Origin: Chloranthus sessilifolius
Taxonomy: Eukaryota > Streptophyta > Magnoliopsida > Chloranthales > Chloranthaceae
Length of the DNA stretch: 64,000 bases
Reading direction: 5' to 3'
Assembly: GCA_021018995.1 (NCBI GenBank)
Contig: CM037597.1
Location: 31,994,936-32,058,935 of the forward strand
Shown here: positions 1 through 64,000 of the stretch, piece by piece
Layout of the letters: each line of letters begins with the position of its first letter
Position numbering within the stretch: position 1 is the stretch's first letter
Program-made: the position numbers and the translations under genes
The notes under the pieces: generated by a model
Databases searched by the model: none
Told to the model about the DNA's origin: nothing
Seen by the model: only the letters and a program-made list of their open reading frames with translations

Positions 1-424
1 AGATTCATAGTGACTAATCAGAGGCAACCGTTCCAACCAAGTTTTAGTAGACTGGCGCAACAGATAAATTATCAGCATCAACCTATGCTTGCATTGGGGA
101 GACAATTAAGATATGAGAGCCATGCTATTTCTACAGGAACCAATGTTACACAAGGCTTCTCACAAGTTGCTTCTTCCACACCGAGGGAGACTTGTGCCAA
201 GTATGGCAAGTCCCACAAAACGATGGATTGCAGGCAAGGGATGCGAGGCTGTTATAAATGTGGCAAGGTGGGCCACATAATTAAAGATTGTCTTGCGGTG
301 AATAAGGATAAAACGACTTCTGCTTCAATGCCACGACCGATACAAGCAAGGAAGCTAGTCGTATAAGGAAGAGCCTATGCAGTCACCGCTCAAGAAGCAG
401 GGAATGTACATGACATCATCCAAG
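1..424 (+). pseudogene. RT-1 gag C-terminus with CCHC zinc knuckle
   Basis: This is the end of a Gag nucleocapsid region. A canonical CX2CX4HX4C knuckle (CYKCGKVGHIIKDC) lies near 259-300. A degenerate cysteine cluster (CAKYGKSHKTMDC) precedes it, as in Del/Tekay Gag. The knuckle binds RNA during particle assembly. The frame is broken by TAA at 364-366, where homologous RT-A and RT-C read Gln (VQGRAY), so a CAA-to-TAA change is likely. The last exon codons (DIIQ-G) run up to a splice donor at 425. Confidence 0.85.
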
Positions 425-570
425 GTGAGATTCCTTTTAAATAAAGAATGTCAATTCAATAAAATTTTAGATAGAGAAGGTGCATTCATTAGAAAAGTGT
501 GTAGATTCATTTTGTATGTTAAAATTTCTAAATAAAATATGTGCTATATATGTATACATGTGTGTTATAG
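425..570 (+). other. Spliceosomal intron between gag and protease of RT-1
   Basis: The sequence reads CAAG|GTGAGA at the left edge and TGTTATAG|GTATG at the right. Removing 146 nt joins codons for Ile-Gln-Gly-Met without a shift. The same position (after Ile/Val-Gln and the first base of Gly) holds an intron in RT-A (19305-19427) and RT-C (50908-51052), although the intron sequences differ. That shared position is the main support. Confidence 0.75.
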
Positions 571-2363
571 GTATGTTACGAGTCTACGAAAAAGGATGCT
601 ATGTAGCATGTGAAGCAAGAGTGTTGATAGACCCAGGGTCTACCCACTCCTTTGTCACTCCGAGGTTTGCGAAAAGAATGAAGATTGTTCCGGAGACGTT
701 GGACTTTGTTCTATCAGTGTCTATCCCGACTGGAGAATTAGTCGACACGGAGTTGATTTGCAAGTTGGTAGTAGTGAGTATTCAGGATGAGGACGTCTAT
801 GAACTAAGAATAAGATTGTGGATTGCAAGAATAAGATTGTCATCTAAGATTGTCATCTTCAGACCTAACACGAGGAGATCGTTTCAATTTCAAGGAGAGG
901 GATCGATGCATATGCTACTTATTTCTACAGTCAGGGCCGAGCACTTGATCAGAAAAGGGTGGAGCGGTTATTTGGCATTCTTGAAGGAGGATAAAGAAAA
1001 GAAGAACATTATCTCCGAGATAGCAGTGGTGCAAGAGTTTGAAGATGTATTTCTGAAGGAATTACCAGGATTACTTCTAGGGAGAGAAGTGGAGTTCGCC
1101 ATCGACTTAGCACCAGGAACGGAGCTTATTTCGAAAGCACCATATAGAATGGCTCCTGCTGAGTTGAAGGAGTTGAAAGAGCAGTTACAAGAGCTCATGG
1201 ACAAAGGGTTTGTAAGACCGAGCATGTCTCCATGGGGAGCATCGGTCTTGTTTATAAAGAAGGATGGGTCAATGCGACTTTGCATTGACTATCGCCAACT
1301 AAATAAACTCACCATAAAGAACCGATATCCTTTACTTAGGATAGATGACCTATTCGATCAGCTGCAAGGTGCGAAGTATTTTTACAAGATCGATCTGAGA
1401 TCTGGATACCATTAGTTGAGAGTCAAGGCAGAGGACATCCAGAAGACTGCATTCAGGACACGATATGGACACTATGAGTTCTTGGTGATGTTGTTTGGGT
1501 TGACGAATGCACCAACGTCGTTTATGAACTTAATAAATCAGGTGTTTAAACCACACATGGACTCCTGCGTCGTGGTGTTCGTTGACGATATCCTAATATA
1601 CTCCAAATCGAAAGCGAAGCACAAAGAACATTTGAGGGTTGCTCTACAAACTTTGTTTGAACACCAACTATATGCCAAACTCAGTAAGTGCGAGTTTTGG
1701 TTGGAGGAGATTAGCTTTTTGGGACATATCGTCTCAAAATATGGTGTCATGGTAGATCCAGCTAAGATCGAAGAAGTAGTAAATTGGGAGCAACCAAAGA
1801 CCATGACCGACGTCCGTAGTTTCCTTGGACTAGCGGGCTATTATCAATGTTTTGTAGAGGGGATTTCAAAAATATCACGACCTCTTACGAGGCTTACATG
1901 GAAGGATTCAAGATTCGAGTGGAGTGAAACATGCGAGAAAAGTTTTCAAGAACTCAAGAAGAGGCTCACTTTAGCTCCAGTACTAGTGATTCCTTCAGAC
2001 AGTGGAGGGTTCACTGTTTACAGTGATGCTTTGTATAATGGTTTGAGTTGCGTGCTCAACCAACATAAAAAGGCGATGGCTTACAGGTCAAGACAGTTGA
2101 AAGAGCATGAAAAGAACTACCTGACATATGACTTGGAACTGGCAGCGATCATATTAGCGCTAAAGATTTAGTGACATTATTTGTATGGTGAGACCTTTGA
2201 GATTTTTACCGACCACAAGAGCCTCAGATACCTGTTTACACAAAAGGAGTTAAATATGAGGCAGCGCAGGTGGATGGAGTTCCTCAAGGACTATGACTGT
2301 TCCATACAGTACCATCCAGGCAAGGCTAATGTAGTAGCTGATGCCTTGAGTCAGAAGGGTTAA
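571..2363 (+). pseudogene. RT-1 protease, reverse transcriptase and RNase H
   Basis: Retropepsin is visible as [12 protein letters not shown] near 625-660. RT follows: [10 protein letters not shown] near 1280-1310, then [26 protein letters not shown] and the catalytic [10 protein letters not shown] near 1577-1606. RNase H starts near 2014 ([16 protein letters not shown]) and ends at [11 protein letters not shown] and VVADALS near 2350. Stops interrupt it at 1413-1415 (Gln expected, CAG to TAG) and 2169-2171 (Trp expected before RHYLYGE). Catalytic Asp pairs of RT look intact. The product would be a Gag-Pol polyprotein segment; as it stands it cannot be made whole. Confidence 0.9.
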
Positions 2364-3900
2364 GCTCAGTTGGCTAGTTTGATTTTGGGTATGCACCGAT
2401 GGAAGTTATTTGAAGATCTGGTACTGTATGATGCAAATATCGAGTCGCAAGCTACAGGAGCCTTTTTGGCTAACATATCAGTGAGATCATTAATATTTGA
2501 GCATATCTATTTGAGCATATCAATGAGCTACAGATGAAAGACTCGACGTTAACTAAGATTCATCAAGATGTGATTGAAGGCGTCAGACCTGAGTTCTCAG
2601 TGAAAGAAGATGGTTCTCTATTGTTCAAGGGTCGTCTTTGCATTCTTGACAATGCCAATTTGCGGTGAACAATACTTGATGAAGCTCATAAGTCAAACTA
2701 TGTGATCTACCTTGGTAGCATTAAAATGTATCAAGATTTGAAAAAGAATTACTGGTGGAGAGGTTTGAAGTAAGACGTGGTTAAGTATGTGTCATGGTGT
2801 TTGACATGTCATTAGGTGAAGGTCGATCATAGACATCCTGCGAGATTATTGCAACCTTTACCTATACCGGAGTGGAAGTGGGAATCGATCTCTATGAACT
2901 TTATCATTGGACTACCGCGTACTGTAAAGAAATACAATTCCATTTGGGTAGTCATAGACCGATTGACCAAGCCAGCACACATCTTGCCTTATAACACGAT
3001 GTACACGGCGGGAAGACTTGCAGAGTTGTACATGAAAGAGATCATGCACCCACACGGGATTCCAAGCAGTATCATTTCTGACCATGATCCATTATACACG
3101 TCAAAGTTTTGGAAGAAATTTCAAGAGGGAATGGGAACGGGATTGGATTTTAGTTCAGCATTCCATCCGCAAACTGATGGGCAAACAGAGCGGGTAAATT
3201 AGATCATCGAGGACATGCTTAGGGCGTGTATGCTAGAGTTGCAAGGATCATGAGATCAGCACCTACCGTTGATTGAATTTGTATACAACAACAGTTTCCA
3301 TGCGAGCATTGGCATGGCACCGTATGAAGCTCTTTATGGGAGGCGATGTAGATCGCCCATCAATTGGGAAGAAATCGAGGAAAAATTTGTTTTGAGACCT
3401 GAGATACTTGAAGATAATGCCACCTATGTTCGCATGATAAGGGCAAAACTCAAAGCAACTCAGAGCAGGCAGAAAAGCTACACCGATATCAAGTGGACCA
3501 ATGTAGACTATATGGTGGGTGAACACGTATTTGTCAAAGTGTTGCCTATGAAGGACGTAATGAGATTCAGAAAGAGGGAGAAGTTAAGTCCCCGCTATCT
3601 TGGACCATTCGAGGTTTTGGGTCGAGTAGGGGAAGTTGCTTACCGCATTGGATTACCACCGCTATTCGATCCGGTGCATAATGTGTTTCACGTATCTATG
3701 CTCAGGAAGTATATTAATGGCCCTGATCATGTTTTGGGTAGTCAACCTTTGGAAATGCATGAAGACATGAGCATGATAGAGGAACCGACGAAGATTTTGG
3801 ATCGAAAAGAATAAGTGTTGCGGACAAAAGTGATTCCATTAGTGTGAGGCGGATGTCAAAGAACAATATCCTAGCTTGTTTGAGAACGCTAGTTAGTGCC
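2364..3900 (+). pseudogene. RT-1 integrase with truncated chromodomain
   Basis: The N-terminal zinc-binding part is readable near 2680-2815 ([14 protein letters not shown] to CLTCH) but is broken by several stops. The core reads SMNFIIGLP near 2895, where the family has MDF: the first catalytic Asp is Asn (a G-to-A change). The second Asp (IISDHDPLYTS) and the Glu region (HPQTDGQTE) are present. C-terminal text LDPVHNVFHVSMLRKY-like and ILDRKE (to 3814) leads into a chromodomain that loses homology after about 3845. Stops near 2667, 2773, 2815, 3202 and 3252 mostly stand for Gln, Arg or Trp. Not functional. Confidence 0.88.
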
Positions 3901-4142
3901 CAACAAAATGTTGTAATATATAATATTTTGGCTTGTGTATATACGGAGATTTCTGTTTTGAAATGAAAGAATGAGTTTTGTTAAACCTTGAGCATAGTTC
4001 ATTTCAATCTTGATAGATTGATCATTCCATCAGAAATTTCCAAATGCATTGGATAGGAAATCATGTGTTAAAGAGATACTAGAAGTTAGAAGTGATACAG
4101 GGTGGAAATACAGGAGTAAAAGAGCTAGAAAAATGTTTATGG
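3901..4142 (+). other. Spacer between pol and motif cluster of RT-1
   Basis: I see no gene here. It is the untranslated stretch between the chromodomain remnant and the ORF3 promoter region. Confidence 0.6.
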
Positions 4143-4253
4143 GCTTGCTTGAGCGAGGACTTATGCTCGCTTGAGCGAGCCATGTGAAAATGAAGCACTA
4201 AAGATCTTCTGGGCTCGCTTGAGCGACGACTTAAAATCGCTCGAGCGAGAACG
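4143..4253 (+). repeat. RT-1 internal cluster of CTCGCTCGAGCGAG-like palindromes
   Basis: Four imperfect copies of a 14-bp palindrome lie in about 110 bp: CTTGCTTGAGCGAG, CTCGCTTGAGCGAG, CTCGCTTGAGCGAC and ATCGCTCGAGCGAG. The same palindrome is clustered in this element's LTR (6836-7078) and nowhere else in the window. The cluster stops two to five bases before a TATA box. Confidence 0.9.
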
Positions 4254-4257
4254 GGAG

Positions 4258-4265
4258 TATATAAG
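4258..4265 (+). promoter_or_regulatory. TATA box for ORF3 of RT-1
   Basis: TATATAAG directly follows the motif cluster and lies about 210 bp before the ORF3 start codon at 4469. Its placement suggests a separate internal promoter for ORF3. Inference from sequence only. Confidence 0.6.
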
Positions 4266-4468
4266 GGGAGGGCGATCACTGTTTCACCCATTTTCTTCAC
4301 GCGAGAAGCGATTTGGGCGTTGGGGTTTAGGGTTTTGGCTTTGAAGCTTCTTGAATGTGCGATTTCAAGTTGGATTTGAAGGATTTGATCCGTTAAAAAT
4401 GCTTCAAAAGGTAAATTGCGCCCTAAATTCACCTTATTTTATTGAGTTGATTTTCTTTTGATACCTTA

Positions 4469-5724
4469 ATGGCTTCTACAAGCCCAAATCCTCAACCCAA
4501 GAAGAGGGTCGTGATTCGATCGCCTCCTTCTCGCAACAAGGTGCCACAGCCACCACAACCACCACCTCCACCGCCACCACTTCAAAAAGAGGCACCGGTC
4601 CTATTGGACGATTGGTGGGGGGACAAAATCTTTGAAACCGAGTGGAAATCCACCCCACTTGCTTTCGGGATCCTACGTCCACTAAATGGACTTCTGATTT
4701 TCTCAAGCAAAACCGCATGTGATCTTTATTGACACCATTTGGGAACTGGTATTATCCACGGCTTGTTAAATTATTTTATCAAACTCTTAAAACCTCTACC
4801 GACGAGGACATTCTCGTCGTTGAAATAGACGAAAGGTCGTTTGAGTTTGGTGAGGCCGACATTTCGCATACCATGAATTGCCCTCACGCCTACACCCGAG
4901 AACCCAATTCACAACTACCTTTTGCCCAAGAAGTACCTATCCAGACAATCATCTCCAACATTACTGGCGGCACCACTGCATCGGGACAATCTATCACTCG
5001 GTCCCAGTTGCCGCCACATATGTGGCCTCTTGACATTTTTTTTTAAAAGAATTTATACCCGACGGGCCACGACCAAGAGCGTCGTGACACATTTTTGAGG
5101 GCGCTGCACTCCGCTTTTCACAACAGGTGGTTTAACACACCTAAGGTGGTTCTCAAGGGCATTATATATGCTCTTAAGCAAAACATGAAGGGTGTTATTC
5201 CACCACCCATCAATCACCTACTGTACGCCCGTCTTATTTCCCGCCTCTTTGACTTGTGCAACGGGAAGGATGACTTCCACATACGAGAGGATGAGCCCGT
5301 CCTCACTAATAACATCGTCCCATTCCTAGGCCAAGACCTAAGTAGAAACTTAAAAAGCCTCCAAAACAGTCTAACCAAGAAGCAGGATCGTCAGGTTGCC
5401 CGGCAAGGGGCACAACCACCATCGATTGGACCGACTGCTCCCTCCGCTTCGTCTCCCCATCCTTTCCCTGCCACCGACAGTAGCATGATGTGGGAGATCC
5501 TCCTACAAGGGCGGGAGATCCGGATACATCAGCGGTTCTAGGAGTCGCTCCTCATCTACCTCATGGGCCATGCGTTTCCATAGACGTACCGAAAGCGCGT
5601 CGGTGCTATGCGAGGTACTATCTTTGGTGCATCTAGCTCGGGTCCGGCTACTAGGGCGACTACAGCTGATGCCACTACCGCCAGGGAGGTTGGTGACGAT
5701 GATGATGAGGAGGGCGACGATTAG
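4469..5724 (+). pseudogene. ORF3 of RT-1 (plant transposon protein / ATHILA ORF-1-like)
   Basis: An extra gene after integrase. It starts MASTSPNPQPKKRVV with a basic, proline-rich N-terminus (PPQPPPPPPP), then the conserved core: WYYPRLVKLFYQ, an ID...F...I...MNCP segment, LPPHMWPLDI, YPTGHDQERRD, RWFNTPKVVLKGII and LLYARLISRLFD. It ends with an acidic tail (DDDDEEGDD) before TAG at 5722-5724. The same blocks occur in order in RT-A (23758-39252), RT-C (45592-46763) and, more weakly, RT-B (32166-34688). Breaks: a frameshift near 4729, a T-run at 5036-5043 followed by TAA, TAG near 5541 and TAG near 5581. Function unknown; a nuclear DNA-binding or anti-silencing role is inference. Confidence 0.8.
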
Positions 5725-6223
5725 GTCATCATCTATTATTTAAATACTTTTTGAAAATAGCAATATAATATTTTTAAGTATTTTGATGTGCATGTCGGGA
5801 TGCGATCCTTTTAAACTGTGGTGACATGGTTGTCACAATTTTGTTATTTGACATGGTGATAGAAATATGCATATAGCTCTTCTTTCATTATGGTTAAAAG
5901 GGTGAAATATTGTGGTCATATAGGAATATGCGGTTGTATATAGTTTTATTATGCAGGTGAGCGGGGATGTGTATAGTCATACACGAATGTGTGGTTGCAT
6001 GTACTTTTATACAGGTACTCATAAATGTGGCTAATCATGTGTGACTACTATTTCCTTTAATGGTTGTTGCATCAATATAAGCTTGATTGCGATCTTTTTG
6101 ACCAAATGCTAAAGTAGATGATTAGACTAAATGGCTAGTCTCGTCGAAGGCCGTGTTACTAGTTGTAGCTAAATCTCTAGTATATTGTCAATTTTCGCGG
6201 ATGAAAATTTTATAAGGTGGGAA
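5725..6223 (+). other. RT-1 3' untranslated spacer and polypurine tract
   Basis: No gene seen. The stretch ends GGATGAAAATTTTATAAGGTGGGAA, parallel to the end of RT-A's spacer (GGACGAAAATTTC, AAGGAGGGGAGAA at 39874-39901); the purine run at about 6214-6223 should prime plus-strand synthesis. Confidence 0.6.
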
Positions 6224-6835
6224 TTAATAACCCAGGTTTTGGGGAACTGTATATGTCCGTTGGGTATTTGTGGTTCACAAGGGAACCACAATTACTATAT
6301 ACACTTTAAATGTATATGTTCAATAGGTGAGCTATGTGAGTGCAAAACCATGTAAGAGTGTATGTGGTTAGCACACTAGTCAAAGCAAGTAGAGAAAGGG
6401 GGGGAAAAGGTCTCCCACACGTTTTGTTCTAGGGCAAATAGAGAAAGTGAGATAGAGAGAAAGAAGAAGGAAGGGTTGGTGAAGAGAAGATATATGCATA
6501 GGAATTCCTTGGATGAGAGGGAGCATTCATCTTTTAGATCTTTAATGCTTGAGATGATGAAGGGATAGGGTTGGGATTGAAGAAGATCTAAAGGTGGTGA
6601 GCTAGTTAAGGATCAAGAGAAAAAGGGTTGGAAGAAGGGTTTTGAAACCCTCATTGGTATGGTGGATCTTGGATCGAATCTAGAAGAGATTCCTTAATCA
6701 AAGGTATGTTTTAATGATTATATGTGCTTTAAATAAAGCATAAATTATTAGTTGGATCATTTTTGACATTAATAGGATATTAAATGAAGTAGGAAGTTAG
6801 TTCTCAAACTGATCGAGCATTAACTGTTATCACTC

Positions 6836-7078
6836 CTCGCTCGAGCAGTTTAAATAGCTCACTCGCGCGAGGAGGATCACAAAATATAAGTATAAACTAT
6901 GTTCTGGGCTCGCTCGAGCGAGACCCCTTTGTGAAGGGAAGGCTCGTGCGAGCGAGGATTCACGTAAGTTACAGATGCCTCATTTTAAAATGCTCGAGCA
7001 GGGATGATACTTGCTTGTAATCGCTCGAGTGATGAATAGTGTTCGCTTGCGCGATGAATAGTATTCGTTCGAGCGAGG
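6836..7078 (+). repeat. RT-1 LTR cluster of CTCGCTCGAGCGAG-like palindromes
   Basis: About eight copies in 245 bp, including one perfect CTCGCTCGAGCGAG near 6908-6921 and variants such as CTCGCTCGAGCAG, CTCACTCGCGCGAG, TCGCTCGAGTGA, TCGCTTGCGCGA and TCGTTCGAGCGAG. Spacing is irregular, so this is a cluster of sites and not a simple tandem array. Confidence 0.9.
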
Positions 7079-8057
7079 TACTACATGCAATTTTAGTTTA
7101 TTTTTAGTGTTCTTGGAAGCTTTGGATTCCGAGAATTTTGGGGGGGACTTTCTAAGAATATTTTGTCACATGTAATGTAGATTTGACATTGTTTGAGGCA
7201 CTTAATTTCCCTAGGGGATAGTGATGCGTCAAGTGATGGTTTCGCATTGAGGTAGGGAACACCTTGAACATGTACTTTAATTTCGAAAGCATGTATATAG
7301 AGTGATTCATATGAACCTTTGTGCATCAAAATATGATTTCAAAGAGTATGGGTGTGTCTATGTGAATGCTAAATGAACTCATAAGGTCCCCAGGGGACGT
7401 GAAATTATGATAATGTGCATCTAAGTGATGCGTTGATCCAGTGGCATCCCAGGGATGCAGATGAAATCTATCGGTGAAGTGAAAGAAAAGTTGCTAAGGC
7501 CTAATATACTAAAATTAGCATAAGTATACGGTGAATAATTATATGTAGTACACATTTGATATTTTTATTATTTGAGGTTTGAACATAATACCCCACCGAC
7601 GTGGCGGGATACCCACGACTGACTCGACAGGAATTCCTTGACTGGTATGGCGGCCAATCCGTACACCAGTTTGGCATCCCAGGGATGTGAGTATGAGTCT
7701 AGAAAACCCCGTCGCCTATGAGAAAAGGACCTGGGTAGTATCCAAGAAAGAAACAGATATGACAACTGTCTATTTAGACAACGATGAAGAGTATTCCATC
7801 GGGCGCCCGACTCTATAGTAAGTTAGGGATTGTTTAAGTTACGATTTAAGTAATTAGGCCGAATTAGTGTCCAATACCAGTAAGTTGAGAATGAACAAAC
7901 ACAAGTAAAGTAACAGTTGCATCAAGTACATCATTTCAGTAGTTTAAAATATTTTCTCAGTAATTCCATTAGATTAACCATGCTTTAAAACTGTTTTAGA
8001 ATATATGTGAGAGCTTAACTTATATGTTCACTTGTTGTTTTCCTATTGATCTAGGAT

Positions 8058-8195
8058 GTAGCTCACCCCTTTAGACTATACGTCACAGGTCCATTGCTTG
8101 TTGTGGTCGAGGCTTTGGTAGATTCGGATTATGTGCTCGGGGAAGAGTTGGAGCCTCCTCTGAGGACTTCTTCTAGAGGACCTGTGCGTACTTGA
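8058..8195 (+). CDS. Small acidic frame inside the RT-1 LTR
   Basis: A 45-codon open stretch reads VAHPFRLYVTG, then DSDYVLGEELEPP, then a stop. The same pattern (LYVTG ... DSDY ... EE.LE.P) occurs at the matching place in the LTRs of RT-A and RT-C. No start codon is clear; it may be the end of a spliced or leader peptide. The role is unknown. Confidence 0.4.
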   Translation, partial: VAHPFRLYVTGPLLVVVEALVDSDYVLGEELEPPLRTSSRGPVRT

Positions 8196-8284
8196 GTGTT
8201 ATTTTAAGAGCATTTCTATACGGCTTGGTATGTCAAGCCTTATTTTTTTGAAATAATATAATTAAATGATATATTCTTTTTGGC

Positions 8285-8320
8285 GAACCATCTGGGGTGA
8301 TCTATTTATCACCGATGGTT
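8285..8320 (+). other. Conserved hairpin near the end of the RT-1 LTR
   Basis: AACCATC pairs with GATGGTT, and inside it GGTGAT pairs with ATCACC around a short loop. A hairpin of the same two-part design lies at the same place in the LTRs of RT-A and RT-C, with compensating base changes. Confidence 0.55.
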
Positions 8321-8542
8321 TGAGTCGGTTCTTTTGTTCATGCGTTGGCATGGAAGAAGAACTGTCTTTTGAGCTTTTGTTTTAGATTAGTCTATCTTAA
8401 TTTTACGTCATTCAGTTTACTTATCTTATTTTGAGTAGTTGTTGCTTGGTTATACCAATGTTCCATATGGACTTCAGGGGCACGGCCTGGAGGGCCGTGC
8501 TGATGGCATGGGTTTCGAGGTGCTAAAATCCAGACTATTACA

Positions 8543-8715
8543 AGTTTAATCTTTTGACCATATCTTTTCTTTTGCCTTTCGTCCCCAAACCAAACCCCCT
8601 CCACCATGCCAGAAAAATCAACTCCGAGATTATCCAAGCCTTCAAATTCCTTGATCGTATTATTGAATCTTTGAAGGTGGATGTTCTGGAACAATAACTC
8701 GTGCTTCAAACTCGA
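8543..8715. other. Short stretch without gene
   Basis: Between the RT-1 LTR and the first GAAGCG-type repeats. I see no gene or clear repeat. Confidence 0.5.
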
Positions 8716-8890
8716 AGTATCATTAGAAGTGGCAACGCCTCAGTTAGCCCTAATATTCATGCTGCTTGGTCGAAGCACTGGCCCTAATATTCAGGGCGCT
8801 GTCACTTCATTGACTATGGAGCTACGCTTGTATTACTCAGAACAAAACAAAGTTGGGGATACCTCAAAATTTATCATAGCGCCGAGTGCA
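8716..8890. repeat. Degenerate GAAGCG-N-CGCTTC motif copies
   Basis: Weak copies of the motif described for the neighbouring gene: GAAGTGGCAACGCCTC, GAAGCACTGGC, GGGCGCTGTCACTTC, ATAGCGCCGAGTGC. They lie just beyond the 3' end of the minus-strand DUF1985/Ulp1 gene. Confidence 0.45.
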
Positions 8891-8948
8891 CTGGACATAA
8901 GAAAATAATACACAAAAGAAAATAATATACAAAAAAAGAAAATTTCTA

Positions 8949-9188
8949 TTAATATTGAAAGAAATATTTATAGAGATTAACCAATAACCTGATTACATTT
9001 CTTTTCATATTGAAAGAAATATTGATGTCTTCTTGCTTGAAATCTAGCTGGAGTTCCCTGCTTAAATAATCCACGTATTTCATCATAAAAATCCTGAAGT
9101 CAGTATCATTTTTTTGGATTGGCACATTGTAGATATCCTTACTGTCCCAAGGCCATTTGTCAAAAATGAAAGCCAGACTGCCGTTCAT
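8949..9188 (-). pseudogene. Ulp1-like (C48) protease, C-terminal segment lacking the catalytic Cys
   Basis: Minus-strand text includes FDKWPWDSKDIYNVPIQKN, DTDFRIFMMKYVDYLSR and LQLDFKQEDI. This matches the end of the plant transposon Ulp1 domain, where the usual block is DCG-x-F. Here the Cys-Gly pair is Phe-Arg, so the nucleophile of this SUMO-protease fold is absent. The His and Asp segments lie upstream on the same strand (9423-9650). Plant Ulp1 domains of this kind sit at the C-terminus of DUF1985 proteins carried by DNA transposons, which fits the DUF1985 segment at 12242-12860. Confidence 0.75.
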
Positions 9189-9270
9189 ATGAAGCAGGGC
9201 TGGGACGTAATGCGTCAGTCAATAAAGAAAAAGTAAAAATATCAGTTACACATAAATTTAGAAAATAGAA

Positions 9271-9484
9271 GGGAGCGCTGATGCACTAATATCATAGAGC
9301 TAACGCCCTATTTTGAAAGTGCTGACACACCAATGTCAAAGCGCTAACCCCCTTTTTGGAAGCGTTGACGCCCCATTGTCAAAGCACCGATGTTCCATTT
9401 TGGAAGCGCTGACTTCCCATTATCAAATCACCGACGCCCCATTTTGGAAGCACTGACGCCCCATTATCAAAGCGCTTCCGCTAA
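9271..9484. repeat. Cluster of GGAAGCGCTGACGCCCC-type repeats
   Basis: About ten imperfect copies spaced about 20-22 bp alternate between GGAAGCGCTGACGCCCCATT and the related AAAGCGCTAACGCCCC form. The array lies between two coding segments of the Ulp1 domain, probably in an intron. The core fits GAAGCG-N3-4-CGC(T/C)(T/C)C, found in four other clusters around this gene. Confidence 0.75.
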
Positions 9485-9650
9485 GAGCGATGAGCAATTT
9501 TGGCATTACTTTTGAGAGTATTCTAGCGTAACTTATTAGTGTTCTTATTGCCTCGCCAAATTTGGTTTCTGGAGGACGATCTGGGAGGGGGTCAAGGACA
9601 TTGATTTGATGAGCTGAGGGGGTCGCCATAGCAAACACCCAGTGTCATGA
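9423..9650 (-). pseudogene. Ulp1-like protease, His/Asp segment
   Basis: The minus strand reads HWVFAMATP, then INVLDPLPDRPP, then MPKLL. HW followed 15-20 residues later by LD is the His and Asp part of the C48 triad (HW...V.DS). A TGA sits just before the HW, and the segment overlaps the edge of the motif array, so the exon border is uncertain. Together with 8949-9188 this makes a triad with His and Asp kept and Cys lost. Confidence 0.65.
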
Positions 9651-9689
9651 CTTCTCGATGTGAATCGGAATAAAATTTTTTTCACACTC

Positions 9690-10015
9690 AATCGCATTCA
9701 AGGCGCAATTTTTATTTATGATTAAACACTGCAATGACATCGTGTTCTACTGCACGAAAAAAAATCTGTATAGTATGTCCTCCATCTTGCCATGTTGGGG
9801 GGTGCATGTGGACCACTCTCATTAATGTACTTCTCAAAATCGCTAGAATCCATGCTCATCTAGTTGAATCCAATGACGGCCATCCAGAAAGTCTTCTTCT
9901 TCTTCTCAATGTCTTCCCGCTTGTCCATGACCTAAAGTACGCGGTGATTATCTGCATACCAAAGTATAAATATCAATATAGAATCATGGAAGCAACAAGG
10001 TTAAATAGGGACTAA
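9690..10015 (-). pseudogene. Probable N-terminal Ulp1 exon(s), decayed
   Basis: Minus-strand frames give DKREDIEKKKTFWMAVI and FEKYINESGPHAPPTW, broken by a stop. The position between the proline-rich region and the HW segment fits the start of the Ulp1 domain. I do not recognise enough to fix exon borders. Confidence 0.35.
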
Positions 10016-10406
10016 TACTTACTGGGTCTTTTATTTCCTGTTTGGATTGCAGGCAATGCATCAACTTGACGGTAATACACCGGGGCCCAATGGTTGAGAT
10101 GATAGTCCTACGTTCAAATTAAAACATAAGTTGATGAGTTTCTAGCACTTTGAAGTAGACACATTAATGCCTTCTTTTTGCGCACTTGAGAGACAAGCTC
10201 TACCTTTCTTTTAGAGTGAGTTTGTGAGGGAGGAAGGTGGGGCCTTTAGCTTGGGTCCTCTCACTTCTCCTGAAAGGTAATGGGACTTGGTCCTCCACTT
10301 CTTATACTTTTTATACTGAAAACCTCTCTTCAGTGTATGGCTGCGTAAGGGGCATCTCAAGACCTTCGTCATGAGACACAGTAGGCGGTGGTGGTGGAGG
10401 TAGAGA

Positions 10407-10958
10407 TTATGGTTGGGGTGGGGTTTCTCCTGTGTAGGAGGTTGGATTTTGGACCGTGGTGGTGGTGGTGGAGGCAAAGATTGTGGATGGAGATGGGGTT
10501 TCTCCTTTATAGGAGGTTGGGCTTTGGTCTGTGGTGGTTGTGGTGGAGGCAGGGCTTTCGATTGGGTAAGGGCTTAGATTTTGGTTGGGGCTGGGGCTTG
10601 GTCTGTGGTTGTGGTTGCGATGGGGATGGGGTTGTGGTTGTGGTTGGGGCTTGGGCTTGTCCTTGGGCTTGGGCTTAGGCTTGGGTTGGGGCTTGGGCTT
10701 GTCCTTGGGCTTTGGTTTGGGCTTGGGCTGGGGCTTGGGCTTATACTTGGGCTTGGGCCGTGGTTGTGGTTTTGCGTGGGGTTTGGGCTGTGGGTGGGGT
10801 TGGGGCTGTGATTGTGGCTGTGGGTGGGGTTGGGGATGGGGCTGTGATTGCGGTTGTGGGTGGGGTTCAGGCTGAAGTTCAGGCGGAGGCAGACCTTTGA
10901 CCATGGGGGAAACGTGCCTGATAATCCCCATCGAGGCCCAGCGGACTTCCCGCCACAC
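10407..10958 (-). pseudogene. Proline-rich linker exon of the DUF1985/Ulp1 gene
   Basis: An open minus-strand stretch of 183 codons. It begins near VSPMVKGLPPPELQPEP and runs through about 25 repeats of PQPxPxPK/PKPKPKPKD, then PSPNQNLSPYP and TTTTTDQSPTSYKGETP. It is low-complexity: a hexanucleotide-like array on DNA (GGGCTT on the plus strand). Its place between the coiled coil and the protease fits a flexible linker. Length probably varies between copies. Confidence 0.55.
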
Positions 10959-11039
10959 TGCGGGCTTACAATATGATAAGAATATTAGTTCATGTTTAAA
11001 AAATAGTTAACATGTAGAAGCATTTATGCTTCATACTCG

Positions 11040-11160
11040 AAGAGTCGACACATCATAGAGAAGCGTCGTCGCCTCCTATAGAAGTGTCAACACTAGCTAT
11101 GAAGGTGTCGGCGCTTCATAGTCGAAGCGTCGATGCGTCATAGAGAAGCGTCTGCACTTT
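11040..11160. repeat. Cluster of GAAGCGTCG-N-CGC-TTC motifs
   Basis: Copies include GAAGCGTCGTCGCCTC, GGTGTCGGCGCTTC and GAAGCGTCGATGCGTC, separated by CATAGA or similar. Lies between the coiled-coil and proline-rich exons (minus strand). Confidence 0.75.
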
Positions 11161-11214
11161 GTCATGGGATTTCCTCAAACTCAGCATTTATCTCACATAG
11201 TTTAGAAGCATACC

Positions 11215-11700
11215 TTGGATAGACACGCTTGTTGGTTTCGGAAGAGGGCTAACTGATTCTTAATATTCGCCTGTTCCTTTCAGATAAGGGCATTTTGATC
11301 CTTCAGTTTCTGGTTCTCCTATTCAAGCAGAAGAACCTTTTCCTTCAATTGTCGGTTCTCCTTTTTTAGCTGAAGAACCTTTACAAGGAAGTCGTCGAAG
11401 CCTTTGCTCTACTCTATCATTTACCTCTCACAGTCTGTAATTCTTAAATCGTCAGACTGCTTCCATTGTTCATCAATCCGTTGTTTCACAGATTGATAGG
11501 ATTTTGGTTCTTCTTCTTCTTCTTCTCTCTCTTCTTCTTCCTCTTCTTCTTCTTATTCCTCCTCTACCTCTTCCTCGTTCGAGACGCTAGTAACGTCAAT
11601 ATCCATTTTCTTCCTCCGCACAATAATGGGAGGGACCGGTTGTCCTTCACCCGATTCCACAAGTCTCTCTGCCCTGTTCTCAATATGATTTCTATCATAG
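11215..11700 (-). pseudogene. Acidic and coiled-coil region of the DUF1985/Ulp1 gene
   Basis: Minus-strand reading gives RRKKMDIDVTSVSNEEEV followed by a Glu/Arg run (the TCT repeat at about 11508-11560). Then come QRIDEQWKQSDDLRI and a heptad-patterned stretch, VLQLKKENRQLKEKVLLLE, ENQKLKDQNALI, KEQANIKNQLALF. It ends at CLSK next to a good donor (AAG|GTATGC, about 11211). Leucines at heptad spacing suggest a coiled coil for self-association. At least three stops interrupt it. Confidence 0.55.
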
Positions 11701-11814
11701 GCAGAGACCTTTCGAAGGGTGTCGCTTCTAGTTGCCGGATGAGGATGGCCTAAAAGATGATAGATATTCCATATTATTTTTGACTGATTAAGAATTTAGG
11801 AATACGTGACTGCT

Positions 11815-11985
11815 TCCTTAAGAAGCGATTGCGCTTGTTATAGAGGCGCCATCGCTTCATTTCGTAGCTATTGCGCTCGTGTTAGAGGTGCCTTCGCCTC
11901 ATTTAGAAGCGAATATTATCTTTTAGAGGTGCCATCACTTCATTTTGAAGCGGTTGCGCTTCTACATTATAGCGATAACGCCTAT
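11815..11985. repeat. Cluster of GAAGCG-NNNN-CGCTTC motifs
   Basis: The clearest copies are GAAGCGGTTGCGCTTC (perfect 6-bp arms), GAAGCGATTGCGCTTG and GGCGCCATCGCTTC. Repeats come every 30-40 bp in alternating orientation. Probably an intron of the minus-strand gene. Confidence 0.8.
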
Positions 11986-12241
11986 ATTTGGATGTGATAT
12001 CACCTCGTTTCGAATTTACCTTATACTTGAAGTCCGCAATGTACGGCTTTCTCATTTTGTCGTTTGCTTCCCATTTCAATAACCTTGGGATGTGGACAAT
12101 TCCATCAACCTTGGTTAGGGCACACCTGTCGTTGATCTCGTACGCTCAGATATGAGAAAAATAAAATAAATATTTGATGAATTTCGTAATCGTCACCATT
12201 TTGTAAGAAATAAAACAAGACATTCTGGGAGACGACATTAC

Positions 12242-12860
12242 CTATAGGGCAATAGTGCAGTTGTAAATATTATAGACACGTAGTTTGATTGATTTCTCGG
12301 TTAAATCACTCATCCTCTTCACTTTGTTAACCCATATTAGAAGTTGATTGTATGCATGATGGCCCCATGGATATATATTGAAATTGGGGAGATCATCAAC
12401 GAGGTCGAGGTGGGGGTTCTTCATGGTGTATTTTTTGTTTGGGAAGAGGAAGGTGGGAGGACGAATAATAGATAGAGTTTCAAAAAGTCTTTGTCAACAT
12501 CTCGCTCGAGACTATCAATTGCTTCTTCGATGTGTGCCCTATATACATATTTGAGGCCCCTGAAAAACCTATATCTAATGGTTTGTTCTTCAGGAATCTC
12601 CACCTTCGGACGGTAATCGGCAGGGTCGATCATTCCAACACCAGTTATCAAGGCAAAATCGAGGGCCCGAAATCTAATAATGCCAGACTTGCCAGTGTCA
12701 AAATTTTAAACGTTACCATGATCCAAGAACTTGATGATTGTGCCCAAGAGGGTGTTGATGCTTATCACGCCCTTTGGAGCCATAAAGAATACACCGAAGA
12801 TCGAATCCTTAAGCAAATTTTTTTCCCGCTCAGACGTCGCGTCATAAATGACCCAACACT
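12242..12860 (-). pseudogene. DUF1985-like domain (plant transposon-encoded)
   Basis: Minus strand: GVFFMAPKG near 12800, FALITGVGMIDPADYRP near 12650, RYRFFRGLKYVYRAHIEEA, and after a frameshift near 12423 LDLVDDLPNFNIYPWGHHAY. A hydrophobic ALxTGxxxG segment and a later VDD-L--FN-YPWG block are the DUF1985 signature as I know it. DUF1985 proteins are carried by plant Mutator-like transposons, commonly fused to Ulp1. At least two stops and one frameshift; a pseudogene. Confidence 0.75.
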
Positions 12861-12989
12861 TTCTAATGGGGCACTTTCTGATGGTTTACTTAGCCATTGG
12901 AGTCTTGAGAACCATCTTTAAAATATGTGACACGGAAAAGGAAAAGTTTAGAGAAGAATGTACTAATAATAGAAGAGGCTTTGCTTTCA

Positions 12990-13130
12990 TGTATAGGCAC
13001 AAGCGCCTCAAATGTTGGAGCACCGATGCTCCAAGCGGTGAGGCACCCCGGCTCATATATGAGGCACAAATGCCTCAAATGTTGGAGCACCGATGCTCCA
13101 AGCGGGGAGGCACCCCACCTCACCGCTTCA
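12990..13130. repeat. Duplicated 65-bp unit with GGAGCACCGATGCTCC palindrome
   Basis: Two near-identical units, each with GCCTCAAATGTTGGAGCACC, GATGCTCCAAGCGG and GAGGCACC. GGAGCA-CCGA-TGCTCC has the same arm-spacer-arm build as the GAAGCG motif, with changed arms. It lies upstream of, or in the 5' part of, the DUF1985 gene. Confidence 0.7.
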
Positions 13131-13499
13131 TCTATGGAAGGGATGGTTCTTCTATTTGCCATTTTAAAAATTGGACGGCAATAAAATGGCAGTCACCTTA
13201 TTACTAGATGCAGAAATAGGATTTCGCCGCTTTGATATTTCTTACTGCACTCTGAGAAGATGAAGATTGGGAGGGCGAAGGTGAAAAGTAATTTGTGAAT
13301 TTATAATTCACAAAATTCCAGCCTTAAATATTTTTCTGGAACGGGAATGATGGACATTACACAACACGATGTCAGGTGCTGTATTCCCATCCGCCTCGTC
13401 CCACTCATCATTTAATGTTATGATAATGTTAATAAATGAAATATGTTCGGGCATTGCTTCACACAAAATGGTGCTATGTGTCAAAATTTAGGATGCTTC

Positions 13500-13640
13500 G
13501 TATCATGTACGGAGCGCTAATGCTTTCTTCTCATCTCGAAAGCACTAACAGAAGATAGCGTCAACGCTTCTTACATGAGCGCTAGCGCTTCTCAAGGGGA
13601 ACGAAGCTTCCTTTGACAAAAGCGCTATTAATGTTCAACA
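13500..13640. repeat. Upstream cluster of AGCGCT / GAAGCG motifs
   Basis: Copies include GGAGCGCTAATGC, GATAGCGTCAACGCTTC, GAGCGCTAGCGCTTCTC and GAACGAAGCTTCC. This is the most upstream cluster relative to the DUF1985/Ulp1 gene and could mark its promoter side. Confidence 0.6.
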
Positions 13641-14051
13641 TTTGAGCAATAAATGCTAAATATTTTGCCAATTAATAACGGGTTCCCGAAGGGTCTCTCA
13701 AACAGTCAATTCAAATGGTAATAATTACTATTGAGAACCTCAAAGTCATGCACCGCTTTTAATTAATGATATTACATCAGACATTGCAATAGTGCGTCAT
13801 ATAGGATGTGTAATCGCCTCGTTCATAGAAGCATAAATACTTCGAATCTGGTGGTCTTCTCATATGTCTTTTCGAATATAATCATGACAAAATTACGATG
13901 TTAGGCACAGACTCCTAGCTCCTCTCCATGCTTTGCCTTTCTGATTCCGTCAGTGTTAGTGGTAACCATGGTTAAAGCTTGGTGAAAGTAGGAAAAAGAG
14001 GGACTGTCGCATCAGTGACAGAGGCATTACATGTCGAGCTCCTATCAATAT
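13641..14051. other. Stretch without gene
   Basis: No coding signal on either strand and no clear repeat. It may be the outer part of the DUF1985-bearing transposon; I could not place that element's ends. Confidence 0.4.
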
Positions 14052-14091
14052 GCGTAGAGATATCTCTACGCCCGAGAGCATATCCCCGCCC

Positions 14092-14132
<41 letters not shown>
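14052..14132. repeat. Perfect 20-nt palindrome and (CT)n(TA)n microsatellite
   Basis: GCGTAGAGATATCTCTACGC at 14052-14071 is a perfect palindrome. A CT run (about 14091-14109) and then a TA run (about 14109-14132) follow. Confidence 0.9.
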
Positions 14133-14133
14133 G

Positions 14134-14305
14134 GAAAATCATTATATGACTCGTGTCATGAGACATAAGCTCATGACTCAAGCTCCTATTAATTGTATGT
14201 CACATCAGGTGACTTAAAAAGTCAACCTGATGTGACATGCGACCAATGGCTATTGCTAGATTCATGAAGCTATATTTCATGACTCGAGTTAATTAGAGGA
14301 TCAGT
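14134..14305. mobile_element. MITE-like element with a 40-nt central inverted repeat
   Basis: TGTCACATCAGGTGAC (14198-14213) and GTCAACCTGATGTGACA (14221-14237) form near-perfect arms around TTAAAAA. Outer sequences ACTCGTGTCATGA (about 14150) and TCATGACTCGAGT (about 14277) are also inverted. This looks like a small foldback MITE with no coding sequence; exact ends uncertain. Confidence 0.5.
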
Positions 14306-14314
14306 ACTCACACA

Positions 14315-14760
14315 CACATATATATAGATATCATGAAAATATTGGAGCTTTTTACTAGGTAGGGTTGGATCAGGTTTTCAGGTCTGGAGTCAGGTTGGGT
14401 CATATGCAACGTCAATTTTGGTCGGGTCGAGTGCACCACCGGGTTGGGTATATGTCATTTTCCCATTAGGCAGCAAATTTTTTTGTCTGACCCACTGTTT
14501 TACATGTTGGAAATATGAGACTTATTGGATAGGGCCAATAGGCAAGACTTCTCGCATATCGGCAACAGGTCTCAACGATATTGCATTATACGAAAAAAAG
14601 TGTTTAAAGGATCTTAGACCATTAAAATATGTGTTTCATCTTATACCATAAAAGATCTATCCACTATTATACCACGTGGCCCCATTTGTAATCAATCTAA
14701 ACAGTCTCAGTGATTGTTGAACATCTCTAAATAAAAAATACCACTACTTATGGCCACTGC
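14315..14760 (+). repeat. Dispersed repeat R, intact copy
   Basis: It matches, in the same orientation, 57195-57474 followed by about 61878-62030. Shared landmarks: ATCATGAAAATA, GGTTGGGT-rich text with GAGTGCACCA, CCCATTAGGCAGC, TCTCGCATC, then GATCTTA, CATCTAAACAGTC-like text and GTGATTGTT. In the right copy, solo LTR D splits it. No coding potential seen. Confidence 0.7.
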
Positions 14761-15339
14761 AACCACTATCAACTGTTGAAAAATTATGGTATTGATAACG
14801 GCTCCTAGGCACGTAGTTCACTACGCTGTCTTAAAGACATTAGACGCCCCCACTCCGTCGGATAAACGAAGATGCAATAGGATTCCTAGCGAATCTGCCT
14901 TCAGAATACAACAGAGCTTGGTCTTGCCAAGAACCGTATGTTCTTTTTTAGATTGCACTTTCTAGAGAAAGAACCTGCCACATAGATTTTCTGATACACA
15001 AAAATATTCTTAAAAAAATAAGAATGTAAGAGAAGAGGAGAAATATATGTTATTATAGTTTCGGTTGTGTCATGTATGTCTTGTGTTATTTTAATGGAGA
15101 TCTTATCTTTATTTATATAGAAATTCTGAATCATTGTGTCTTTTCAGATTATGGTGAAAAGATTTCAGATCTGTGTTTTTTCAGAGAGTTGTTTCTTTTC
15201 GGTAAAAAAAATAAATTGATTTCAGTTGTGTCTTTTCAGATAACAATAAAAAGATAAATCGATTTCACTTGTATCTTTTCAGATTTACGGTGAGGAGATG
15301 CCAGACTTGGATTGTTATCAAGATATATAATGATAATTA
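14761..15339. repeat. Gene-free stretch with degenerate TGTCTTTTCAGAT repeats
   Basis: At 15136-15290 the phrase T(G)TCTTTTCAGAT recurs with GATTTCA(G/C)TTGT between copies, giving a loose tandem of a few units. Elsewhere I see nothing coding. Confidence 0.45.
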
Positions 15340-15733
15340 TTATATTTATTTATTTTTTTTAAAAAAATTATATTTTTATTAATAGAAAAATAGGACAAGA
15401 GACCCGAAAAAAACCTCGAAATCTCAGGTCAGCACCACAGACATTGTTATCTGAAAACTTGGACTTCTCGGAGAATACCAAGATAGGTATCTAGGCAACG
15501 TGGGAAACCCAAAAAGGAAAAAAACGTACGAAAGGAGGAAACTGAAATGGCCAGAAAAAAACCTCCTACAAGCTAAAAAATATAGCAATGACCCAATCCC
15601 AATTATAAAACATTAATAAGAGAAAGAAGATGCTCGACATCGAATTGTCAGATGGTGAAGATGGATGGGTCTTCAACCCAAGCAACAACGGCCCAAGAGC
15701 ATAGAGTGAGGATGTTATCTTGAACTAAAGATC
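15340..15733 (-). pseudogene. LINE-1 3' end: ORF2 C-terminus, 3' UTR and A-rich tail
   Basis: On the minus strand the frame entering from 42066 continues here as LVQDNILTLCSWAVVAW and ends at TGA (15648-15650). A 3' UTR of about 250 nt follows, ending in an A-rich tail (about 15330-15385, T-rich on the plus strand). The first five bases (15729-15733, AGATC) are the left copy of RT-A's target duplication. Confidence 0.75.
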
Positions 15734-16486
15734 TGTAATATCCCTGATATTTTGGACCTATTTTCATTTACCTCGGTAAGCGTGCCCGAAAAAGTTGCAA
15801 GATATTTCTAGGTTTTTGGATAGCTTAGTGTATGACGAGATAGGTAACCAAAGGATTTTGGCTTTGGACATGTGAAAGTCATAGTTTTGGTAACATATAC
15901 ATTAAGTTGTATATTTGCGTTTAACACCGAAAATTAATGCAAGGTAAGAGGATCGGATTGCAAATAAGAACAATCTTGATATTTTAGGATGGAAATTAGT
16001 ACTGTAAAGAGAGAGACTTTGAGGAGAAGTTTCACTTCTCTCTTTCTCTCATTTGAATCTTGAATTTAACACCCTTGCCTTTTGTTCTTTGATCTTAGAT
16101 CATTGGTGATTGTGAAACCCTCTCCCCATCCCAACCATTAATAGACCTTGTATGTTATTTCTGATCGGTTTAAGCCATTGAAAGAGAAGGATAGGGGAGA
16201 GGATAGTTCTGTGTGGGCCAGACCTGTTGCTCTGGAAGCAAGGTTAGAATGGACTCATTGGAGGCCTAGACCTATTAAACCTCGAAGATTAGTTTCGGTG
16301 CTTGAATTTGGTGCAACGGGATCGAAGGACTAAACTTCAAGAGGTGGGCTTTTAAACCTCTTTGAGATAAATATTTTTATCTTTACTTAGAGTAGATTCT
16401 TAGTGAATTTTGTAGAGATAAAAAACTATGGTCGAATGAGCAAACGGGTCTGAAGATCCAATTAATAATAAACACAGACCTGGGAA

Positions 16487-16666
16487 ATTCGAGGGTCGAA
16501 TTTGAAATTCAACCATTGAATTAAAAATCGAGGGTCGAATTTGGGTTTTTCAGCCTGATGCATGTTTTGGAAATTTGAGGGTCGAATTTGAATTCGACCA
16601 TCGAATTTCAAATTCGACCATCGAATTTCAAATTCGACCATCGAATTTGAATTCGAGGGTCGAATT
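16487..16666 (+). repeat. RT-A 5' LTR cluster of ATTCGA-NNN-TCGAAT motifs
   Basis: About eight copies: ATTCGAGGGTCGAAT and ATTCGACCATCGAAT forms, the arms ATTCGA/TCGAAT separated by 3 nt. Three of them are a tight 20-bp tandem (CAAATTCGACCATCGAATTT). The 3' LTR has one fewer tandem copy and lacks one isolated copy. Confidence 0.9.
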
Positions 16667-17442
16667 TTGCCCTGTTTCTGGCCTTTGAATTTTTATCAGA
16701 ATTTTTATCGGCGAGCTTTCGGGTTTGACTTTTGGACCACTATTAACACTTGTAGTGTTAATCCTTGTAGGAATTGAAATAGAGAGTTCATTGTGAGGAC
16801 TGCCTTGCTTGTTTTTGGATCGCTTTATGTTGAGGTAGGGGAACCTAAAACTTGATTTGCATTCTATTATAATTATAGGTTGTTTTGTATTAAGCATAAA
16901 TTCTGAAATTTTGAATGACACAACATGCATAAGAACTTTGAATTATGACACAAATAAGAACTTTGAAATCTGAACTTCTAAACTTTGAACTCTGAATCAG
17001 AACTTCGAAAATCCGTAAATGTATTATATATACAAGCTTTGATATATTTAGCATTTGCATTCGATTTGAGGCACATAAGAACGAAACCCTAGATTCTACC
17101 AGCCGTGTTGACGGTATTCTACGTGTGCAAGTTACCCTCAGTACGTAGGGGCTTGTTTCACTTCTGAAAAAGGGTTCATGAACGATGATGGTCAGTAGGG
17201 TTTTCCATCGATGACTTTTCCGCTCTCATGCTAGTATGTAATTTGAGAGATTATTTTAAGTTATAAATTTAAGACAAGAAGCATGCCTAATTCAGAAAAT
17301 CTGAAAACATCAGATACATTATTTTAGCTTTTAGCTTTCTATTTAGAATTGGAGATTCAGCTTGCAATGCATCTTTCGAAAATCATAATTGATTCGATTT
17401 CTATCTTTGAAAACCTTTACTTATGATATACTGCAAATAGAC

Positions 17443-17595
17443 ATGTTTCCTCTATTGGGCTTCGATGTTAGCTCACCCCGACTATATATCACAGGTGTTG
17501 AGACTAACCTAGGAGCAGACGATCTTGATCCGGAAGACTCCGACTATATTCCTGAGGAGGAATTGGAGACGCCTGCTAAGGAGTTCTTCCCCTGA
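17443..17595 (+). CDS. Small acidic ORF in the RT-A 5' LTR
   Basis: 50 codons from MFPLLGFDVSSPRLYITG through PEDSDYIPEEELETP to EFFP and TGA. Compared with RT-C's LTR (42705-42827), the C-terminal 20 codons differ mainly at third positions (GAC/GAT, TCC/TCG, ACG/ACT, CCT/CCA, TTC/TTT), which suggests selection on protein. The frame before VSSP is not kept between families, so the start may come from splicing. Function unknown. Confidence 0.5.
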   Translation: MFPLLGFDVSSPRLYITGVETNLGADDLDPEDSDYIPEEELETPAKEFFP

Positions 17596-17701
17596 TTTTA
17601 GATTGTCTTTTAATTCTTTTGTTTAGAATTTATTAATTGAATATTGGGCCCTAGGCCAATTGTTTTGTCTTTTTGGATATCACTTGAGGAACCATCATTA
17701 G

Positions 17702-17744
17702 GAACCACTATTTTAGGTGTTGGATTGGCCATCACCGGTGGTTC
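17702..17744 (+). other. Conserved hairpin in the RT-A 5' LTR
   Basis: GAACCAC pairs with GTGGTTC; within it AGGTGTTGG pairs with CCATCACC (one G-U). Equivalent to 41835-41877 in the 3' LTR and to hairpins in RT-1 and RT-C. It lies about 150-190 nt before the LTR end and would be in the RNA leader or 3' end. Confidence 0.55.
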
Positions 17745-17896
17745 TTTCTGGTTCTTATTTTTTTTGCTTTGCCTCTGTTTAGACCTATGTTTATGCTGTC
17801 GGCTTCTATTTGAATTATGGCTTATTGAGAAATCAATAAGTTGATGAACCGGACTTTCCTATACCTTAAGGATTGGAAAAGTCGGGTCGTCACAGT

Positions 17897-17908
17897 TGGT
17901 ATCAGAGC
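17897..17908 (+). promoter_or_regulatory. Primer-binding site (initiator tRNA-Met) of RT-A
   Basis: TGGTATCAGAGC lies two bases after the 5' LTR and is the standard complement of the plant initiator tRNA-Met 3' end. Confidence 0.95.
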
Positions 17909-17991
17909 AAGGCTCTAGGTTCAGAGTCTTAGGACTAAGGGTTAGATTGTTTTGACAATCAATACTGATATATTGTTATTATTTTTCAACA

Positions 17992-19304
17992 ATGACAGAT
18001 CAGCATGCTTCCGTGGTTCAGAGGCAGAGGTCGAGGTAGAGAAGGGCCTCGTATGGCTCATATCGAGGAAATTGATGACGGCGTAGGCACCTCACATGGC
18101 CGAGAGAGATTTGCATCTGACCCTAATGCAGATCCCTTGGGAGCTGCTAGGCCTGAGGGAGGAAATGTTGACCAGGTGTTGGCAGCCTTGGCCAACAATA
18201 TGGCTCAACAAACTGCGGTGATAGATTGGCAGACAAAGCTACTGGCAGCCAGACATCAGCCAGGAGGATTCGTCGAGTTCAGGAGGATGAGGTCTCCTAC
18301 CTTCATGGGTCAGACGGATCCAATGGAAGCCGAGGAATGGCTTGATGAAATGGAGAAAATTTTTGAGGTGTTACAGTGTACTGATGTTGAGAAGGTATGC
18401 TGGGCAACCTTCAAGCTACTAGGTGTAGCCAGTCCTTGGTGAAAATCTGTATCTAGGATACGGGAGCAGGACTACCCCAATACTCCATGGACTTAGGCAG
18501 AGTTCGTGGATACGTTCAACGATCAATATTTCCCAAAGATCATGCGTAACCACTGGGAAGTCCAGTTTATAAAGTTGGAACAGAACGAGATGTCTGTGCG
18601 TGAGTATGGCAGAGAATTTGATAGACTTGCCCGATTCGCACCCTTTCATGTGGCCACTGAGTTGATGAGGGCTCAGAAATTTCAGAGGGGTTTGAGGCCA
18701 AATATTCAGGAGAGGGTGTCGATGTGGGAGATGGAGACTTATGCGGGTGTCATGGCAAAGGCTCTTATTGGAGAGGAAGACATCCAGAAACAATATCTGA
18801 GGCGAGAGCAGGGAAGTAGAAACCGGTTTGGCTAGGGACAGTCGAGTGCGTCTGAGCAGGCGAACAAAAAGTCGAGGTTCTCTAAACCTCCTCACTATCC
18901 TATTCAGCCATCATATTCCAAGCCGGCTATTGCTTCAGGACCAGTATCGTCTTCCTATCAGCGACCGCAGAGTTCTTCACCTGTGTGACCTTTCAGAGCT
19001 GGGAGCACTACTGCGAGTGGAGCTTCTGTGGCTCAGGGGTCATCACGGGGACCAGCTATTACTCCTATTCCTACTCTAGCATGTACATGATGTGGGAAAC
19101 CGCATAAAACGGAGGATTGCCGACGGAACACTGGGGGATGCTTCAGGTGTGGATAGATTGGTCATATGATCAAGGATTGTCCTGCAATGGACAAGGGAAG
19201 GACTACATCAGTCTCTACGCAGAAATTGACGCGACCTATAGTTCAAGGTCGAGCCTATGCGGTGGCTGCAGAGGATGCCCAAACGTCAAATGACGTGGTC
19301 CAAG
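17992..19304 (+). pseudogene. RT-A gag
   Basis: It begins at ATG 17992 (MTDQHASVVQRQRSR) and shifts frame after about 15 codons. Main part: RRMRSPTFMGQTDPMEAEEW, the retrotransposon-gag fold (EVQFIKLEQNEMSVREY, FQRGLRPNIQERVSMWEME) and a zinc knuckle near 19143 (CFRCG-IGHMIKDC, one residue now a stop). RPIVQGRAYAVAAEDAQ leads into the splice donor. Stops near 18440, 18494, 18833, 18986, 19088 and 19156 stand for Trp, Gln or Arg in most cases. Structural protein of the particle when intact. Confidence 0.9.
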
Positions 19305-19427
19305 GTATCATTAAAGTTGAGATGTCAATTCTTGCATTGGTTCTATTATTTGATGTTTAAATTCATTAAAATAGATTTTGAAAAACTAGAATCATTGCAT
19401 ATAATTAACAAGCATTCTTCATAAAAG
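19305..19427 (+). other. Intron 1 of RT-A (gag/protease junction)
   Basis: CAAG|GTATCA at the left and ATAAAAG|GTACCC at the right; splicing out 123 nt keeps VVQ-G-TLMMS in frame. Same position as the introns of RT-1 and RT-C. Confidence 0.75.
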
Positions 19428-21260
19428 GTACCCTTATGATGAGTCGTGGAGGCGACTTGAGAAAAATTGAAGCACGAATTTTGATAGACCCCGGGTCTAT
19501 ACACTCGTTTATTACTCCTCTTTTTTTCGAGAAGTTGGGTATTACTCCCGAACCCCTTGCTTTCATTTTAGACGTGAAGATTCCTATGGGAAGTTCAGTG
19601 AGCACAGATACAACATGTCAGTCAGTAATCATGATAATTGATAAGCACGAGATAGTGACCGACATGATTATGTTGAACATGGAAGGATTCAATGTAATTC
19701 TTAGGATGGATTGGTTGGCTGCTTATCACGCGAGCGTGGACTGTCTACGGAAGATCGTGACCTTCCGACCACCAAAGCAAAAATCCTTTCGATTCTGTGG
19801 AGTTAAATCGAAGGTTGCACCGCTAGTTTCAGCTATTAAGGCCGAGCGCATGATGAGGAATGGCTGTAGCGGATATCTTGCTTATCTGCAAGATCATGTT
19901 GAAAAGAAGAACGACTGGGCTCTTATTACGATGGTCTGCATGTATCCTGATGTCTTTCTAGACGACTTGTCTGGATTACCACCTGATCGAGAGATTGAGT
20001 TTACGATCGAGCTAGCGTCGGGTACAGAACCGTTGTTTAAAGCTCCATATCAGATGGCGCCTGCGGAATTGAAAAAGCTCAAGGAACAGCTACAGGAGCT
20101 ATTAGATAAAGGCTTCATTCGACCGAGTGTTTCTCCTTGGGGCGCACCGGTACTTTTTATGAAAAAGAAGGATGGATTGATGCATCTGTGCATCAATTAT
20201 CGTCAGCTCAATAAGATGATGATCAAGAATCGTTATCCTCTTCCCCGGATAGATGACTTGTTTGATCAATTACAAGGTGCAAAGTTCTTCTCGAAGATTG
20301 ATCTGAGGTCAGGCTATCACCAGCTCAAGATTAAGGTGGAAGATATATCCAAGACTGCGTTTCGTACGCGATATGGCCACTATGAGTTCTTGGTGATGCC
20401 ATTTGGGTTGACAAATGCGCCTACATATTTTATGGACCTGATGAACCGCGTGTTCAAGCCACATCTAGACAAGTCTGTGGTAGTTTTTGTAGATGACATC
20501 CTCATCTATTCGAAAACCAGAGAGGAGCATATGCAGCATCTACGAGTGGCTCTTCAAACACTCAGGGACCATCAGCTGTATGCCATACTCAGTAAGTGTG
20601 AGTTTTAGCTTGATCAGGTTAGTTTCTTGGGCCACGTTGTCTCTGAGACTGGTGTATCAATGGATCCTACAAAGATCGATTCTGTGGTGAACTGGGCACA
20701 ACCTACGACAGTTACAGAGGTTCGAAGTTTCCTTGGTTTGGCAGGGTACTATTGAAGATTTGTTGAAGGTTTCTTGAAGATATCAGGTCTGCGTACACAG
20801 CTTACAAGAAAGAATGCAAAGTTCGACTAGACAGAGCAGTGTGAGCAAAGTTTTTAGGAGCTGAAGTGGAGATTGACTACGGCATCGATACTTGCTATAC
20901 CTTTCGACAGTGGAGGCTTTGCAGTGTACAGTGATGCTTCTTATGGCGGATTAGGCTGTGTGCTTAATCAACATGAGCGGGTCATTGCATATGGTTCTAG
21001 GCAGCTGAAGGACCATGAAAGAAATTATCCGACGCATGATCTCAAGTTAGCAGCAGTTATATTCGCCCTGAAGATCTGGAGACATTACCTCTACGGTGAG
21101 ATATTCGATATATTCACCGATCATAAGAGCCTCAAATACCTTTTCACTTAGAAGGACTTGAATATGAGACAATGATGATGGATGAAGTTTTTGAAGGATT
21201 ATGATTACTCGATTTAGTATCATTCGAGAAAGGCGAATGTCGTTGTTGATGCTCTCAGTA
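19428..21260 (+). pseudogene. RT-A protease, reverse transcriptase and RNase H
   Basis: Protease [12 protein letters not shown] near 19480. [12 protein letters not shown] near 20187, [25 protein letters not shown] and [10 protein letters not shown] near 20484-20515. It is open from 19436 to 20608, where TAG replaces an expected Trp (CEFW). RNase [17 protein letters not shown] near 20915, [11 protein letters not shown] near 21112. Further stops at about 20753, 20828, 20850, 21150, 21174-21177 and 21217 replace Arg, Trp or Gln. Confidence 0.92.
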
Positions 21261-22903
21261 GAAGGTCTTCAGTACAGTTGTCACATCTTGTCAGTCGGAT
21301 ACAGAGATGGAAGCTATTGGAAGATATGGCTTTGGGCAGCTCACGATTTGATGTGAAAGGCTCGAGAGCATTGATGGCTACACTTGTCCAGTGCCCTACG
21401 CTCTTCGAGAATATCAGGAAGCTTCAGATGATAGACAATGAGCTGATGGTTATTAGGCGAGATGTGGAGAGTGGAAGTAAGAAGGATTTCTCCATTCGAG
21501 CAGATGAGACCTTGTTGTTTCGAGACCGAATATGCGTATCGACGAGTACTGAGCTTCGGGACACCATTCTGGAAGAGGCTCACAAATCCATGTATGCCAT
21601 ACATCTTGGTAGCACCAAGATGTATCAGGACTTGATGAAGAGTTTCTGGTGGCGAGGTTTGAAATGCGACGTCGCTGAGTACGTATCTCGATGCATGGTT
21701 TGTCAGTAGGTTAAGGTTGATCATTAGAATCTAGCGGGGTTATTGCAACCTTTACCTATAACTGAGTGGAAATGAGAAGCCATTTCGATGGACTTTATCC
21801 TAGGTTTGCCGAAAACATTGAGGAAGAACAATGCCATCTGGGCCATTGTTGATCGGTTAACCAAGTCTGCTCATTTCCTACAGTATAATACTACATGTAC
21901 AGCCAGTAGACTTGTAGATTTATACCTCAAGATCGTTCGACTGCACGGTATTCCGGCTAGTATTGTATTAGACAGGGATCCGCTGTTTACTTCACACTTT
22001 TGGCAGTGGTTACAAGAAGGAATGGGTCGTCTCGACTTCAGTTCAACATTTCATCCACAGACGGATGGCCAGACTGAGTGAGTGAATCAGATCATTGAGA
22101 ACATGTTGAGAGCTTACATGTTGGATTTTCATGGGTCATGGGACCAACACTTACCTCTGATCGAGTTCGCTTACAACAATAGCTTCCAAGCTAGCATTGG
22201 TATGGCACCGTTCGAGGCTTTATATGGGTGGCGGTATAGGTCAACGTTAAACTAGGAAGAAGTGGGTGAGAAGCTAATTATCAGATCTGAGATAGTTGCG
22301 CATACAACCGAGACAGTTCGGTTGATTCGCTAGAGACTTCGTGTAGCTCAGAGTCATCAGAAGAGCTACGCCGATCTCAAGCGGCGACATGTGGATTTTC
22401 AGGTATGCTTGAGTATGTTAACGTGCAATTAAATACTTAATACATATTCCGCGATGAAATTGTCGCTAATAATTGGTTTTCAGATAGGCGATAATGTTTT
22501 TGTTCGAATTTTGCCCATGAAAGGTGTTATGCGATTTGACAAAAGAGGGAAGCTGAGTCCTCGGTACGTTGGGCCTTTTGAGATATTAGGCCGAGTCGGA
22601 GAGGTTGCATACCAAGTGGCGTTACCACCGTAATTATCTAGCATGCACAACGTCTTTCATGTGTTGATGCTGTGTCGATACATATGCGACCCGACTCACG
22701 TGCTTGATTACCAACCCATTGTGCTTCAGGATGGTTTGACGGTGATTGAGGACCCGGTTCAGATTTTAGATCGCAAGGAGCAGATCCTACGCACTAAGAG
22801 GATTCCTTTGGTTCTCGTCTGATGGAGGAATCATACACCAGAGGAAGCCACCTGGGAGCGCGAAGCTGAGCTCCGAGAACAATTCCCGCACCATTTTGAT
22901 TGA
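21261..22903 (+). pseudogene. RT-A integrase with chromodomain
   Basis: Zinc-binding part HKSMYAIHLGS ... CMVCQ (about 21580-21708). Core: MDFILGLP, IVLDRDPLFTSHFW and HPQTDGQTE, so the D, D and E regions are present. C-terminal half: GKLSPRYVGPFEILGR, then ILDRKEQILRTKRIPL, WRNHTPEEATWEREAEL and FPHHF before TGA at about 22903, a canonical retrotransposon chromodomain of the kind that recognises histone marks. Ten or so stops. An intron (22403-22483) interrupts it. Confidence 0.9.
22403..22483 (+). other. Intron 2 of RT-A, inside integrase
   Basis: GATTTTCAG|GTATGC and GGTTTTCAG|ATAGGC border 81 nt with an in-frame TAA. Removing it rejoins VDFQ-IGDNVF, the normal integrase text. RT-1 and RT-C have no insertion at this place, so this intron is special to RT-A. 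Confidence 0.8.
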
Positions 22904-23303
22904 CCTTGTTGAGAAAATGCATATGGGATGTATAGAATTTGGACCTTTTGGGATGTACTTGTTTTTTTTTATACAATTTTGGCGATCCAATGTATTATTA
23001 AATATGTGCCTGCCTAATTTTCTGTATCACTACTTAAAAGTTCCTATTTCATGGAAACAAGGAAATTTTTGGAACTTAGACCAAACATGTGGGTGTTCTT
23101 CTCACTACTAATCATGTGATTAAATCGGGCCAAAATTTTAACTTGCTTTGCTTAACTTTCTAGGCAAAATTTTGGTTTTGCATTTGCATTCGAGTCAAAT
23201 TTCATGTTGAACATGAACAAGACTCGAGGGTTGTCAATTCGGACCCAAAGCTATAGCCTACATTTCAAAAATTTTGAAAATTTGAAGGCAAACAGGTATC
23301 GAG
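22904..23303 (+). other. RT-A spacer after pol
   Basis: No gene seen. It leads into the internal motif cluster. Confidence 0.6.
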
Positions 23304-23474
23304 AAATTTGAGGGTCGAATTCCAAAAGGGACGGTCGAATTTGCATGAACAGTGCCCAGCCTGTTTAAGGCCAATTTTAAGCCTGGCAAACTTTTGGGAA
23401 ATTCGAGGGTCGATTTCAAATTCGACCGTCGAATTGAAATTCAACCATCAAATTTGAAATCGAGGGTCGAATTT
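23304..23474 (+). repeat. RT-A internal cluster of ATTCGA-NNN-TCGAAT motifs
   Basis: About six copies (GAGGGTCGAAT, GACGGTCGAAT, ATTCGAGGGTCGAT, ATTCGACCGTCGAAT, ATTCAACCATCAAAT, ATCGAGGGTCGAAT). These have the build of the LTR cluster, 280-450 bp before the ORF3 start. TTTATCGGGTTATG follows where RT-1, RT-B and RT-C have a TATA box; I see no good TATA here. Confidence 0.9.
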
Positions 23475-23757
23475 ATCGGGTTATGTTAACCCGGATTTGG
23501 GGGTTTTGTCATTCTCTGACTTGAAACAGAGGTCTGCGCTTAGGGTTCTTAAGGATTTTTGGATTTTCTTGGGTTCTACTTTTTGGCCGAAATCAGAGGG
23601 ACTTTCACTTGGATGTGCACGGGACTTGCAAGGACCTTGGATTGCTTAGCCACGATTTCAATTGTGGGCTTTCTATCGCGGTAAAACCCTCTTTCTTATG
23701 GCTTTCAATTTCTATTTTTTTTTGTATATTTGGGTTGGTTTCTTGCATTTTATTCAT

Positions 23758-24099
23758 GGGGCCCAAGAAACAAACCACCACCCGTGTCCCTACCTCTAAA
23801 AGATTGGCTTCTAAAGGTGGGCCTTCAAGCAAACCCTCATAGTCGGCTCAGCCACCACCACAGCCGAATCCAACCCCTGTGCAACCTATGCCTCCTCAAA
23901 TTCGTGAACAACCGAATGAATTTTGGAGCATCAAGGGTTTTGCTACTGAGTGGGTCTTTCATCCCGAATTGTTTGATCAACAGACCACTATTCAGTCGGC
24001 TTCCGACTATTTGGAGAAAGCCCATTTGACCTCTCTATGTACCGCTTTTAGTGACCATTTTTATCCTCGTCTAGTGCGCTTGTTCTATCAGCGCATGAG
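23758..24099 (+). pseudogene. ORF3 of RT-A, 5' part
   Basis: Starts MGPKKQTTTRVPTSKRLAS; the phrase PTSKRLAS recurs in ORF3 of RT-C. A TAG near 23840 and a frameshift follow. The core begins EFWSIKGFATEWVF and DHFYPRLVRLFYQRM, where RT-B cuts in. The remainder lies at 38277-39252. Confidence 0.8.
24095..24099 (+). other. Probable target duplication of RT-B, left
   Basis: ATGAG here against ATGCG at 38277-38281; four of five bases match. ORF3 of RT-A reads through (QRM-RKEDGKK) when one copy and RT-B are removed. Confidence 0.65.
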
Positions 24100-24355
24100 T
24101 GTTGACAAGTGAAAAATACAATTTTTCACCCCTAAACTTGAGTCTTGATAGACCTTTGAGAGAACTAAATAAGTGTTTTAAGTGCTTATGTTGCAGCTAA
24201 CAATAAAGACAGGCTTAACCATAAAAGCAGCTTAAAAGTGCCAATAAGATGACAATCCATGTCAATCCAAAGGAAGAAAGTGAAGAAACAACCTCATCAG
24301 CTGTTGAAAGGTCTGAATAGAAGAAGCAAAGACCTGGAAGAGAAGTATGGAACAA

Positions 24356-24614
24356 TTCGAACAGAAAAATGCACTACAGAGTCCTTTTCAGAAGAACTCA
24401 GATTTTCGCAAAGAACCCAAACTCATGAAAAGGAATAAAACTCCAGCGTAGCATTCAAGAGCATCTCAACTGCTCAAGAGAGGATTGAACTTTGCGAAAA
24501 GAAGAAAACACAATTCGAACAGAACCAGAACATTGCGAAAAGAGCTTCAGGAGTCACAACACTTTGCGAAAAGGCCCCTAAGCTGTGCGAAGAGGCATTC
24601 TGGAGATTCGCAAC
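24356..24614 (+). repeat. RT-B 5' LTR cluster of CTTTTCG(C/A)AAAG-like motifs
   Basis: Forms seen: TTTTCGCAAAG, TTTGCGAAAAG (three times), ATTCGAAC, GTGCGAAGAG, ATTCGCAAC. Arms CTTTT/AAAAG flank a CG core. Upstream of the TATA box by about 330-580 bp. Confidence 0.8.
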
Positions 24615-24938
24615 TTTAACAAGGGCAATTCAGTAATCTGTTGCATGCGTCCCAATGCATTTTAAAACCTAGGGACATTCCAGAGGGTTCTATGCATGAA
24701 GCGAAGAAATATTCCACCCCACGTGAGCACCTAGAGAGGGAATAACTTGGCGGGAACTTCTAGAAACTCTAACAAACTTTCAAAATGCATAACAGAATTG
24801 ATGCCTTTTTCACGATTTGAACGGATCGAGAATTCGATTGGCGAACGATCTCGATCCCGTGCTCGACTACCATTGGTCAATACAGATCTGAGAACCTCTG
24901 ATTGGTTGATACACATCTGAGCTGGACCTGGGGAAAGC

Positions 24939-24947
24939 TATAAATAG
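24939..24947 (+). promoter_or_regulatory. TATA box in the RT-B 5' LTR
   Basis: TATAAATAG, a near-consensus plant TATA box; the same sequence is at 37297-37305 in the 3' LTR. Transcription would start about 30 bp downstream. Confidence 0.75.
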
Positions 24948-25913
24948 ACGAAGCATTTGCCCAATTGGGGCATCCAGTTTTAAGTTTCATTTCTAATCCC
25001 CATTTCCCAAATGCTTTGTGCAATCCTTGTAATAGCCTACTTTGTACTTGCATTTGAGAGTCGTGAGATACTCAGAACTCAAAGGAGAGTTTGCATCCAA
25101 GACCGCAAATCCGAGAGTCATAAGCCGCGGCTCAGAAATTGTAAGGATGAATTTTAAAAGGTTGTTGTAAACTATGCATTCTCCATTGGACTCATGTCAA
25201 GGGTTCCTCTCGATCTCCTCAAGACATTAGACTCCTTTAGATTCATTGTTTAGCATGCAATTTCCCTTGATTCATTAATCCTGTGAGAATTAGTGTTTGT
25301 AACCTAGTCTCTTACAGCATTTGTAGTGATGTTTCTTGTTCTGAATTGAGGATTTGGATTAAAGACTATTGGATGGTTTGTGGCCATTAAAGTGGACAGA
25401 CCATAGCCATAAGTGTAAGCCTAATCCTTGAATTAGATTTATCTCTCTTACATCTGTGCTTGTAGCCAGATGAAGATTGGATCACCTCTATTGAGCTGCA
25501 GTTATTCTCATTAGATTTCAAAGACCAAATCAGATTTAGATATTACTTCTCCATCTTTGTTTCAATCATTCCCCCCACTCGGATCTGGATCATTTAGTTT
25601 AAATTTTTCTTTATTTTTAGTTAGTTAAACATGACAAATTCAACCTCTCATCGTATGTGCTTTCTAGATAGGATAAGAGGCCAGATCTGGTAGCGCAGAT
25701 CTGGAGGTTTATCTTGCATTTTAGACAAATTCTTTGTGGACGAACTTTCACTCACTTACATTTAAAACATGCTACAATTGGCCCTGATCTTGCAGGCTAA
25801 TTCACTTCTACCCGTGCTGATATTTCTTTATTTTTCTAGTATAATTTAGCAGTTGAAAACCCGTCTTCAAAACACACATAAATCAAGCACACTAAGAAGC
25901 AACAATAAATTTT

Positions 25914-25930
25914 TGGCGCCGTTGCCGGGG
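25914..25930 (+). promoter_or_regulatory. Primer-binding site (tRNA-Asp) of RT-B
   Basis: TGGCGCCGTTGCCGGGG is the complement of the plant tRNA-Asp 3' end and is the usual Athila primer site. It lies six bases after the LTR. Confidence 0.92.
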
Positions 25931-26103
25931 AATTTGTTCTAAAATTGGTAGACCTAAGTTTTTACGTTTAATATTTTTTTTATCATTACTAAACTATTCT
26001 ATTGTTTATACCTGTGCAGTTATTCATGTCCAATTTTTGAAGAAGGGAAACTACTTAAAAAGAAATTCTGAAGGTTTGCTGTGAATAATAAGATTTTTTT
26101 GTT

Positions 26104-27640
26104 ATGAGTTGTATGTTTGGTAGGAGGACTCTCAGCCCTGAGATTGTCCCACTGAATTTAGAAGTTGAAAGGCTGCTACGAACCAAACAAACAACACAGA
26201 ATTCTGCTACTATGGGTGAAGAACCTCGACTTTTGAGAGATTACTTTGCACCTGGTGCTTATAATTCTCCCTTTTGCATTCAATTTCCTACTGTTGAAGG
26301 AAATTATGAGATCAAATCATCAACTATCCAAATGCTCCCTTCCTTCCATGGGTTAAGTAAGGAAGATCCATACAAACATGTGGATGAATTCTTGGCTCTT
26401 TGCACCACATTCAACATAGCTGGACTTGGTCTAGAAGCAACCAAGCTTAGGCTCTTTCCTTTTTCATTAAAGGATAATGCTAGAGCATGGCTATCTATAT
26501 TAGGACCAAATAGTATCACCTCTTGGAATGATTTGCAGTGTCAATTTTTAGCCAAATATTTCCCAATGTCTAAAACAAGCCAATTGAGACAAAGTATCAT
26601 TTCTTTCTCACAAAACTCAACTGAAACTTTCCATGAAGCATGGGAACGATTTAAGGAACTTTTAAGGTAATGTCCTCATCATCAAATTCCCAGATGGCAG
26701 CTGGTTCAAAGCTTCTATCAAGGAATTGATCAAAAAGGCAAAAATATGGTGGATTCCTCCTGTGGAGGCACTTACTTGCAAAAAACAGTTGAGGAGGTTT
26801 GGGACTTATTTGAAGTAATTGGTGAAAACTCAACTCAACAGGAATCTCTGTCAAGAGATATTAAAAATCCTGCTAGGTTGAACAATCAGCAACCCACCAA
26901 AGGGAAGATTTATGAGGTGAATGAGTTGGAAAGAAAGATGGACAATTTAATCACAAAGTTTGATAGATTGATGGACTCACTTAAAATTCCAAATGTTGCA
27001 AGAGTAGAGGAGGCATGCCTGATATGCCAGTCCCCCACTCATTCAATTGACCAATGTCATGCTGCACCACAGTTCCCAGATTTAATGGTGGAACAAGCTC
27101 ATGCTGCTCAATCATTTGGACAGTTGCAGTCAAATGAATATCCATGGAGAGGACACCCCAATTTGAGGTGGAACCAAGGGAATTATCAATCCCAACAGCA
27201 GCAACAACCAAAGAACCAAATGCCTTTCAAAACGCATGACCTTTATCGAGAATTTTTATGCCAAACCAAATTTTCAGTAGCCCATTCCACAACAACCTGC
27301 ACAACAATCTGCCCCAGTTCAAACCCCTTCCAGGTCCCCTTGTTTTGAAGATCAAGTCCTAAATTCACTCCAGAATTTAGGATCTTTAACTCAGACTGTG
27401 AATTTTCACAGCCAGAGCATAAAGAAGATTGAAGAAACATTGGGACAGCTTTCAAATACTTTGGCAAAAAGAGAGGAAGGAAAGTTACCCAGCCAACCTT
27501 TGAACAATCCCAAAGGACAGTTCATGGTTGGAGAAGCTTCTAATTCACATGAAGAAGTAAAAGCTACCACTTTGAGAAGTGGAAGAATCATAAATAACAA
27601 AGTGGGTACCGCAGAAGAAAAATGAGGAAAATGATAAAGA
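26104..27640 (+). pseudogene. RT-B gag
   Basis: Gag fold from about 26219: GEEPRLLRDYFAPGAYNSP, FHGLSKEDPYKHVDEFLALC, LRLFPFSLKDNARAWL and QCQFLAKYFPMSKTSQLR. A TAA at 26668-26670 interrupts FKELLR-CPHH. Continuation has a zinc-knuckle-like CLICQSPTHSIDQC near 27015. Frameshifts near 27345 and 27625. The long text and missing classical CCHC spacing fit Athila Gag. Confidence 0.88.
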
Positions 27641-28424
27641 TATGCGGCAAAAGATAATGATAGCAAGTAAGAATCTTGATGGACCTCATCAAAATCAAAA
27701 AAATGAAAAACAAAAAATCCAAAAAATTTCTGAAAATGCTTCCAAATCTGTAGATGAAGGACCAGCTCCTCATTTACCATTTCCACGTGCAATGAAATCC
27801 GTATCCCCTTTTGATAAAGGGAACACAAAAATAGATGAAATGATGGAGACTTTCAAGCAAGTCAAGATAAATCTACCTTTGCTTGAGGCAATCAAACAAA
27901 TTCCAGCATATGCAAAATTTTTGAAAGATGTTTGCACTCACAAAAGACAGTCTAGGATACAGTTGTCCAAGAAGGTCTTTGCTGTGGAAAGAGTTAATCA
28001 GGTGTTATCCATTGCCACACCTCCTAAATTTCAAGATCCAGGAATCCCCACAATCCCTTGCATTATTGGGGAACATACCATTGAAAAGGCTTTATTAGAT
28101 CTGGGTGCTAGTGTTAACCTACTTCCATATTCTGTATATGAGAAACTAGGTTTGGGAGAATTAAAACCCACTCATGTGGTGTTACAACTAGCAGACAGAT
28201 CTGAAAGGAAGCCGGTGGGGATGATTGAAGATGTATTGGTAGGAGTAGATAAATTTTTCTATCCTGCTGATTTTCTAGTTTTGGACATGGAACCAACCAA
28301 AAGCAAAACGTCCATCCCTGTCATTTTGGGAAGACCATTCACACTACTGAAATGCTTGCATCCAATGCAGTCCGAATTATGGAAGTCTCTTTGGAAACAT
28401 GAAGGTAAAATTAAATGTTTATAA
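27641..28424 (+). pseudogene. RT-B protease region
   Basis: PFPRAMKSVSPFDKGNTKID and LLEAIKQIPAYAKFLKDVCT are the linker typical of Athila Pol. The retropepsin reads ALLDLGASVNLLPYSVYEKL near 28090, then VILGRPF near 28320. A one-base shift near 28340 moves the frame into the following RT segment. Confidence 0.9.
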
Positions 28425-30372
28425 TGCACCACACAAACTCAATTCGATTCAAGAATGTTTTCATGTTGATTTATTGGATGAACTAGTAGAAGGGACTTTT
28501 CAACAGTTTCTGCAGTGTGAAGAGTTCACCACAAATGTTAAAGATACTTGGGGAAATTCTGAAGAAGAAACAGTTTGTATCTCAAATTCTGAGGAAATAA
28601 ATGTTGTGCAAGGAACTCATAATCAATCAGCAAGTTTCTCTTCTTGGAAACCTGCTACTCTTCCCCTTCCACAAACAGATAAGGTACCTTTGTTACCTTC
28701 TTTTCGCAGTCCACCTGATTTAGAATTAAAACAGCTGCCAGAAAATTTGAAATATGTGTTTTTAGGAAATCATAAATCATTGCCTGCAATTATTTCTTCC
28801 TCCCTCACAAACGAGCAAGAAGAAGAGCTGTTGATAGTTTTGAAAGAACATAGAAGGGCAATTGGCTGGACTATTGCTAATTTAGGAGGAATCAGTCCAG
28901 CTGTTTGCATGCACAAAATCCATTTGGAAGAAAATGCAAAGCCTTCTAGGGAAATGCAAAGGAGGCTGAACCCTCACATGCAAGAAGTGGTCATGAAAGA
29001 GGTTGTTAAGTTGTTAGATGCAGGGGTCATTTACCCCATTTCAGATTCAGCTTCGGTGGCACCTACACAGGTGGTACCTAAGAAATCTGGGATCACTGTT
29101 GTAACCTCAGATTCGGGTGAGCTTATGTCAACCAGACAAACAACTGGGTACTCTGGGTACAATCAGATTCCTGTGTACCCACAAGATCAGGAAAAGACCA
29201 CATTCACTTGCCCTTTTGGCACTTTTGCCTATAGGAGAATGCCTTTTGGTCCTTGTAATGCTCCTGCTACCTTTCAAAGATGCATGTATTCCATTTTTTT
29301 TGATATGATTGACCAATTTATGGAGATTTTTATGGATGATTTTTCAATCTATGGAGATAGTTTTTCCCAGTGTTTACATCATCTCAAATTGGTATTACAG
29401 AGATGTGAAGAAACCAATCTAGTTCTAAGCTGGGAAAAGAGCCATTTCATGGTCACCCAAGGCATTGTCCTTGGCCATGTTGTTTCTCACAAGGGCATTG
29501 AGGTGGACAGAGCAAAAATTGATCTAATTGCACATTTACCACCTCCCAAAACTGTTAAGCAAATCAGAAGTTTTCTGGGACATGCTGGATTTTACAGAAG
29601 GTTCATCAAGGACTTCAGTAAAATAACCAAACCTCTTTGTCATTTGCTGTGCCAAGATGTCCCTTTTATTTTCAATAATGAATGCATGAAGGCTTTTGAA
29701 TTCCTAAAAAACTGTTTGATTTCAGCCCCAATATTGCAGTCTCCAGATTATTCATTACCTTTTGAATTGATGTGTGATGCATCAGATTATGCTTTGGGAG
29801 CTGTCCTTGGACAGAGAAAAGAAAAACTGCCTCATGTCATAGCTTATGCCAGTAGATCAATGATTGATGCACAACTCAATTACACAACAACTGAGAAGGA
29901 GCTGCTGGAAATTGTTTTTGCTCTAGAAAAATTCAGGTCATATGTCTTGGGTTCACAAATAGTGGTGTTTACTGACCACTCTGCTTTGAAATACCTTCTG
30001 TCTAAGAAGCACACCAAACCAAGATTAATCAGGTGGATTCTCCTATTACAGGAATTTGATTTACAGATCAAAGATAAAAAGGGGGTGGAAAATGTGATGG
30101 CTGATCACCTGTCTAGAATTTTAACTGCTGATATTGATAGGCTGCCTATCAATGAATCTTTCTCTGATGAGCAACTTTTTGCCATTAGTATACACACTCC
30201 TTGGTTTGCAAACATAGTCAACTTTTTGGCTACTGGAAGAATTCCTCAACATTGGAATAAAATGGATAAAGATCTTTTTTTCGCAAAGGTTAAACACTTC
30301 ATCTGGGAAGATCCTCATCTGTTCAAGAGTTGTGCAGACCAAATAATAAGAAAATGTGTCCCTGACCAATAA
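28425..30372 (+). pseudogene. RT-B reverse transcriptase and RNase H with RT core deletion
   Basis: One open stretch of about 650 codons. [32 protein letters not shown] near 29075, then directly YSGYNQIPV near 29152; the family has about 50 residues (the LN-ATRKDHFPLPF part and the FLDG catalytic block) between these. FMDDFSIYG follows near 29331. RNase [18 protein letters not shown] near 29762, [15 protein letters not shown] at 30370-30372 ends it inside the integrase zinc region. RT lacks its first catalytic Asp and cannot work. Confidence 0.92.
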
Positions 30373-31155
30373 TTTCATAGCATACTTTCTATGTGCCATG
30401 AACAGGCTTGTGGAGGTCATTTTAGTGGAAACAAAACTGCTGCAAAGGTTTTGCAATGCAGATTTTATTGGCCCACACTTTTCAAAGATGCTCTGCAGCA
30501 TTGTAAGTCTTGCCAAAACTATCAAAAATTGGACAACATTTCCAAGAGAAACTCAATGCCTTTACAGCCTATTTTGGTAGTTGAGTTGTTTGATGTGTGG
30601 GGGATAGACTTCATAGGTCCCTTCCCTCCTTCCAATGGGAATAACTTCATTTTAGTAGCTGTGGATTATGTATCCAAATGGATTGAAGCCACAACTACTA
30701 AAACAAATGATCACAAAGTGGTTCTGAAATTTCTTAAGGATCACATTTTTTCCAGGTTTGGTTTTCCCAGAGCCATTATCAGTGATGGGGGAAGCCATTT
30801 TTGTAATAGACATTTTGAAACTTTGTTGAAGAAATACTCTGTGACTCATAGAGTAGCCACTCCATATCATCCACAAACCAGTGGACAAGTGGATATTTCC
30901 AATAGAGAAATCAAACATATTTTGGAAAAGACTGTGAAGAAGGACAGAAAGGATTGGTCCTTTAAGCTGAATGATGCATTGTGGGCATATAGGACAGCCT
31001 ATAAAACCCCAATTGGTATGTCCCCATTTAGGTTGGTCTATGGCAAAGCATGCCATTTACCAGTAGAGTTAGAATATAAAGCTTTTTGGGCCATTAAAAC
31101 ATTGAACATGGATCTAACTATCACGGTAATCACAGAAACTGCAACTTCGAGTTAG
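30373..31155 (+). pseudogene. RT-B integrase
   Basis: Same frame after the single [19 protein letters not shown] ... CKSCQNY zinc region. Core: [29 protein letters not shown] and [12 protein letters not shown], so all three acidic residues are present. Then [17 protein letters not shown] and the [18 protein letters not shown] text of Athila. Ends near 31155, with a frame change toward 31357 (LRRTRMDAYTNSRLYKEKVK). No chromodomain. Confidence 0.9.
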
Positions 31156-31539
31156 AAGAACTCGAATGGATGCATACACAAATTCAAGATTGTATAAAGA
31201 GAAAGTCAAAACTTTTCATGATAAAAATTTATTGAGAAAAGAGTTCACAAATGTTCTAAGGTATGGTTATTTAACTCAAAGCTCAAGTTTTTCCCAGAAA
31301 ACCGAGATCCGTATGGGAAGGGCCATACACTTATTCGTGCAGCCTTCGAGTCAGTGACATCCTTGATCCAACTAATGGAAGAATCACAAAGGTCAATGGT
31401 CAGAGGCTCAAACCATGCATTGAAAATACACAGGAGCCATGTCCCATCTATCATCATGAATCTCCAAAATCGATGGCGTAAAACCGTACATTATGTTTGT
31501 ATATCATAGTTTTGCTTATTTTCTCTTTTTTGCTTTTAT

Positions 31540-31838
31540 CTCTTTTCGCATAGTTTAAACATGCTCAAAGTTAAGTCAGTAATAATTCTCTTTTCGCAAA
31601 GTCCAATTTACTTTTCGAATAGACTCTGGATCTGTGAGGAACTGCTCGAAAGCAAGGATTTGCTTTTCGAATAGTTGGTGCTGAAGCCATTTTCTTTTCG
31701 AAAAGATAGTTCTGAAGCTAATTCCTTTCCGAAATAATGTTTCTGAAGCTGTTAACTTGTCGAATGGTACTGATGCCATTCACAATTGTAAAAAGGTCTC
31801 TTTTGGAACTTTTCGAAAACTTAAAGGCACTTTGCGAT
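31540..31838 (+). repeat. RT-B internal cluster of CTTTTCG(C/A)AAAG-like motifs
   Basis: At least ten copies: CTTTTCGCATAG, CTTTTCGCAAAG, CTTTTCGAATAG (twice), GCTCGAAAGC, TCTTTTCGAAAAGA, CCTTTCCGAAAT, CTTGTCGAATGG, CTTTTCGAAAAC, TTTGCGATA. It sits between integrase and ORF3 and ends about 13 bp before a TATA-like box. Confidence 0.88.
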
Positions 31839-31850
31839 ATTAACTTTGAG

Positions 31851-31860
31851 TATATTTAAA
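31851..31860 (+). promoter_or_regulatory. TATA-like box for ORF3 of RT-B
   Basis: TATATTTAAA immediately follows the motif cluster, about 310 bp before the ORF3 ATG at 32166. Confidence 0.5.
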
Positions 31861-32165
31861 CCCTTTCGACGGTGGGGTTTCATTTCAAACTCTCTCTGCA
31901 GAGCGACTCTTTCCACTGAAACCCTACTTCGTTCTTTCCTTGCACGATTTAAGAAGCTTACTACACTTTTGTCTCTGTTGTTCGATCATTTGCGGTTGCA
32001 GAGAAGGATTTCAACTTTTTATCTGGGGGATTTCTGCAAGCAAACAACTCGTTCAAACATAAACCCTAGATCTCGGTATTTCTCTGCCCATTCTCTCTGG
32101 TTAGCATTTAGTAATTTGATTCTGTGTCAGCATCTATTTTGGGCATTTTTATACATCAATCTAGA

Positions 32166-34688
32166 ATGGGAAAAGCAGAGAAATCATTGGCTGCTATGTT
32201 CCCCAAATCCTCTGCTAAGAAAGTGAGCAAATCGACCCCAAAAGCAAAAGGAAAAGCCAAAACTTTAGCTAAACGGAAACTATCTATGGATAAAGCAGAT
32301 AGGGTGGAGAAAGGAAAGAAAATTAGACATGAGGAACCCATCCCTGCTGCTACTAGCCCTGAGCCTGAGCTTCCTCCTCTGCCCATTCATTTGGTCTTAC
32401 CTTAGCGCTTCAGTGAAGCTCATAAAGTAATACCTGAGCTGATGGTGGACGAAACTTTTTTCGTCACCAAGTCAGATTGCTTACCATCCTTAAGATACAT
32501 TAGAGAGGCTTCACTAAGCAATATCCTTACCCCCTTGCCAGAAAATTTACCCAAGAATGGTGAAGTTATGGTACCAAAACCTAATCAAAGTCACTGAAAG
32601 AGATGCTGATGTCCCTACCCTAGTCATTTTCATTGATGATTGCGATCTTTCTGTGACATTTGAAGACATAGGGATTGCTTTAGGATACCATTCCAATTTG
32701 ATCCCTCTGGTCCTTTGGGCTCGAAGCTTGACCTCCTTTAGAGAGATGGTCACATTTAACCTGTGTATTGTGGGCACTGGGTAGTCCATCATGAGAAGAG
32801 ACCTTGCCCCCTAATTTCTATTAATGGATTCCATTTTAAGGGGAAGCTTCTATGTCACTGGGCACAGCCAAGAGAGGAGAACACCAATTTTAGAGGCCCT
32901 CTTTCATTTCTCCAAGGGGCAGCTTTTCAATGCCCCTATGCTAATTTTCAAGCCATATGGCCATTAGTGCCAAGTTAAAAAGGAGCGGTTAGTCGACCTA
33001 CCATTTGGCGATTGATCACACTCCTCCTCGAGCCAATTTGACATTGATAGTGAGGAGCCATTTGAAGTCATTACCCCTCACAATTTTGGGAAAAAGGCTT
33101 GACTACAAGCCGTGCTATGCTAAGAAGGATGAGAGAGGTAGGTGAACTCAGCACATGCCCTTCTTGCCGAACTGAACTCGCATGTGAGTGAACCTATCCT
33201 CTGTGAGTGAGCCAACCCATCCCTCAGATGAGCCTGCACTGAGCCCCGCCTTCAATTTTGCGATCCAATTTTGTCGAATCAACTTTGCAGATCCGGCTTT
33301 AACTCCCGTGGTGATCAGCTCTTTAGCTGCACCACTTCTTGAACCAACTCTGCCTGTCCCTGTGGTGACCAGCTCCTTAGCTGCACCCATTGTTGATAAA
33401 AATCCCCTTCCTTTGGTGACCAGCTCACCGCACCTACTGAGGATGTTGGCCTTGCACCCTACTCCCCACTCCAACATTTCACCTATCCCATCTCCCACAC
33501 CTCCATCATTCCAATTGTGGATTCCCCTCTACACCACTCCAACCATTCTCACACCAATTTTCGCCTCTAATACCTGTGTTTTAGAGGAGTTAGTCAGACA
33601 TTTTATTGCCCCATCTCCTGCACTCCTCTGCTCCAAAACCCCTCACCTTCCCCTGCTCATTCAGCCCACACACCTGAGGTCTCCCATACACCTGAACCTG
33701 CGCCCTTCACTACAGAGGCCTACTCTTCCTTAATGGGCTCTATTTTTGAATCCATGGAACTTGAACCTACCCCTATACCGCTCCTCATCACTTCACTCAC
33801 TTCCCTACCTCTCCTTCTGACCATTGCACCTCCACCCTCCACATCAGTTGTCCCACCATGCCATGCCCACCTCTCCCACACATCCATTTCCCAAATTCTT
33901 ACCTACCTCCAATCCATCCAAGCCCAACTTCAAATCAACACAGACAACCACAGAACCAATGAACTGCTCCAAACCTTAGCTTCACATCCCAAACAACCAC
34001 CATTACCCTCAGCATCATCGTTGATTCCAGTGCCACCCAAACCTGTAGATATTATTGGTTGATCCGACCACCCCACCACTCGCCCATGCAACACAAATCA
34101 ACTCAAGTCCCCTTGGTTGCATCCCCTCCACCACCCCCCATTTTCTCTGAAAGAAGCCACTCGATGCACTCGGCCACAACCTTCTAGACACTTCTTCCCC
34201 CCCTCCCATAGCTGGGACACCTTTGGTCCCCTACCATTCCATTCCCCTCCCCCGATACGCCACCCTCATCAAAGCCATGGAAGATAATCCCTATATCCGC
34301 AGAGATGTTCAAAAGGGCTAGCCGACTTACAAGCTTACATCCGCATTCTTATGAAAACCAGATTCGGAAGTTGGAGATCTTTATGAAATTTGAAAGAGAG
34401 AAAATGAAGGACCTGGGTCAAACATTTCAGCTGGTGAGGACTGAGCAACACAAGGTGTCCATGTTGCAAGCCCAACTTGACCAAGAAAAATTGAAGACCA
34501 CTAGCCTTAGCAGATACCTTGGCCTCACCAAAAGATCAAATCGAGGAGTATCGAGCTACAAAACACCATTAGAGAAAGCTCAATCAAGTTCGGACTCCAA
34601 CACTGACTCTAGCTCTGATTCTGACAGTGACTCCAGTTCGAAGCCACTTGAACCAACCTATGATACAGATTTTGACCCCAGTTATTAG
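32166..34688 (+). pseudogene. ORF3 of RT-B (ATHILA ORF-1-like)
   Basis: Starts MGKAEKSLAAMFPK with a very basic stretch (about 20 Lys/Arg in the first 55 residues; likely nuclear localisation). The core MVKLWYQNL ... VIFIDD ... VTFEDIGIALGY and YVTGHSQERRTPILEALF, then QLFNAPMLIFK, match the other ORF3 proteins block by block. A Pro/Ser/Thr-rich middle (33188-34062) follows, then a coiled-coil-like EKMKDLGQTFQLVRTEQ and an acidic Ser/Asp tail to DTDFDPSY, TAG. Several stops and shifts (32403, 32782, 32978, 33733, 34062). Confidence 0.75.
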
Positions 34689-36460
34689 CTCTCATTGTAC
34701 TTTTTGTGTTATAAAGTTGTAATAGAAAATTTTGTTTTGTGTATACTACTGTGCATTTCTATCTGTCTTCTTGCCATCATTACTTTTGTTGTTTTTCTTT
34801 CTTGCATATATTTTTCCTCTGTTTTGGACCAGTGTGGACCCTGCTACCCTTTGGCTTGGGGGTGTGACAGAAATAGCAATAATCAATAAAGGAGTTAACA
34901 TCAGTACAGTTTTGGATCAACATTTTTTTTTATTATTTATTTTTCACACCTGTTGTTTTGAAATATATTAAGAAGTTAAAAAAAAAAAAAAAAAAAAAAA
35001 CCTCTTTAAAATTAATTTCCTGTGTAATTCTAAAAGACTTTCATGAAGTAAATGTCAGGAAATTTCCAAAAGAAAATTGATGTTTTAGTAAACCTAAAAT
35101 GAAGGAAAACAGTGAAGATATACCTCAAGAAGTTGATATAAAACCACACCCAGTGAGGTTTGGGCCTGAAATGTATTCTTTGGAGGTTATGCTTTGGCAA
35201 TCTTTTCTGCTTTTGGGACTATGTGAATCTGCTTACTTACACTAGAAGTTACACGTATCCAAATTGAAATAATTTGATAGCACTCATGATATTAAAGACA
35301 TGATGTAAGGCCTCCTTTTGGATAGTTTGAACCTTACAAAGCCCCACCTTTTGAAACTGCCCTTGATACACACCATTTGAGCTAAATAAATCTATGATTC
35401 CTTTGAAATCTCCCCCAATAAACCTCATCAACCTCATTTAGCCTAACCCTACCCCGAGAAGGCAAAAGATAAAGGGAAGGAAGCTGAGGAAGGAGAATTG
35501 AGTAACAATTTAATAGCAAAAGAAGGGTAAAAGTTGAAGGCAATGATGAAACAGCAGAGGGAATGTGGCATGCAGTCAGTGCTAATTCGAAAATAAATAA
35601 AATATTTGAGCAAAACAAAAGAAAGAAGGCATTTTCATTGGAAGTTTGAAAAAGAGAAAAAAAGATGGCCACTTTGGCTCAAAATTCAAAGAAGAAGATG
35701 AAACTATCTTTGAAGAAGAGTGGGTTTGTATATAGCCTCCTGACCTTGACTGACTTCTCAAATATGAACACCATTCCAACCCTTTTGAGAAATTTCACCC
35801 ATAAGCCACAATAAAACCCAAGTAAAAGTCCTTACTGATCAATGATGGATTGAGCTATCACATGGAGATAAGAATTTGTGTAATCTATGGTGAAAGGAGC
35901 AGTGAATTTATAACTAAAAGCAATGCCTATGCTCACCTTACAGTCCTATTTGAGGTATAGCGCTCTTAATTTGTGTGAAATAGTACAACCCTCTCATTTG
36001 CTTATTGAGTGAAAATCCTGGTGAGAATTGGGTTTAAAATCAACTGATTAGGGCAACATCGAAACTGGATTCCTAAATCAAAGGCTAGCTGTTCGTTAAT
36101 TTTCCTTGTAAATGGCCTCTGACATAAATCGACTGAGTAGTAACAAGAATTACTGCAGAATTTTAGTATCTTTCTTGAAAAACCTTCTTACAAAATAACT
36201 GATGCAGGTGTGAATAATCAATTGAGGAAAGTGGCTGTAACAGAACTGCAGTGATCTTAACTAACTTATTGAAGAAGTTTGTGGGTACCTTCACTGAAAA
36301 CCCTCAGGAGACTTCACTCCTCCACTAGGGATCACCTAGGGGTTTAAAAGGCTTGTTGCATAAGCTAAATGCAACTGTGCTCCCTACAAAAGTGGCTCTT
36401 TACTTTGTTTTTTTTATTTTTTCTTTGCTCAGGGACTAGCAAAGCTTACGTTTGGGGGTG
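34689..36460 (+). other. RT-B 3' untranslated region and polypurine tract
   Basis: No gene. An A-run lies at about 34979-35000. Immediately before the LTR, TTTGGGGGTG (36451-36460) is the polypurine tract. A near copy, TTGGCTTGGGGGTGTGACAG, lies at about 34852-34872. Confidence 0.75.
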
Positions 36461-38276
36461 TGTTGACAAGTGAAAAATACCAATTTTCACCCCTGAACTT
36501 GAGTCTTGATAGACCTTTGAGAGAACTAAATAAGTGTTTTAAGTGCTTATGTTGCAGCTAACAATAAAGACAGGCTTAACCATAAAAGCAGCTTAAAAGT
36601 GCCAATAAGATGACAATCCATGTCAATCCAAAGGAAGAAAGTGAAGAAACAACCTCATCAGCTGTTGAAAGGTCTGAATAGAAGAAGCAAAGACCTGGAA
36701 GAGAAGTATGGAACAATTCGAACAGAAAAATGCACTACAGAGTCCTTTTCGCAAAGAACTCAGACTTTTCGCAAAGAACACCGAGACTCGCAAAGGAATA
36801 AAACCCAGCGTAGCATTCAAGAGCATCCGAACTGCTCAAGAGAGGATTGAACTTTCGAAAAGAAGAAAACACAATGAACGAGAACTGAACATTGCGAAAA
36901 GAGCTTGAGTCACAACACTTTGGGAAAGGCCCTAAGGCAGAAGAGGCATTCGAGATTCGCGGCTTTAACAAGGGCAATTTAGTAATCTGTTGCATGCGTC
37001 CCAATGCATTTTAAAACCTAGGGACATTCCGGAGGGTTCTATGCATGAAGCGAAGATATTCCACCCCACGTGAGCACCTAGAGAGGGAATAACTTGGTGG
37101 GAACTTCTAGAAACTCTAACAAACTTTCAAAATGCATAACAGAATTGATGCCTTTTTCACCTGATTGGCTGAACCAGATCGAGGAATTCTGATTGGCCAG
37201 AACAGATCTGGATCCCCGTGCTCGACTACCATTGGTCAATACAGATCTGAGAACCTCTGATTGGTTGATACACATCCGAAAGCCGGACAGGAAAGCTATA
37301 AATAGACAAAGCATTTGCCCAATTGGGGCATCCAGATTTTGAGTTTCATTTCTAATCCCCCATTTCCCAGCTAGACAGCTTGTCTGCAATCCTTGTAATA
37401 GCCTACTTTGTACTTGCATTTGAGAGCTGTGAGATACTGCTGTAACTCAAAGGAGAGTTTGCATCCAAGACTGCAAATCCGAGAGCTGTTAAGCCGTGCT
37501 CTGTAAATTGTAAGGATGAATTTTAAAAGGTTGTTGTAAACTATGCATTCTCCATTGGACTCATGTCAAGGGTTCCCTCTGATCTCCTCAGTACATTAGA
37601 CTCCTTTAGATTCATTGTTTAGCATGCAATTTCCCTTGATTCATTAATCCTGTGAGAATTAGTGTTTGTAACCTAGTCTCTTACAGCATTTGTAGTGATG
37701 TTTCTTGTTCTGAATTGAGGATTTGGATTAAAGACTATTGGATGGTTTGTGGCCATTAAAGTGGACAGACCATAGCCATAAGTGTAAGCCTAATCCTTGA
37801 ATTAGATTTATCTCTCTTACATCTGTGCTTGTAGCCAGATGAAGATTGGATCACCTCTGTTGAGCTGCAGTTATTCTCATTAGATTTCAAAGACCAAATC
37901 AGATTTAGATATTACTTCTCCATCTTTGTTTCAATCATTCCCCCCACTCGAATCTGGATCATTTAGTTTAAATTTTTCTTTGTTTTTAGTTAGTTAAACG
38001 TGACAAATTCAACCTCTCATCATATGTGCTTTCTAGATAGGATAAGAGGCCAGATCTGGTAGCGCAGATCTGGAGGTTTATCTTGCATTTTAGACAAATT
38101 CTCTGTGGACGATCTTTCACTCACTTACATTTAAAACTTGCTACAATTGGCCCTGATCTTGCAGGCTAATTCACTTCTACCCGTGCTGATATTTCTTTAT
38201 TTTTTTAGTATAATTTAGCAGTTGAAAACCCGTCTTCAAAACACACATAAATCAAGCACACTAAGAAGCAACAACA
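36461..38276 (+). repeat. 3' LTR of RT-B
   Basis: Begins TGTTGACAAG after the polypurine tract; ends in the CAACA repeats before ORF3 of RT-A resumes. TATAAATAG at 37297. The motif cluster lies at about 36716-36962, with clearer CTTTTCGCAAAG copies (36745-36756 and 36764-36776) than the 5' LTR. Confidence 0.95.
36716..36962 (+). repeat. RT-B 3' LTR motif cluster
   Basis: CTTTTCGCAAAG twice in 32 bp, then ACTCGCAAAGG, TTTCGAAAAG, TTGCGAAAAG and ATTCGCGGC. Differs from the 5' LTR mostly in this stretch. Confidence 0.85.
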
Positions 38277-39252
38277 ATGCGCAAAGAGGATGGGAAGAAA
38301 ATTTACATCGCGATTGATGGGCGTGATTACGCCTTCGACCTAGAGGACATTGCTGTGGCAATGCGCTGCCCTACCTCACATTCATCGACTAAGGGTTTGG
38401 ATCCTCCCTTCCCTAAATCTGTCCCAGTCCATGAGGTTATGGCACAAATGACCCATGGTCGTCATGGGTCTGGTAAGGCTATCACCTCTATGTGGATTTT
38501 AGACATGATTTTTAAGGCAACCCTTTACCCATTCGGCCATAAATCTGAGTGCCGAGGTGCCATTCAATAGATTTTATTCGCCGATTTTAAGGAACGTTGG
38601 TTCCGTGCCCCATAAAATTATATTTAAGGGGATTATTAAAGCTAGGGAGAAGATGGGCAAGCAAGTGAAGAAACCGAAGGGCTTCCCATATGCTCGCCTA
38701 ATTTTGGTTATGATTGAAAATTATTGTGCGGGCCCAGCATATGAGATTCCCCCTACTGAGCCACGATCCATGGACGGTCTCAAGCTTTATAACCTCGTCA
38801 GTTGGGGTCAGACCTATAATTGGCTGATTAAAGCTCCCAAGGGTGTGATAGTACCGGATGAGGATGAAGAGGAGGAGGATGCAGAGTACGTAGCACTAGA
38901 GCCTGACGCTCCTGCACCCGACCAGCCCCCATAGACTGACGTACTCACCCTGTTCGAGGTCACTCGCCAGAAGACTGCAGTAAGCCAGCAGATTCAGGAG
39001 CTCACACAGCATACCAGCTCCATGCGTCGGGAGTTGGACGTTCATGGCGGAGCTCTGACATATTTGATGCAGCATGCGTTCCCTACCGACTATGCCACGT
39101 ACATGGCTAATATCCGGGCGTCAGTGCACCACCCTTCGACATCAGGCACAGGTCCTAGCATGCCTATGAATGAGGGTGTTGATGGTTCGGATGATGATGA
39201 TGCTGACGGTGACCCGGTTCAGGCTGGTCTAGCTGCAGCGGGGGAGCTTTAG
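38277..39252 (+). pseudogene. ORF3 of RT-A, 3' part
   Basis: Continues RKEDGKKIYIAIDGRDYAFD, LEDIAVAMRCP, SMWILDMIF, YPFGHKSECRG, a shift or stop near 38568, then IIFKGIIKAREKMGK, FPYARLILVMIENY. Later blocks: LTYLMQHAFPTDYATYM and an acidic DGSDDDDADGDP before LAAAGEL, TAG (39250-39252). Breaks also near 38932. Matches RT-1 and RT-C ORF3 in order, including the YLM-HAFP block. Confidence 0.82.
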
Positions 39253-39902
39253 ATCAGCCTTGTGCTATTATTTTCCCTTTGGTATTTTTTTTTTTGTTGG
39301 GCCTATACTTATTTATTTTTATGCTGCATGGATTATTTAGAACCTAGAGGTTCTATCTCTGTTTTTCTTTTATTTCTCTTTGTTTTGCGCTATGGACGAG
39401 ATTGATTTGTTTTGTTTCGTTTTGTAACCTTTTTAGCTGTGGATCTTGTCGTATCTATATGTGATTACCTCTTTTAGTTGCTTGTCATTCTTGCTTTTGA
39501 TCTGGAGTTATGGACTTCGTTGTGTTGGCATGTGACTTCGATTTTGTTTTTGCTTTTGTGTGGTGGGATCATGAGTCACTGTGAGATTGTTTGCGTTCGC
39601 CTTTGCGTTTTGATTTTCATCCTATTCTTCATGAGTCACTGTGAGATTGTTTCCCGGCATGTGACACTCGGGGTGTCGGCATCCATGTACGGATGCAACC
39701 CACTATGGCCCTTCAGGTGCCACATGTAGTACATCCAGGTTACTACGGATCCCATCCCTTGACTTGCGTGCCCTGTGAGGCCATCGCACTGTGACCCATA
39801 TATTTTCATTAGTTTTTGTTTTGCGTGTGCATTATGTTTTCATTTTCTGCTTTCCGTCGGTTTTACATTTTTGCGGACGAAAATTTCTAAGGAGGGGAGA
39901 AT
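39253..39902 (+). other. RT-A 3' spacer, structured module and polypurine tract
   Basis: No gene. CATGAGTCACTGTGAGATTG occurs twice (about 39570 and 39630). At 39661-39755 the sequence resembles, inverted, 58660-58765 in solo LTR D, with TCCATGTACGGATGCAAC and TACATCCAGGTTACTACG in common; GCATCC/GGATGC can pair. AAGGAGGGGAGA (39889-39900) is the polypurine tract. Confidence 0.65.
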
Positions 39903-42065
39903 CTAATATCTCTGATATTTTGGACCTATTTTCATTTACCTCGATAAGCGTGCCCGAAAAAGTTGCGGGATATTTCTGGGTTTTTGGATAGCTTAGTGTA
40001 TGATGAGATTGGTAACCAAAGGATTTTAGCTTTGGACATGTGAAAGTCATAGTTTTGGTAACATATACATTAAGTTGTATATTTGCGTTTAACACCGAAA
40101 ATTAATGCAAGATAAGAGGATAGGATTGCAAATAAGAAAAATCTTGATATTTTAGGATGGAAATTAGTATTATAAAGAGAGAGGCTTTGAGGGGAAGTTT
40201 CACTTTTCTCTCTCTCTCGTTTGAATCTTGAATTTGTAACCCTTGCCTTTTGTTCTTTGATCTTAGATCATTGGTGATTGTGAATCCCTCTCCCCATCCC
40301 AACCATTAATAAACCTTGTATGTTATTTCTGATCGGTTTAAGCCATTGAAAGAGAAGGATAGGGGAGAGGATAGTTCTGTGTGGGTCAGATCTGTTGCTC
40401 TGGAAGCAAGGTTAGAATGAACTCATTGGAGGCCCAAACCTATTAAACCTTGAAGATTAGTTTCGGTGCTTGAATTTGGTGCAATGGGATTGAAGGACTA
40501 AACTTCAAGAGGTAGGCTTTTAAAACTCTTTGAGTTAAATATTTTTAGCTTTGCATAGAGTAGATTCTTAGTGAATTTTGTAGAGATAAACAACTGTGGT
40601 TGAATGAGCAAACGGGTCTGAAGATCCAATTAATAATAAACATAGACCTGGGAAATTCGAGGGTCGAATTTGGAATTCGACCATTGAATTGATTTGGGTT
40701 TTTCAGCCTGATGCATGTTTTGGAAATTTGAGGGTCGAATTTGAATTCGACCATCAAATTTCAAATTCGACCATCGAATTTGAATTCGAGGGTCGAATTT
40801 TGCCCTGTTTCTGGCCTTTGAATTTTTGTCAGAATTTTTATCGGCGAGCTTTCGGGTTTGGCTTTTGGACCACTATTAACACTTGTAGTGTTAATCCTTG
40901 TAGGATTTAAAATAAAGAGTCCATTGTGAGGACTGCCATGCTTGTTTTTGGATCGCTTTATGTTGAGGTAGGGGAACTTAAAACCTGATTTGCATTCTAT
41001 TATAATTATAGGTTATTTTGTATTAAGCATAAAGTCTGAAATTTTGAATGAGACAGCATGCATAAGAACTTTGAATTATGACACAGATAAGAACTTTGAA
41101 ATCTGAACTTCCGAACTTTGAACTCTGAATCAGAACTCCGAAAATCCGTAAATGTATTATGTATACAAGCTTTGATATATTTAGCATTTGCATTCGATTT
41201 GAGGCACATAAGAACGAAACCCTAGATTCTACCAGCCGTGTTGACTGTATTCTGCGTGTGCAAGTTACCCTTAGTACGTAGGGGCTTGTTTCACTTCCAA
41301 AAAAGTGTTCATGAACGACGATAGTCAGTAGGGTTTCCCATCGATGACTTTTCCGCTCTCATGCTAGTATGTAATTTGAGAGATTATTTTAACTTATAAA
41401 TTTAAGACAAGAAGCATGCCTAATTCAGAAAATTTGAAAACATCAGATACATTGTTTCAGCTTTTAGCTTTTTATTTAGAATTGGAGATTCAGCTTGTAA
41501 TGCATCTTTCAAAAACTATAATTGATTCGATTTCTGTCTTTGAAAACCTTTACTTATAATAAAATGCAAATAGACATGTTTCCTCTATTGGGCTTCGATG
41601 TTAGCTCACCCCGATTATACGTCACAGGTGTTGAGACTAACCTAGGAGCATACGATCTTGATCCGGAGGACTCCGACTATATTCCTGAGGAGGAATTGGA
41701 GATGCCTACTGAGGAGTTCTTCCCCTGATTTTAGATTGTCTTTTGGTACTTTTGTTTAGAATTTATTAATTGAATATTGGGCCTTAGGCCAATTGTTTTG
41801 TCTTTTTAGATATCACTTTAGGAACCATCATTAGGAACCACTATTTTAGGTGTTGGATTGGTCATCACCGGTGGTTCTTCTGGTTCCTCAGGGTGATATA
41901 TTATTTTGATTAAGCTTTTGTTCTTATTTTTTTTTTGTTTTGCCTCTGTTTAGACCTATGTTTATGCTGCCAGCTTCTGTTTGAATTACGGCTTATTGAG
42001 AAATCAATAAGTTGATGAACCGGACTTTCCTATACCTTAAGGATTGGAAAAGTCGGGTAGTCACA
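39903..42065 (+). repeat. 3' LTR of RT-A
   Basis: Starts TCTAATATC (first G changed) and ends GTAGTCACA. Motif cluster 40655-40799, small acidic ORF 41576-41728 (50 codons, DSDYIPEEELE kept) and hairpin 41835-41877, parallel to the 5' LTR. Confidence 0.95.
40655..40799 (+). repeat. RT-A 3' LTR motif cluster
   Basis: Six or so ATTCGA-NNN-TCGAAT copies; one tandem unit and one isolated copy fewer than in the 5' LTR. Confidence 0.9.
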
Positions 42066-42376
42066 AGATCCTTCATGGAACTGACCTCCGCTACATCTGA
42101 TACAGTTTCTCAAAAGCCAAACATTCCAGATGAGAGAATAATGGATATGCGAGCATAACCATTTCTTGAACCCACTGAATAGCTGAGTATCCCAACTGTC
42201 CATAAGTTTTATCACTCCTTTGTGCAAGCAAGTAGTAACACCAAAGGCTTTGAAAATATTCATCCAAATTGGTCATATCTTATGACATAGGAGAAATAGA
42301 TGATCTATATCTTCATCAGTTTCAAGACAGAAGCAAAACTTTTGATCGATGCACATACCTCTTCTGGTTAAGTGGG
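42066..42376 (-). pseudogene. LINE-1 ORF2, zinc-finger (zf-RVT) segment
   Basis: Minus strand: GMCIDQKFCFCLETDEDIDHLFLLC, the CxC...HLFxxC zinc segment found after RT in plant LINEs, then IWMNIFKAFGVTTC and WNVWLLRN. TGA replaces a residue before PIW. Bordered by target duplications of RT-C (42372-42376, GTGGG) and RT-A (42066-42070, AGATC). Confidence 0.88.
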
Positions 42377-42517
42377 TGTGACGACCCGACTTTCCCGTAC
42401 TCGAAATACGGAGAAAGCTGGTTTGTCATTGACTCAGTAGAACTACGTAGAGATAAACATATAGTAAAAGAATGATTCTATCTCTATACAGAAACATAAC
42501 CAAAAAGGAACAAAAAA

Positions 42518-42560
42518 GAATCACCGGTGATGGCTGACCATCACCTAAATAATGGTTCCT
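42518..42560 (-). other. Conserved hairpin in the RT-C 3' LTR
   Basis: GGTGATGG-TCAG-CCATCACC gives a perfect 8-bp stem, with a weaker outer stem. The 5' LTR copy (52569-52610) keeps the inner pairing with a G-U. Corresponds to hairpins of RT-A and RT-1. Confidence 0.55.
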
Positions 42561-42704
42561 AATAGTGGATCCCCAAAAAGTATGCACAAGTATGCTAGTG
42601 CTTATCACTTACGAAACATTCAACGTATCGGGCCTGGAGTCCATAATCCAAAAAAATTGAGAATTCAAATTAAACAATACTATACTGAGTTCAAGATCCC
42701 ACAT

Positions 42705-42827
42705 CTATGGGTAAAACTCGTCAGGTGGAGTCTCCGTATCTTCCTCCAGATTATAATCCGAATCGCTCTCAAATCCTTGATCCTGGGTGGTATCTACACC
42801 TGTGACATATAGTCAGGGTGAGCTGAC
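42705..42827 (-). CDS. Small acidic frame in the RT-C 3' LTR
   Basis: 41 codons: VSSP, one stop (TGA for CGA), LYVTGVDTTQDQGF, SDSDYNLEEDTETPP, DEFYP and TAG. The 5' LTR copy (52754-52876) has exactly the same length and the same internal TGA. Very similar to RT-A's small ORF at protein level. Confidence 0.45.
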
Positions 42828-43689
42828 AGTCTAAGCTCAGCAGAAGAAACTCAATCTCAATTATATCTTATCAGGGCAAACATGGTTTCAAAAGATAGAA
42901 TTCAAGCATATGATATTTCAAGCAGATATTCAAAGCGGATTTAATAACTGAATTTCAAAGACTAAGATCAGATGCAATTTCTCGTACAAATATCATTTCA
43001 AATTCTATAAATTGAATTCAAACAAATTGGGTCTCAGACTGTTGCCGATTCTTATTTGTTCTTAACTTGTACATGCAATGCTTCTCCTATCAGTGACTTA
43101 AATCATAACTTAAATAATCTCCCAAGAAATTATAACTTGAGAGCCGGAGATTTTCGATGGGAACCCCTACCTAACCATCGTCGTTCAATAAATACTTTTC
43201 GGAATTGCTATAAGCCCCTGCGTTATGAGGGAAACTTGCACTATTCAAAATCACCGTCAGCACGGTTCGAAGAGTGAGGGGTTCGTTCATATGAACCTTA
43301 AATCAAATACAGAGTCTAACACATAATTCAGTGTGTTTAAATATATAGCTAGATTCGGAGTTCTGAGTTCAGAGTTCAAGTGCAATTCAAATTCAAAGTG
43401 GATTCAAAAGCAATTTCAGAGTTCATGATCAAGTTCATAAGCAAATTCATATTTATCGGATTTCACATCAATCATATCATGTTATTCATGTAAATTAAGA
43501 TAAAAATGCAATTGGTATTGAGGTTTCCCTACTAAAAGTTCGGAGCCGTTCTAACGATTCCAAAATCCCTATTTACGTCTCCCGTTCTTAACCTAGTTCC
43601 TACGAAGATCACATACTACGTATTAATGGCGAAGAACTAGTAAGATTCAAAGTTTTTCAAAAGACACTGAAGCAGCCAATAACAGAGAA

Positions 43690-43931
43690 AATCGATCGAT
43701 TGATTTCCAAAGGCAGGGAAATTTGATCGATCGATTTCCCCAAAACATTCTACACCTCCTTGTTCTATACAATCCAATCGATTGATTTCTAAATCGATCG
43801 ATCAATCGATTCCATCAGAATAAAAAATTTGATCGATCGATTCCCAAAATTGATCGATCGGTTTCTCCAGAAAACATGCATATCTATCCTGTCAAAATCG
43901 ATCGATCGATTCAGGAACCGATCGATCGGTT
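43690..43931 (-). repeat. RT-C 3' LTR cluster of ATCGATCGAT motifs
   Basis: About nine copies of ATCGATCGATTxxTTT-like sequence: AATCGATCGATTGATT, GATCGATCGATTTCC, AATCGATCGATCAATCGATT, TTGATCGATCGGTTT and so on. Missing from the 5' LTR because of a deletion. Confidence 0.9.
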
Positions 43932-44753
43932 TTGATAGACTCTATAGCCCTTTGAGCTTCTTCTTCCTTGGCTTATTTTTCCCCAAATTCATCCGACACA
44001 ACTCAAACTTTACACATCCATCTATCTAAGCTTAGAATAGTTATTTATTACACAATAACACAACATTACTCACCTTTCCTTGGCTGATTATGTGGCTTTC
44101 ACGAAGGGTTGAAGAAGAGGGTTTCAGAGTGAATTCGCGGTTTCTCGCGGAGATCCGAATCAACAAGGCTCAACGTGCAGCTCCAATCCAACCCACACCA
44201 ATCTTCACTTCCTGCACTCGCGTATGACGCACCCACAATGGTTGGTTTACAACAGTTTAAACCCACACTCTCATTCTCTTAGATATAACTGGAGTTCAAC
44301 GGATCCTCACGGTCGGAGCTAACAAGATCGGACTCTCGTAATGCGGGTGTCAAGTTCATCGCGAAGAATGCAAAGTTTGCAGCACAAACTCGTGGTCAAA
44401 TCTCACGAGAGGGTTTCACAAGTGTTTTGAGGGGAGAGAGCTTGATCTTCTCTCTTCTCTCTTCCAAGGCAAAACAAAAGAAAAGAAGGAAAAAATCTAT
44501 ATATTTATTCTATTAATCTTATCCACTTGACTTAAGGTTCTAGTTTGGTGTTAAACAAACACACCGCGGTTCTGCGTATGGGTTTCAATTAATGGCCACA
44601 GTGACACCTAATTCCACTTTTGACAAAAATATATTCTTATAATTTAATTATTCCCAAAATTTAAGATGCCATCATGTGACTTGTTGGACTCGTACACGGA
44701 GTCGGGTACGTTCAGGTTTGGAAAATTTCAAGACGTTACCTTCTCCCCTCCTT

Positions 44754-45591
44754 TAGAAATTTTCGTCCTTGAAAATTCAGCAAGTGTCTTTTGGGTCGAT
44801 AAACAACACTCATCCTAGGCCCAGTCACACGCTCAACGAGCAAAAGGACACCTAAGGAGATCGAAATTCTCTGCCTAAAGAGAACCCAATCCTTTAATTG
44901 AATTAAATTCAATAACATTATTCAATAAAAGATGATTGAGTACACTATAATTTGTAAAGACATCAGGGTTTCAGTAAATCAGTCAACCATGCATTTATTT
45001 AGAAATACCAATACCTTCACAAGGAATAAAACACGTCCACAATCGTTAGAGTGAATTCGCATCTAGATTTAAAATAGAACATGCATTCTCAAAACAATCC
45101 TAGAAGATCCACAACCAAGGTATGCCCAATACTAACATAACTTCCTGGCATTTATCATCCAAAACACCTGCAGCAATCCTAGAATATCGACAACTAAGCA
45201 TGAGGTATCCAAAACTAAGTTAAGAAAGTTTATCCACCACTAATTTAGCCACATCGAAACATGAAACATCCAACACTAAATTATGCACAACTAAGCATCT
45301 AATATTCACCACTAATTATTAATTGTGCACCATAACTTTGCCACACAATACGCCATCAATAATCCAGAACTAAACATCTAAACATAAAGCATTTAACCAA
45401 CGAAGTTATCCACAACTAAAACTAAAACATTCACAATTTTCCATGTTCATCAAGTACACATAACTAATTACAACACTATAAACGCAAAACATAAGTAGAC
45501 CTCCATGGCTCAATAGTTTTCAAAATCAGCTGAAATATTTAGATTCTCAAAAATTACCAAATGTTAACCAATCCCCTCCTTGTTGACCTGC
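44754..45591 (-). other. RT-C 3' spacer
   Basis: No gene. From about 45100 to 45480 it is A/C-rich with recurring CCACAACTAA and related phrases, a loose low-complexity repeat. Confidence 0.6.
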
Positions 45592-46763
45592 CTAGTAGCC
45601 CGATGGTCCAGGTCCATGGTCCGCTGCACCCCTAGCTCTGAAAGTAGATGCGTCGGTAGCATAGTCGAGTGGGTCAGCAACGTAGGTGCGTGCGTCGGTG
45701 ACATATGGTGTATAGGTGGTAGGGTAGTCATGTTGCATCATGTGCATCAGTAAACCCTCTGGAAATCCAATCGGTGATTTGGCTGGTGATTGTTTTCTGC
45801 CATCAGGGCGAATACATCGTCTATTATTGCGGCTGGTGCCCTCTGAGGTGGAGGCATCTGAGCTGGGGCAGACTGCTGAGGTTGAGTTGTAGGTTCCGGT
45901 CGTTCCTGTTCTTGCTTGGCGTGCTCAGGCTCTTCTTGATCTTCTTTTTCTTGAGCACTCTTCTCTAATTGTTTATAACTTTTTCTTCAATCTTTCATCC
46001 TATATCTCTTGACATTATCAATCAGCTTCTCCTCATCCAGTGGTATACTATAGTCTTCTCGGCTGGCCTGATATCTCTTTATCATTCTGGTGATAAGGCA
46101 TGCGTAGGGCATTGTTTTCAAAGGTGTCTTCCTTCCTTGCGACATATTCTCGCGGGCATAATCTATGCCTGCTTTTACCACATCTGGGGCACTGCACCAT
46201 TGTCCTCTAAAGGCCGAAAATAAGGCCTGTTGAATGCTTCACACTCTTTCCGAATTGTGCCTTAAGGGTTATAAATTACACTTGAAGATAACATCTGACA
46301 TCCACATTTTTTCTGGTAATTGGGCTCTCATCACTAACTGCCTGGACCCATGTTCCCCATGAGTCATCTTCTCGGTGGGGCATTTCATCGCCTCGACAAT
46401 GCGATCAACTCTAAATGCATACACTTTATTGTCGATTTTGGTGTATATTTTATCACGGTCTTCGCCCTGGTATATATTTTGATAAAATAATTTGACCATT
46501 TGTGGGTAAAAATACTCGTGGAAGAGTCAGAGCAAAGGTCCTAACCCGGCCTTTTCTAGGTACTTGAATGCCCATGCGGTCGTCTCTTGGTTTTCAAAGA
46601 GCTCGTGGTCAAAGGACCATTCGACCTCAAATTCCTTGGCTCCCCACCACGCATTTGGTTGTTCTCGTGGTGGCGGCGGTGGGGGCTACCTCAAAGAACC
46701 GGCCTAAGATGCGAGCCTCTTCGATGTGGGATTCTTAACGGAGGGTTTCGCCTTGGATGTCAT
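45592..46763 (-). pseudogene. ORF3 of RT-C (plant transposon protein-like)
   Basis: Starts at ATG 46761-46763 with MTSKAKPSVKNPTSKRLAS, sharing PTSKRLAS with RT-A. Core: MVKLFYQNIYQGEDRDKIYT, FRVDRIVEAMKCP, MTHGEHGSRQL, LPEKMWMSDVIF, then AGIDYARENM and MPYACLITRMIKRY. C-terminus: LLMHMMQHDYPTTYTPYV and GPGPSGY, TAG at 45592-45594. Two stops near 46700 and shifts near 46260, 45980 and 45770 break it. A Glu/Gln/Pro-rich stretch precedes the end. Confidence 0.8.
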
Positions 46764-47000
46764 TGTATTTCAAGGGAAACTCACAAAACCTAGGGCTTTA
46801 AACTTGAAATTAAACAAATCAAATTCAAAGGAAGGTAGGGTTTACCTTTCTAGAGAGTTAGAATCTGATTCTTGCAGAAGAATCGAAGCTTTTGTGAGTC
46901 GGGAATGAAGCACGACAAGTTCACACGAGAAAAGGGAGAAAAAAGTCCTAAAAATGCTTAAGTGAGTCGTGCAAATGAGAAAAATAAACCCACGACCCAT

Positions 47001-47007
47001 TCTTATA
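47001..47007 (-). promoter_or_regulatory. TATA-like box for ORF3 of RT-C
   Basis: TATAAGA on the minus strand, about 10 bp after the motif cluster and about 240 bp before the ORF3 start. Same order and similar spacing as in RT-1. Confidence 0.5.
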
Positions 47008-47016
47008 CTGATAGAG

Positions 47017-47123
47017 TCGATCGATTGATTTCCAAATCGATCGATCAGTTTTTTCTGGACACACAGCAGCTCTTCAAAATCGATAGATCAATTTTCCCAA
47101 GGGGAAAATTTCGATCGATCAGT
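47017..47123 (-). repeat. RT-C internal cluster of ATCGATCGAT motifs
   Basis: Four or five copies: GTCGATCGATTGATT, AATCGATCGATCAGTT, AATCGATAGATCAATTTT, TTCGATCGATCAGTTTC. The same motif as in the 3' LTR, between pol and ORF3. Confidence 0.9.
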
Positions 47124-47512
47124 TTCTTCAGAAAATTTCAGGTCTGAAATTTTTGAAGAAACCTCTTTCATCCATTCTAAGGACCCTAGGGCCTCAAACT
47201 CAATCCGTACCTACATCATACATGCGGTACACACACCTACTTCATTCCTCAACATATTAATTTAAATTTCTGGCATTTAATTTCTGATTTCGACTACATT
47301 ATCAAAATTAAAATTTTCAGTTGGCAATACATTCATTTGAATGGGAAGTGAATTCTCAAAACACGACCTGCAATCATTGAAGATGAAACTGAAACGATAC
47401 ACCACATTCATTAAAAAAATTTGCACGCCAGCTAGGATACATAAAATGTACACTCGTTGTCGAAGTATCATTGTATTCTTTAACCTATAGTTATTTACAA
47501 AATTTTTGAATC

Positions 47513-50500
47513 TCATTCGAACAGATGTGGGTATTGATCACGAATCTCTGCTTCGCGCTCCCAAGTGACTTCCTCCGATGAGTGGTTCCGCCACTTCACA
47601 AGCACTAAGGGAATCCGCTTGGTTCTCAAGGTCTTCTCCTTATGGTCCAAAATTTGTATCGGTTCCTCTGCTACGGTCAGATCCTCTTGAAGTTCTATGG
47701 GTTAGTAATCTAAGACACGAGTCGAGTCCTTCACGTATTTCTGCATCATTGACACGTGGAATACGTTATGCATACTTGATAGTTGTGGCGGCAAAGCAAG
47801 GCGATATGACTTCACCAATCCAACCTAGTATCTCGAAGGGCCCAACATGATGCGGGCTTAGCTTCCCACGCTTTCCGAAATGCATCACGCCCTTAGTAGG
47901 CAAGATTTTAATGAATGCCTTGTCACCAATATGAAATTCAACCCTGGTTCTCTTAAGATCGACATAACTCTTTGGTGACTTTGTGCAACTTACAACCACT
48001 CGCGGATTAATCGAACTGTTTCAATTATGCTTTCCACGATCTCTAGACCCAAAATGAGTTTTTCACCGACTTCTTTCCAATTCAGTGGAGACTTGCATCT
48101 CTAACCATACAAAGATTCGAATGGAGCCATTCCAATGCTATCATGGTAGCTATTATTGTAGGCAAATTCGATCAGGGGTAGATGCTTATCCCACGATCCT
48201 TGAAAATCTAACATATAAGGCCGTAGCATGTCCTCAATTATCTGGTTCACCCTTTCAGTTTGCCCATCATTCTGAGGGTGAAATGCCAAACTGAAATCAA
48301 GCCGTGAACCCATCCCTTCTTGAAAACGTTGCCAGAACTGAGACATATACAGTGAGTCTCTGTTTGATACAATACTAACATGTATACCATGCAGCACGAC
48401 AATCTCCTTGAGATATAGCTCTGTGAGCTTACTGGCTGTATACCTCATGCTATATGCTAGGAAATGAGCAGACTTGGTCAATCGATTAACGACTACCCAA
48501 ATAGCATTGTGCCCCCTTACTATTCTTGGTAAACCAAGGATAAAGTCTATAGATATGGCTTCCCATTTCCTTTCTGGTATCGGCAATGGTTGTAGTAGAC
48601 CAGATGAGTTCCGATGATCAACCTTTACCTATTGACATACCAAACATTTTGATACATATTCGGCTACATCCTTCTTCAAACCCCTCCACCAAAAACTCTT
48701 ATTTCGATCCTGGTACATCTTAGTACCTCCAGGGTGGATGGTTTACATTGATTTGTGAACTTCTTCTAGAATGGCGTCTCGAAGCTTGGCGTTGGTTGGT
48801 ATGCATATTCGACCTTGGAATAGTAGAGACCCGTCCTCCCTGATGGAGATATCTGGCTTACTCCCCGCTAATCACATCCTGTCTGATGGCCATGAGGTCA
48901 TCATCAGTCATCTGCAGATTTCGGATGTTCTTAAAGAGTGTTGACTAAATCACGATGGTAGCCATCAAGGCTCTCGAACCTTTAACATCGAACCTTGTGT
49001 TGCATAGAGCCATATCTTCAAGCAAATGCCATCTATGCACTCCTGCGATGAGGTGTGACAACTAAGCAGAAGACTTTAGGCTCAGTGCATCCGCCACAAC
49101 ACTAGCCTTCAGGGGCTGATACTGGATAAAACAATCATAGTCTTTGAGAAACTCCATCCATCTTCACTACCTCATGTTCAAGTCTTTTTTGGTGAAAAGG
49201 TATTTGAGGCTTTTATGGTCTGTGAATATATCAAATATTTTCTCATAAAGGTAATGCCTTCAGATCTTCATGGCGAAGATGACTGCCACCAACTCGAGGT
49301 CATGAGTCAGATAATTCTTCTCGTGATCCTTAAGCTGTCGAGAGCCGTACCCAATGACTCTCTCACTCTGATTAAGCACACATCCTAATCCACTGTATGA
49401 GGCGTCACTGTACACTGTAAAATCTTCGCTGCCTAACAGTATGGAAAGCACTGGTGCAGTAGTCAATCTCTTCTTGAGCTCCTGAAAACTATGCTCACAC
49501 TGTCCAGTCCACTCAAACTTAGCATTTTTCCTTATGAGTTGTGTGAGGGGACTAAAATCTTGGAGAAACCTTTGATGAATGTCCTATAGTAACCAGTCAA
49601 ACCAAGGAAACTATAAAATTTTGTTACTGCCTTCGGCTGTTCCCACTTTAGAATAGCTTCAATTTTGGCTGGATCAACGATTAAGCCAGTCTCAGAGACT
49701 AAATGTCCCAAGAAGCTAACTTGCTCAAGCCAGAACTCACACTTGCTTCGTTTTGTATATAATTGATGGTCTCTGAGTGTCTGAAGAGCCACTCATAAGT
49801 GTCGCTTGTGCTCCTCTCTCGTTTTTGAATAGATGATGATATCATCTACGAAAACAACTACGGATTTATCAAGGTGTGGTTTGAATACCCGGTTCATCAA
49901 ATCCATAAACGACGCTAGTGCGTTCGTCAGCCCAAAGGGTATCACTAGAAAATCGTAGTGTCCGTATCTAGTGTGAAAATCGGTCTTTGAAACATCCTCG
50001 ACTTTGATCTTCAACTGATGGTAACTTGACCTCAAGTCGATCTTTGAAAAGAATTTTACACCTTGTAGTTGATCAAAGAGGTCATCAATCGTCGGGAGTG
50101 GATAACGATTCTTAATTGCCAACTTATTCAATTGGCGGTAGTTGATGTAGAGCCGCATCGAACCATCCTTCTTCACAAACTGTACCGGTGCTCCCCAATG
50201 AGACACACTAGGTCTGATAAATCCTTTATTTAAAAGCACTTGAAGCTGCTCTTTCAGTTCTTTCAACTCTGCTAGCGCCATGCGATACAGAGCTTTCTAT
50301 AACTGCTCTGTACTTAGAGCCAATTCACTCGCGAACTCGATCTCCCTATAAGGTTGTAATCCAGGGAGATCCTCGGGAAATACATTTGGGAACTCGGATA
50401 CAACAGGAACATCATTGACGTTGATTTCCTCTTCCCGTTGGCCCTTCAAGAATGCGAGGTACCCATGGCACCCGTTGCTCATCATACGCTTTGCTTGGAT

Positions 50501-50907
50501 GGCAGAGATGAATGGTGCGATGTTGGACTTGACTCCACAAAATCAGAAAGATTTTCCCTTTGGAGGGCGAAAAGTTACCACTTTCGGGAGGAAATCCACG
50601 CTAGAATGGTATGCGGATAGTCATTCCATCCCAAGGATTACATTGAATCCTTACATATTTAATAGGATCAAATTGACTATCATCTCGTGGCCTTCAACAG
50701 CAACGACCACCGATTGACATACTGTATCTGTGCTCATTGAGCTTCCCGTAGGAACCGATACTGCTAAAATGAAGTTTAGAGACTAAGGAGTGATGCTCAA
50801 TTCTGCCATGAATTGAGGCGTGACGAAGGAGTACGTAGACCCTAGGTTTATCAAAATATGTGCTTTGTGATGACAGATATCGCTACGTTGCTATAGAGGT
50901 TGTGTAC
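47513..50907 (-). pseudogene. RT-C pol: protease, RT, RNase H, integrase, chromodomain
   Basis: Minus strand, in order: protease remnant [58 protein letters not shown] (about 49835); RNase [17 protein letters not shown] (about 49420). Integrase has SIDFILGLP (about 48560), IVSNRDSLYMS where the family has SDRD (second catalytic Asp is Asn) and HPQNDGQTE. The C-terminus GKLSPHHVGPFEILG leads to ILDHKEKTLRTKRIPL, VKWRNHSSEEVTWEREAEI and YPHLFE with TGA (47513-47515), an uninterrupted chromodomain. Stops and shifts near 49793, 49550, 48640 and 48895. Confidence 0.92.
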
Positions 50908-51052
50908 CTAAATTTCATCAAACGTGGTGTATTTAAGTACATTCAGGGAAGTGTCATAACATGAATGAATTATCCTAATTGAAAACACATCTCAAGAATA
51001 TTGTACCATCAAAGATAAGGTAATAATTTAACCTTCAGTGGCAAAATCATAC
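50908..51052 (-). other. Intron of RT-C (gag/protease junction)
   Basis: On the minus strand, CAAG|GTATGA opens and AAATTTAG|GTACAC closes a 145-nt intron; the exon join is VIQ-G-T. Same position as in RT-1 and RT-A. Confidence 0.72.
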
Positions 51053-52333
51053 CTTGAATGACATCGTTTGATGTCAATGCATCCTGTGCGGTGACAGTGT
51101 AGGCTCGACCCTGTACGATAGGTCGAGAAGATCTTTGAGTAGACGCCAAAGAGATCCTTTCCTTGCTTTCGTCAGGACCATCCTTGATCAAGTGTCCTAT
51201 CTTACCACATCTGAAGCAAACTCTAGAGTTCCTCCTGTAGTCTTCGGTCTTGTGTGGTTTCCCACACCTTGTACATAATAGAGCCAGAGAGAAAGACGCG
51301 GCACGCGAAGATCCTTGTGCCACTGATGTCCTACTTACAGTAGAGCTTGAAGGACGGAAGGGTCGTGTAGGTAAGGGCACATGTGGCCTTTGATAGGAGA
51401 TCGGTCTTGTATAAGCGGCTAGTCTCGAGTAAGTCGACTGAGTAGGATATCGAGGTGGTCTCGAAATCCTTGACCTCTTATTTGTTTGCTTAGTGACACT
51501 TGACCGGCCTTAGAGAGATCTATCCCTATTCTGCTGGTCTCTCCTCTTGAACATCTTCTCGATGTCCTCCTCGGCGATCAGGGCCTTATCCATTACCCCT
51601 GTGTACATCTCTAACTCAAGGATTGAGAGTCTTTCTTGAATGTTAGGCCTTAGGCCACGCTGGAACTTTCTGGCTTTCATCAACTCGGTGGCCACATGTT
51701 GAGGTGAAAACCTCGATAGTCTTGTCAACTCGGCCTCGTACTCGCGCACGGTCATTCTGTCTCAATTTTATGAATTGTACTTCCCATTGATTCCTCACTA
51801 CATTGGGAAAGTACTCGTCATTGACTGCTTCAACAAACTCAGCCCAAGTCCATGGAGTGTTTGGAATCTCCTGCTCTTTGGTCCTGGATACTGATTTCCA
51901 CCACGAGTCAGCTTCTCCATCCAACTTGAAGGCTGCCCACCGAACCTTTTCATCTTCGGTGCAAGGAAGCACACTGAAGATTTTTTTCATTTCGCTAAGC
52001 CATCTCTTGGCTTCAAGCGGATCAGTCTAACCTAAAAAGTTCAGAGGACGCATCCTCCTAAACTCCCTAAACCAGGAAGGTTGGTTTCTGGCCGCAAGTA
52101 ACTCTGCTTGCTAAGCCATTGACGCCGTCTGTTGTGCCATATTGTTGGCCAAGGCTTGCAACACTTGCTAGACACGTCCTTCATTACCTCCTCTGATAGG
52201 AGTGGCATTAGGACTGGTAGCGATCCCAACACCCCTAGATGTACCTACACCCTCTGGACCATCTTCCATGCAAGCCATCCTTTGTCCTTCTCTACCTCTG
52301 CCTCTGAATCGTGGGCCCATACTGATCTATCAT
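51053..52333 (-). pseudogene. RT-C gag
   Basis: Starts MIDQYGPTIQRQR (similar to RT-A) and then meets TAG. Gag fold: KKIFSVLPCTEDEKVRWAAF, NTPWTWAEFVEAVNDEYFP, EVQFIKLRQN and FQRGLRPNIQERLSILELE. Zinc knuckle CFRCGKIGHLIKD near 51190, last Cys changed to Gly. RPIVQGRAYTVTAQDA leads to the intron. Confidence 0.9.
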
Positions 52334-52413
52334 TGTTCAATAATAACTTTGATCGGTATTGATTGTGAAACCAATCAAGCCAATTTTCCTATGGAAATGA
52401 ATCTAGAGCCATA

Positions 52414-52426
52414 GCTTTGATACCAA
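52414..52426 (-). promoter_or_regulatory. Primer-binding site of RT-C
   Basis: TTGGTATCAAAGC on the minus strand, one base inside the 5' LTR; one difference from the tRNA-Met complement TGGTATCAGAGC. Confidence 0.9.
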
Positions 52427-52427
52427 C

Positions 52428-54203
52428 TGTGACGACCCGACTTTCCAGTACCAGAAATATCGAGAAAGCAGGTTTGCCATTGACTCAGTAGAACTACACA
52501 GATATAAATATATAGCAAAAGAAGGATTGTATCTCTATATACAAACATAACCAAAAAGGAACAAAAAAGAACCATCGGCGATGGCTGACCATCACTTAAA
52601 CAATGATTCCCAATAGTGGTTCCCCAAAAAATATGCACAAGTATGCTAGTGCTTATCACTTACAGAACATTCAATGTACCGGGCTCGAGCCCATAAACTA
52701 AAATGTAGAGAATTCAAATTAAACAAAAGTATATCGAGTTGAAGATCCCACGTCTATAGGTAGAACTCGTCAGGTGGAGTCTTCGTATCTTCCTCCAGAT
52801 TATAATCTGGATCGCTCTCAAATCCTTGATCATGGGTGGTATCTACACCTGTGACATATAGTCAGGATGAGCTAACAGTCTAAGCTTAGCAAAAGAAACT
52901 CAATCTCAATTATATCTTATCAGAACAAACATGATTTCAAAAGACAGAATTCAAGCATATGATATTTCAAGAAGATATTCAAATAGGATTAAATAATTGA
53001 ATTTCAAAGACTAAGATCAGATGCAATTTTTCGTACAAATATCATTTCAAATTCTATAAATTGCATTTAAACAAATCGGGTTTCAGACAGTTGCAGATTC
53101 TTATTTGTTCTTTACTTGTATATGCAATGCTTCTCTTATCAGTGACTTAAATTATAACTTAAATAATCTCCCAAGCAATTGTATCTTGAGAGCAGGAGAA
53201 TTCTGATGGGAACCCCTACCTAACCATCGTCGTTCAATGAACACTTTTCGGAAGTGCTACAAGTCCCTGCATTATGAGGGAAAATTGTGCTATTCAAATT
53301 CAACGTCAGCACGGTTCGAAGAGTTAGGGGTTCATTCGTATGAACCTTAAATCAAATGCAAAATCTAACACATAATTTAGTGTGTTTAAATATATAGCTA
53401 GATTCGGAGTTCTGAGTTCAGAGTTCAGAGTTCAAGTGCAATTCAAATTCAAAAGCAATTTCAGCGTTCATGATCAAGTTCAAAAGAAAATTCATATTTA
53501 TCGGATTTCACATCGATCATATCATATTATTTATGTAAATTAAGATAAAAATGCAATTGATATTGAGTTCCCCAACCGTAAGTTCAGAGCTGTTCTAACG
53601 ATACCATTATCCCTATTTCTCACGGCGATCCTAATCAACGAAGCTCAACGTACAACTCCACTCCAATCCACACCAATCTTCACTTCCTCCACTCGCGTAT
53701 AACGCGTCCACAATGGTCGGTTCACAACCATTTAAACCCACTCTCTCTCGTTCTTTTAGATTAAACAGGAGTTCAACCGTTCCTCACGGTCGGAGCTAAC
53801 AAGACCGGACTCTCGTAATGCGGGTGTCAAGTTCCTGGCGAAGAATGCGAAGTTTGCGGTGCGATTTCGCGGTCGAATCTCACGAGTGTTTTGAGGGGAG
53901 GGAGCTTGATCTTCTCTCTTCTCTCTTCCAATGCAAAATAAAAGAAAAGAAGGAAAAGTCTATATATTTAATCTATTAATCTTATCCACTTGACTTAAGG
54001 TTCTAGTTTGGTGTTAAACAACCACACCGCGGTTCTGTGTATGGGTTTCAATCAATGGCCATAGTAACACCTAATTCCACTTTTGGCAGAAATATATTCT
54101 TATAATTTAATTATTCCCAAAATTTAAGATGTCATCATGTGACTTGTTAGACTCGTACACAGAGTCGGGTGCGTTCAGGTTCAGAAATTTTCAGGACGTT
54201 ACA
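52428..54203 (-). repeat. 5' LTR of RT-C, with internal deletion
   Basis: Pairs with 42377-44740 but lacks about 570 bp. The join near 53610 (CCCTATTTCTCACGG) matches positions on both sides of the missing part in the 3' copy with a few bases of shared T/CTC sequence. The lost segment includes the whole ATCGATCGAT cluster. Confidence 0.93.
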
Positions 54204-56300
54204 GTGGGTAATGGTGGAGATTCTTCCCCATCAGACCATCCATAAAAAGAAGGTGATTTTTGGTGGGATCTTGAGATTCCAGATATATAACCAATCTATT
54301 TTGCCGAAGTTCACCAATGATTTGTAGGCCGATTTGACGGAAAAGGGTTTGTTGCAATTCGTGGCCTAGATGCGGCGATCCGGCAAGTTGCAGCAGGTAT
54401 TATCCAGAATGACAGAAAGAACGCAAAATTCAGTGATTTCTGTATTATCATGTCTCCTCTTGAATTTGATGGTCCAAAGTCTAGAAATATTCGAATCGAA
54501 AATATTACTAATATAAGCTTGCGGATTATCGACGATTATGAAGATGCTAGGGAATTGAAAATGTAAAGGGTTTGGAAAATTATTCCACTTGTCAAGCTAG
54601 AGGCGAATTTTTTCTCCTTTACCTAAGGAATAGGATATGTTATTGATGAATATGTTCCTAATGGAGATGATATTTTTCCACGACCATGAAGAATTTTGAT
54701 ATTTTCCGTTTCTACACTCCCAACCATTGTTACTCATACAATATATATTAATGATAATTTCTTTGAATCAATCTTCATTGGAATATCCGAGACGCCACCA
54801 CCATTTCATAGGAAGGGCCTGGCTCATCTTGTTAATGGGTCGGATGCCGAGACCCCCGACCCATTTGGGCTTCACCACCTTGTCCCACCCAATCAAATGA
54901 ATTTTTTTAGAGCTTCCGATATCGTCCCATAGGAAGTTACACTCAAGCCTATCAATCTCCTTGCACACGGTGGCAGGACATCTGTATAAGTGTGGGAACA
55001 GTGCTGAGGAAATATGTGGGAATAGTGCTGAGGACCGATTGTATAAGTGTCAACCTTCCTCCTTTAAAGAGGATTTTGCTTTTCCAACCACTTAGTCTGT
55101 CATTTATTTTTGAAATAATAGGATCCTATGCAGATGATTTTAATTTGCCGATGCCTATAGGAACACTGAGGTATTTGAGTGGGAACTTGGTAGGGACGAG
55201 CTTGACTTCATTGGACCAACTATTCAAGATAGTATCCGATATGTTAATACCGAATCTATTAGATTTTTCAAAATTCACTAGTTGACCAAAGGCTTTTTCA
55301 TATACTTTGAGGATTTTGTAAACCTGTCGAATTTGGTTGATCTCTCCACCACTCATTATAAGAGAGTCGCCAGCATACTGTAAGAGGTTAATATTAAAAT
55401 TGCATCTAGGATTAGAAAGGCTAATAACTTTACCTTCTGAGTTCGCATGTTGAAATAAGAGTGCTAGACCTTCGCTGACAATATTAAAAGACCTTTTACT
55501 ATTAAAAGCCCTTTGTCTCTGTACCCTAGGGTACAGAGACAGAGGGCATCCTTGGCTTAGTCCCCTAGAGGTCTGGAAGAAACCGCAAGCTTTTCCATTA
55601 ATAATGACAGAAAAGTGAGCGCTAACAAGACAACCGTAGATCCATGATCTTCATCTTTCACCGAAACCCATTTTTTTCATCATCCAGAGAAGGTAATCCC
55701 AACTTACCAAGCTTGTACAATAGGAGAACCTCCAAATCTCAAGTGATGGAAACCGCACATTCATATCAAGTACCGAAGAAAGTAAATCAATACATAATAA
55801 CTGAAGAATAATTACTTTCGGCTAAAGTTTGAGAAATCTTGCAATATAGTAATCTTCTATTTCAAAATAAAACCCATAATTAAAAAGGCTCTTAATGCAT
55901 TATTTTGTTAATGTCAAGAAATATTAACACATTTCCATTTAGAACCCTGAGATTTTCAGGCATAGCAAAAGAGTGCGTTATTTCGTAAGCCTTTTTCATA
56001 TCTATTTTGATAAGAACCCCTTCCTTTTTAGTTGAGTGTTCAGAGTGAATGCATTCTTGAGTCAAAAACTACAAGATCAAGAATTTGTTTTCCTTCAATG
56101 AAAGTACCCTGAGATTTAGAAACAATTGAGCTGATGACCTTTGTCAACCTGTTGGCGCAGGTTTTGGCAATAATTTTGTAAAGACCAGAGGTAACAATGA
56201 TATGCCTTAAGAGCATATTTTATGCTAGAGACGCTTTTTAGGTGTTCTTCTTATGGTAAATCCTTCAATAATTACTGATGGTGGCGTGCGCTATAATTTT
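54204..56300 (-). pseudogene. LINE-1 ORF2, reverse transcriptase part
   Basis: Reading leftwards: IIVTSGLYKIIAKTCANRL and GVLIKIDMKKAYE (RT, about 55990-56200), a gap with many breaks, MSGGEINQIRQV and VNFEKS (about 55300-55356), CNFLWDDIGSSKKIHLIGW and GGLGIRPINKMSQA (about 54850-54960), GKGEKIRL-LDKW (about 54610), FSVKSAYKSLVNFGKIDW and IPPKITFFLWM (about 54250-54330). A 5'-truncated or decayed plant L1-type LINE; the upstream endonuclease is not seen. No target duplication identified. Confidence 0.85.
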
Positions 56301-56723
56301 TATTTCATTTAGGAGCCTCTACCTCTTGAACCTCTTAGATCATGCATGAAATATGCAAAGACTATAAACTTTGAATTATCATTACAAAATACTTATAATA
56401 GCATTAAAACTAATTCTTTCACACTTTATACTTTATCTTTGTAAAAACTAACATACTTAAATTGGGAGATGGTCACTGATATTTAACTCACTTTCTTTTA
56501 ACCATCATTCCACTTACAAAGTTTCTGAACCAAAATATCACCATTTTCCCTAGCTGCTGTACCCGCTAATTTCAGTTTTATATTTCTGTGGGGCATATGA
56601 TTTCTGTGGGTATATAAAGCAAACTGCCATATGCTGAATGTTGTACTAATGTGATTGGCCCAAGCTTTTCTTGCTTATTGGGACCCTCCCACGTGTTCAC
56701 GAAACTTGGGTTTAGGGCTATCA
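56301..56723. other. Stretch without recognised gene
   Basis: No coding signal or repeat that I can name. It ends with TCA, one copy of the MITE target duplication (56721-56723). Confidence 0.5.
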
Positions 56724-56974
56724 CACTATAAAAAAAAAATAAGACCAGTAGCTGCAGCAGCTGTTAACAGAAAAATCTGCCGCTAATAACAAAGAAAAAA
56801 TAAGACTAGTAGCTACAGCCGCTGTTAACAGAAAAATCTGCCGCTAATAATAAAAAAATTGCCGCTAATACCCTTGCCACTAATAATCGTAATAGCTTTC
56901 AATAGTTTTTTTTATTAATACCGACAGTTTTTTATAACAAAAAATTACCCCTAATAGTCTTATTTTTTATAGTG
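56724..56974. mobile_element. CACTA-type MITE (251 bp)
   Basis: Ends CACTATAAAAAA...AATAAGAC and GTCTTATTTTTTATAGTG are inverted repeats with the CACTA terminus, flanked by TCA on both sides (3-bp duplication typical of CACTA elements). Inside, a unit of about 60 bp containing GTTAACAGAAAAATCTGCCG is duplicated, and GCCGCTAATA recurs. No coding capacity. Confidence 0.88.
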
Positions 56975-57194
56975 TCAGAATGTCCGATCGACCTGATCCC
57001 GACCTGGTTGACCCAAATTATTTACTAAGTTGGGCACATAAAGTTGACCCAACGGATCAGATCGGGCATGAGACATCCGACCCGATCGACCTACCTACTG
57101 GTCAGATCGCGCTTGAGATATCCAACGTAACCTTCGGGCCATATCTGGTTGGGTCGACTACGAGGTCGAGTTGGGTATACCTGACATGACTTGA

Positions 57195-57474
57195 CATGTA
57201 TATATTTATCATGAAAATAGGGTGGTTTTACTAAGTTGAGACAGATTTTCGACTTTGGAGTTAGGTTGGATCGCATTCACCATCGATTTGGGTTGGGTTG
57301 AGTGCACCAGTAGGTCAGGTTGGGCAGGCCATTTCCCCATTAGGCAGCCAAAACTTTACTCTAACTCATTGTTCTAAAACTCGGAAATCCGATATGTCTC
57401 GCATCGGCCGTGTTACACGAGACCTCTGAGCATCTCGGCGAGTCATCTTGGTTATAAGGCTTGATATGAAAAAC
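57195..57474 (+). repeat. Dispersed repeat R, left part of the split copy
   Basis: Matches 14315-14600 in the same orientation (ATCATGAAAATA, GTTGGGTTGAGTGCACCA, CCCATTAGGCAGC, TCTCGCATC). Ends in AAAAC, the left target duplication of solo LTR D. Confidence 0.7.
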
Positions 57475-57486
57475 TGTCACGACCCG

Positions 57487-57518
57487 AAATTCTACCCTAT
57501 CCCGAGGGTCTAGAATTC
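57487..57518 (-). other. Hairpin near the 3' end of LTR D
   Basis: AATTCTA-CCCT pairs with AGGG-TC-TAGAATT around ATCCCG. It is the same general place as hairpins in the other LTRs, but the sequence is unrelated. Confidence 0.45.
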
Positions 57519-57778
57519 TGAGTTATGACCCGCACATATCCCGAATATGCTAAGTGGACATATACCTAATCAGAGTTCTCGCGCAATAATGGTTCCACGA
57601 TATCCGTGAAATCCAACAAATAGGGTGGAATATAAATGCAATCATAAATACTGAATAAGTGTGATAAAATCACAATCCACCAATAAAATGTAAATCTAGT
57701 CAGAGATAAATCCGATAAAATAAACTATAAAATCCGCAATACTAGTATCAATAAAACTCAATACCAAGTCTACAATGA

Positions 57779-57970
57779 TCAGTAACCGGTACTAGAATCA
57801 AGATCAGCACCGTAGTCCTTCTGATAACCGGTAGCGTCGCCCTCCAAAGGCTCCTGGTATTCAACGCTCGCGAGATCAATAAAATCAGCGTCGGCGAGAT
57901 CTAGATGGTTCGCGTCTACTCTACCAGCGTAATCACCTGCAACTGTTAGATTATCGTGGGATGAGTTTAC
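57779..57970 (-). CDS. Small acidic frame in LTR D
   Basis: Open for 63 codons: VNSSHDNLTVAGDYAG, then Asp/Glu-rich text (NHLDLADADFIDLASVEY, EPLEGDATGY) ending DSSTGY and TGA. It resembles the chromovirus LTR frames only in position, acidity and a V-x-S...V-x-G opening. No clear start. Confidence 0.35.
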   Translation of the reverse strand, partial: VNSSHDNLTVAGDYAGRVDANHLDLADADFIDLASVEYQEPLEGDATGYQKDYGADLDSSTGY

Positions 57971-59900
57971 TCAGTCACGTAAACTCAGTGGATACACCAC
58001 CAATCCACCTCATACTACTTAGGTGCATTGTGGGTGCATTAAGTGAGTGATAAACATAATAACTCAAAGCAGATAGCAAAAGAAAGACAAAATCACATGT
58101 ATATCGTGAAACTCATATCATATCATAAATGCAAGACCATGATCTAGACACTCATATCCTAACGTACCTTACCTTATCTTATAATATATCATACCATGTC
58201 TTATTATCATTCTCGCACATACGTCTGTACATCGCATGAGCGTAACTAACATACTTGTGAAATCCTAAACGACTGCATGCGGAGTCGCCGAGCTATCATG
58301 GGAGGGTCAACATAGTATCATACCACCATATCATAACGCCCTCGTGTCATACTCATACTCCACCATCCAGCCAATGGGGAGACATAATGGCCAAAGTCAC
58401 TCATAACATACTCATACTCATAATCTCTCCTAGATATCCGTCTTGACTGAAAGACGTTGTTGCCCTTACGGTGGCTACGCAAGGAACGACACGTACAGAG
58501 ACTTAAGTTCTTTATCTTTTACTGGCCTACACAGCGATGTCTTATTATCGTACTCGTATTATAACTTATCTTATCTCATATTCATATCTGATCATACTCT
58601 TATACTTAATCCTATGACAACTATAGTGAGGCAACCTTTCTAATTCACCCTTCCCAAGAAAAAGGTTTCGTAGTAACCTGGATGTATTTCGTGTAGCAGC
58701 CCATACTACCATAGAAGTGTTGCATCCGTACATGGACGCCAATATTCTGAGTTTCACGTGACCGTAGAAGAAACCTCACCACAGCCAAAGCCTATGGTCA
58801 AACCTCATAACTTAACTCATAACTCATACTATCATATTTGAACTCGGGGTGATCCGGTCGCCGTATATGCCACCGTATACGAGGTTACACTGAATTTACA
58901 CTCACCCGACTTGTCATGGGTCCCATTTCACCATGAGTTGTAAGGCATGTGAATACGGTATATTTCTCGCTTCGATACCATCTCAGCGAATCACCATGCC
59001 CAAGCGTAGGCATAATCTCATACACTCTCGTACTCATGATCTAACATATCCTAACTCGTATAAATTGATTAAGTTACAAATATAAAAGTATCACACATAC
59101 AGAATGGTTTACACTTAGATTTTGGTTATATTTATGTTTATATTTATTTACATACCACACCAATATAATTATAAAATAGAGTTATAAGTATGATTTCGAT
59201 AATCGTAAAGGTCAGAGTTCGATTTCATAAAAGCATCGAAGTTCTAACACTATGTGTTATCGAAGTGGTTGCGTTGAAGCGATAAAAATGATACAAATAT
59301 AGTGTACTATAATTAGATGCTCAATTAAAATGACAGTACAATTTAAAGTGGATTGCATCACGACCATTGATCGAAGATGCAAGTGATTTAAGTGCACTTA
59401 GTTTTGGTCGGGCACAAAAGAAATTATAGTATAAATCAGGTCGTCTGTTCGGACAAAAATCGATTAATTGGTTGAAATATTCTATAATATAATACCAATG
59501 GATTCGGAATAGGAATGATGTCATACCTGTATATTAAGAGTAATTTATATGATTAAAATAATATGACACTAGAGTATTGTGGCTTATATAAGAATATTAA
59601 TTAATAAAATATACGTAATACATCATTAAATATAAGGTAGAAGAATTCAGAACTCACACTTTATTTATTTATTTATTATTTTATTTTTATTTTTAGATAA
59701 GAACCCACACTTTATTTATAATATTCTATAATAAAAGTCTTTACTTTAATATAATATTATATATATAATCTTTTACTTTAATATAATATTATATAATAGT
59801 AGCATTCACTTTAATATAATGTTATATAATATTAGCCTTCAAAATCGGTTGAGGTGTCACGCATCATTTAATTATAGGACAGAACCCAAGCTTAATCAGT

Positions 59901-60458
59901 GGGTCAAGGTCTGATATCAAATGGGTCACAGTCCAATATAAGATGGGTCACGATCAACGTCAGATGGGTCACGATCCAACATTAGATGGGTCAAGGTCTG
60001 ACATCAGATGGGTCACGATCCACGTCAGATGGGTAAAGATCCAACATCAGATGGGTCAAAGTCCGACATCAGATGGGTCACGGTCCGACATCAGATGGGT
60101 CACGGTCCAACATCAAATGGGTCACAGACCAACACCAAATGGGTCACGGTCGAATATCAGATGGGCCAAGATCCAACATCAGATGGGTCAAAGTCCGACA
60201 TCAGATGGGTCACGGTCCAACATCAAATGGGTCACAGACCAGCACCAAATGGGTCACGGTTGGATATCAGATGGGCCAAGATTCAACATCAGATGGGTCA
60301 AAGTCCGACATCAGATGGGCCACGGTTCAACATCAAATGGGTCACAGACCAACACCAAATGGGTCACGGTCGGAAATCAGATGGGCCAAGATCCAACATC
60401 AGATGGGTCACGGACCAATATTAGATGGGTCGCAGTCCAACCTCAAATGGGCCAATCG
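59901..60458 (-). repeat. 22-bp minisatellite in LTR D with 110-bp higher-order period
   Basis: About 25 units of GGGTCACGGTCCAACATCAGAT-like sequence (plus strand), two of 21 bp. From about 60050, five unit types recur in the same order three times (starting GGGTCAAAG, GGGTCACGG, GGGTCACAG, GGGTCACGG(T/C), GGGCCAAG), giving a 110-bp higher-order repeat. All three plus-strand frames are open because the unit lacks stops. Confidence 0.92.
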
Positions 60459-61877
60459 CAATCACAATGCCATTGGAAAACTTGTTTTTAGAGTATTTTG
60501 GGCTTTTGGTTTCTTGCCACATGTCTTGCTAGAATAGACATAGGTATTTTAGAAAATTCATGGCACATTTTGATTGTGCGTTCAAATTAAGGGTAACACG
60601 ATTCACTTTATTTTAGCTTAATACCTCATTGGCTCAAATTTTGTCTGTCAATTTATACTGATATAATAAGTTAAATATGCAGTTTTATATCTTGTGAGTG
60701 ATAGGATATCAACTTACGGTTCTTAGGTTCAGAAACAGGTAGTTTAGAATCAGACTCTACTAGCAGATTGAATAGAGGATACAATATTTGACAAATTCAA
60801 TATCAACTTTAGGATTCCTAAGTTCAAGAACGAGGGGGTCCTAATCTGTGTAAATGTGGTCACCATGTGATACCACGTTAAAACTTTCACATAATACCAA
60901 GTTATATTAAATGGCATGCCATACAAGTCTACCATGAATTCAAACCTGGTTGAAAAAGGGCAAAATGCCGTACATTAATAATTAAAGGCTCAACTAAATA
61001 TCCTCAACGCAAAACATAAGAAGATAAAAAAGAACTCTAATTTAAAAGAATAACTTTTTATCTTCTAATGAAGTAATCCTTCAGAAAATCTAACACAATT
61101 TCCCATCCGCCATCTACAATATTTTTAACTGTTTAGAAAGTACCCAAAAATAAAAATAAAAGGCAGTACGTTTTAATTAGCATGTTCTACTATTTTTAGC
61201 AACCAGAAGATCGATCCATAGGACATATAAGGTCTAATGATCGATCTTAGGATTTAAGAAAATAATTAGGGTTTCGAATAAAATCCAAAAATATAAAAGA
61301 GCGATGATTAAAATAATATTAAAACTAGCATTAGCCATATATTCATTCTTAAAATAATTTTATATAAAACAAATAAATCTACGGTTCATTTTATTAGCTC
61401 GCCGATACGCGATCGAACGTACCCTACGCGACGGGATCTGAAAAGTACTTGAAGCGTGATCGGCGAATCGACGGCGGTTAGGGCGATAGAGATCGGCGTC
61501 CACACGATGGTCCGTCCACGATTACGCCGCCTTCTTCCACCACGATTTGACCGTAGAAAAATACCACGATGGTTCTTGTGGAAGAACACATAAGAGATTT
61601 GAGTGTTTTTAAAAAAAGGTAGCTATAGAAGAAGATGGACTGACACAGTAAGATTTGATCCTTAAACTTCCTGTCTATAAGACAAAGACTTTCAACCACT
61701 AGGCCACCACACAACTTATGTTATATAAAGACAATTTTAAATATATAACCTTTTGAAAAATTAAAATATATATTTTCTCAATTAGGGTAGGTTCCGATGT
61801 GGAGCACTAACACCATGCAAGGTACAAAGCACCATCTAATACCAATAAAGGAAAGTCAAAAATTCTGGCTCGTTACA

Positions 61878-62030
61878 AAAACAATATTTAAATGATCTTA
61901 TACCGTTAAAAGTCTATTCATTATTATATAGGCCACATAACATATATATGTGATCCATCTAAACAGTCCAAGTGACTGTTCATCATTGAAACATGTATCA
62001 GTGAAAAATCACACCTATCAGACAATGCAA
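61878..62030 (+). repeat. Dispersed repeat R, right part of the split copy
   Basis: Starts with the AAAAC duplication; matches 14600-14760 (GATCTTA, TATTCATTATTAT, CCATCTAAACAGTCC, GTGACTGTTCATC). Confidence 0.65.
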
Positions 62031-62351
62031 GCCATCCGATCAATTAGCTTTATTATTAGCCGTTAAAATTGACGAGAACAAATTTAGATAGTGGTTTGAT
62101 TGCTGTGAAGTAGCATAAAATTGGTATGATTATCATCTCGCTTTGCCCCTAAGCACTCAAGATCGTGCCATCTCTTATCTGGTCTCGGGCTATAGACCCG
62201 ACCTGACTCGTTGGCAGCTCTACTTGACTCCAGATTTTCAGTCATGCAAGCGTTCAGTAGTCATCAAAGCTGGCTTTCATATATTGGTAGGGGCCCTGTG
62301 ATAGGGTTCTCACTCTATCATTGCCCACTTTGAGAGAAAGGGGTATCTCAC
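62031..62351 (+). other. Stretch without gene before LINE-2
   Basis: I see nothing coding. It may be the 5' UTR of LINE-2; the start of that element is not fixed. Confidence 0.4.
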
Positions 62352-62918
62352 GTGTGCACACGATTTCAAGGAAACAAAAGAAAAACCGTCCCTATTTCTT
62401 ATACCTTTTCCCCTCTTTCTTATACCTTTTCCCCTCTTTCGACCAAAAACGTGGAAGGAAAAGTCTCCCTCTTCCCCTTAAAAATAACAAAGAAAATTGA
62501 TCTCATCGAAATCCCCTCAACTAGCTTTTCAGTATCCAGCTTTGCCGATCCTGACCCTTCTGATTCTGTTCTATACTCGACCCAACCCAATCGTCTCCTA
62601 AAACCCATAACCCATATTTTATCCGGCTGCTCCTGCCATGCCAAATGTTACCAAAACGCACCTAATAAAACCCCTACCTTTCTCAAATCTGTACTCACAA
62701 CCCCGGCCCTTGTACACAACGTGTTAGCACCTATCTCATGTGATCCCTCCATTCCTAATCCCAGTCTACCCAACCAAATTCCCACTAGTTTTGGACCCAC
62801 TAAAACAAACCCGGATCCCCTTGTTCCTATTTCTATACAAGTGGATGGGTTACTAAGCCCAAAGATCCAACTTTCCTTTACCCATGAACCACAGAAATCC
62901 GTGACAAATCCATTTTAG
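62352..62918 (+). CDS. Possible LINE-2 ORF1 fragment or leader ORF
   Basis: 188 codons, rich in Pro, Ser and Thr, with no family I recognise. A 21-bp tandem duplication (about 62394-62435) gives SYTFSPL twice. Its place just before the endonuclease start suggests the 3' part of a LINE ORF1 or the linker of a fused ORF. Could also be chance. Confidence 0.35.
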   Translation: MCTRFQGNKRKTVPISYTFSPLSYTFSPLSTKNVEGKVSLFPLKITKKIDLIEIPSTSFSVSSFADPDPSDSVLYSTQPNRLLKPITHILSGCSCHAKCYQNAPNKTPTFLKSVLTTPALVHNVLAPISCDPSIPNPSLPNQIPTSFGPTKTNPDPLVPISIQVDGLLSPKIQLSFTHEPQKSVTNPF

Positions 62919-63056
62919 CCCAAAATTGTGCACAATCTGGAGGAGAAAATTTTGAAATCGTCAAAGGAAGGGGCACAGAGATCTCTCAAGTTCCCTTATT
63001 GATGATGACGAACTACTACTGTCGGCGATGGTTGCTCAGCAACCTCGCCGGAGACA

Positions 63057-64000
63057 ATGAAAATATTAACTTGGAACTGTCGAGGGCTTGGGAACCCTCA
63101 GACAGTTGGAGCCCTATGAGTCCTACTACGGAGAGAAGATCCCAAGTTCTTGTTTCTTATAGAGAAAACTGTGTTCTAAAAAGATGAAATTTATTAAACA
63201 CAAGGTTGGGTTTCAAAATGGTGTTTTTGTCGATTCGATCGGAAAATCTGGTGAGCTGGCCTTCCATTGGATATATGTGTGGACTGTTGATCTTTAAAGC
63301 TTTTCGAAAAACCATATAGTCGTTATTATTGGGGACGCGTGGCGATTGACCAAATTCTATGGTGCTCCTGAAAATCATAATTGCGCTCTATCTTGGGAGC
63401 GCTTTTATCTCAAATAGGGAGAAGAAATGTGTTGTCGTGGGTATGTATGGGTGACTTTAACGAAGTCCTTTTCCATTATGAAAAAAGAGAGGAATCCCAA
63501 AATCTCAATCACATCTGGATCAGTTTAGGCATGTTCTTGATTCTAACAGATTGCGGGATCTAGGCTTTTCAGGGTATAAATTCACTTGGTCAAATAAGCA
63601 ATATGGCACCGATCTTATTGAAGAAAGATTAGATAGAGTTTTGGCAAATCATGAGTGGGCTTCTTTATTCCCTATGGCTGCCGTGTCTCATTTGATTTCC
63701 TCTAAATCAGATCACTCACCCATTGTTGTTGCTGAATCGACAAAAAATGATGAATGGAGTAGGAGACCCAAAAGACTTCACTTTGAATCCATGTGGGCTC
63801 AATCTGAAGATTGCGAAGATGTTAGTAGAAATTATTGGGGTCTTTTGCAGCTGGATCCTAATTTAAACGTTTGCAATAAAATAGAAGCCCTCTCCAACCA
63901 TTTGATGCAATGGGGTAAAGAGTGTTTTGGAAATATCCAACACCAAATCACTAAGCTGTAGAATTCTATAAAAATGAAGAGAAGTGGTGATCCATCTTTT
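63057..64000 (+). pseudogene. LINE-2 ORF2: AP-type endonuclease, runs off the window
   Basis: Begins MKILTWNCRGLGNP, the standard start of plant LINE endonucleases, then REDPKFLFLIE. After several stops and shifts: WRLTKFYGAPE near 63330, SWVCMGDFNEVLFHYEKRE near 63437-63495, and then an open stretch from 63551 with GYKFTWSNKQ, ERLDRVLANHEW and KSDHSPIVV. The GDFNE, LDR and SDH blocks are catalytic landmarks of this fold. RT would lie beyond 64000. Confidence 0.88.

Follow-up and report, generated by a model that had tools for sequence, protein, structure and literature searches.

Each of four LTR retrotransposons in the window (the whole 64 kb stretch of DNA that we analysed) has its own short motif, which is clustered both in the LTR and in the spacer just upstream of an extra gene, ORF3. 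This suggests that each encodes a protein able to locate the element's own copies, perhaps as a way to evade silencing. The earlier note had proposed that four families each have their own motif at these two places, and this was confirmed by blind matching of LTR motifs to spacers and by a scan for dyad arrays. The same note called the families unrelated-looking, but they are related: homology of ORF3 links all of them, and the LTRs of RT-A and RT-C are also partly homologous. What is seen directly here is the arrays, their match within each family, the ORF3 homology, and a concerted difference in motif between RT-A and RT-C.

Motif arrays in the LTRs and upstream of ORF3

The scans covered the whole window, and the sample is four elements (RT-1, RT-A, RT-B, and RT-C), two of which have related LTRs. 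RT-B is inserted in ORF3 of RT-A. Target duplications flank RT-A (AGATC, 15729-15733 and 42066-42070) and RT-C (GTGGG, 42372-42376 and 54204-54208). In the following list, the ends of the arrays count weak sites, with as many as 4 mismatches in RT-1 and 3 in RT-A, RT-B, and RT-C.

4144..4249, + strand: RT-1 pre-ORF3 cluster, two pairs of dyads near CTCGCTCGAGCGAG (4 in all), 22 bp apart
4258..4266, + strand: putative RT-1 TATA-like box (TATATAAGG), 8 bp past the last pre-ORF3 motif
4469..5724, + strand: RT-1 ORF3, broken (frameshift and stops)
6226..8534, + strand: RT-1 3' LTR (ends approximate, read from the sequence; the 5' LTR is beyond the window)
6836..7077, + strand: RT-1 LTR cluster, 7 CTCGCTCGAGCGAG-type dyads (4 mismatches in one of them); TRF unit 22 bp
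8950..13200, - strand: VANC/KIU-like gene, an internal comparison
15734..17894, + strand: RT-A 5' LTR
16487..16665, + strand: RT-A 5' LTR cluster, 8 dyads ATTCGA-N3-TCGAAT, unit 19-20 bp
23306..23472, + strand: RT-A pre-ORF3 cluster, 6 dyads, unit 19-20 bp
23756..24099, + strand: RT-A ORF3, first part, interrupted by the RT-B insertion
24100..25904, + strand: RT-B (Athila-like) 5' LTR
24353..24594, + strand: RT-B 5' LTR cluster, CTTTTCG(C/A)AAAG
31542..31841, + strand: RT-B pre-ORF3 cluster, 9 sites including weak ones; TRF unit 31 bp
31851..31860, + strand: putative RT-B TATA-like box (TATATTTAAA), 9 bp past the last pre-ORF3 motif
32166..34687, + strand: RT-B ORF3, broken
36461..38273, + strand: RT-B 3' LTR
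36714..36929, + strand: RT-B 3' LTR cluster, CTTTTCG(C/A)AAAG
38277..39252, + strand: RT-A ORF3, second part (frameshift and stops)
39902..42065, + strand: RT-A 3' LTR
40655..40798, + strand: RT-A 3' LTR cluster, 6 dyads
42377..44740, - strand: RT-C 3' LTR
43690..43927, - strand: RT-C 3' LTR cluster, ATCGATCGAT dyads, at a position corresponding to the RT-A cluster
45590..46763, - strand: RT-C ORF3, broken
47000..47007, - strand: putative RT-C TATA-like box (TATAAGAA), 7 bp past the last pre-ORF3 motif
47015..47120, - strand: RT-C pre-ORF3 cluster, ATCGATCGAT, 4 sites
52428..54203, - strand: RT-C 5' LTR, missing the ~570 bp that hold the motif cluster in the 3' LTR

A scan for exact 8-mers with at least 4 occurrences per 300 bp picked out one LTR array per family (four in all) and 7 further places; nothing was marked in 10 dinucleotide-shuffled windows. 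A blind detector of dyad arrays (at least 3 similar CpG dyads within 350 bp) found 7 arrays in the 64 kb window, every one in RT-1, RT-A, RT-C, or the neighbouring VANC-type gene, and none in 10 shuffles. This detector overlooks RT-B, whose dyad is imperfect, and the RT-C spacer.

We also took the top 12-mer from each of the 7 LTRs and counted it in the four pre-ORF3 spacers. For 6 of the 7 LTRs, the motif recurred in the spacer of its own element, and the other spacers held one stray match. In the order RT-1/RT-A/RT-B/RT-C, the spacer matches were 4/0/0/0 for the RT-1 LTR, 0/4/0/0 and 0/5/0/0 for the two RT-A LTRs, 0/0/4/0 and 1/0/6/0 for the two RT-B LTRs, and 0/0/0/3 for the 3' LTR of RT-C (shuffle means, 0-0.63). 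The 5' LTR of RT-C, which has no array, gave 1/0/0/0. In RT-C, the LTR cluster is confined to the 3' LTR. The LTR 12-mers had 0-4 matches across the gag-pol stretches of the four elements, each 3.3-5.1 kb long, the motif from the RT-B 3' LTR being highest (3, 4, 4, and 1), and the consensus motifs had 0-1 match per gag-pol, ORF3, or post-ORF3 stretch. Spacing was irregular in the RT-B spacer, the RT-B 3' LTR, and both RT-C arrays (P 0.21-0.61).

In 3 of the 4 elements, a TATA-like box lies 7-9 bp past the last pre-ORF3 motif; unlike these, RT-A has no clear TATA box after its pre-ORF3 motifs. TATA-like sites also flank the LTR cluster, both upstream and downstream, in RT-1, RT-A, and RT-C, so the earlier note's placement of the cluster in the LTR promoter region is only a possible one.

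The neighbouring VANC/KIU-like gene (its pieces joined with X) matched Ulp1/C48 above the cut-off (E = 4.9e-9) and DUF1985 below it (E = 4.7e-7). It has dyads of its own, GAAGCG-N4-CGCTTC at 21-22 bp intervals, mostly beyond the recognisable exons.

ORF3 and the RT-A/RT-C difference

Pairwise searches found the ORF3 proteins to be homologous across families: by BLASTP, RT-1 ORF3 matches that of RT-C (E = 3e-33) and that of RT-B (E = 1e-14, over 139 columns). All four copies in the window are broken. PF20167 (Transposase_32) was detected in RT-1 ORF3 (24.6 bits, E = 2.6e-5) and RT-C ORF3 (14.1 bits, E = 0.043), both below Pfam's gathering score of 45 bits, and did not match the RT-A and RT-B pieces; the other family matches of the ORF3 pieces were weak and at chance level. 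ORF3 is less conserved than gag-pol in RT-A/RT-C (36-40% vs. 57%), RT-1/RT-A (34-44% vs. 52%), and RT-1/RT-C (30% vs. 50%). Its N-termini are basic (+6 to +8 over the first 30 residues), and 3 of 4 C-termini are acidic (-7 to -9). No hydrophobic segment of transmembrane strength was found in 9 ORF3 pieces, which cover all but the middle of RT-B and the end of RT-C (top 19-residue hydropathy, 1.19).

A chromodomain follows the integrase in RT-C (1.6e-8, above the cut-off) and probably in RT-A (1.9e-5, just below it), and none was found in the RT-1 piece searched. Along with matches to the Tf2-type integrase SH3 domain, these chromodomain matches point to Ty3/gypsy. The elements appear to be of chromodomain type and, for RT-B, of Athila-like type. 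RT-1, RT-A, and RT-C may be chromoviruses of the Tekay/Del type.

The LTRs of RT-A and RT-C have homologous second halves (BLASTN blocks of 72-80%), and their arrays stop 319 and 311 bp, respectively, ahead of the first common block. The motifs differ, and BLASTN gives no alignment across the arrays themselves. This difference at corresponding LTR positions is matched by a difference in the spacers.

Possible roles of the arrays

We propose that ORF3, encoded downstream of pol from what seems to be a TATA promoter of its own, would be a nuclear, sequence-specific DNA-binding protein. It would bind the family-specific array of CG dyads, both the one in the LTR and the one at the ORF3 promoter; once bound, it would activate transcription from the LTR and of ORF3 itself, or protect both from silencing. 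The outcome would be positive feedback limited to its own family, like VANC in VANDAL transposons, and joint change of ORF3 and its site would give each family a private switch. Binding of ORF3 to the arrays of its family seems probable to us and, given binding, activation or anti-silencing seems a little more so. To the explanation as a whole, in which ORF3 binds DNA in a family-specific way and activates or counters silencing, we would give slightly less than an even chance. The similar reading in the earlier note was partly supported: every family has a single motif at the two places, ORF3 is homologous between families and more variable than gag-pol, and RT-A and RT-C differ in motif in LTR and spacer alike. 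The charge pattern of the ORF3 ends, the lack of transmembrane segments in the 9 pieces, and the array style of the VANC-type gene in the window agree with it too. A profile comparison of ORF3 with the DUF1985 piece detected no sequence relation to the VANC-like protein (probability 0.1%). Also against this explanation, Sireviruses without ENV keep their LTR motifs, and L001, an LTR without the extra gene, has one dyad pair; similar pairs occur in other contigs too.

It is rather unlikely that the arrays are instead enhancers for host transcription factors, with each family having captured a different one and ORF3 acting otherwise. Retrotransposon activator boxes do often hold repeated palindromic motifs, and LTR motif repeats remain in relatives without the extra gene. 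Furthermore, a comparison of Sirevirus motifs to host-factor sites and to CpG islands recovered mainly stress-factor sites; however, no single common factor could be identified (Bousios et al., PMC2829016, available part). The Sirevirus core is common to distant hosts, and a conserved host factor fits this better than private co-evolution does. The RT-A/RT-C motif switch matched in the spacers argues against host capture. Capture would require four factors, each taken up at two sites, and the neighbouring TE-encoded VANC-type gene shows an equal array style.

Slippage-prone tandem repeats without function, spread between LTR and spacer via recombination or aberrant strand transfer, are an improbable source of the arrays. 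Tandem units were found by TRF in RT-1, RT-A, RT-B, and the VANC-like gene, and BLASTN matches between LTR and spacer arrays reach 101 bp in RT-A and 109 bp in RT-C. But these matches are only 23-35 bp in RT-1 and absent at E = 0.01 in RT-B, yet LTR and spacer have the motif in common in both. Nor does slippage explain the dyad symmetry or account for arrays that stop 7-9 bp ahead of a TATA-like box in 3 elements. That box and the noncoding DNA of the VANC-like gene point to action in DNA, and we consider it very improbable that the palindromes act in RNA, as hairpins or as dimerisation sites of genomic RNA. Full-length RNA would contain both array places and the palindromes are able to pair, but the RT-B and RT-C motifs, as read, form no stable hairpin of their own (a 2-base loop, and a 3-bp stem with a 4-base loop). 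It is just as hard to credit an envelope-like or movement role for ORF3, with the arrays merely controlling its expression. Sense ORFs after pol, as in Athila, are commonly named env-like; against this are the absence of transmembrane segments from the 9 pieces, the basic N-termini, the weak similarity to Transposase_32, and the predicted nuclear signal of an Athila ORF from sunflower that partly resembles this domain (PMC11728184, available part).

The DNA-binding activator or anti-silencer could be one case of something wider. Many Ty1/copia and Ty3/gypsy LTR retrotransposons may hold a private self-recognition system, in which a fast-evolving DNA-binding protein ("env-like" or ORF3) and matching dyad arrays, placed in the LTR and at the promoter of that gene, counter silencing of the own family only; it would have evolved in parallel with VANC and be usable in trans by relatives that have lost the gene. 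We find this wide form somewhat doubtful, and the Sirevirus core common to distant hosts counts against it. If it is true, escaping silencing through self-recognition would be widespread and not peculiar to a few DNA transposons, and plant genomes contain many natural tools for sequence-specific opening of chromatin. Because the protein is paired with visible family-specific target arrays, the proposal is readily testable by DAP-seq, swaps, and methylation.

Comparison with known systems

The layout is already known from another plant retrotransposon group, as Sireviruses have a very similar one. According to the available part of Bousios et al. (2010, PMC2829016), the LTRs of these Ty1/copia elements carry CG palindromes, with copies upstream of ENV only in ENV-bearing elements; among Sireviruses with repeated motifs, linker copies are present in 9 of 9 ENV-bearing and 0 of 4 ENV-less elements, and all 4 of the latter keep the LTR repeats. 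The earlier note would have counted equal motif clustering in relatives without the extra gene as refuting its reading; this is partly the case, as such relatives can have motif repeats in the LTR and have none in the linker. A CGG-CCG core is common to 12 of 13 Sirevirus motifs, some motifs are nearly identical between monocot and eudicot elements, and repeated motifs are reported to be absent from classic retrotransposons (same part of PMC2829016). The elements here likewise carry CG palindromes at two places, one in the LTR and one ahead of an extra 3' gene. In contrast to Sireviruses, they appear to be Ty3/gypsy, their cores lack CGG-CCG (being TCGA-type or other) and differ between families, the motif differs even between partly homologous LTRs, and ORF3 distantly resembles Transposase_32. 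Our literature search found no Ty3/gypsy case, concerted motif switch, or link to VANC.

In the Sirevirus table (PMC2829016, available part), 3 of the 4 ENV-less elements have a motif core in common with an ENV-bearing one: CGGTCAGACCG of Osr8 (no ENV) is the reverse complement of CGGTCTGACCG of Osr10 (ENV), and CACCGGACTGTCCGGTG of OPIE-2 and PREM-2 (no ENV) contains CGGACCGTCCG of HOPIE (ENV) except for one middle base. It is possible that these matches are traces of use in trans by ENV-less relatives. We assume that the three ENV-less elements share a host with the ENV-bearing elements they match, the Osr8/Osr10 set being within rice and the OPIE-2/PREM-2/HOPIE set within maize.

Retand TRP28 has an extra ORF between pol and the 3' LTR, with predicted DNA binding and a proposed regulatory role; as in the ORF3 elements, family-specific tandem repeats lie in the ORF region, but the ORF is antisense and has a Transposase_28 domain, and the available text mentions no matching LTR motif cluster (PMC11963269). 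For the extra ORFs of sunflower Athila and Tekay, the available text mentions no motif arrays; unlike ORF3, the Tekay ORFs precede gag-pol on its 5' side and show no similarity to any known domain (PMC11728184). Spm TnpA and MuDR MURA are TE-encoded proteins linked to lower methylation of their own element (as summarised in the available part of PMC10398659), but Spm and MuDR are DNA transposons.

The function of VANC, from VANDAL elements of Arabidopsis, is proven, whereas that of ORF3 is a proposal from sequence. VANC is a DUF1985/DUF287 protein of a Mutator-like DNA transposon, with no detectable relation to ORF3, while the elements here have LTRs and gag-pol; its motifs (YAGTATTAY and AGTTGTCC/AGTTGTAC) lack perfect dyad symmetry. 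In the available parts of the VANC/VANDAL/KIU literature (PMC5735166, PMC10398659, PMC13317346), these motifs form tandem repeats in introns and upstream regions, VANC is more variable than the VANA transposase, and Ulp1-bearing VANDALs recognise their own kind. Like VANC, ORF3 is a TE-encoded, fast-evolving protein, and it is accompanied by family-specific tandem arrays of a short motif, which lie in noncoding DNA of the element, including the surroundings of the ORF3 gene.

The elements and their third genes

The window looks like plant DNA built of nested Ty3/gypsy elements. It holds four LTR retrotransposons (RT-1, RT-A, RT-B and RT-C), each with an extra gene (ORF3) between pol and the 3' LTR, and a neighbouring gene of VANC type:

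Truncated by the window start, + strand: RT-1 (from sequence reading)
15734-17894 and 39902-42065, + strand: LTRs of RT-A, with AGATC flanking both sides
24100-38273, + strand: RT-B, which we take to be Athila-like from its features, inserted within the ORF3 of RT-A
42377-44740 and 52428-54203, - strand: LTRs of RT-C, with GTGGG flanking
8950-13200 (upstream part to 13600), - strand: broken VANC/KIU-like gene (DUF1985 + Ulp1), from domain matches and dyad arrays

The reading of RT-A ORF3 picks up again at 38277, past the RT-B insertion. Identity across gag-pol is 50-57% among RT-1, RT-A and RT-C and 28-30% between RT-B and these three (RT-1 being without gag in both comparisons). In RT-C the integrase is followed by a chromodomain; the chromodomain match in RT-A falls just short of the cut-off, and a domain search detected none in the RT-1 piece. 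About 570 bp present in the 3' LTR of RT-C (42377-44740) are absent from its 5' LTR (52428-54203); this stretch comprises a splice-donor-like site and the entire motif cluster. Apparently outside these elements, a 22-bp tandem repeat (about 25 copies by TRF) occupies 59895-60451, and the region at 62900-64000, judged by eye, is like a LINE endonuclease.

The earlier note had described the four families as unrelated-looking, but pairwise alignment shows that their ORF3 proteins are homologous. The ORF3 of RT-1 matches those of RT-C (E = 3e-33) and RT-B (E = 1e-14), and the RT-A pieces align at 40% and 36.5% to RT-C and at 44% and 34% to RT-1. Because neither the RT-A nor the RT-C pieces matched RT-B at E 1e-4, the placing of the RT-B ORF3 depends on RT-1. 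In all three pairings of RT-1, RT-A and RT-C, ORF3 is less conserved than gag-pol. The proteins begin with a net charge of +6 to +8 over the first 30 residues, and the last 30 residues of the C-terminal pieces carry -7 to -9 in RT-1, RT-A and RT-B and -2 in RT-C (before its frameshift). In 9 ORF3 pieces, covering the RT-B protein apart from its middle and the RT-C protein apart from its end, we found no transmembrane segment. Matches to Transposase_32 were weak for RT-1 (E = 2.6e-5, below the cut-off) and weaker for RT-C (E = 0.043), and a direct profile comparison found no link between ORF3 and DUF1985.

Motif arrays in the LTRs and before ORF3

Family-specific palindromic motifs (dyads) had been reported in two clusters per element, one in the LTR and one in the spacer, the noncoding stretch just upstream of ORF3. 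This layout stands up: mapping the known motifs reproduced the reported positions, and four further tests concur. Exact 8-mer clusters marked one LTR array in each family, with none in 10 shuffled windows. Seven further real clusters lie at 10517 (low-complexity coding), 59900 (satellite), 13015 (VANC-like gene), 23195 (RT-A spacer) and, small ones, 681, 15142 and 56563. In a train-and-test design, the top 12-mer of the LTR was found again in the element's own spacer for six of seven LTRs; the seventh is the RT-C 5' LTR, whose array is lost. Off the diagonal, the six LTRs gave one match (the RT-B 3' LTR motif in the RT-1 spacer; 0.43 expected) and the seventh LTR also gave one, while gag-pol held 0-4 matches per stretch to the LTR-derived 12-mers. 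The matrix of consensus motifs held only single matches outside LTR and spacer and was otherwise empty there. Finally, a dyad-array detector found seven arrays in the window if CpG was required and an eighth, the 22-bp satellite, if it was not; 10 shuffles per setting gave none. It overlooked RT-B (imperfect dyad) and the RT-C spacer.

Two other measures were rejected. Counts of 8-mers shared between LTR and spacer were too noisy and gave way to the train-and-test design: own-spacer z was 6.1-6.6 for RT-A, 2.1 and 0.7 for the 3' and 5' LTRs of RT-C, 1.3 for RT-1 and -0.1 to 0.5 for RT-B, against 2.4 for another LTR-spacer pair and up to 3.4 for coding controls. Helical phasing was ruled out as a general rule, since several arrays are no more regular than random placement (RT-B spacer, P = 0.21; RT-B 3' LTR, 0.39; RT-C, 0.61 and 0.31; upstream array of the VANC-like gene, 0.18). 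Spacing of 19-22 bp did go beyond random placement in RT-1 (P = 0.03 and 0.01), RT-A (0.0003-0.001), the RT-B 5' LTR (0.03) and three introns of the VANC-like gene (0 of 4000); for this gene the site cut-off was loose (5 mismatches of 12), so the regularity of its arrays leans on the independent TRF units of 21, 22, 42 and 44 bp. RT-C also carries, between ORF3 and the 3' LTR, a distinct array made up of ATGCACAACTAA-like units (45107-45408; 9 sites vs 3 in shuffles).

A TATA-like box starts 8, 9 and 7 bp past the last spacer motif in RT-1, RT-B and RT-C, respectively, which supports a putative internal promoter for ORF3; the RT-A spacer has no clear box. Upstream of the array, the LTRs carry TATA-like sites at 6296 (RT-1), 40171 (RT-A 3' LTR) and 44498 (RT-C), and downstream of it at 7294 (RT-1), 17025 (RT-A 5' LTR) and 43342 (RT-C), so the LTR array could either precede the start or form part of the transcribed leader. 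The RT-B LTR has a site downstream only (24939), and RT-C has a good 5' splice site (AAAG/GTGAGTAA, 44073) ahead of its array. Departures from the motif consensus were CG to TG or CA in 9 of 12 cases in RT-A (19 sites), 8 of 22 in RT-1 (11 sites) and 2 of 16 in RT-C (12 sites). This fits sites that may once have been uniform and were later methylated, at least in RT-A.

Relatives without ORF3 and the VANC-like gene

No relatives were found at the thresholds used in a collection of 5.8 billion proteins, and none in IMG/VR. Bacterial and archaeal genome assemblies yielded 37 contigs encoding gypsy-type pol, which are probably eukaryotic contaminants; none has an ORF3 match (tblastn, E 1e-3). For comparison we used the contigs L001, L003 and L004/L005. 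L001 reads from the end of pol through an LTR into gag with no ORF3 match. It has no array of at least three dyads; two CG dyads (ATCCACGGCCGTGGAA) lie 31 bp apart at 2282-2328, 812 bp into the LTR and near the LTR place of the RT-A and RT-C arrays. Such pairs are not rare: the 37 contigs (209.6 kb) hold 8 of them, spread over 7 contigs. In L003 a 63-bp repeat contains an AT-rich dyad, and CG dyads are absent. ATGCAT-rich repeats occur in L005 (11 sites vs 5 in shuffles) and L004 (7 vs 6-7), and the dyad-array detector found no array in either. Motif clusters found equally in relatives lacking ORF3 had been named as evidence against a role for ORF3; the L001 pair is a partial instance for the LTR, but these relatives offered none for the spacer array. 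Another of the 37 contigs, filed as Trichormus, has five similar CG dyads (TCGATGC-N3-GCATCGA; L034, 4521-4709) at spacings of 31, 50, 31 and 50 between two divergent large ORFs, the only 5-member array in the 209.6 kb.

With its pieces joined by X, the VANC-like gene matched Ulp1/C48 above the cut-off (E = 4.9e-9) and DUF1985 below it (E = 4.7e-7); single pieces gave 0.0012 for DUF1985 and 2.7e-4 and 6.5e-4 for Ulp1. According to passages of PMC13317346, this is the make-up of the Ulp1-bearing VANC genes (KIU) of VANDAL elements, and KIU proteins recognise motifs in their own kind of VANDAL. Dyads resembling GAAGCG-N4-CGCTTC repeat every 21-22 bp in the VANC-like gene, with 43 sites of at most 4 mismatches of 12 in 5.5 kb (shuffle mean 10.9, maximum 18) and 90 such sites elsewhere in the window. 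By the exon limits as we read them, 35 lie in introns or upstream (8 of these, at 12972-13137, are in an open frame and could be coding), 5 in exons and 3 downstream. So the VANC-type gene and the LTR elements have an array style in common: CG dyads in short tandem units at noncoding places.

Recognition of the arrays

The strongest evidence on what reads the arrays comes from RT-A and RT-C. Three BLASTN blocks (72-80% identity) are common to their LTRs, and each of them falls in the second half; homology from end to end was rejected, as BLASTN backs the second halves only and the whole-length alignment is forced. The array ends 319 bp before the first block in RT-A and 311 bp before it in RT-C, and in the forced alignment both arrays occupy the same columns (about 855-1100). 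At this corresponding place RT-A has ATTCGA-N3-TCGAAT and RT-C has ATCGATCGAT, and the motifs of their spacers differ in step with those of the LTRs; BLASTN found no similarity between spacers of different families at E 0.01. This concerted switch points to one recognising factor per family, in a small sample of four elements, two of which have related LTRs.

We predict, with some confidence, that this factor is ORF3, most likely binding the dyads as a dimer. Given binding, an anti-silencing or activating role is fairly probable: bound ORF3 would act on both the LTR and its own promoter, opening or activating them, and the outcome would be a family-private positive loop. That ORF3 regulates its own family in this or another self-regulatory way is close to an even call. 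The main rival, recognition of the arrays by host factors, we consider unlikely. In passages of Bousios et al. (2010, PMC2829016) on Sireviruses (Ty1/copia elements, some with an extra 3' gene, ENV), the motifs were compared with host factor sites and no single common factor emerged; some motifs are nearly identical in monocot and eudicot elements. In Table 3 of that paper, three of the four ENV-less Sireviruses have the motif core of an ENV-bearing element: Osr8 that of Osr10, and OPIE-2 and PREM-2 that of HOPIE. Use in trans would produce such a common core, and ENV-less elements may use the ENV protein of their relatives. The hosts are presumably common within each of these two sets. Use in trans is weakened because the Sirevirus core is common across distant hosts. 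For the same reason we slightly lowered our estimate for a wider reading, that private self-recognition is widespread in plant Ty1/copia and Ty3/gypsy elements and exploitable in trans, which we hold as tentative and rather doubtful.

Among the matches listed from open-licence literature, none describes an LTR-retrotransposon anti-silencer of this kind. A sunflower paper refers to VANC in its discussion of a Tekay ORF of a different type (PMC12844716), and a 2026 meeting report mentions unpublished VANC-DNA structures that suggest co-evolution (PMC12859917). The closest likeness is to Sireviruses, where palindromes in the LTR and upstream of an extra gene are already known. Passages of PMC2829016 describe LTR palindromes for 13 Sireviruses, and in 12 the motif is a variant of a CGG-CCG core; the nine ENV-bearing elements also have copies in the linker before that gene (77 of 79 upstream of ENV), and the four ENV-less ones have no linker copies. 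The same passages state that the motif is absent from classic retrotransposons and consider an internal ENV promoter possible. To this the window adds the layout in Ty3/gypsy elements, linked there to homologous ORF3s and with outright differences in motif from family to family, together with the reading by way of VANC.
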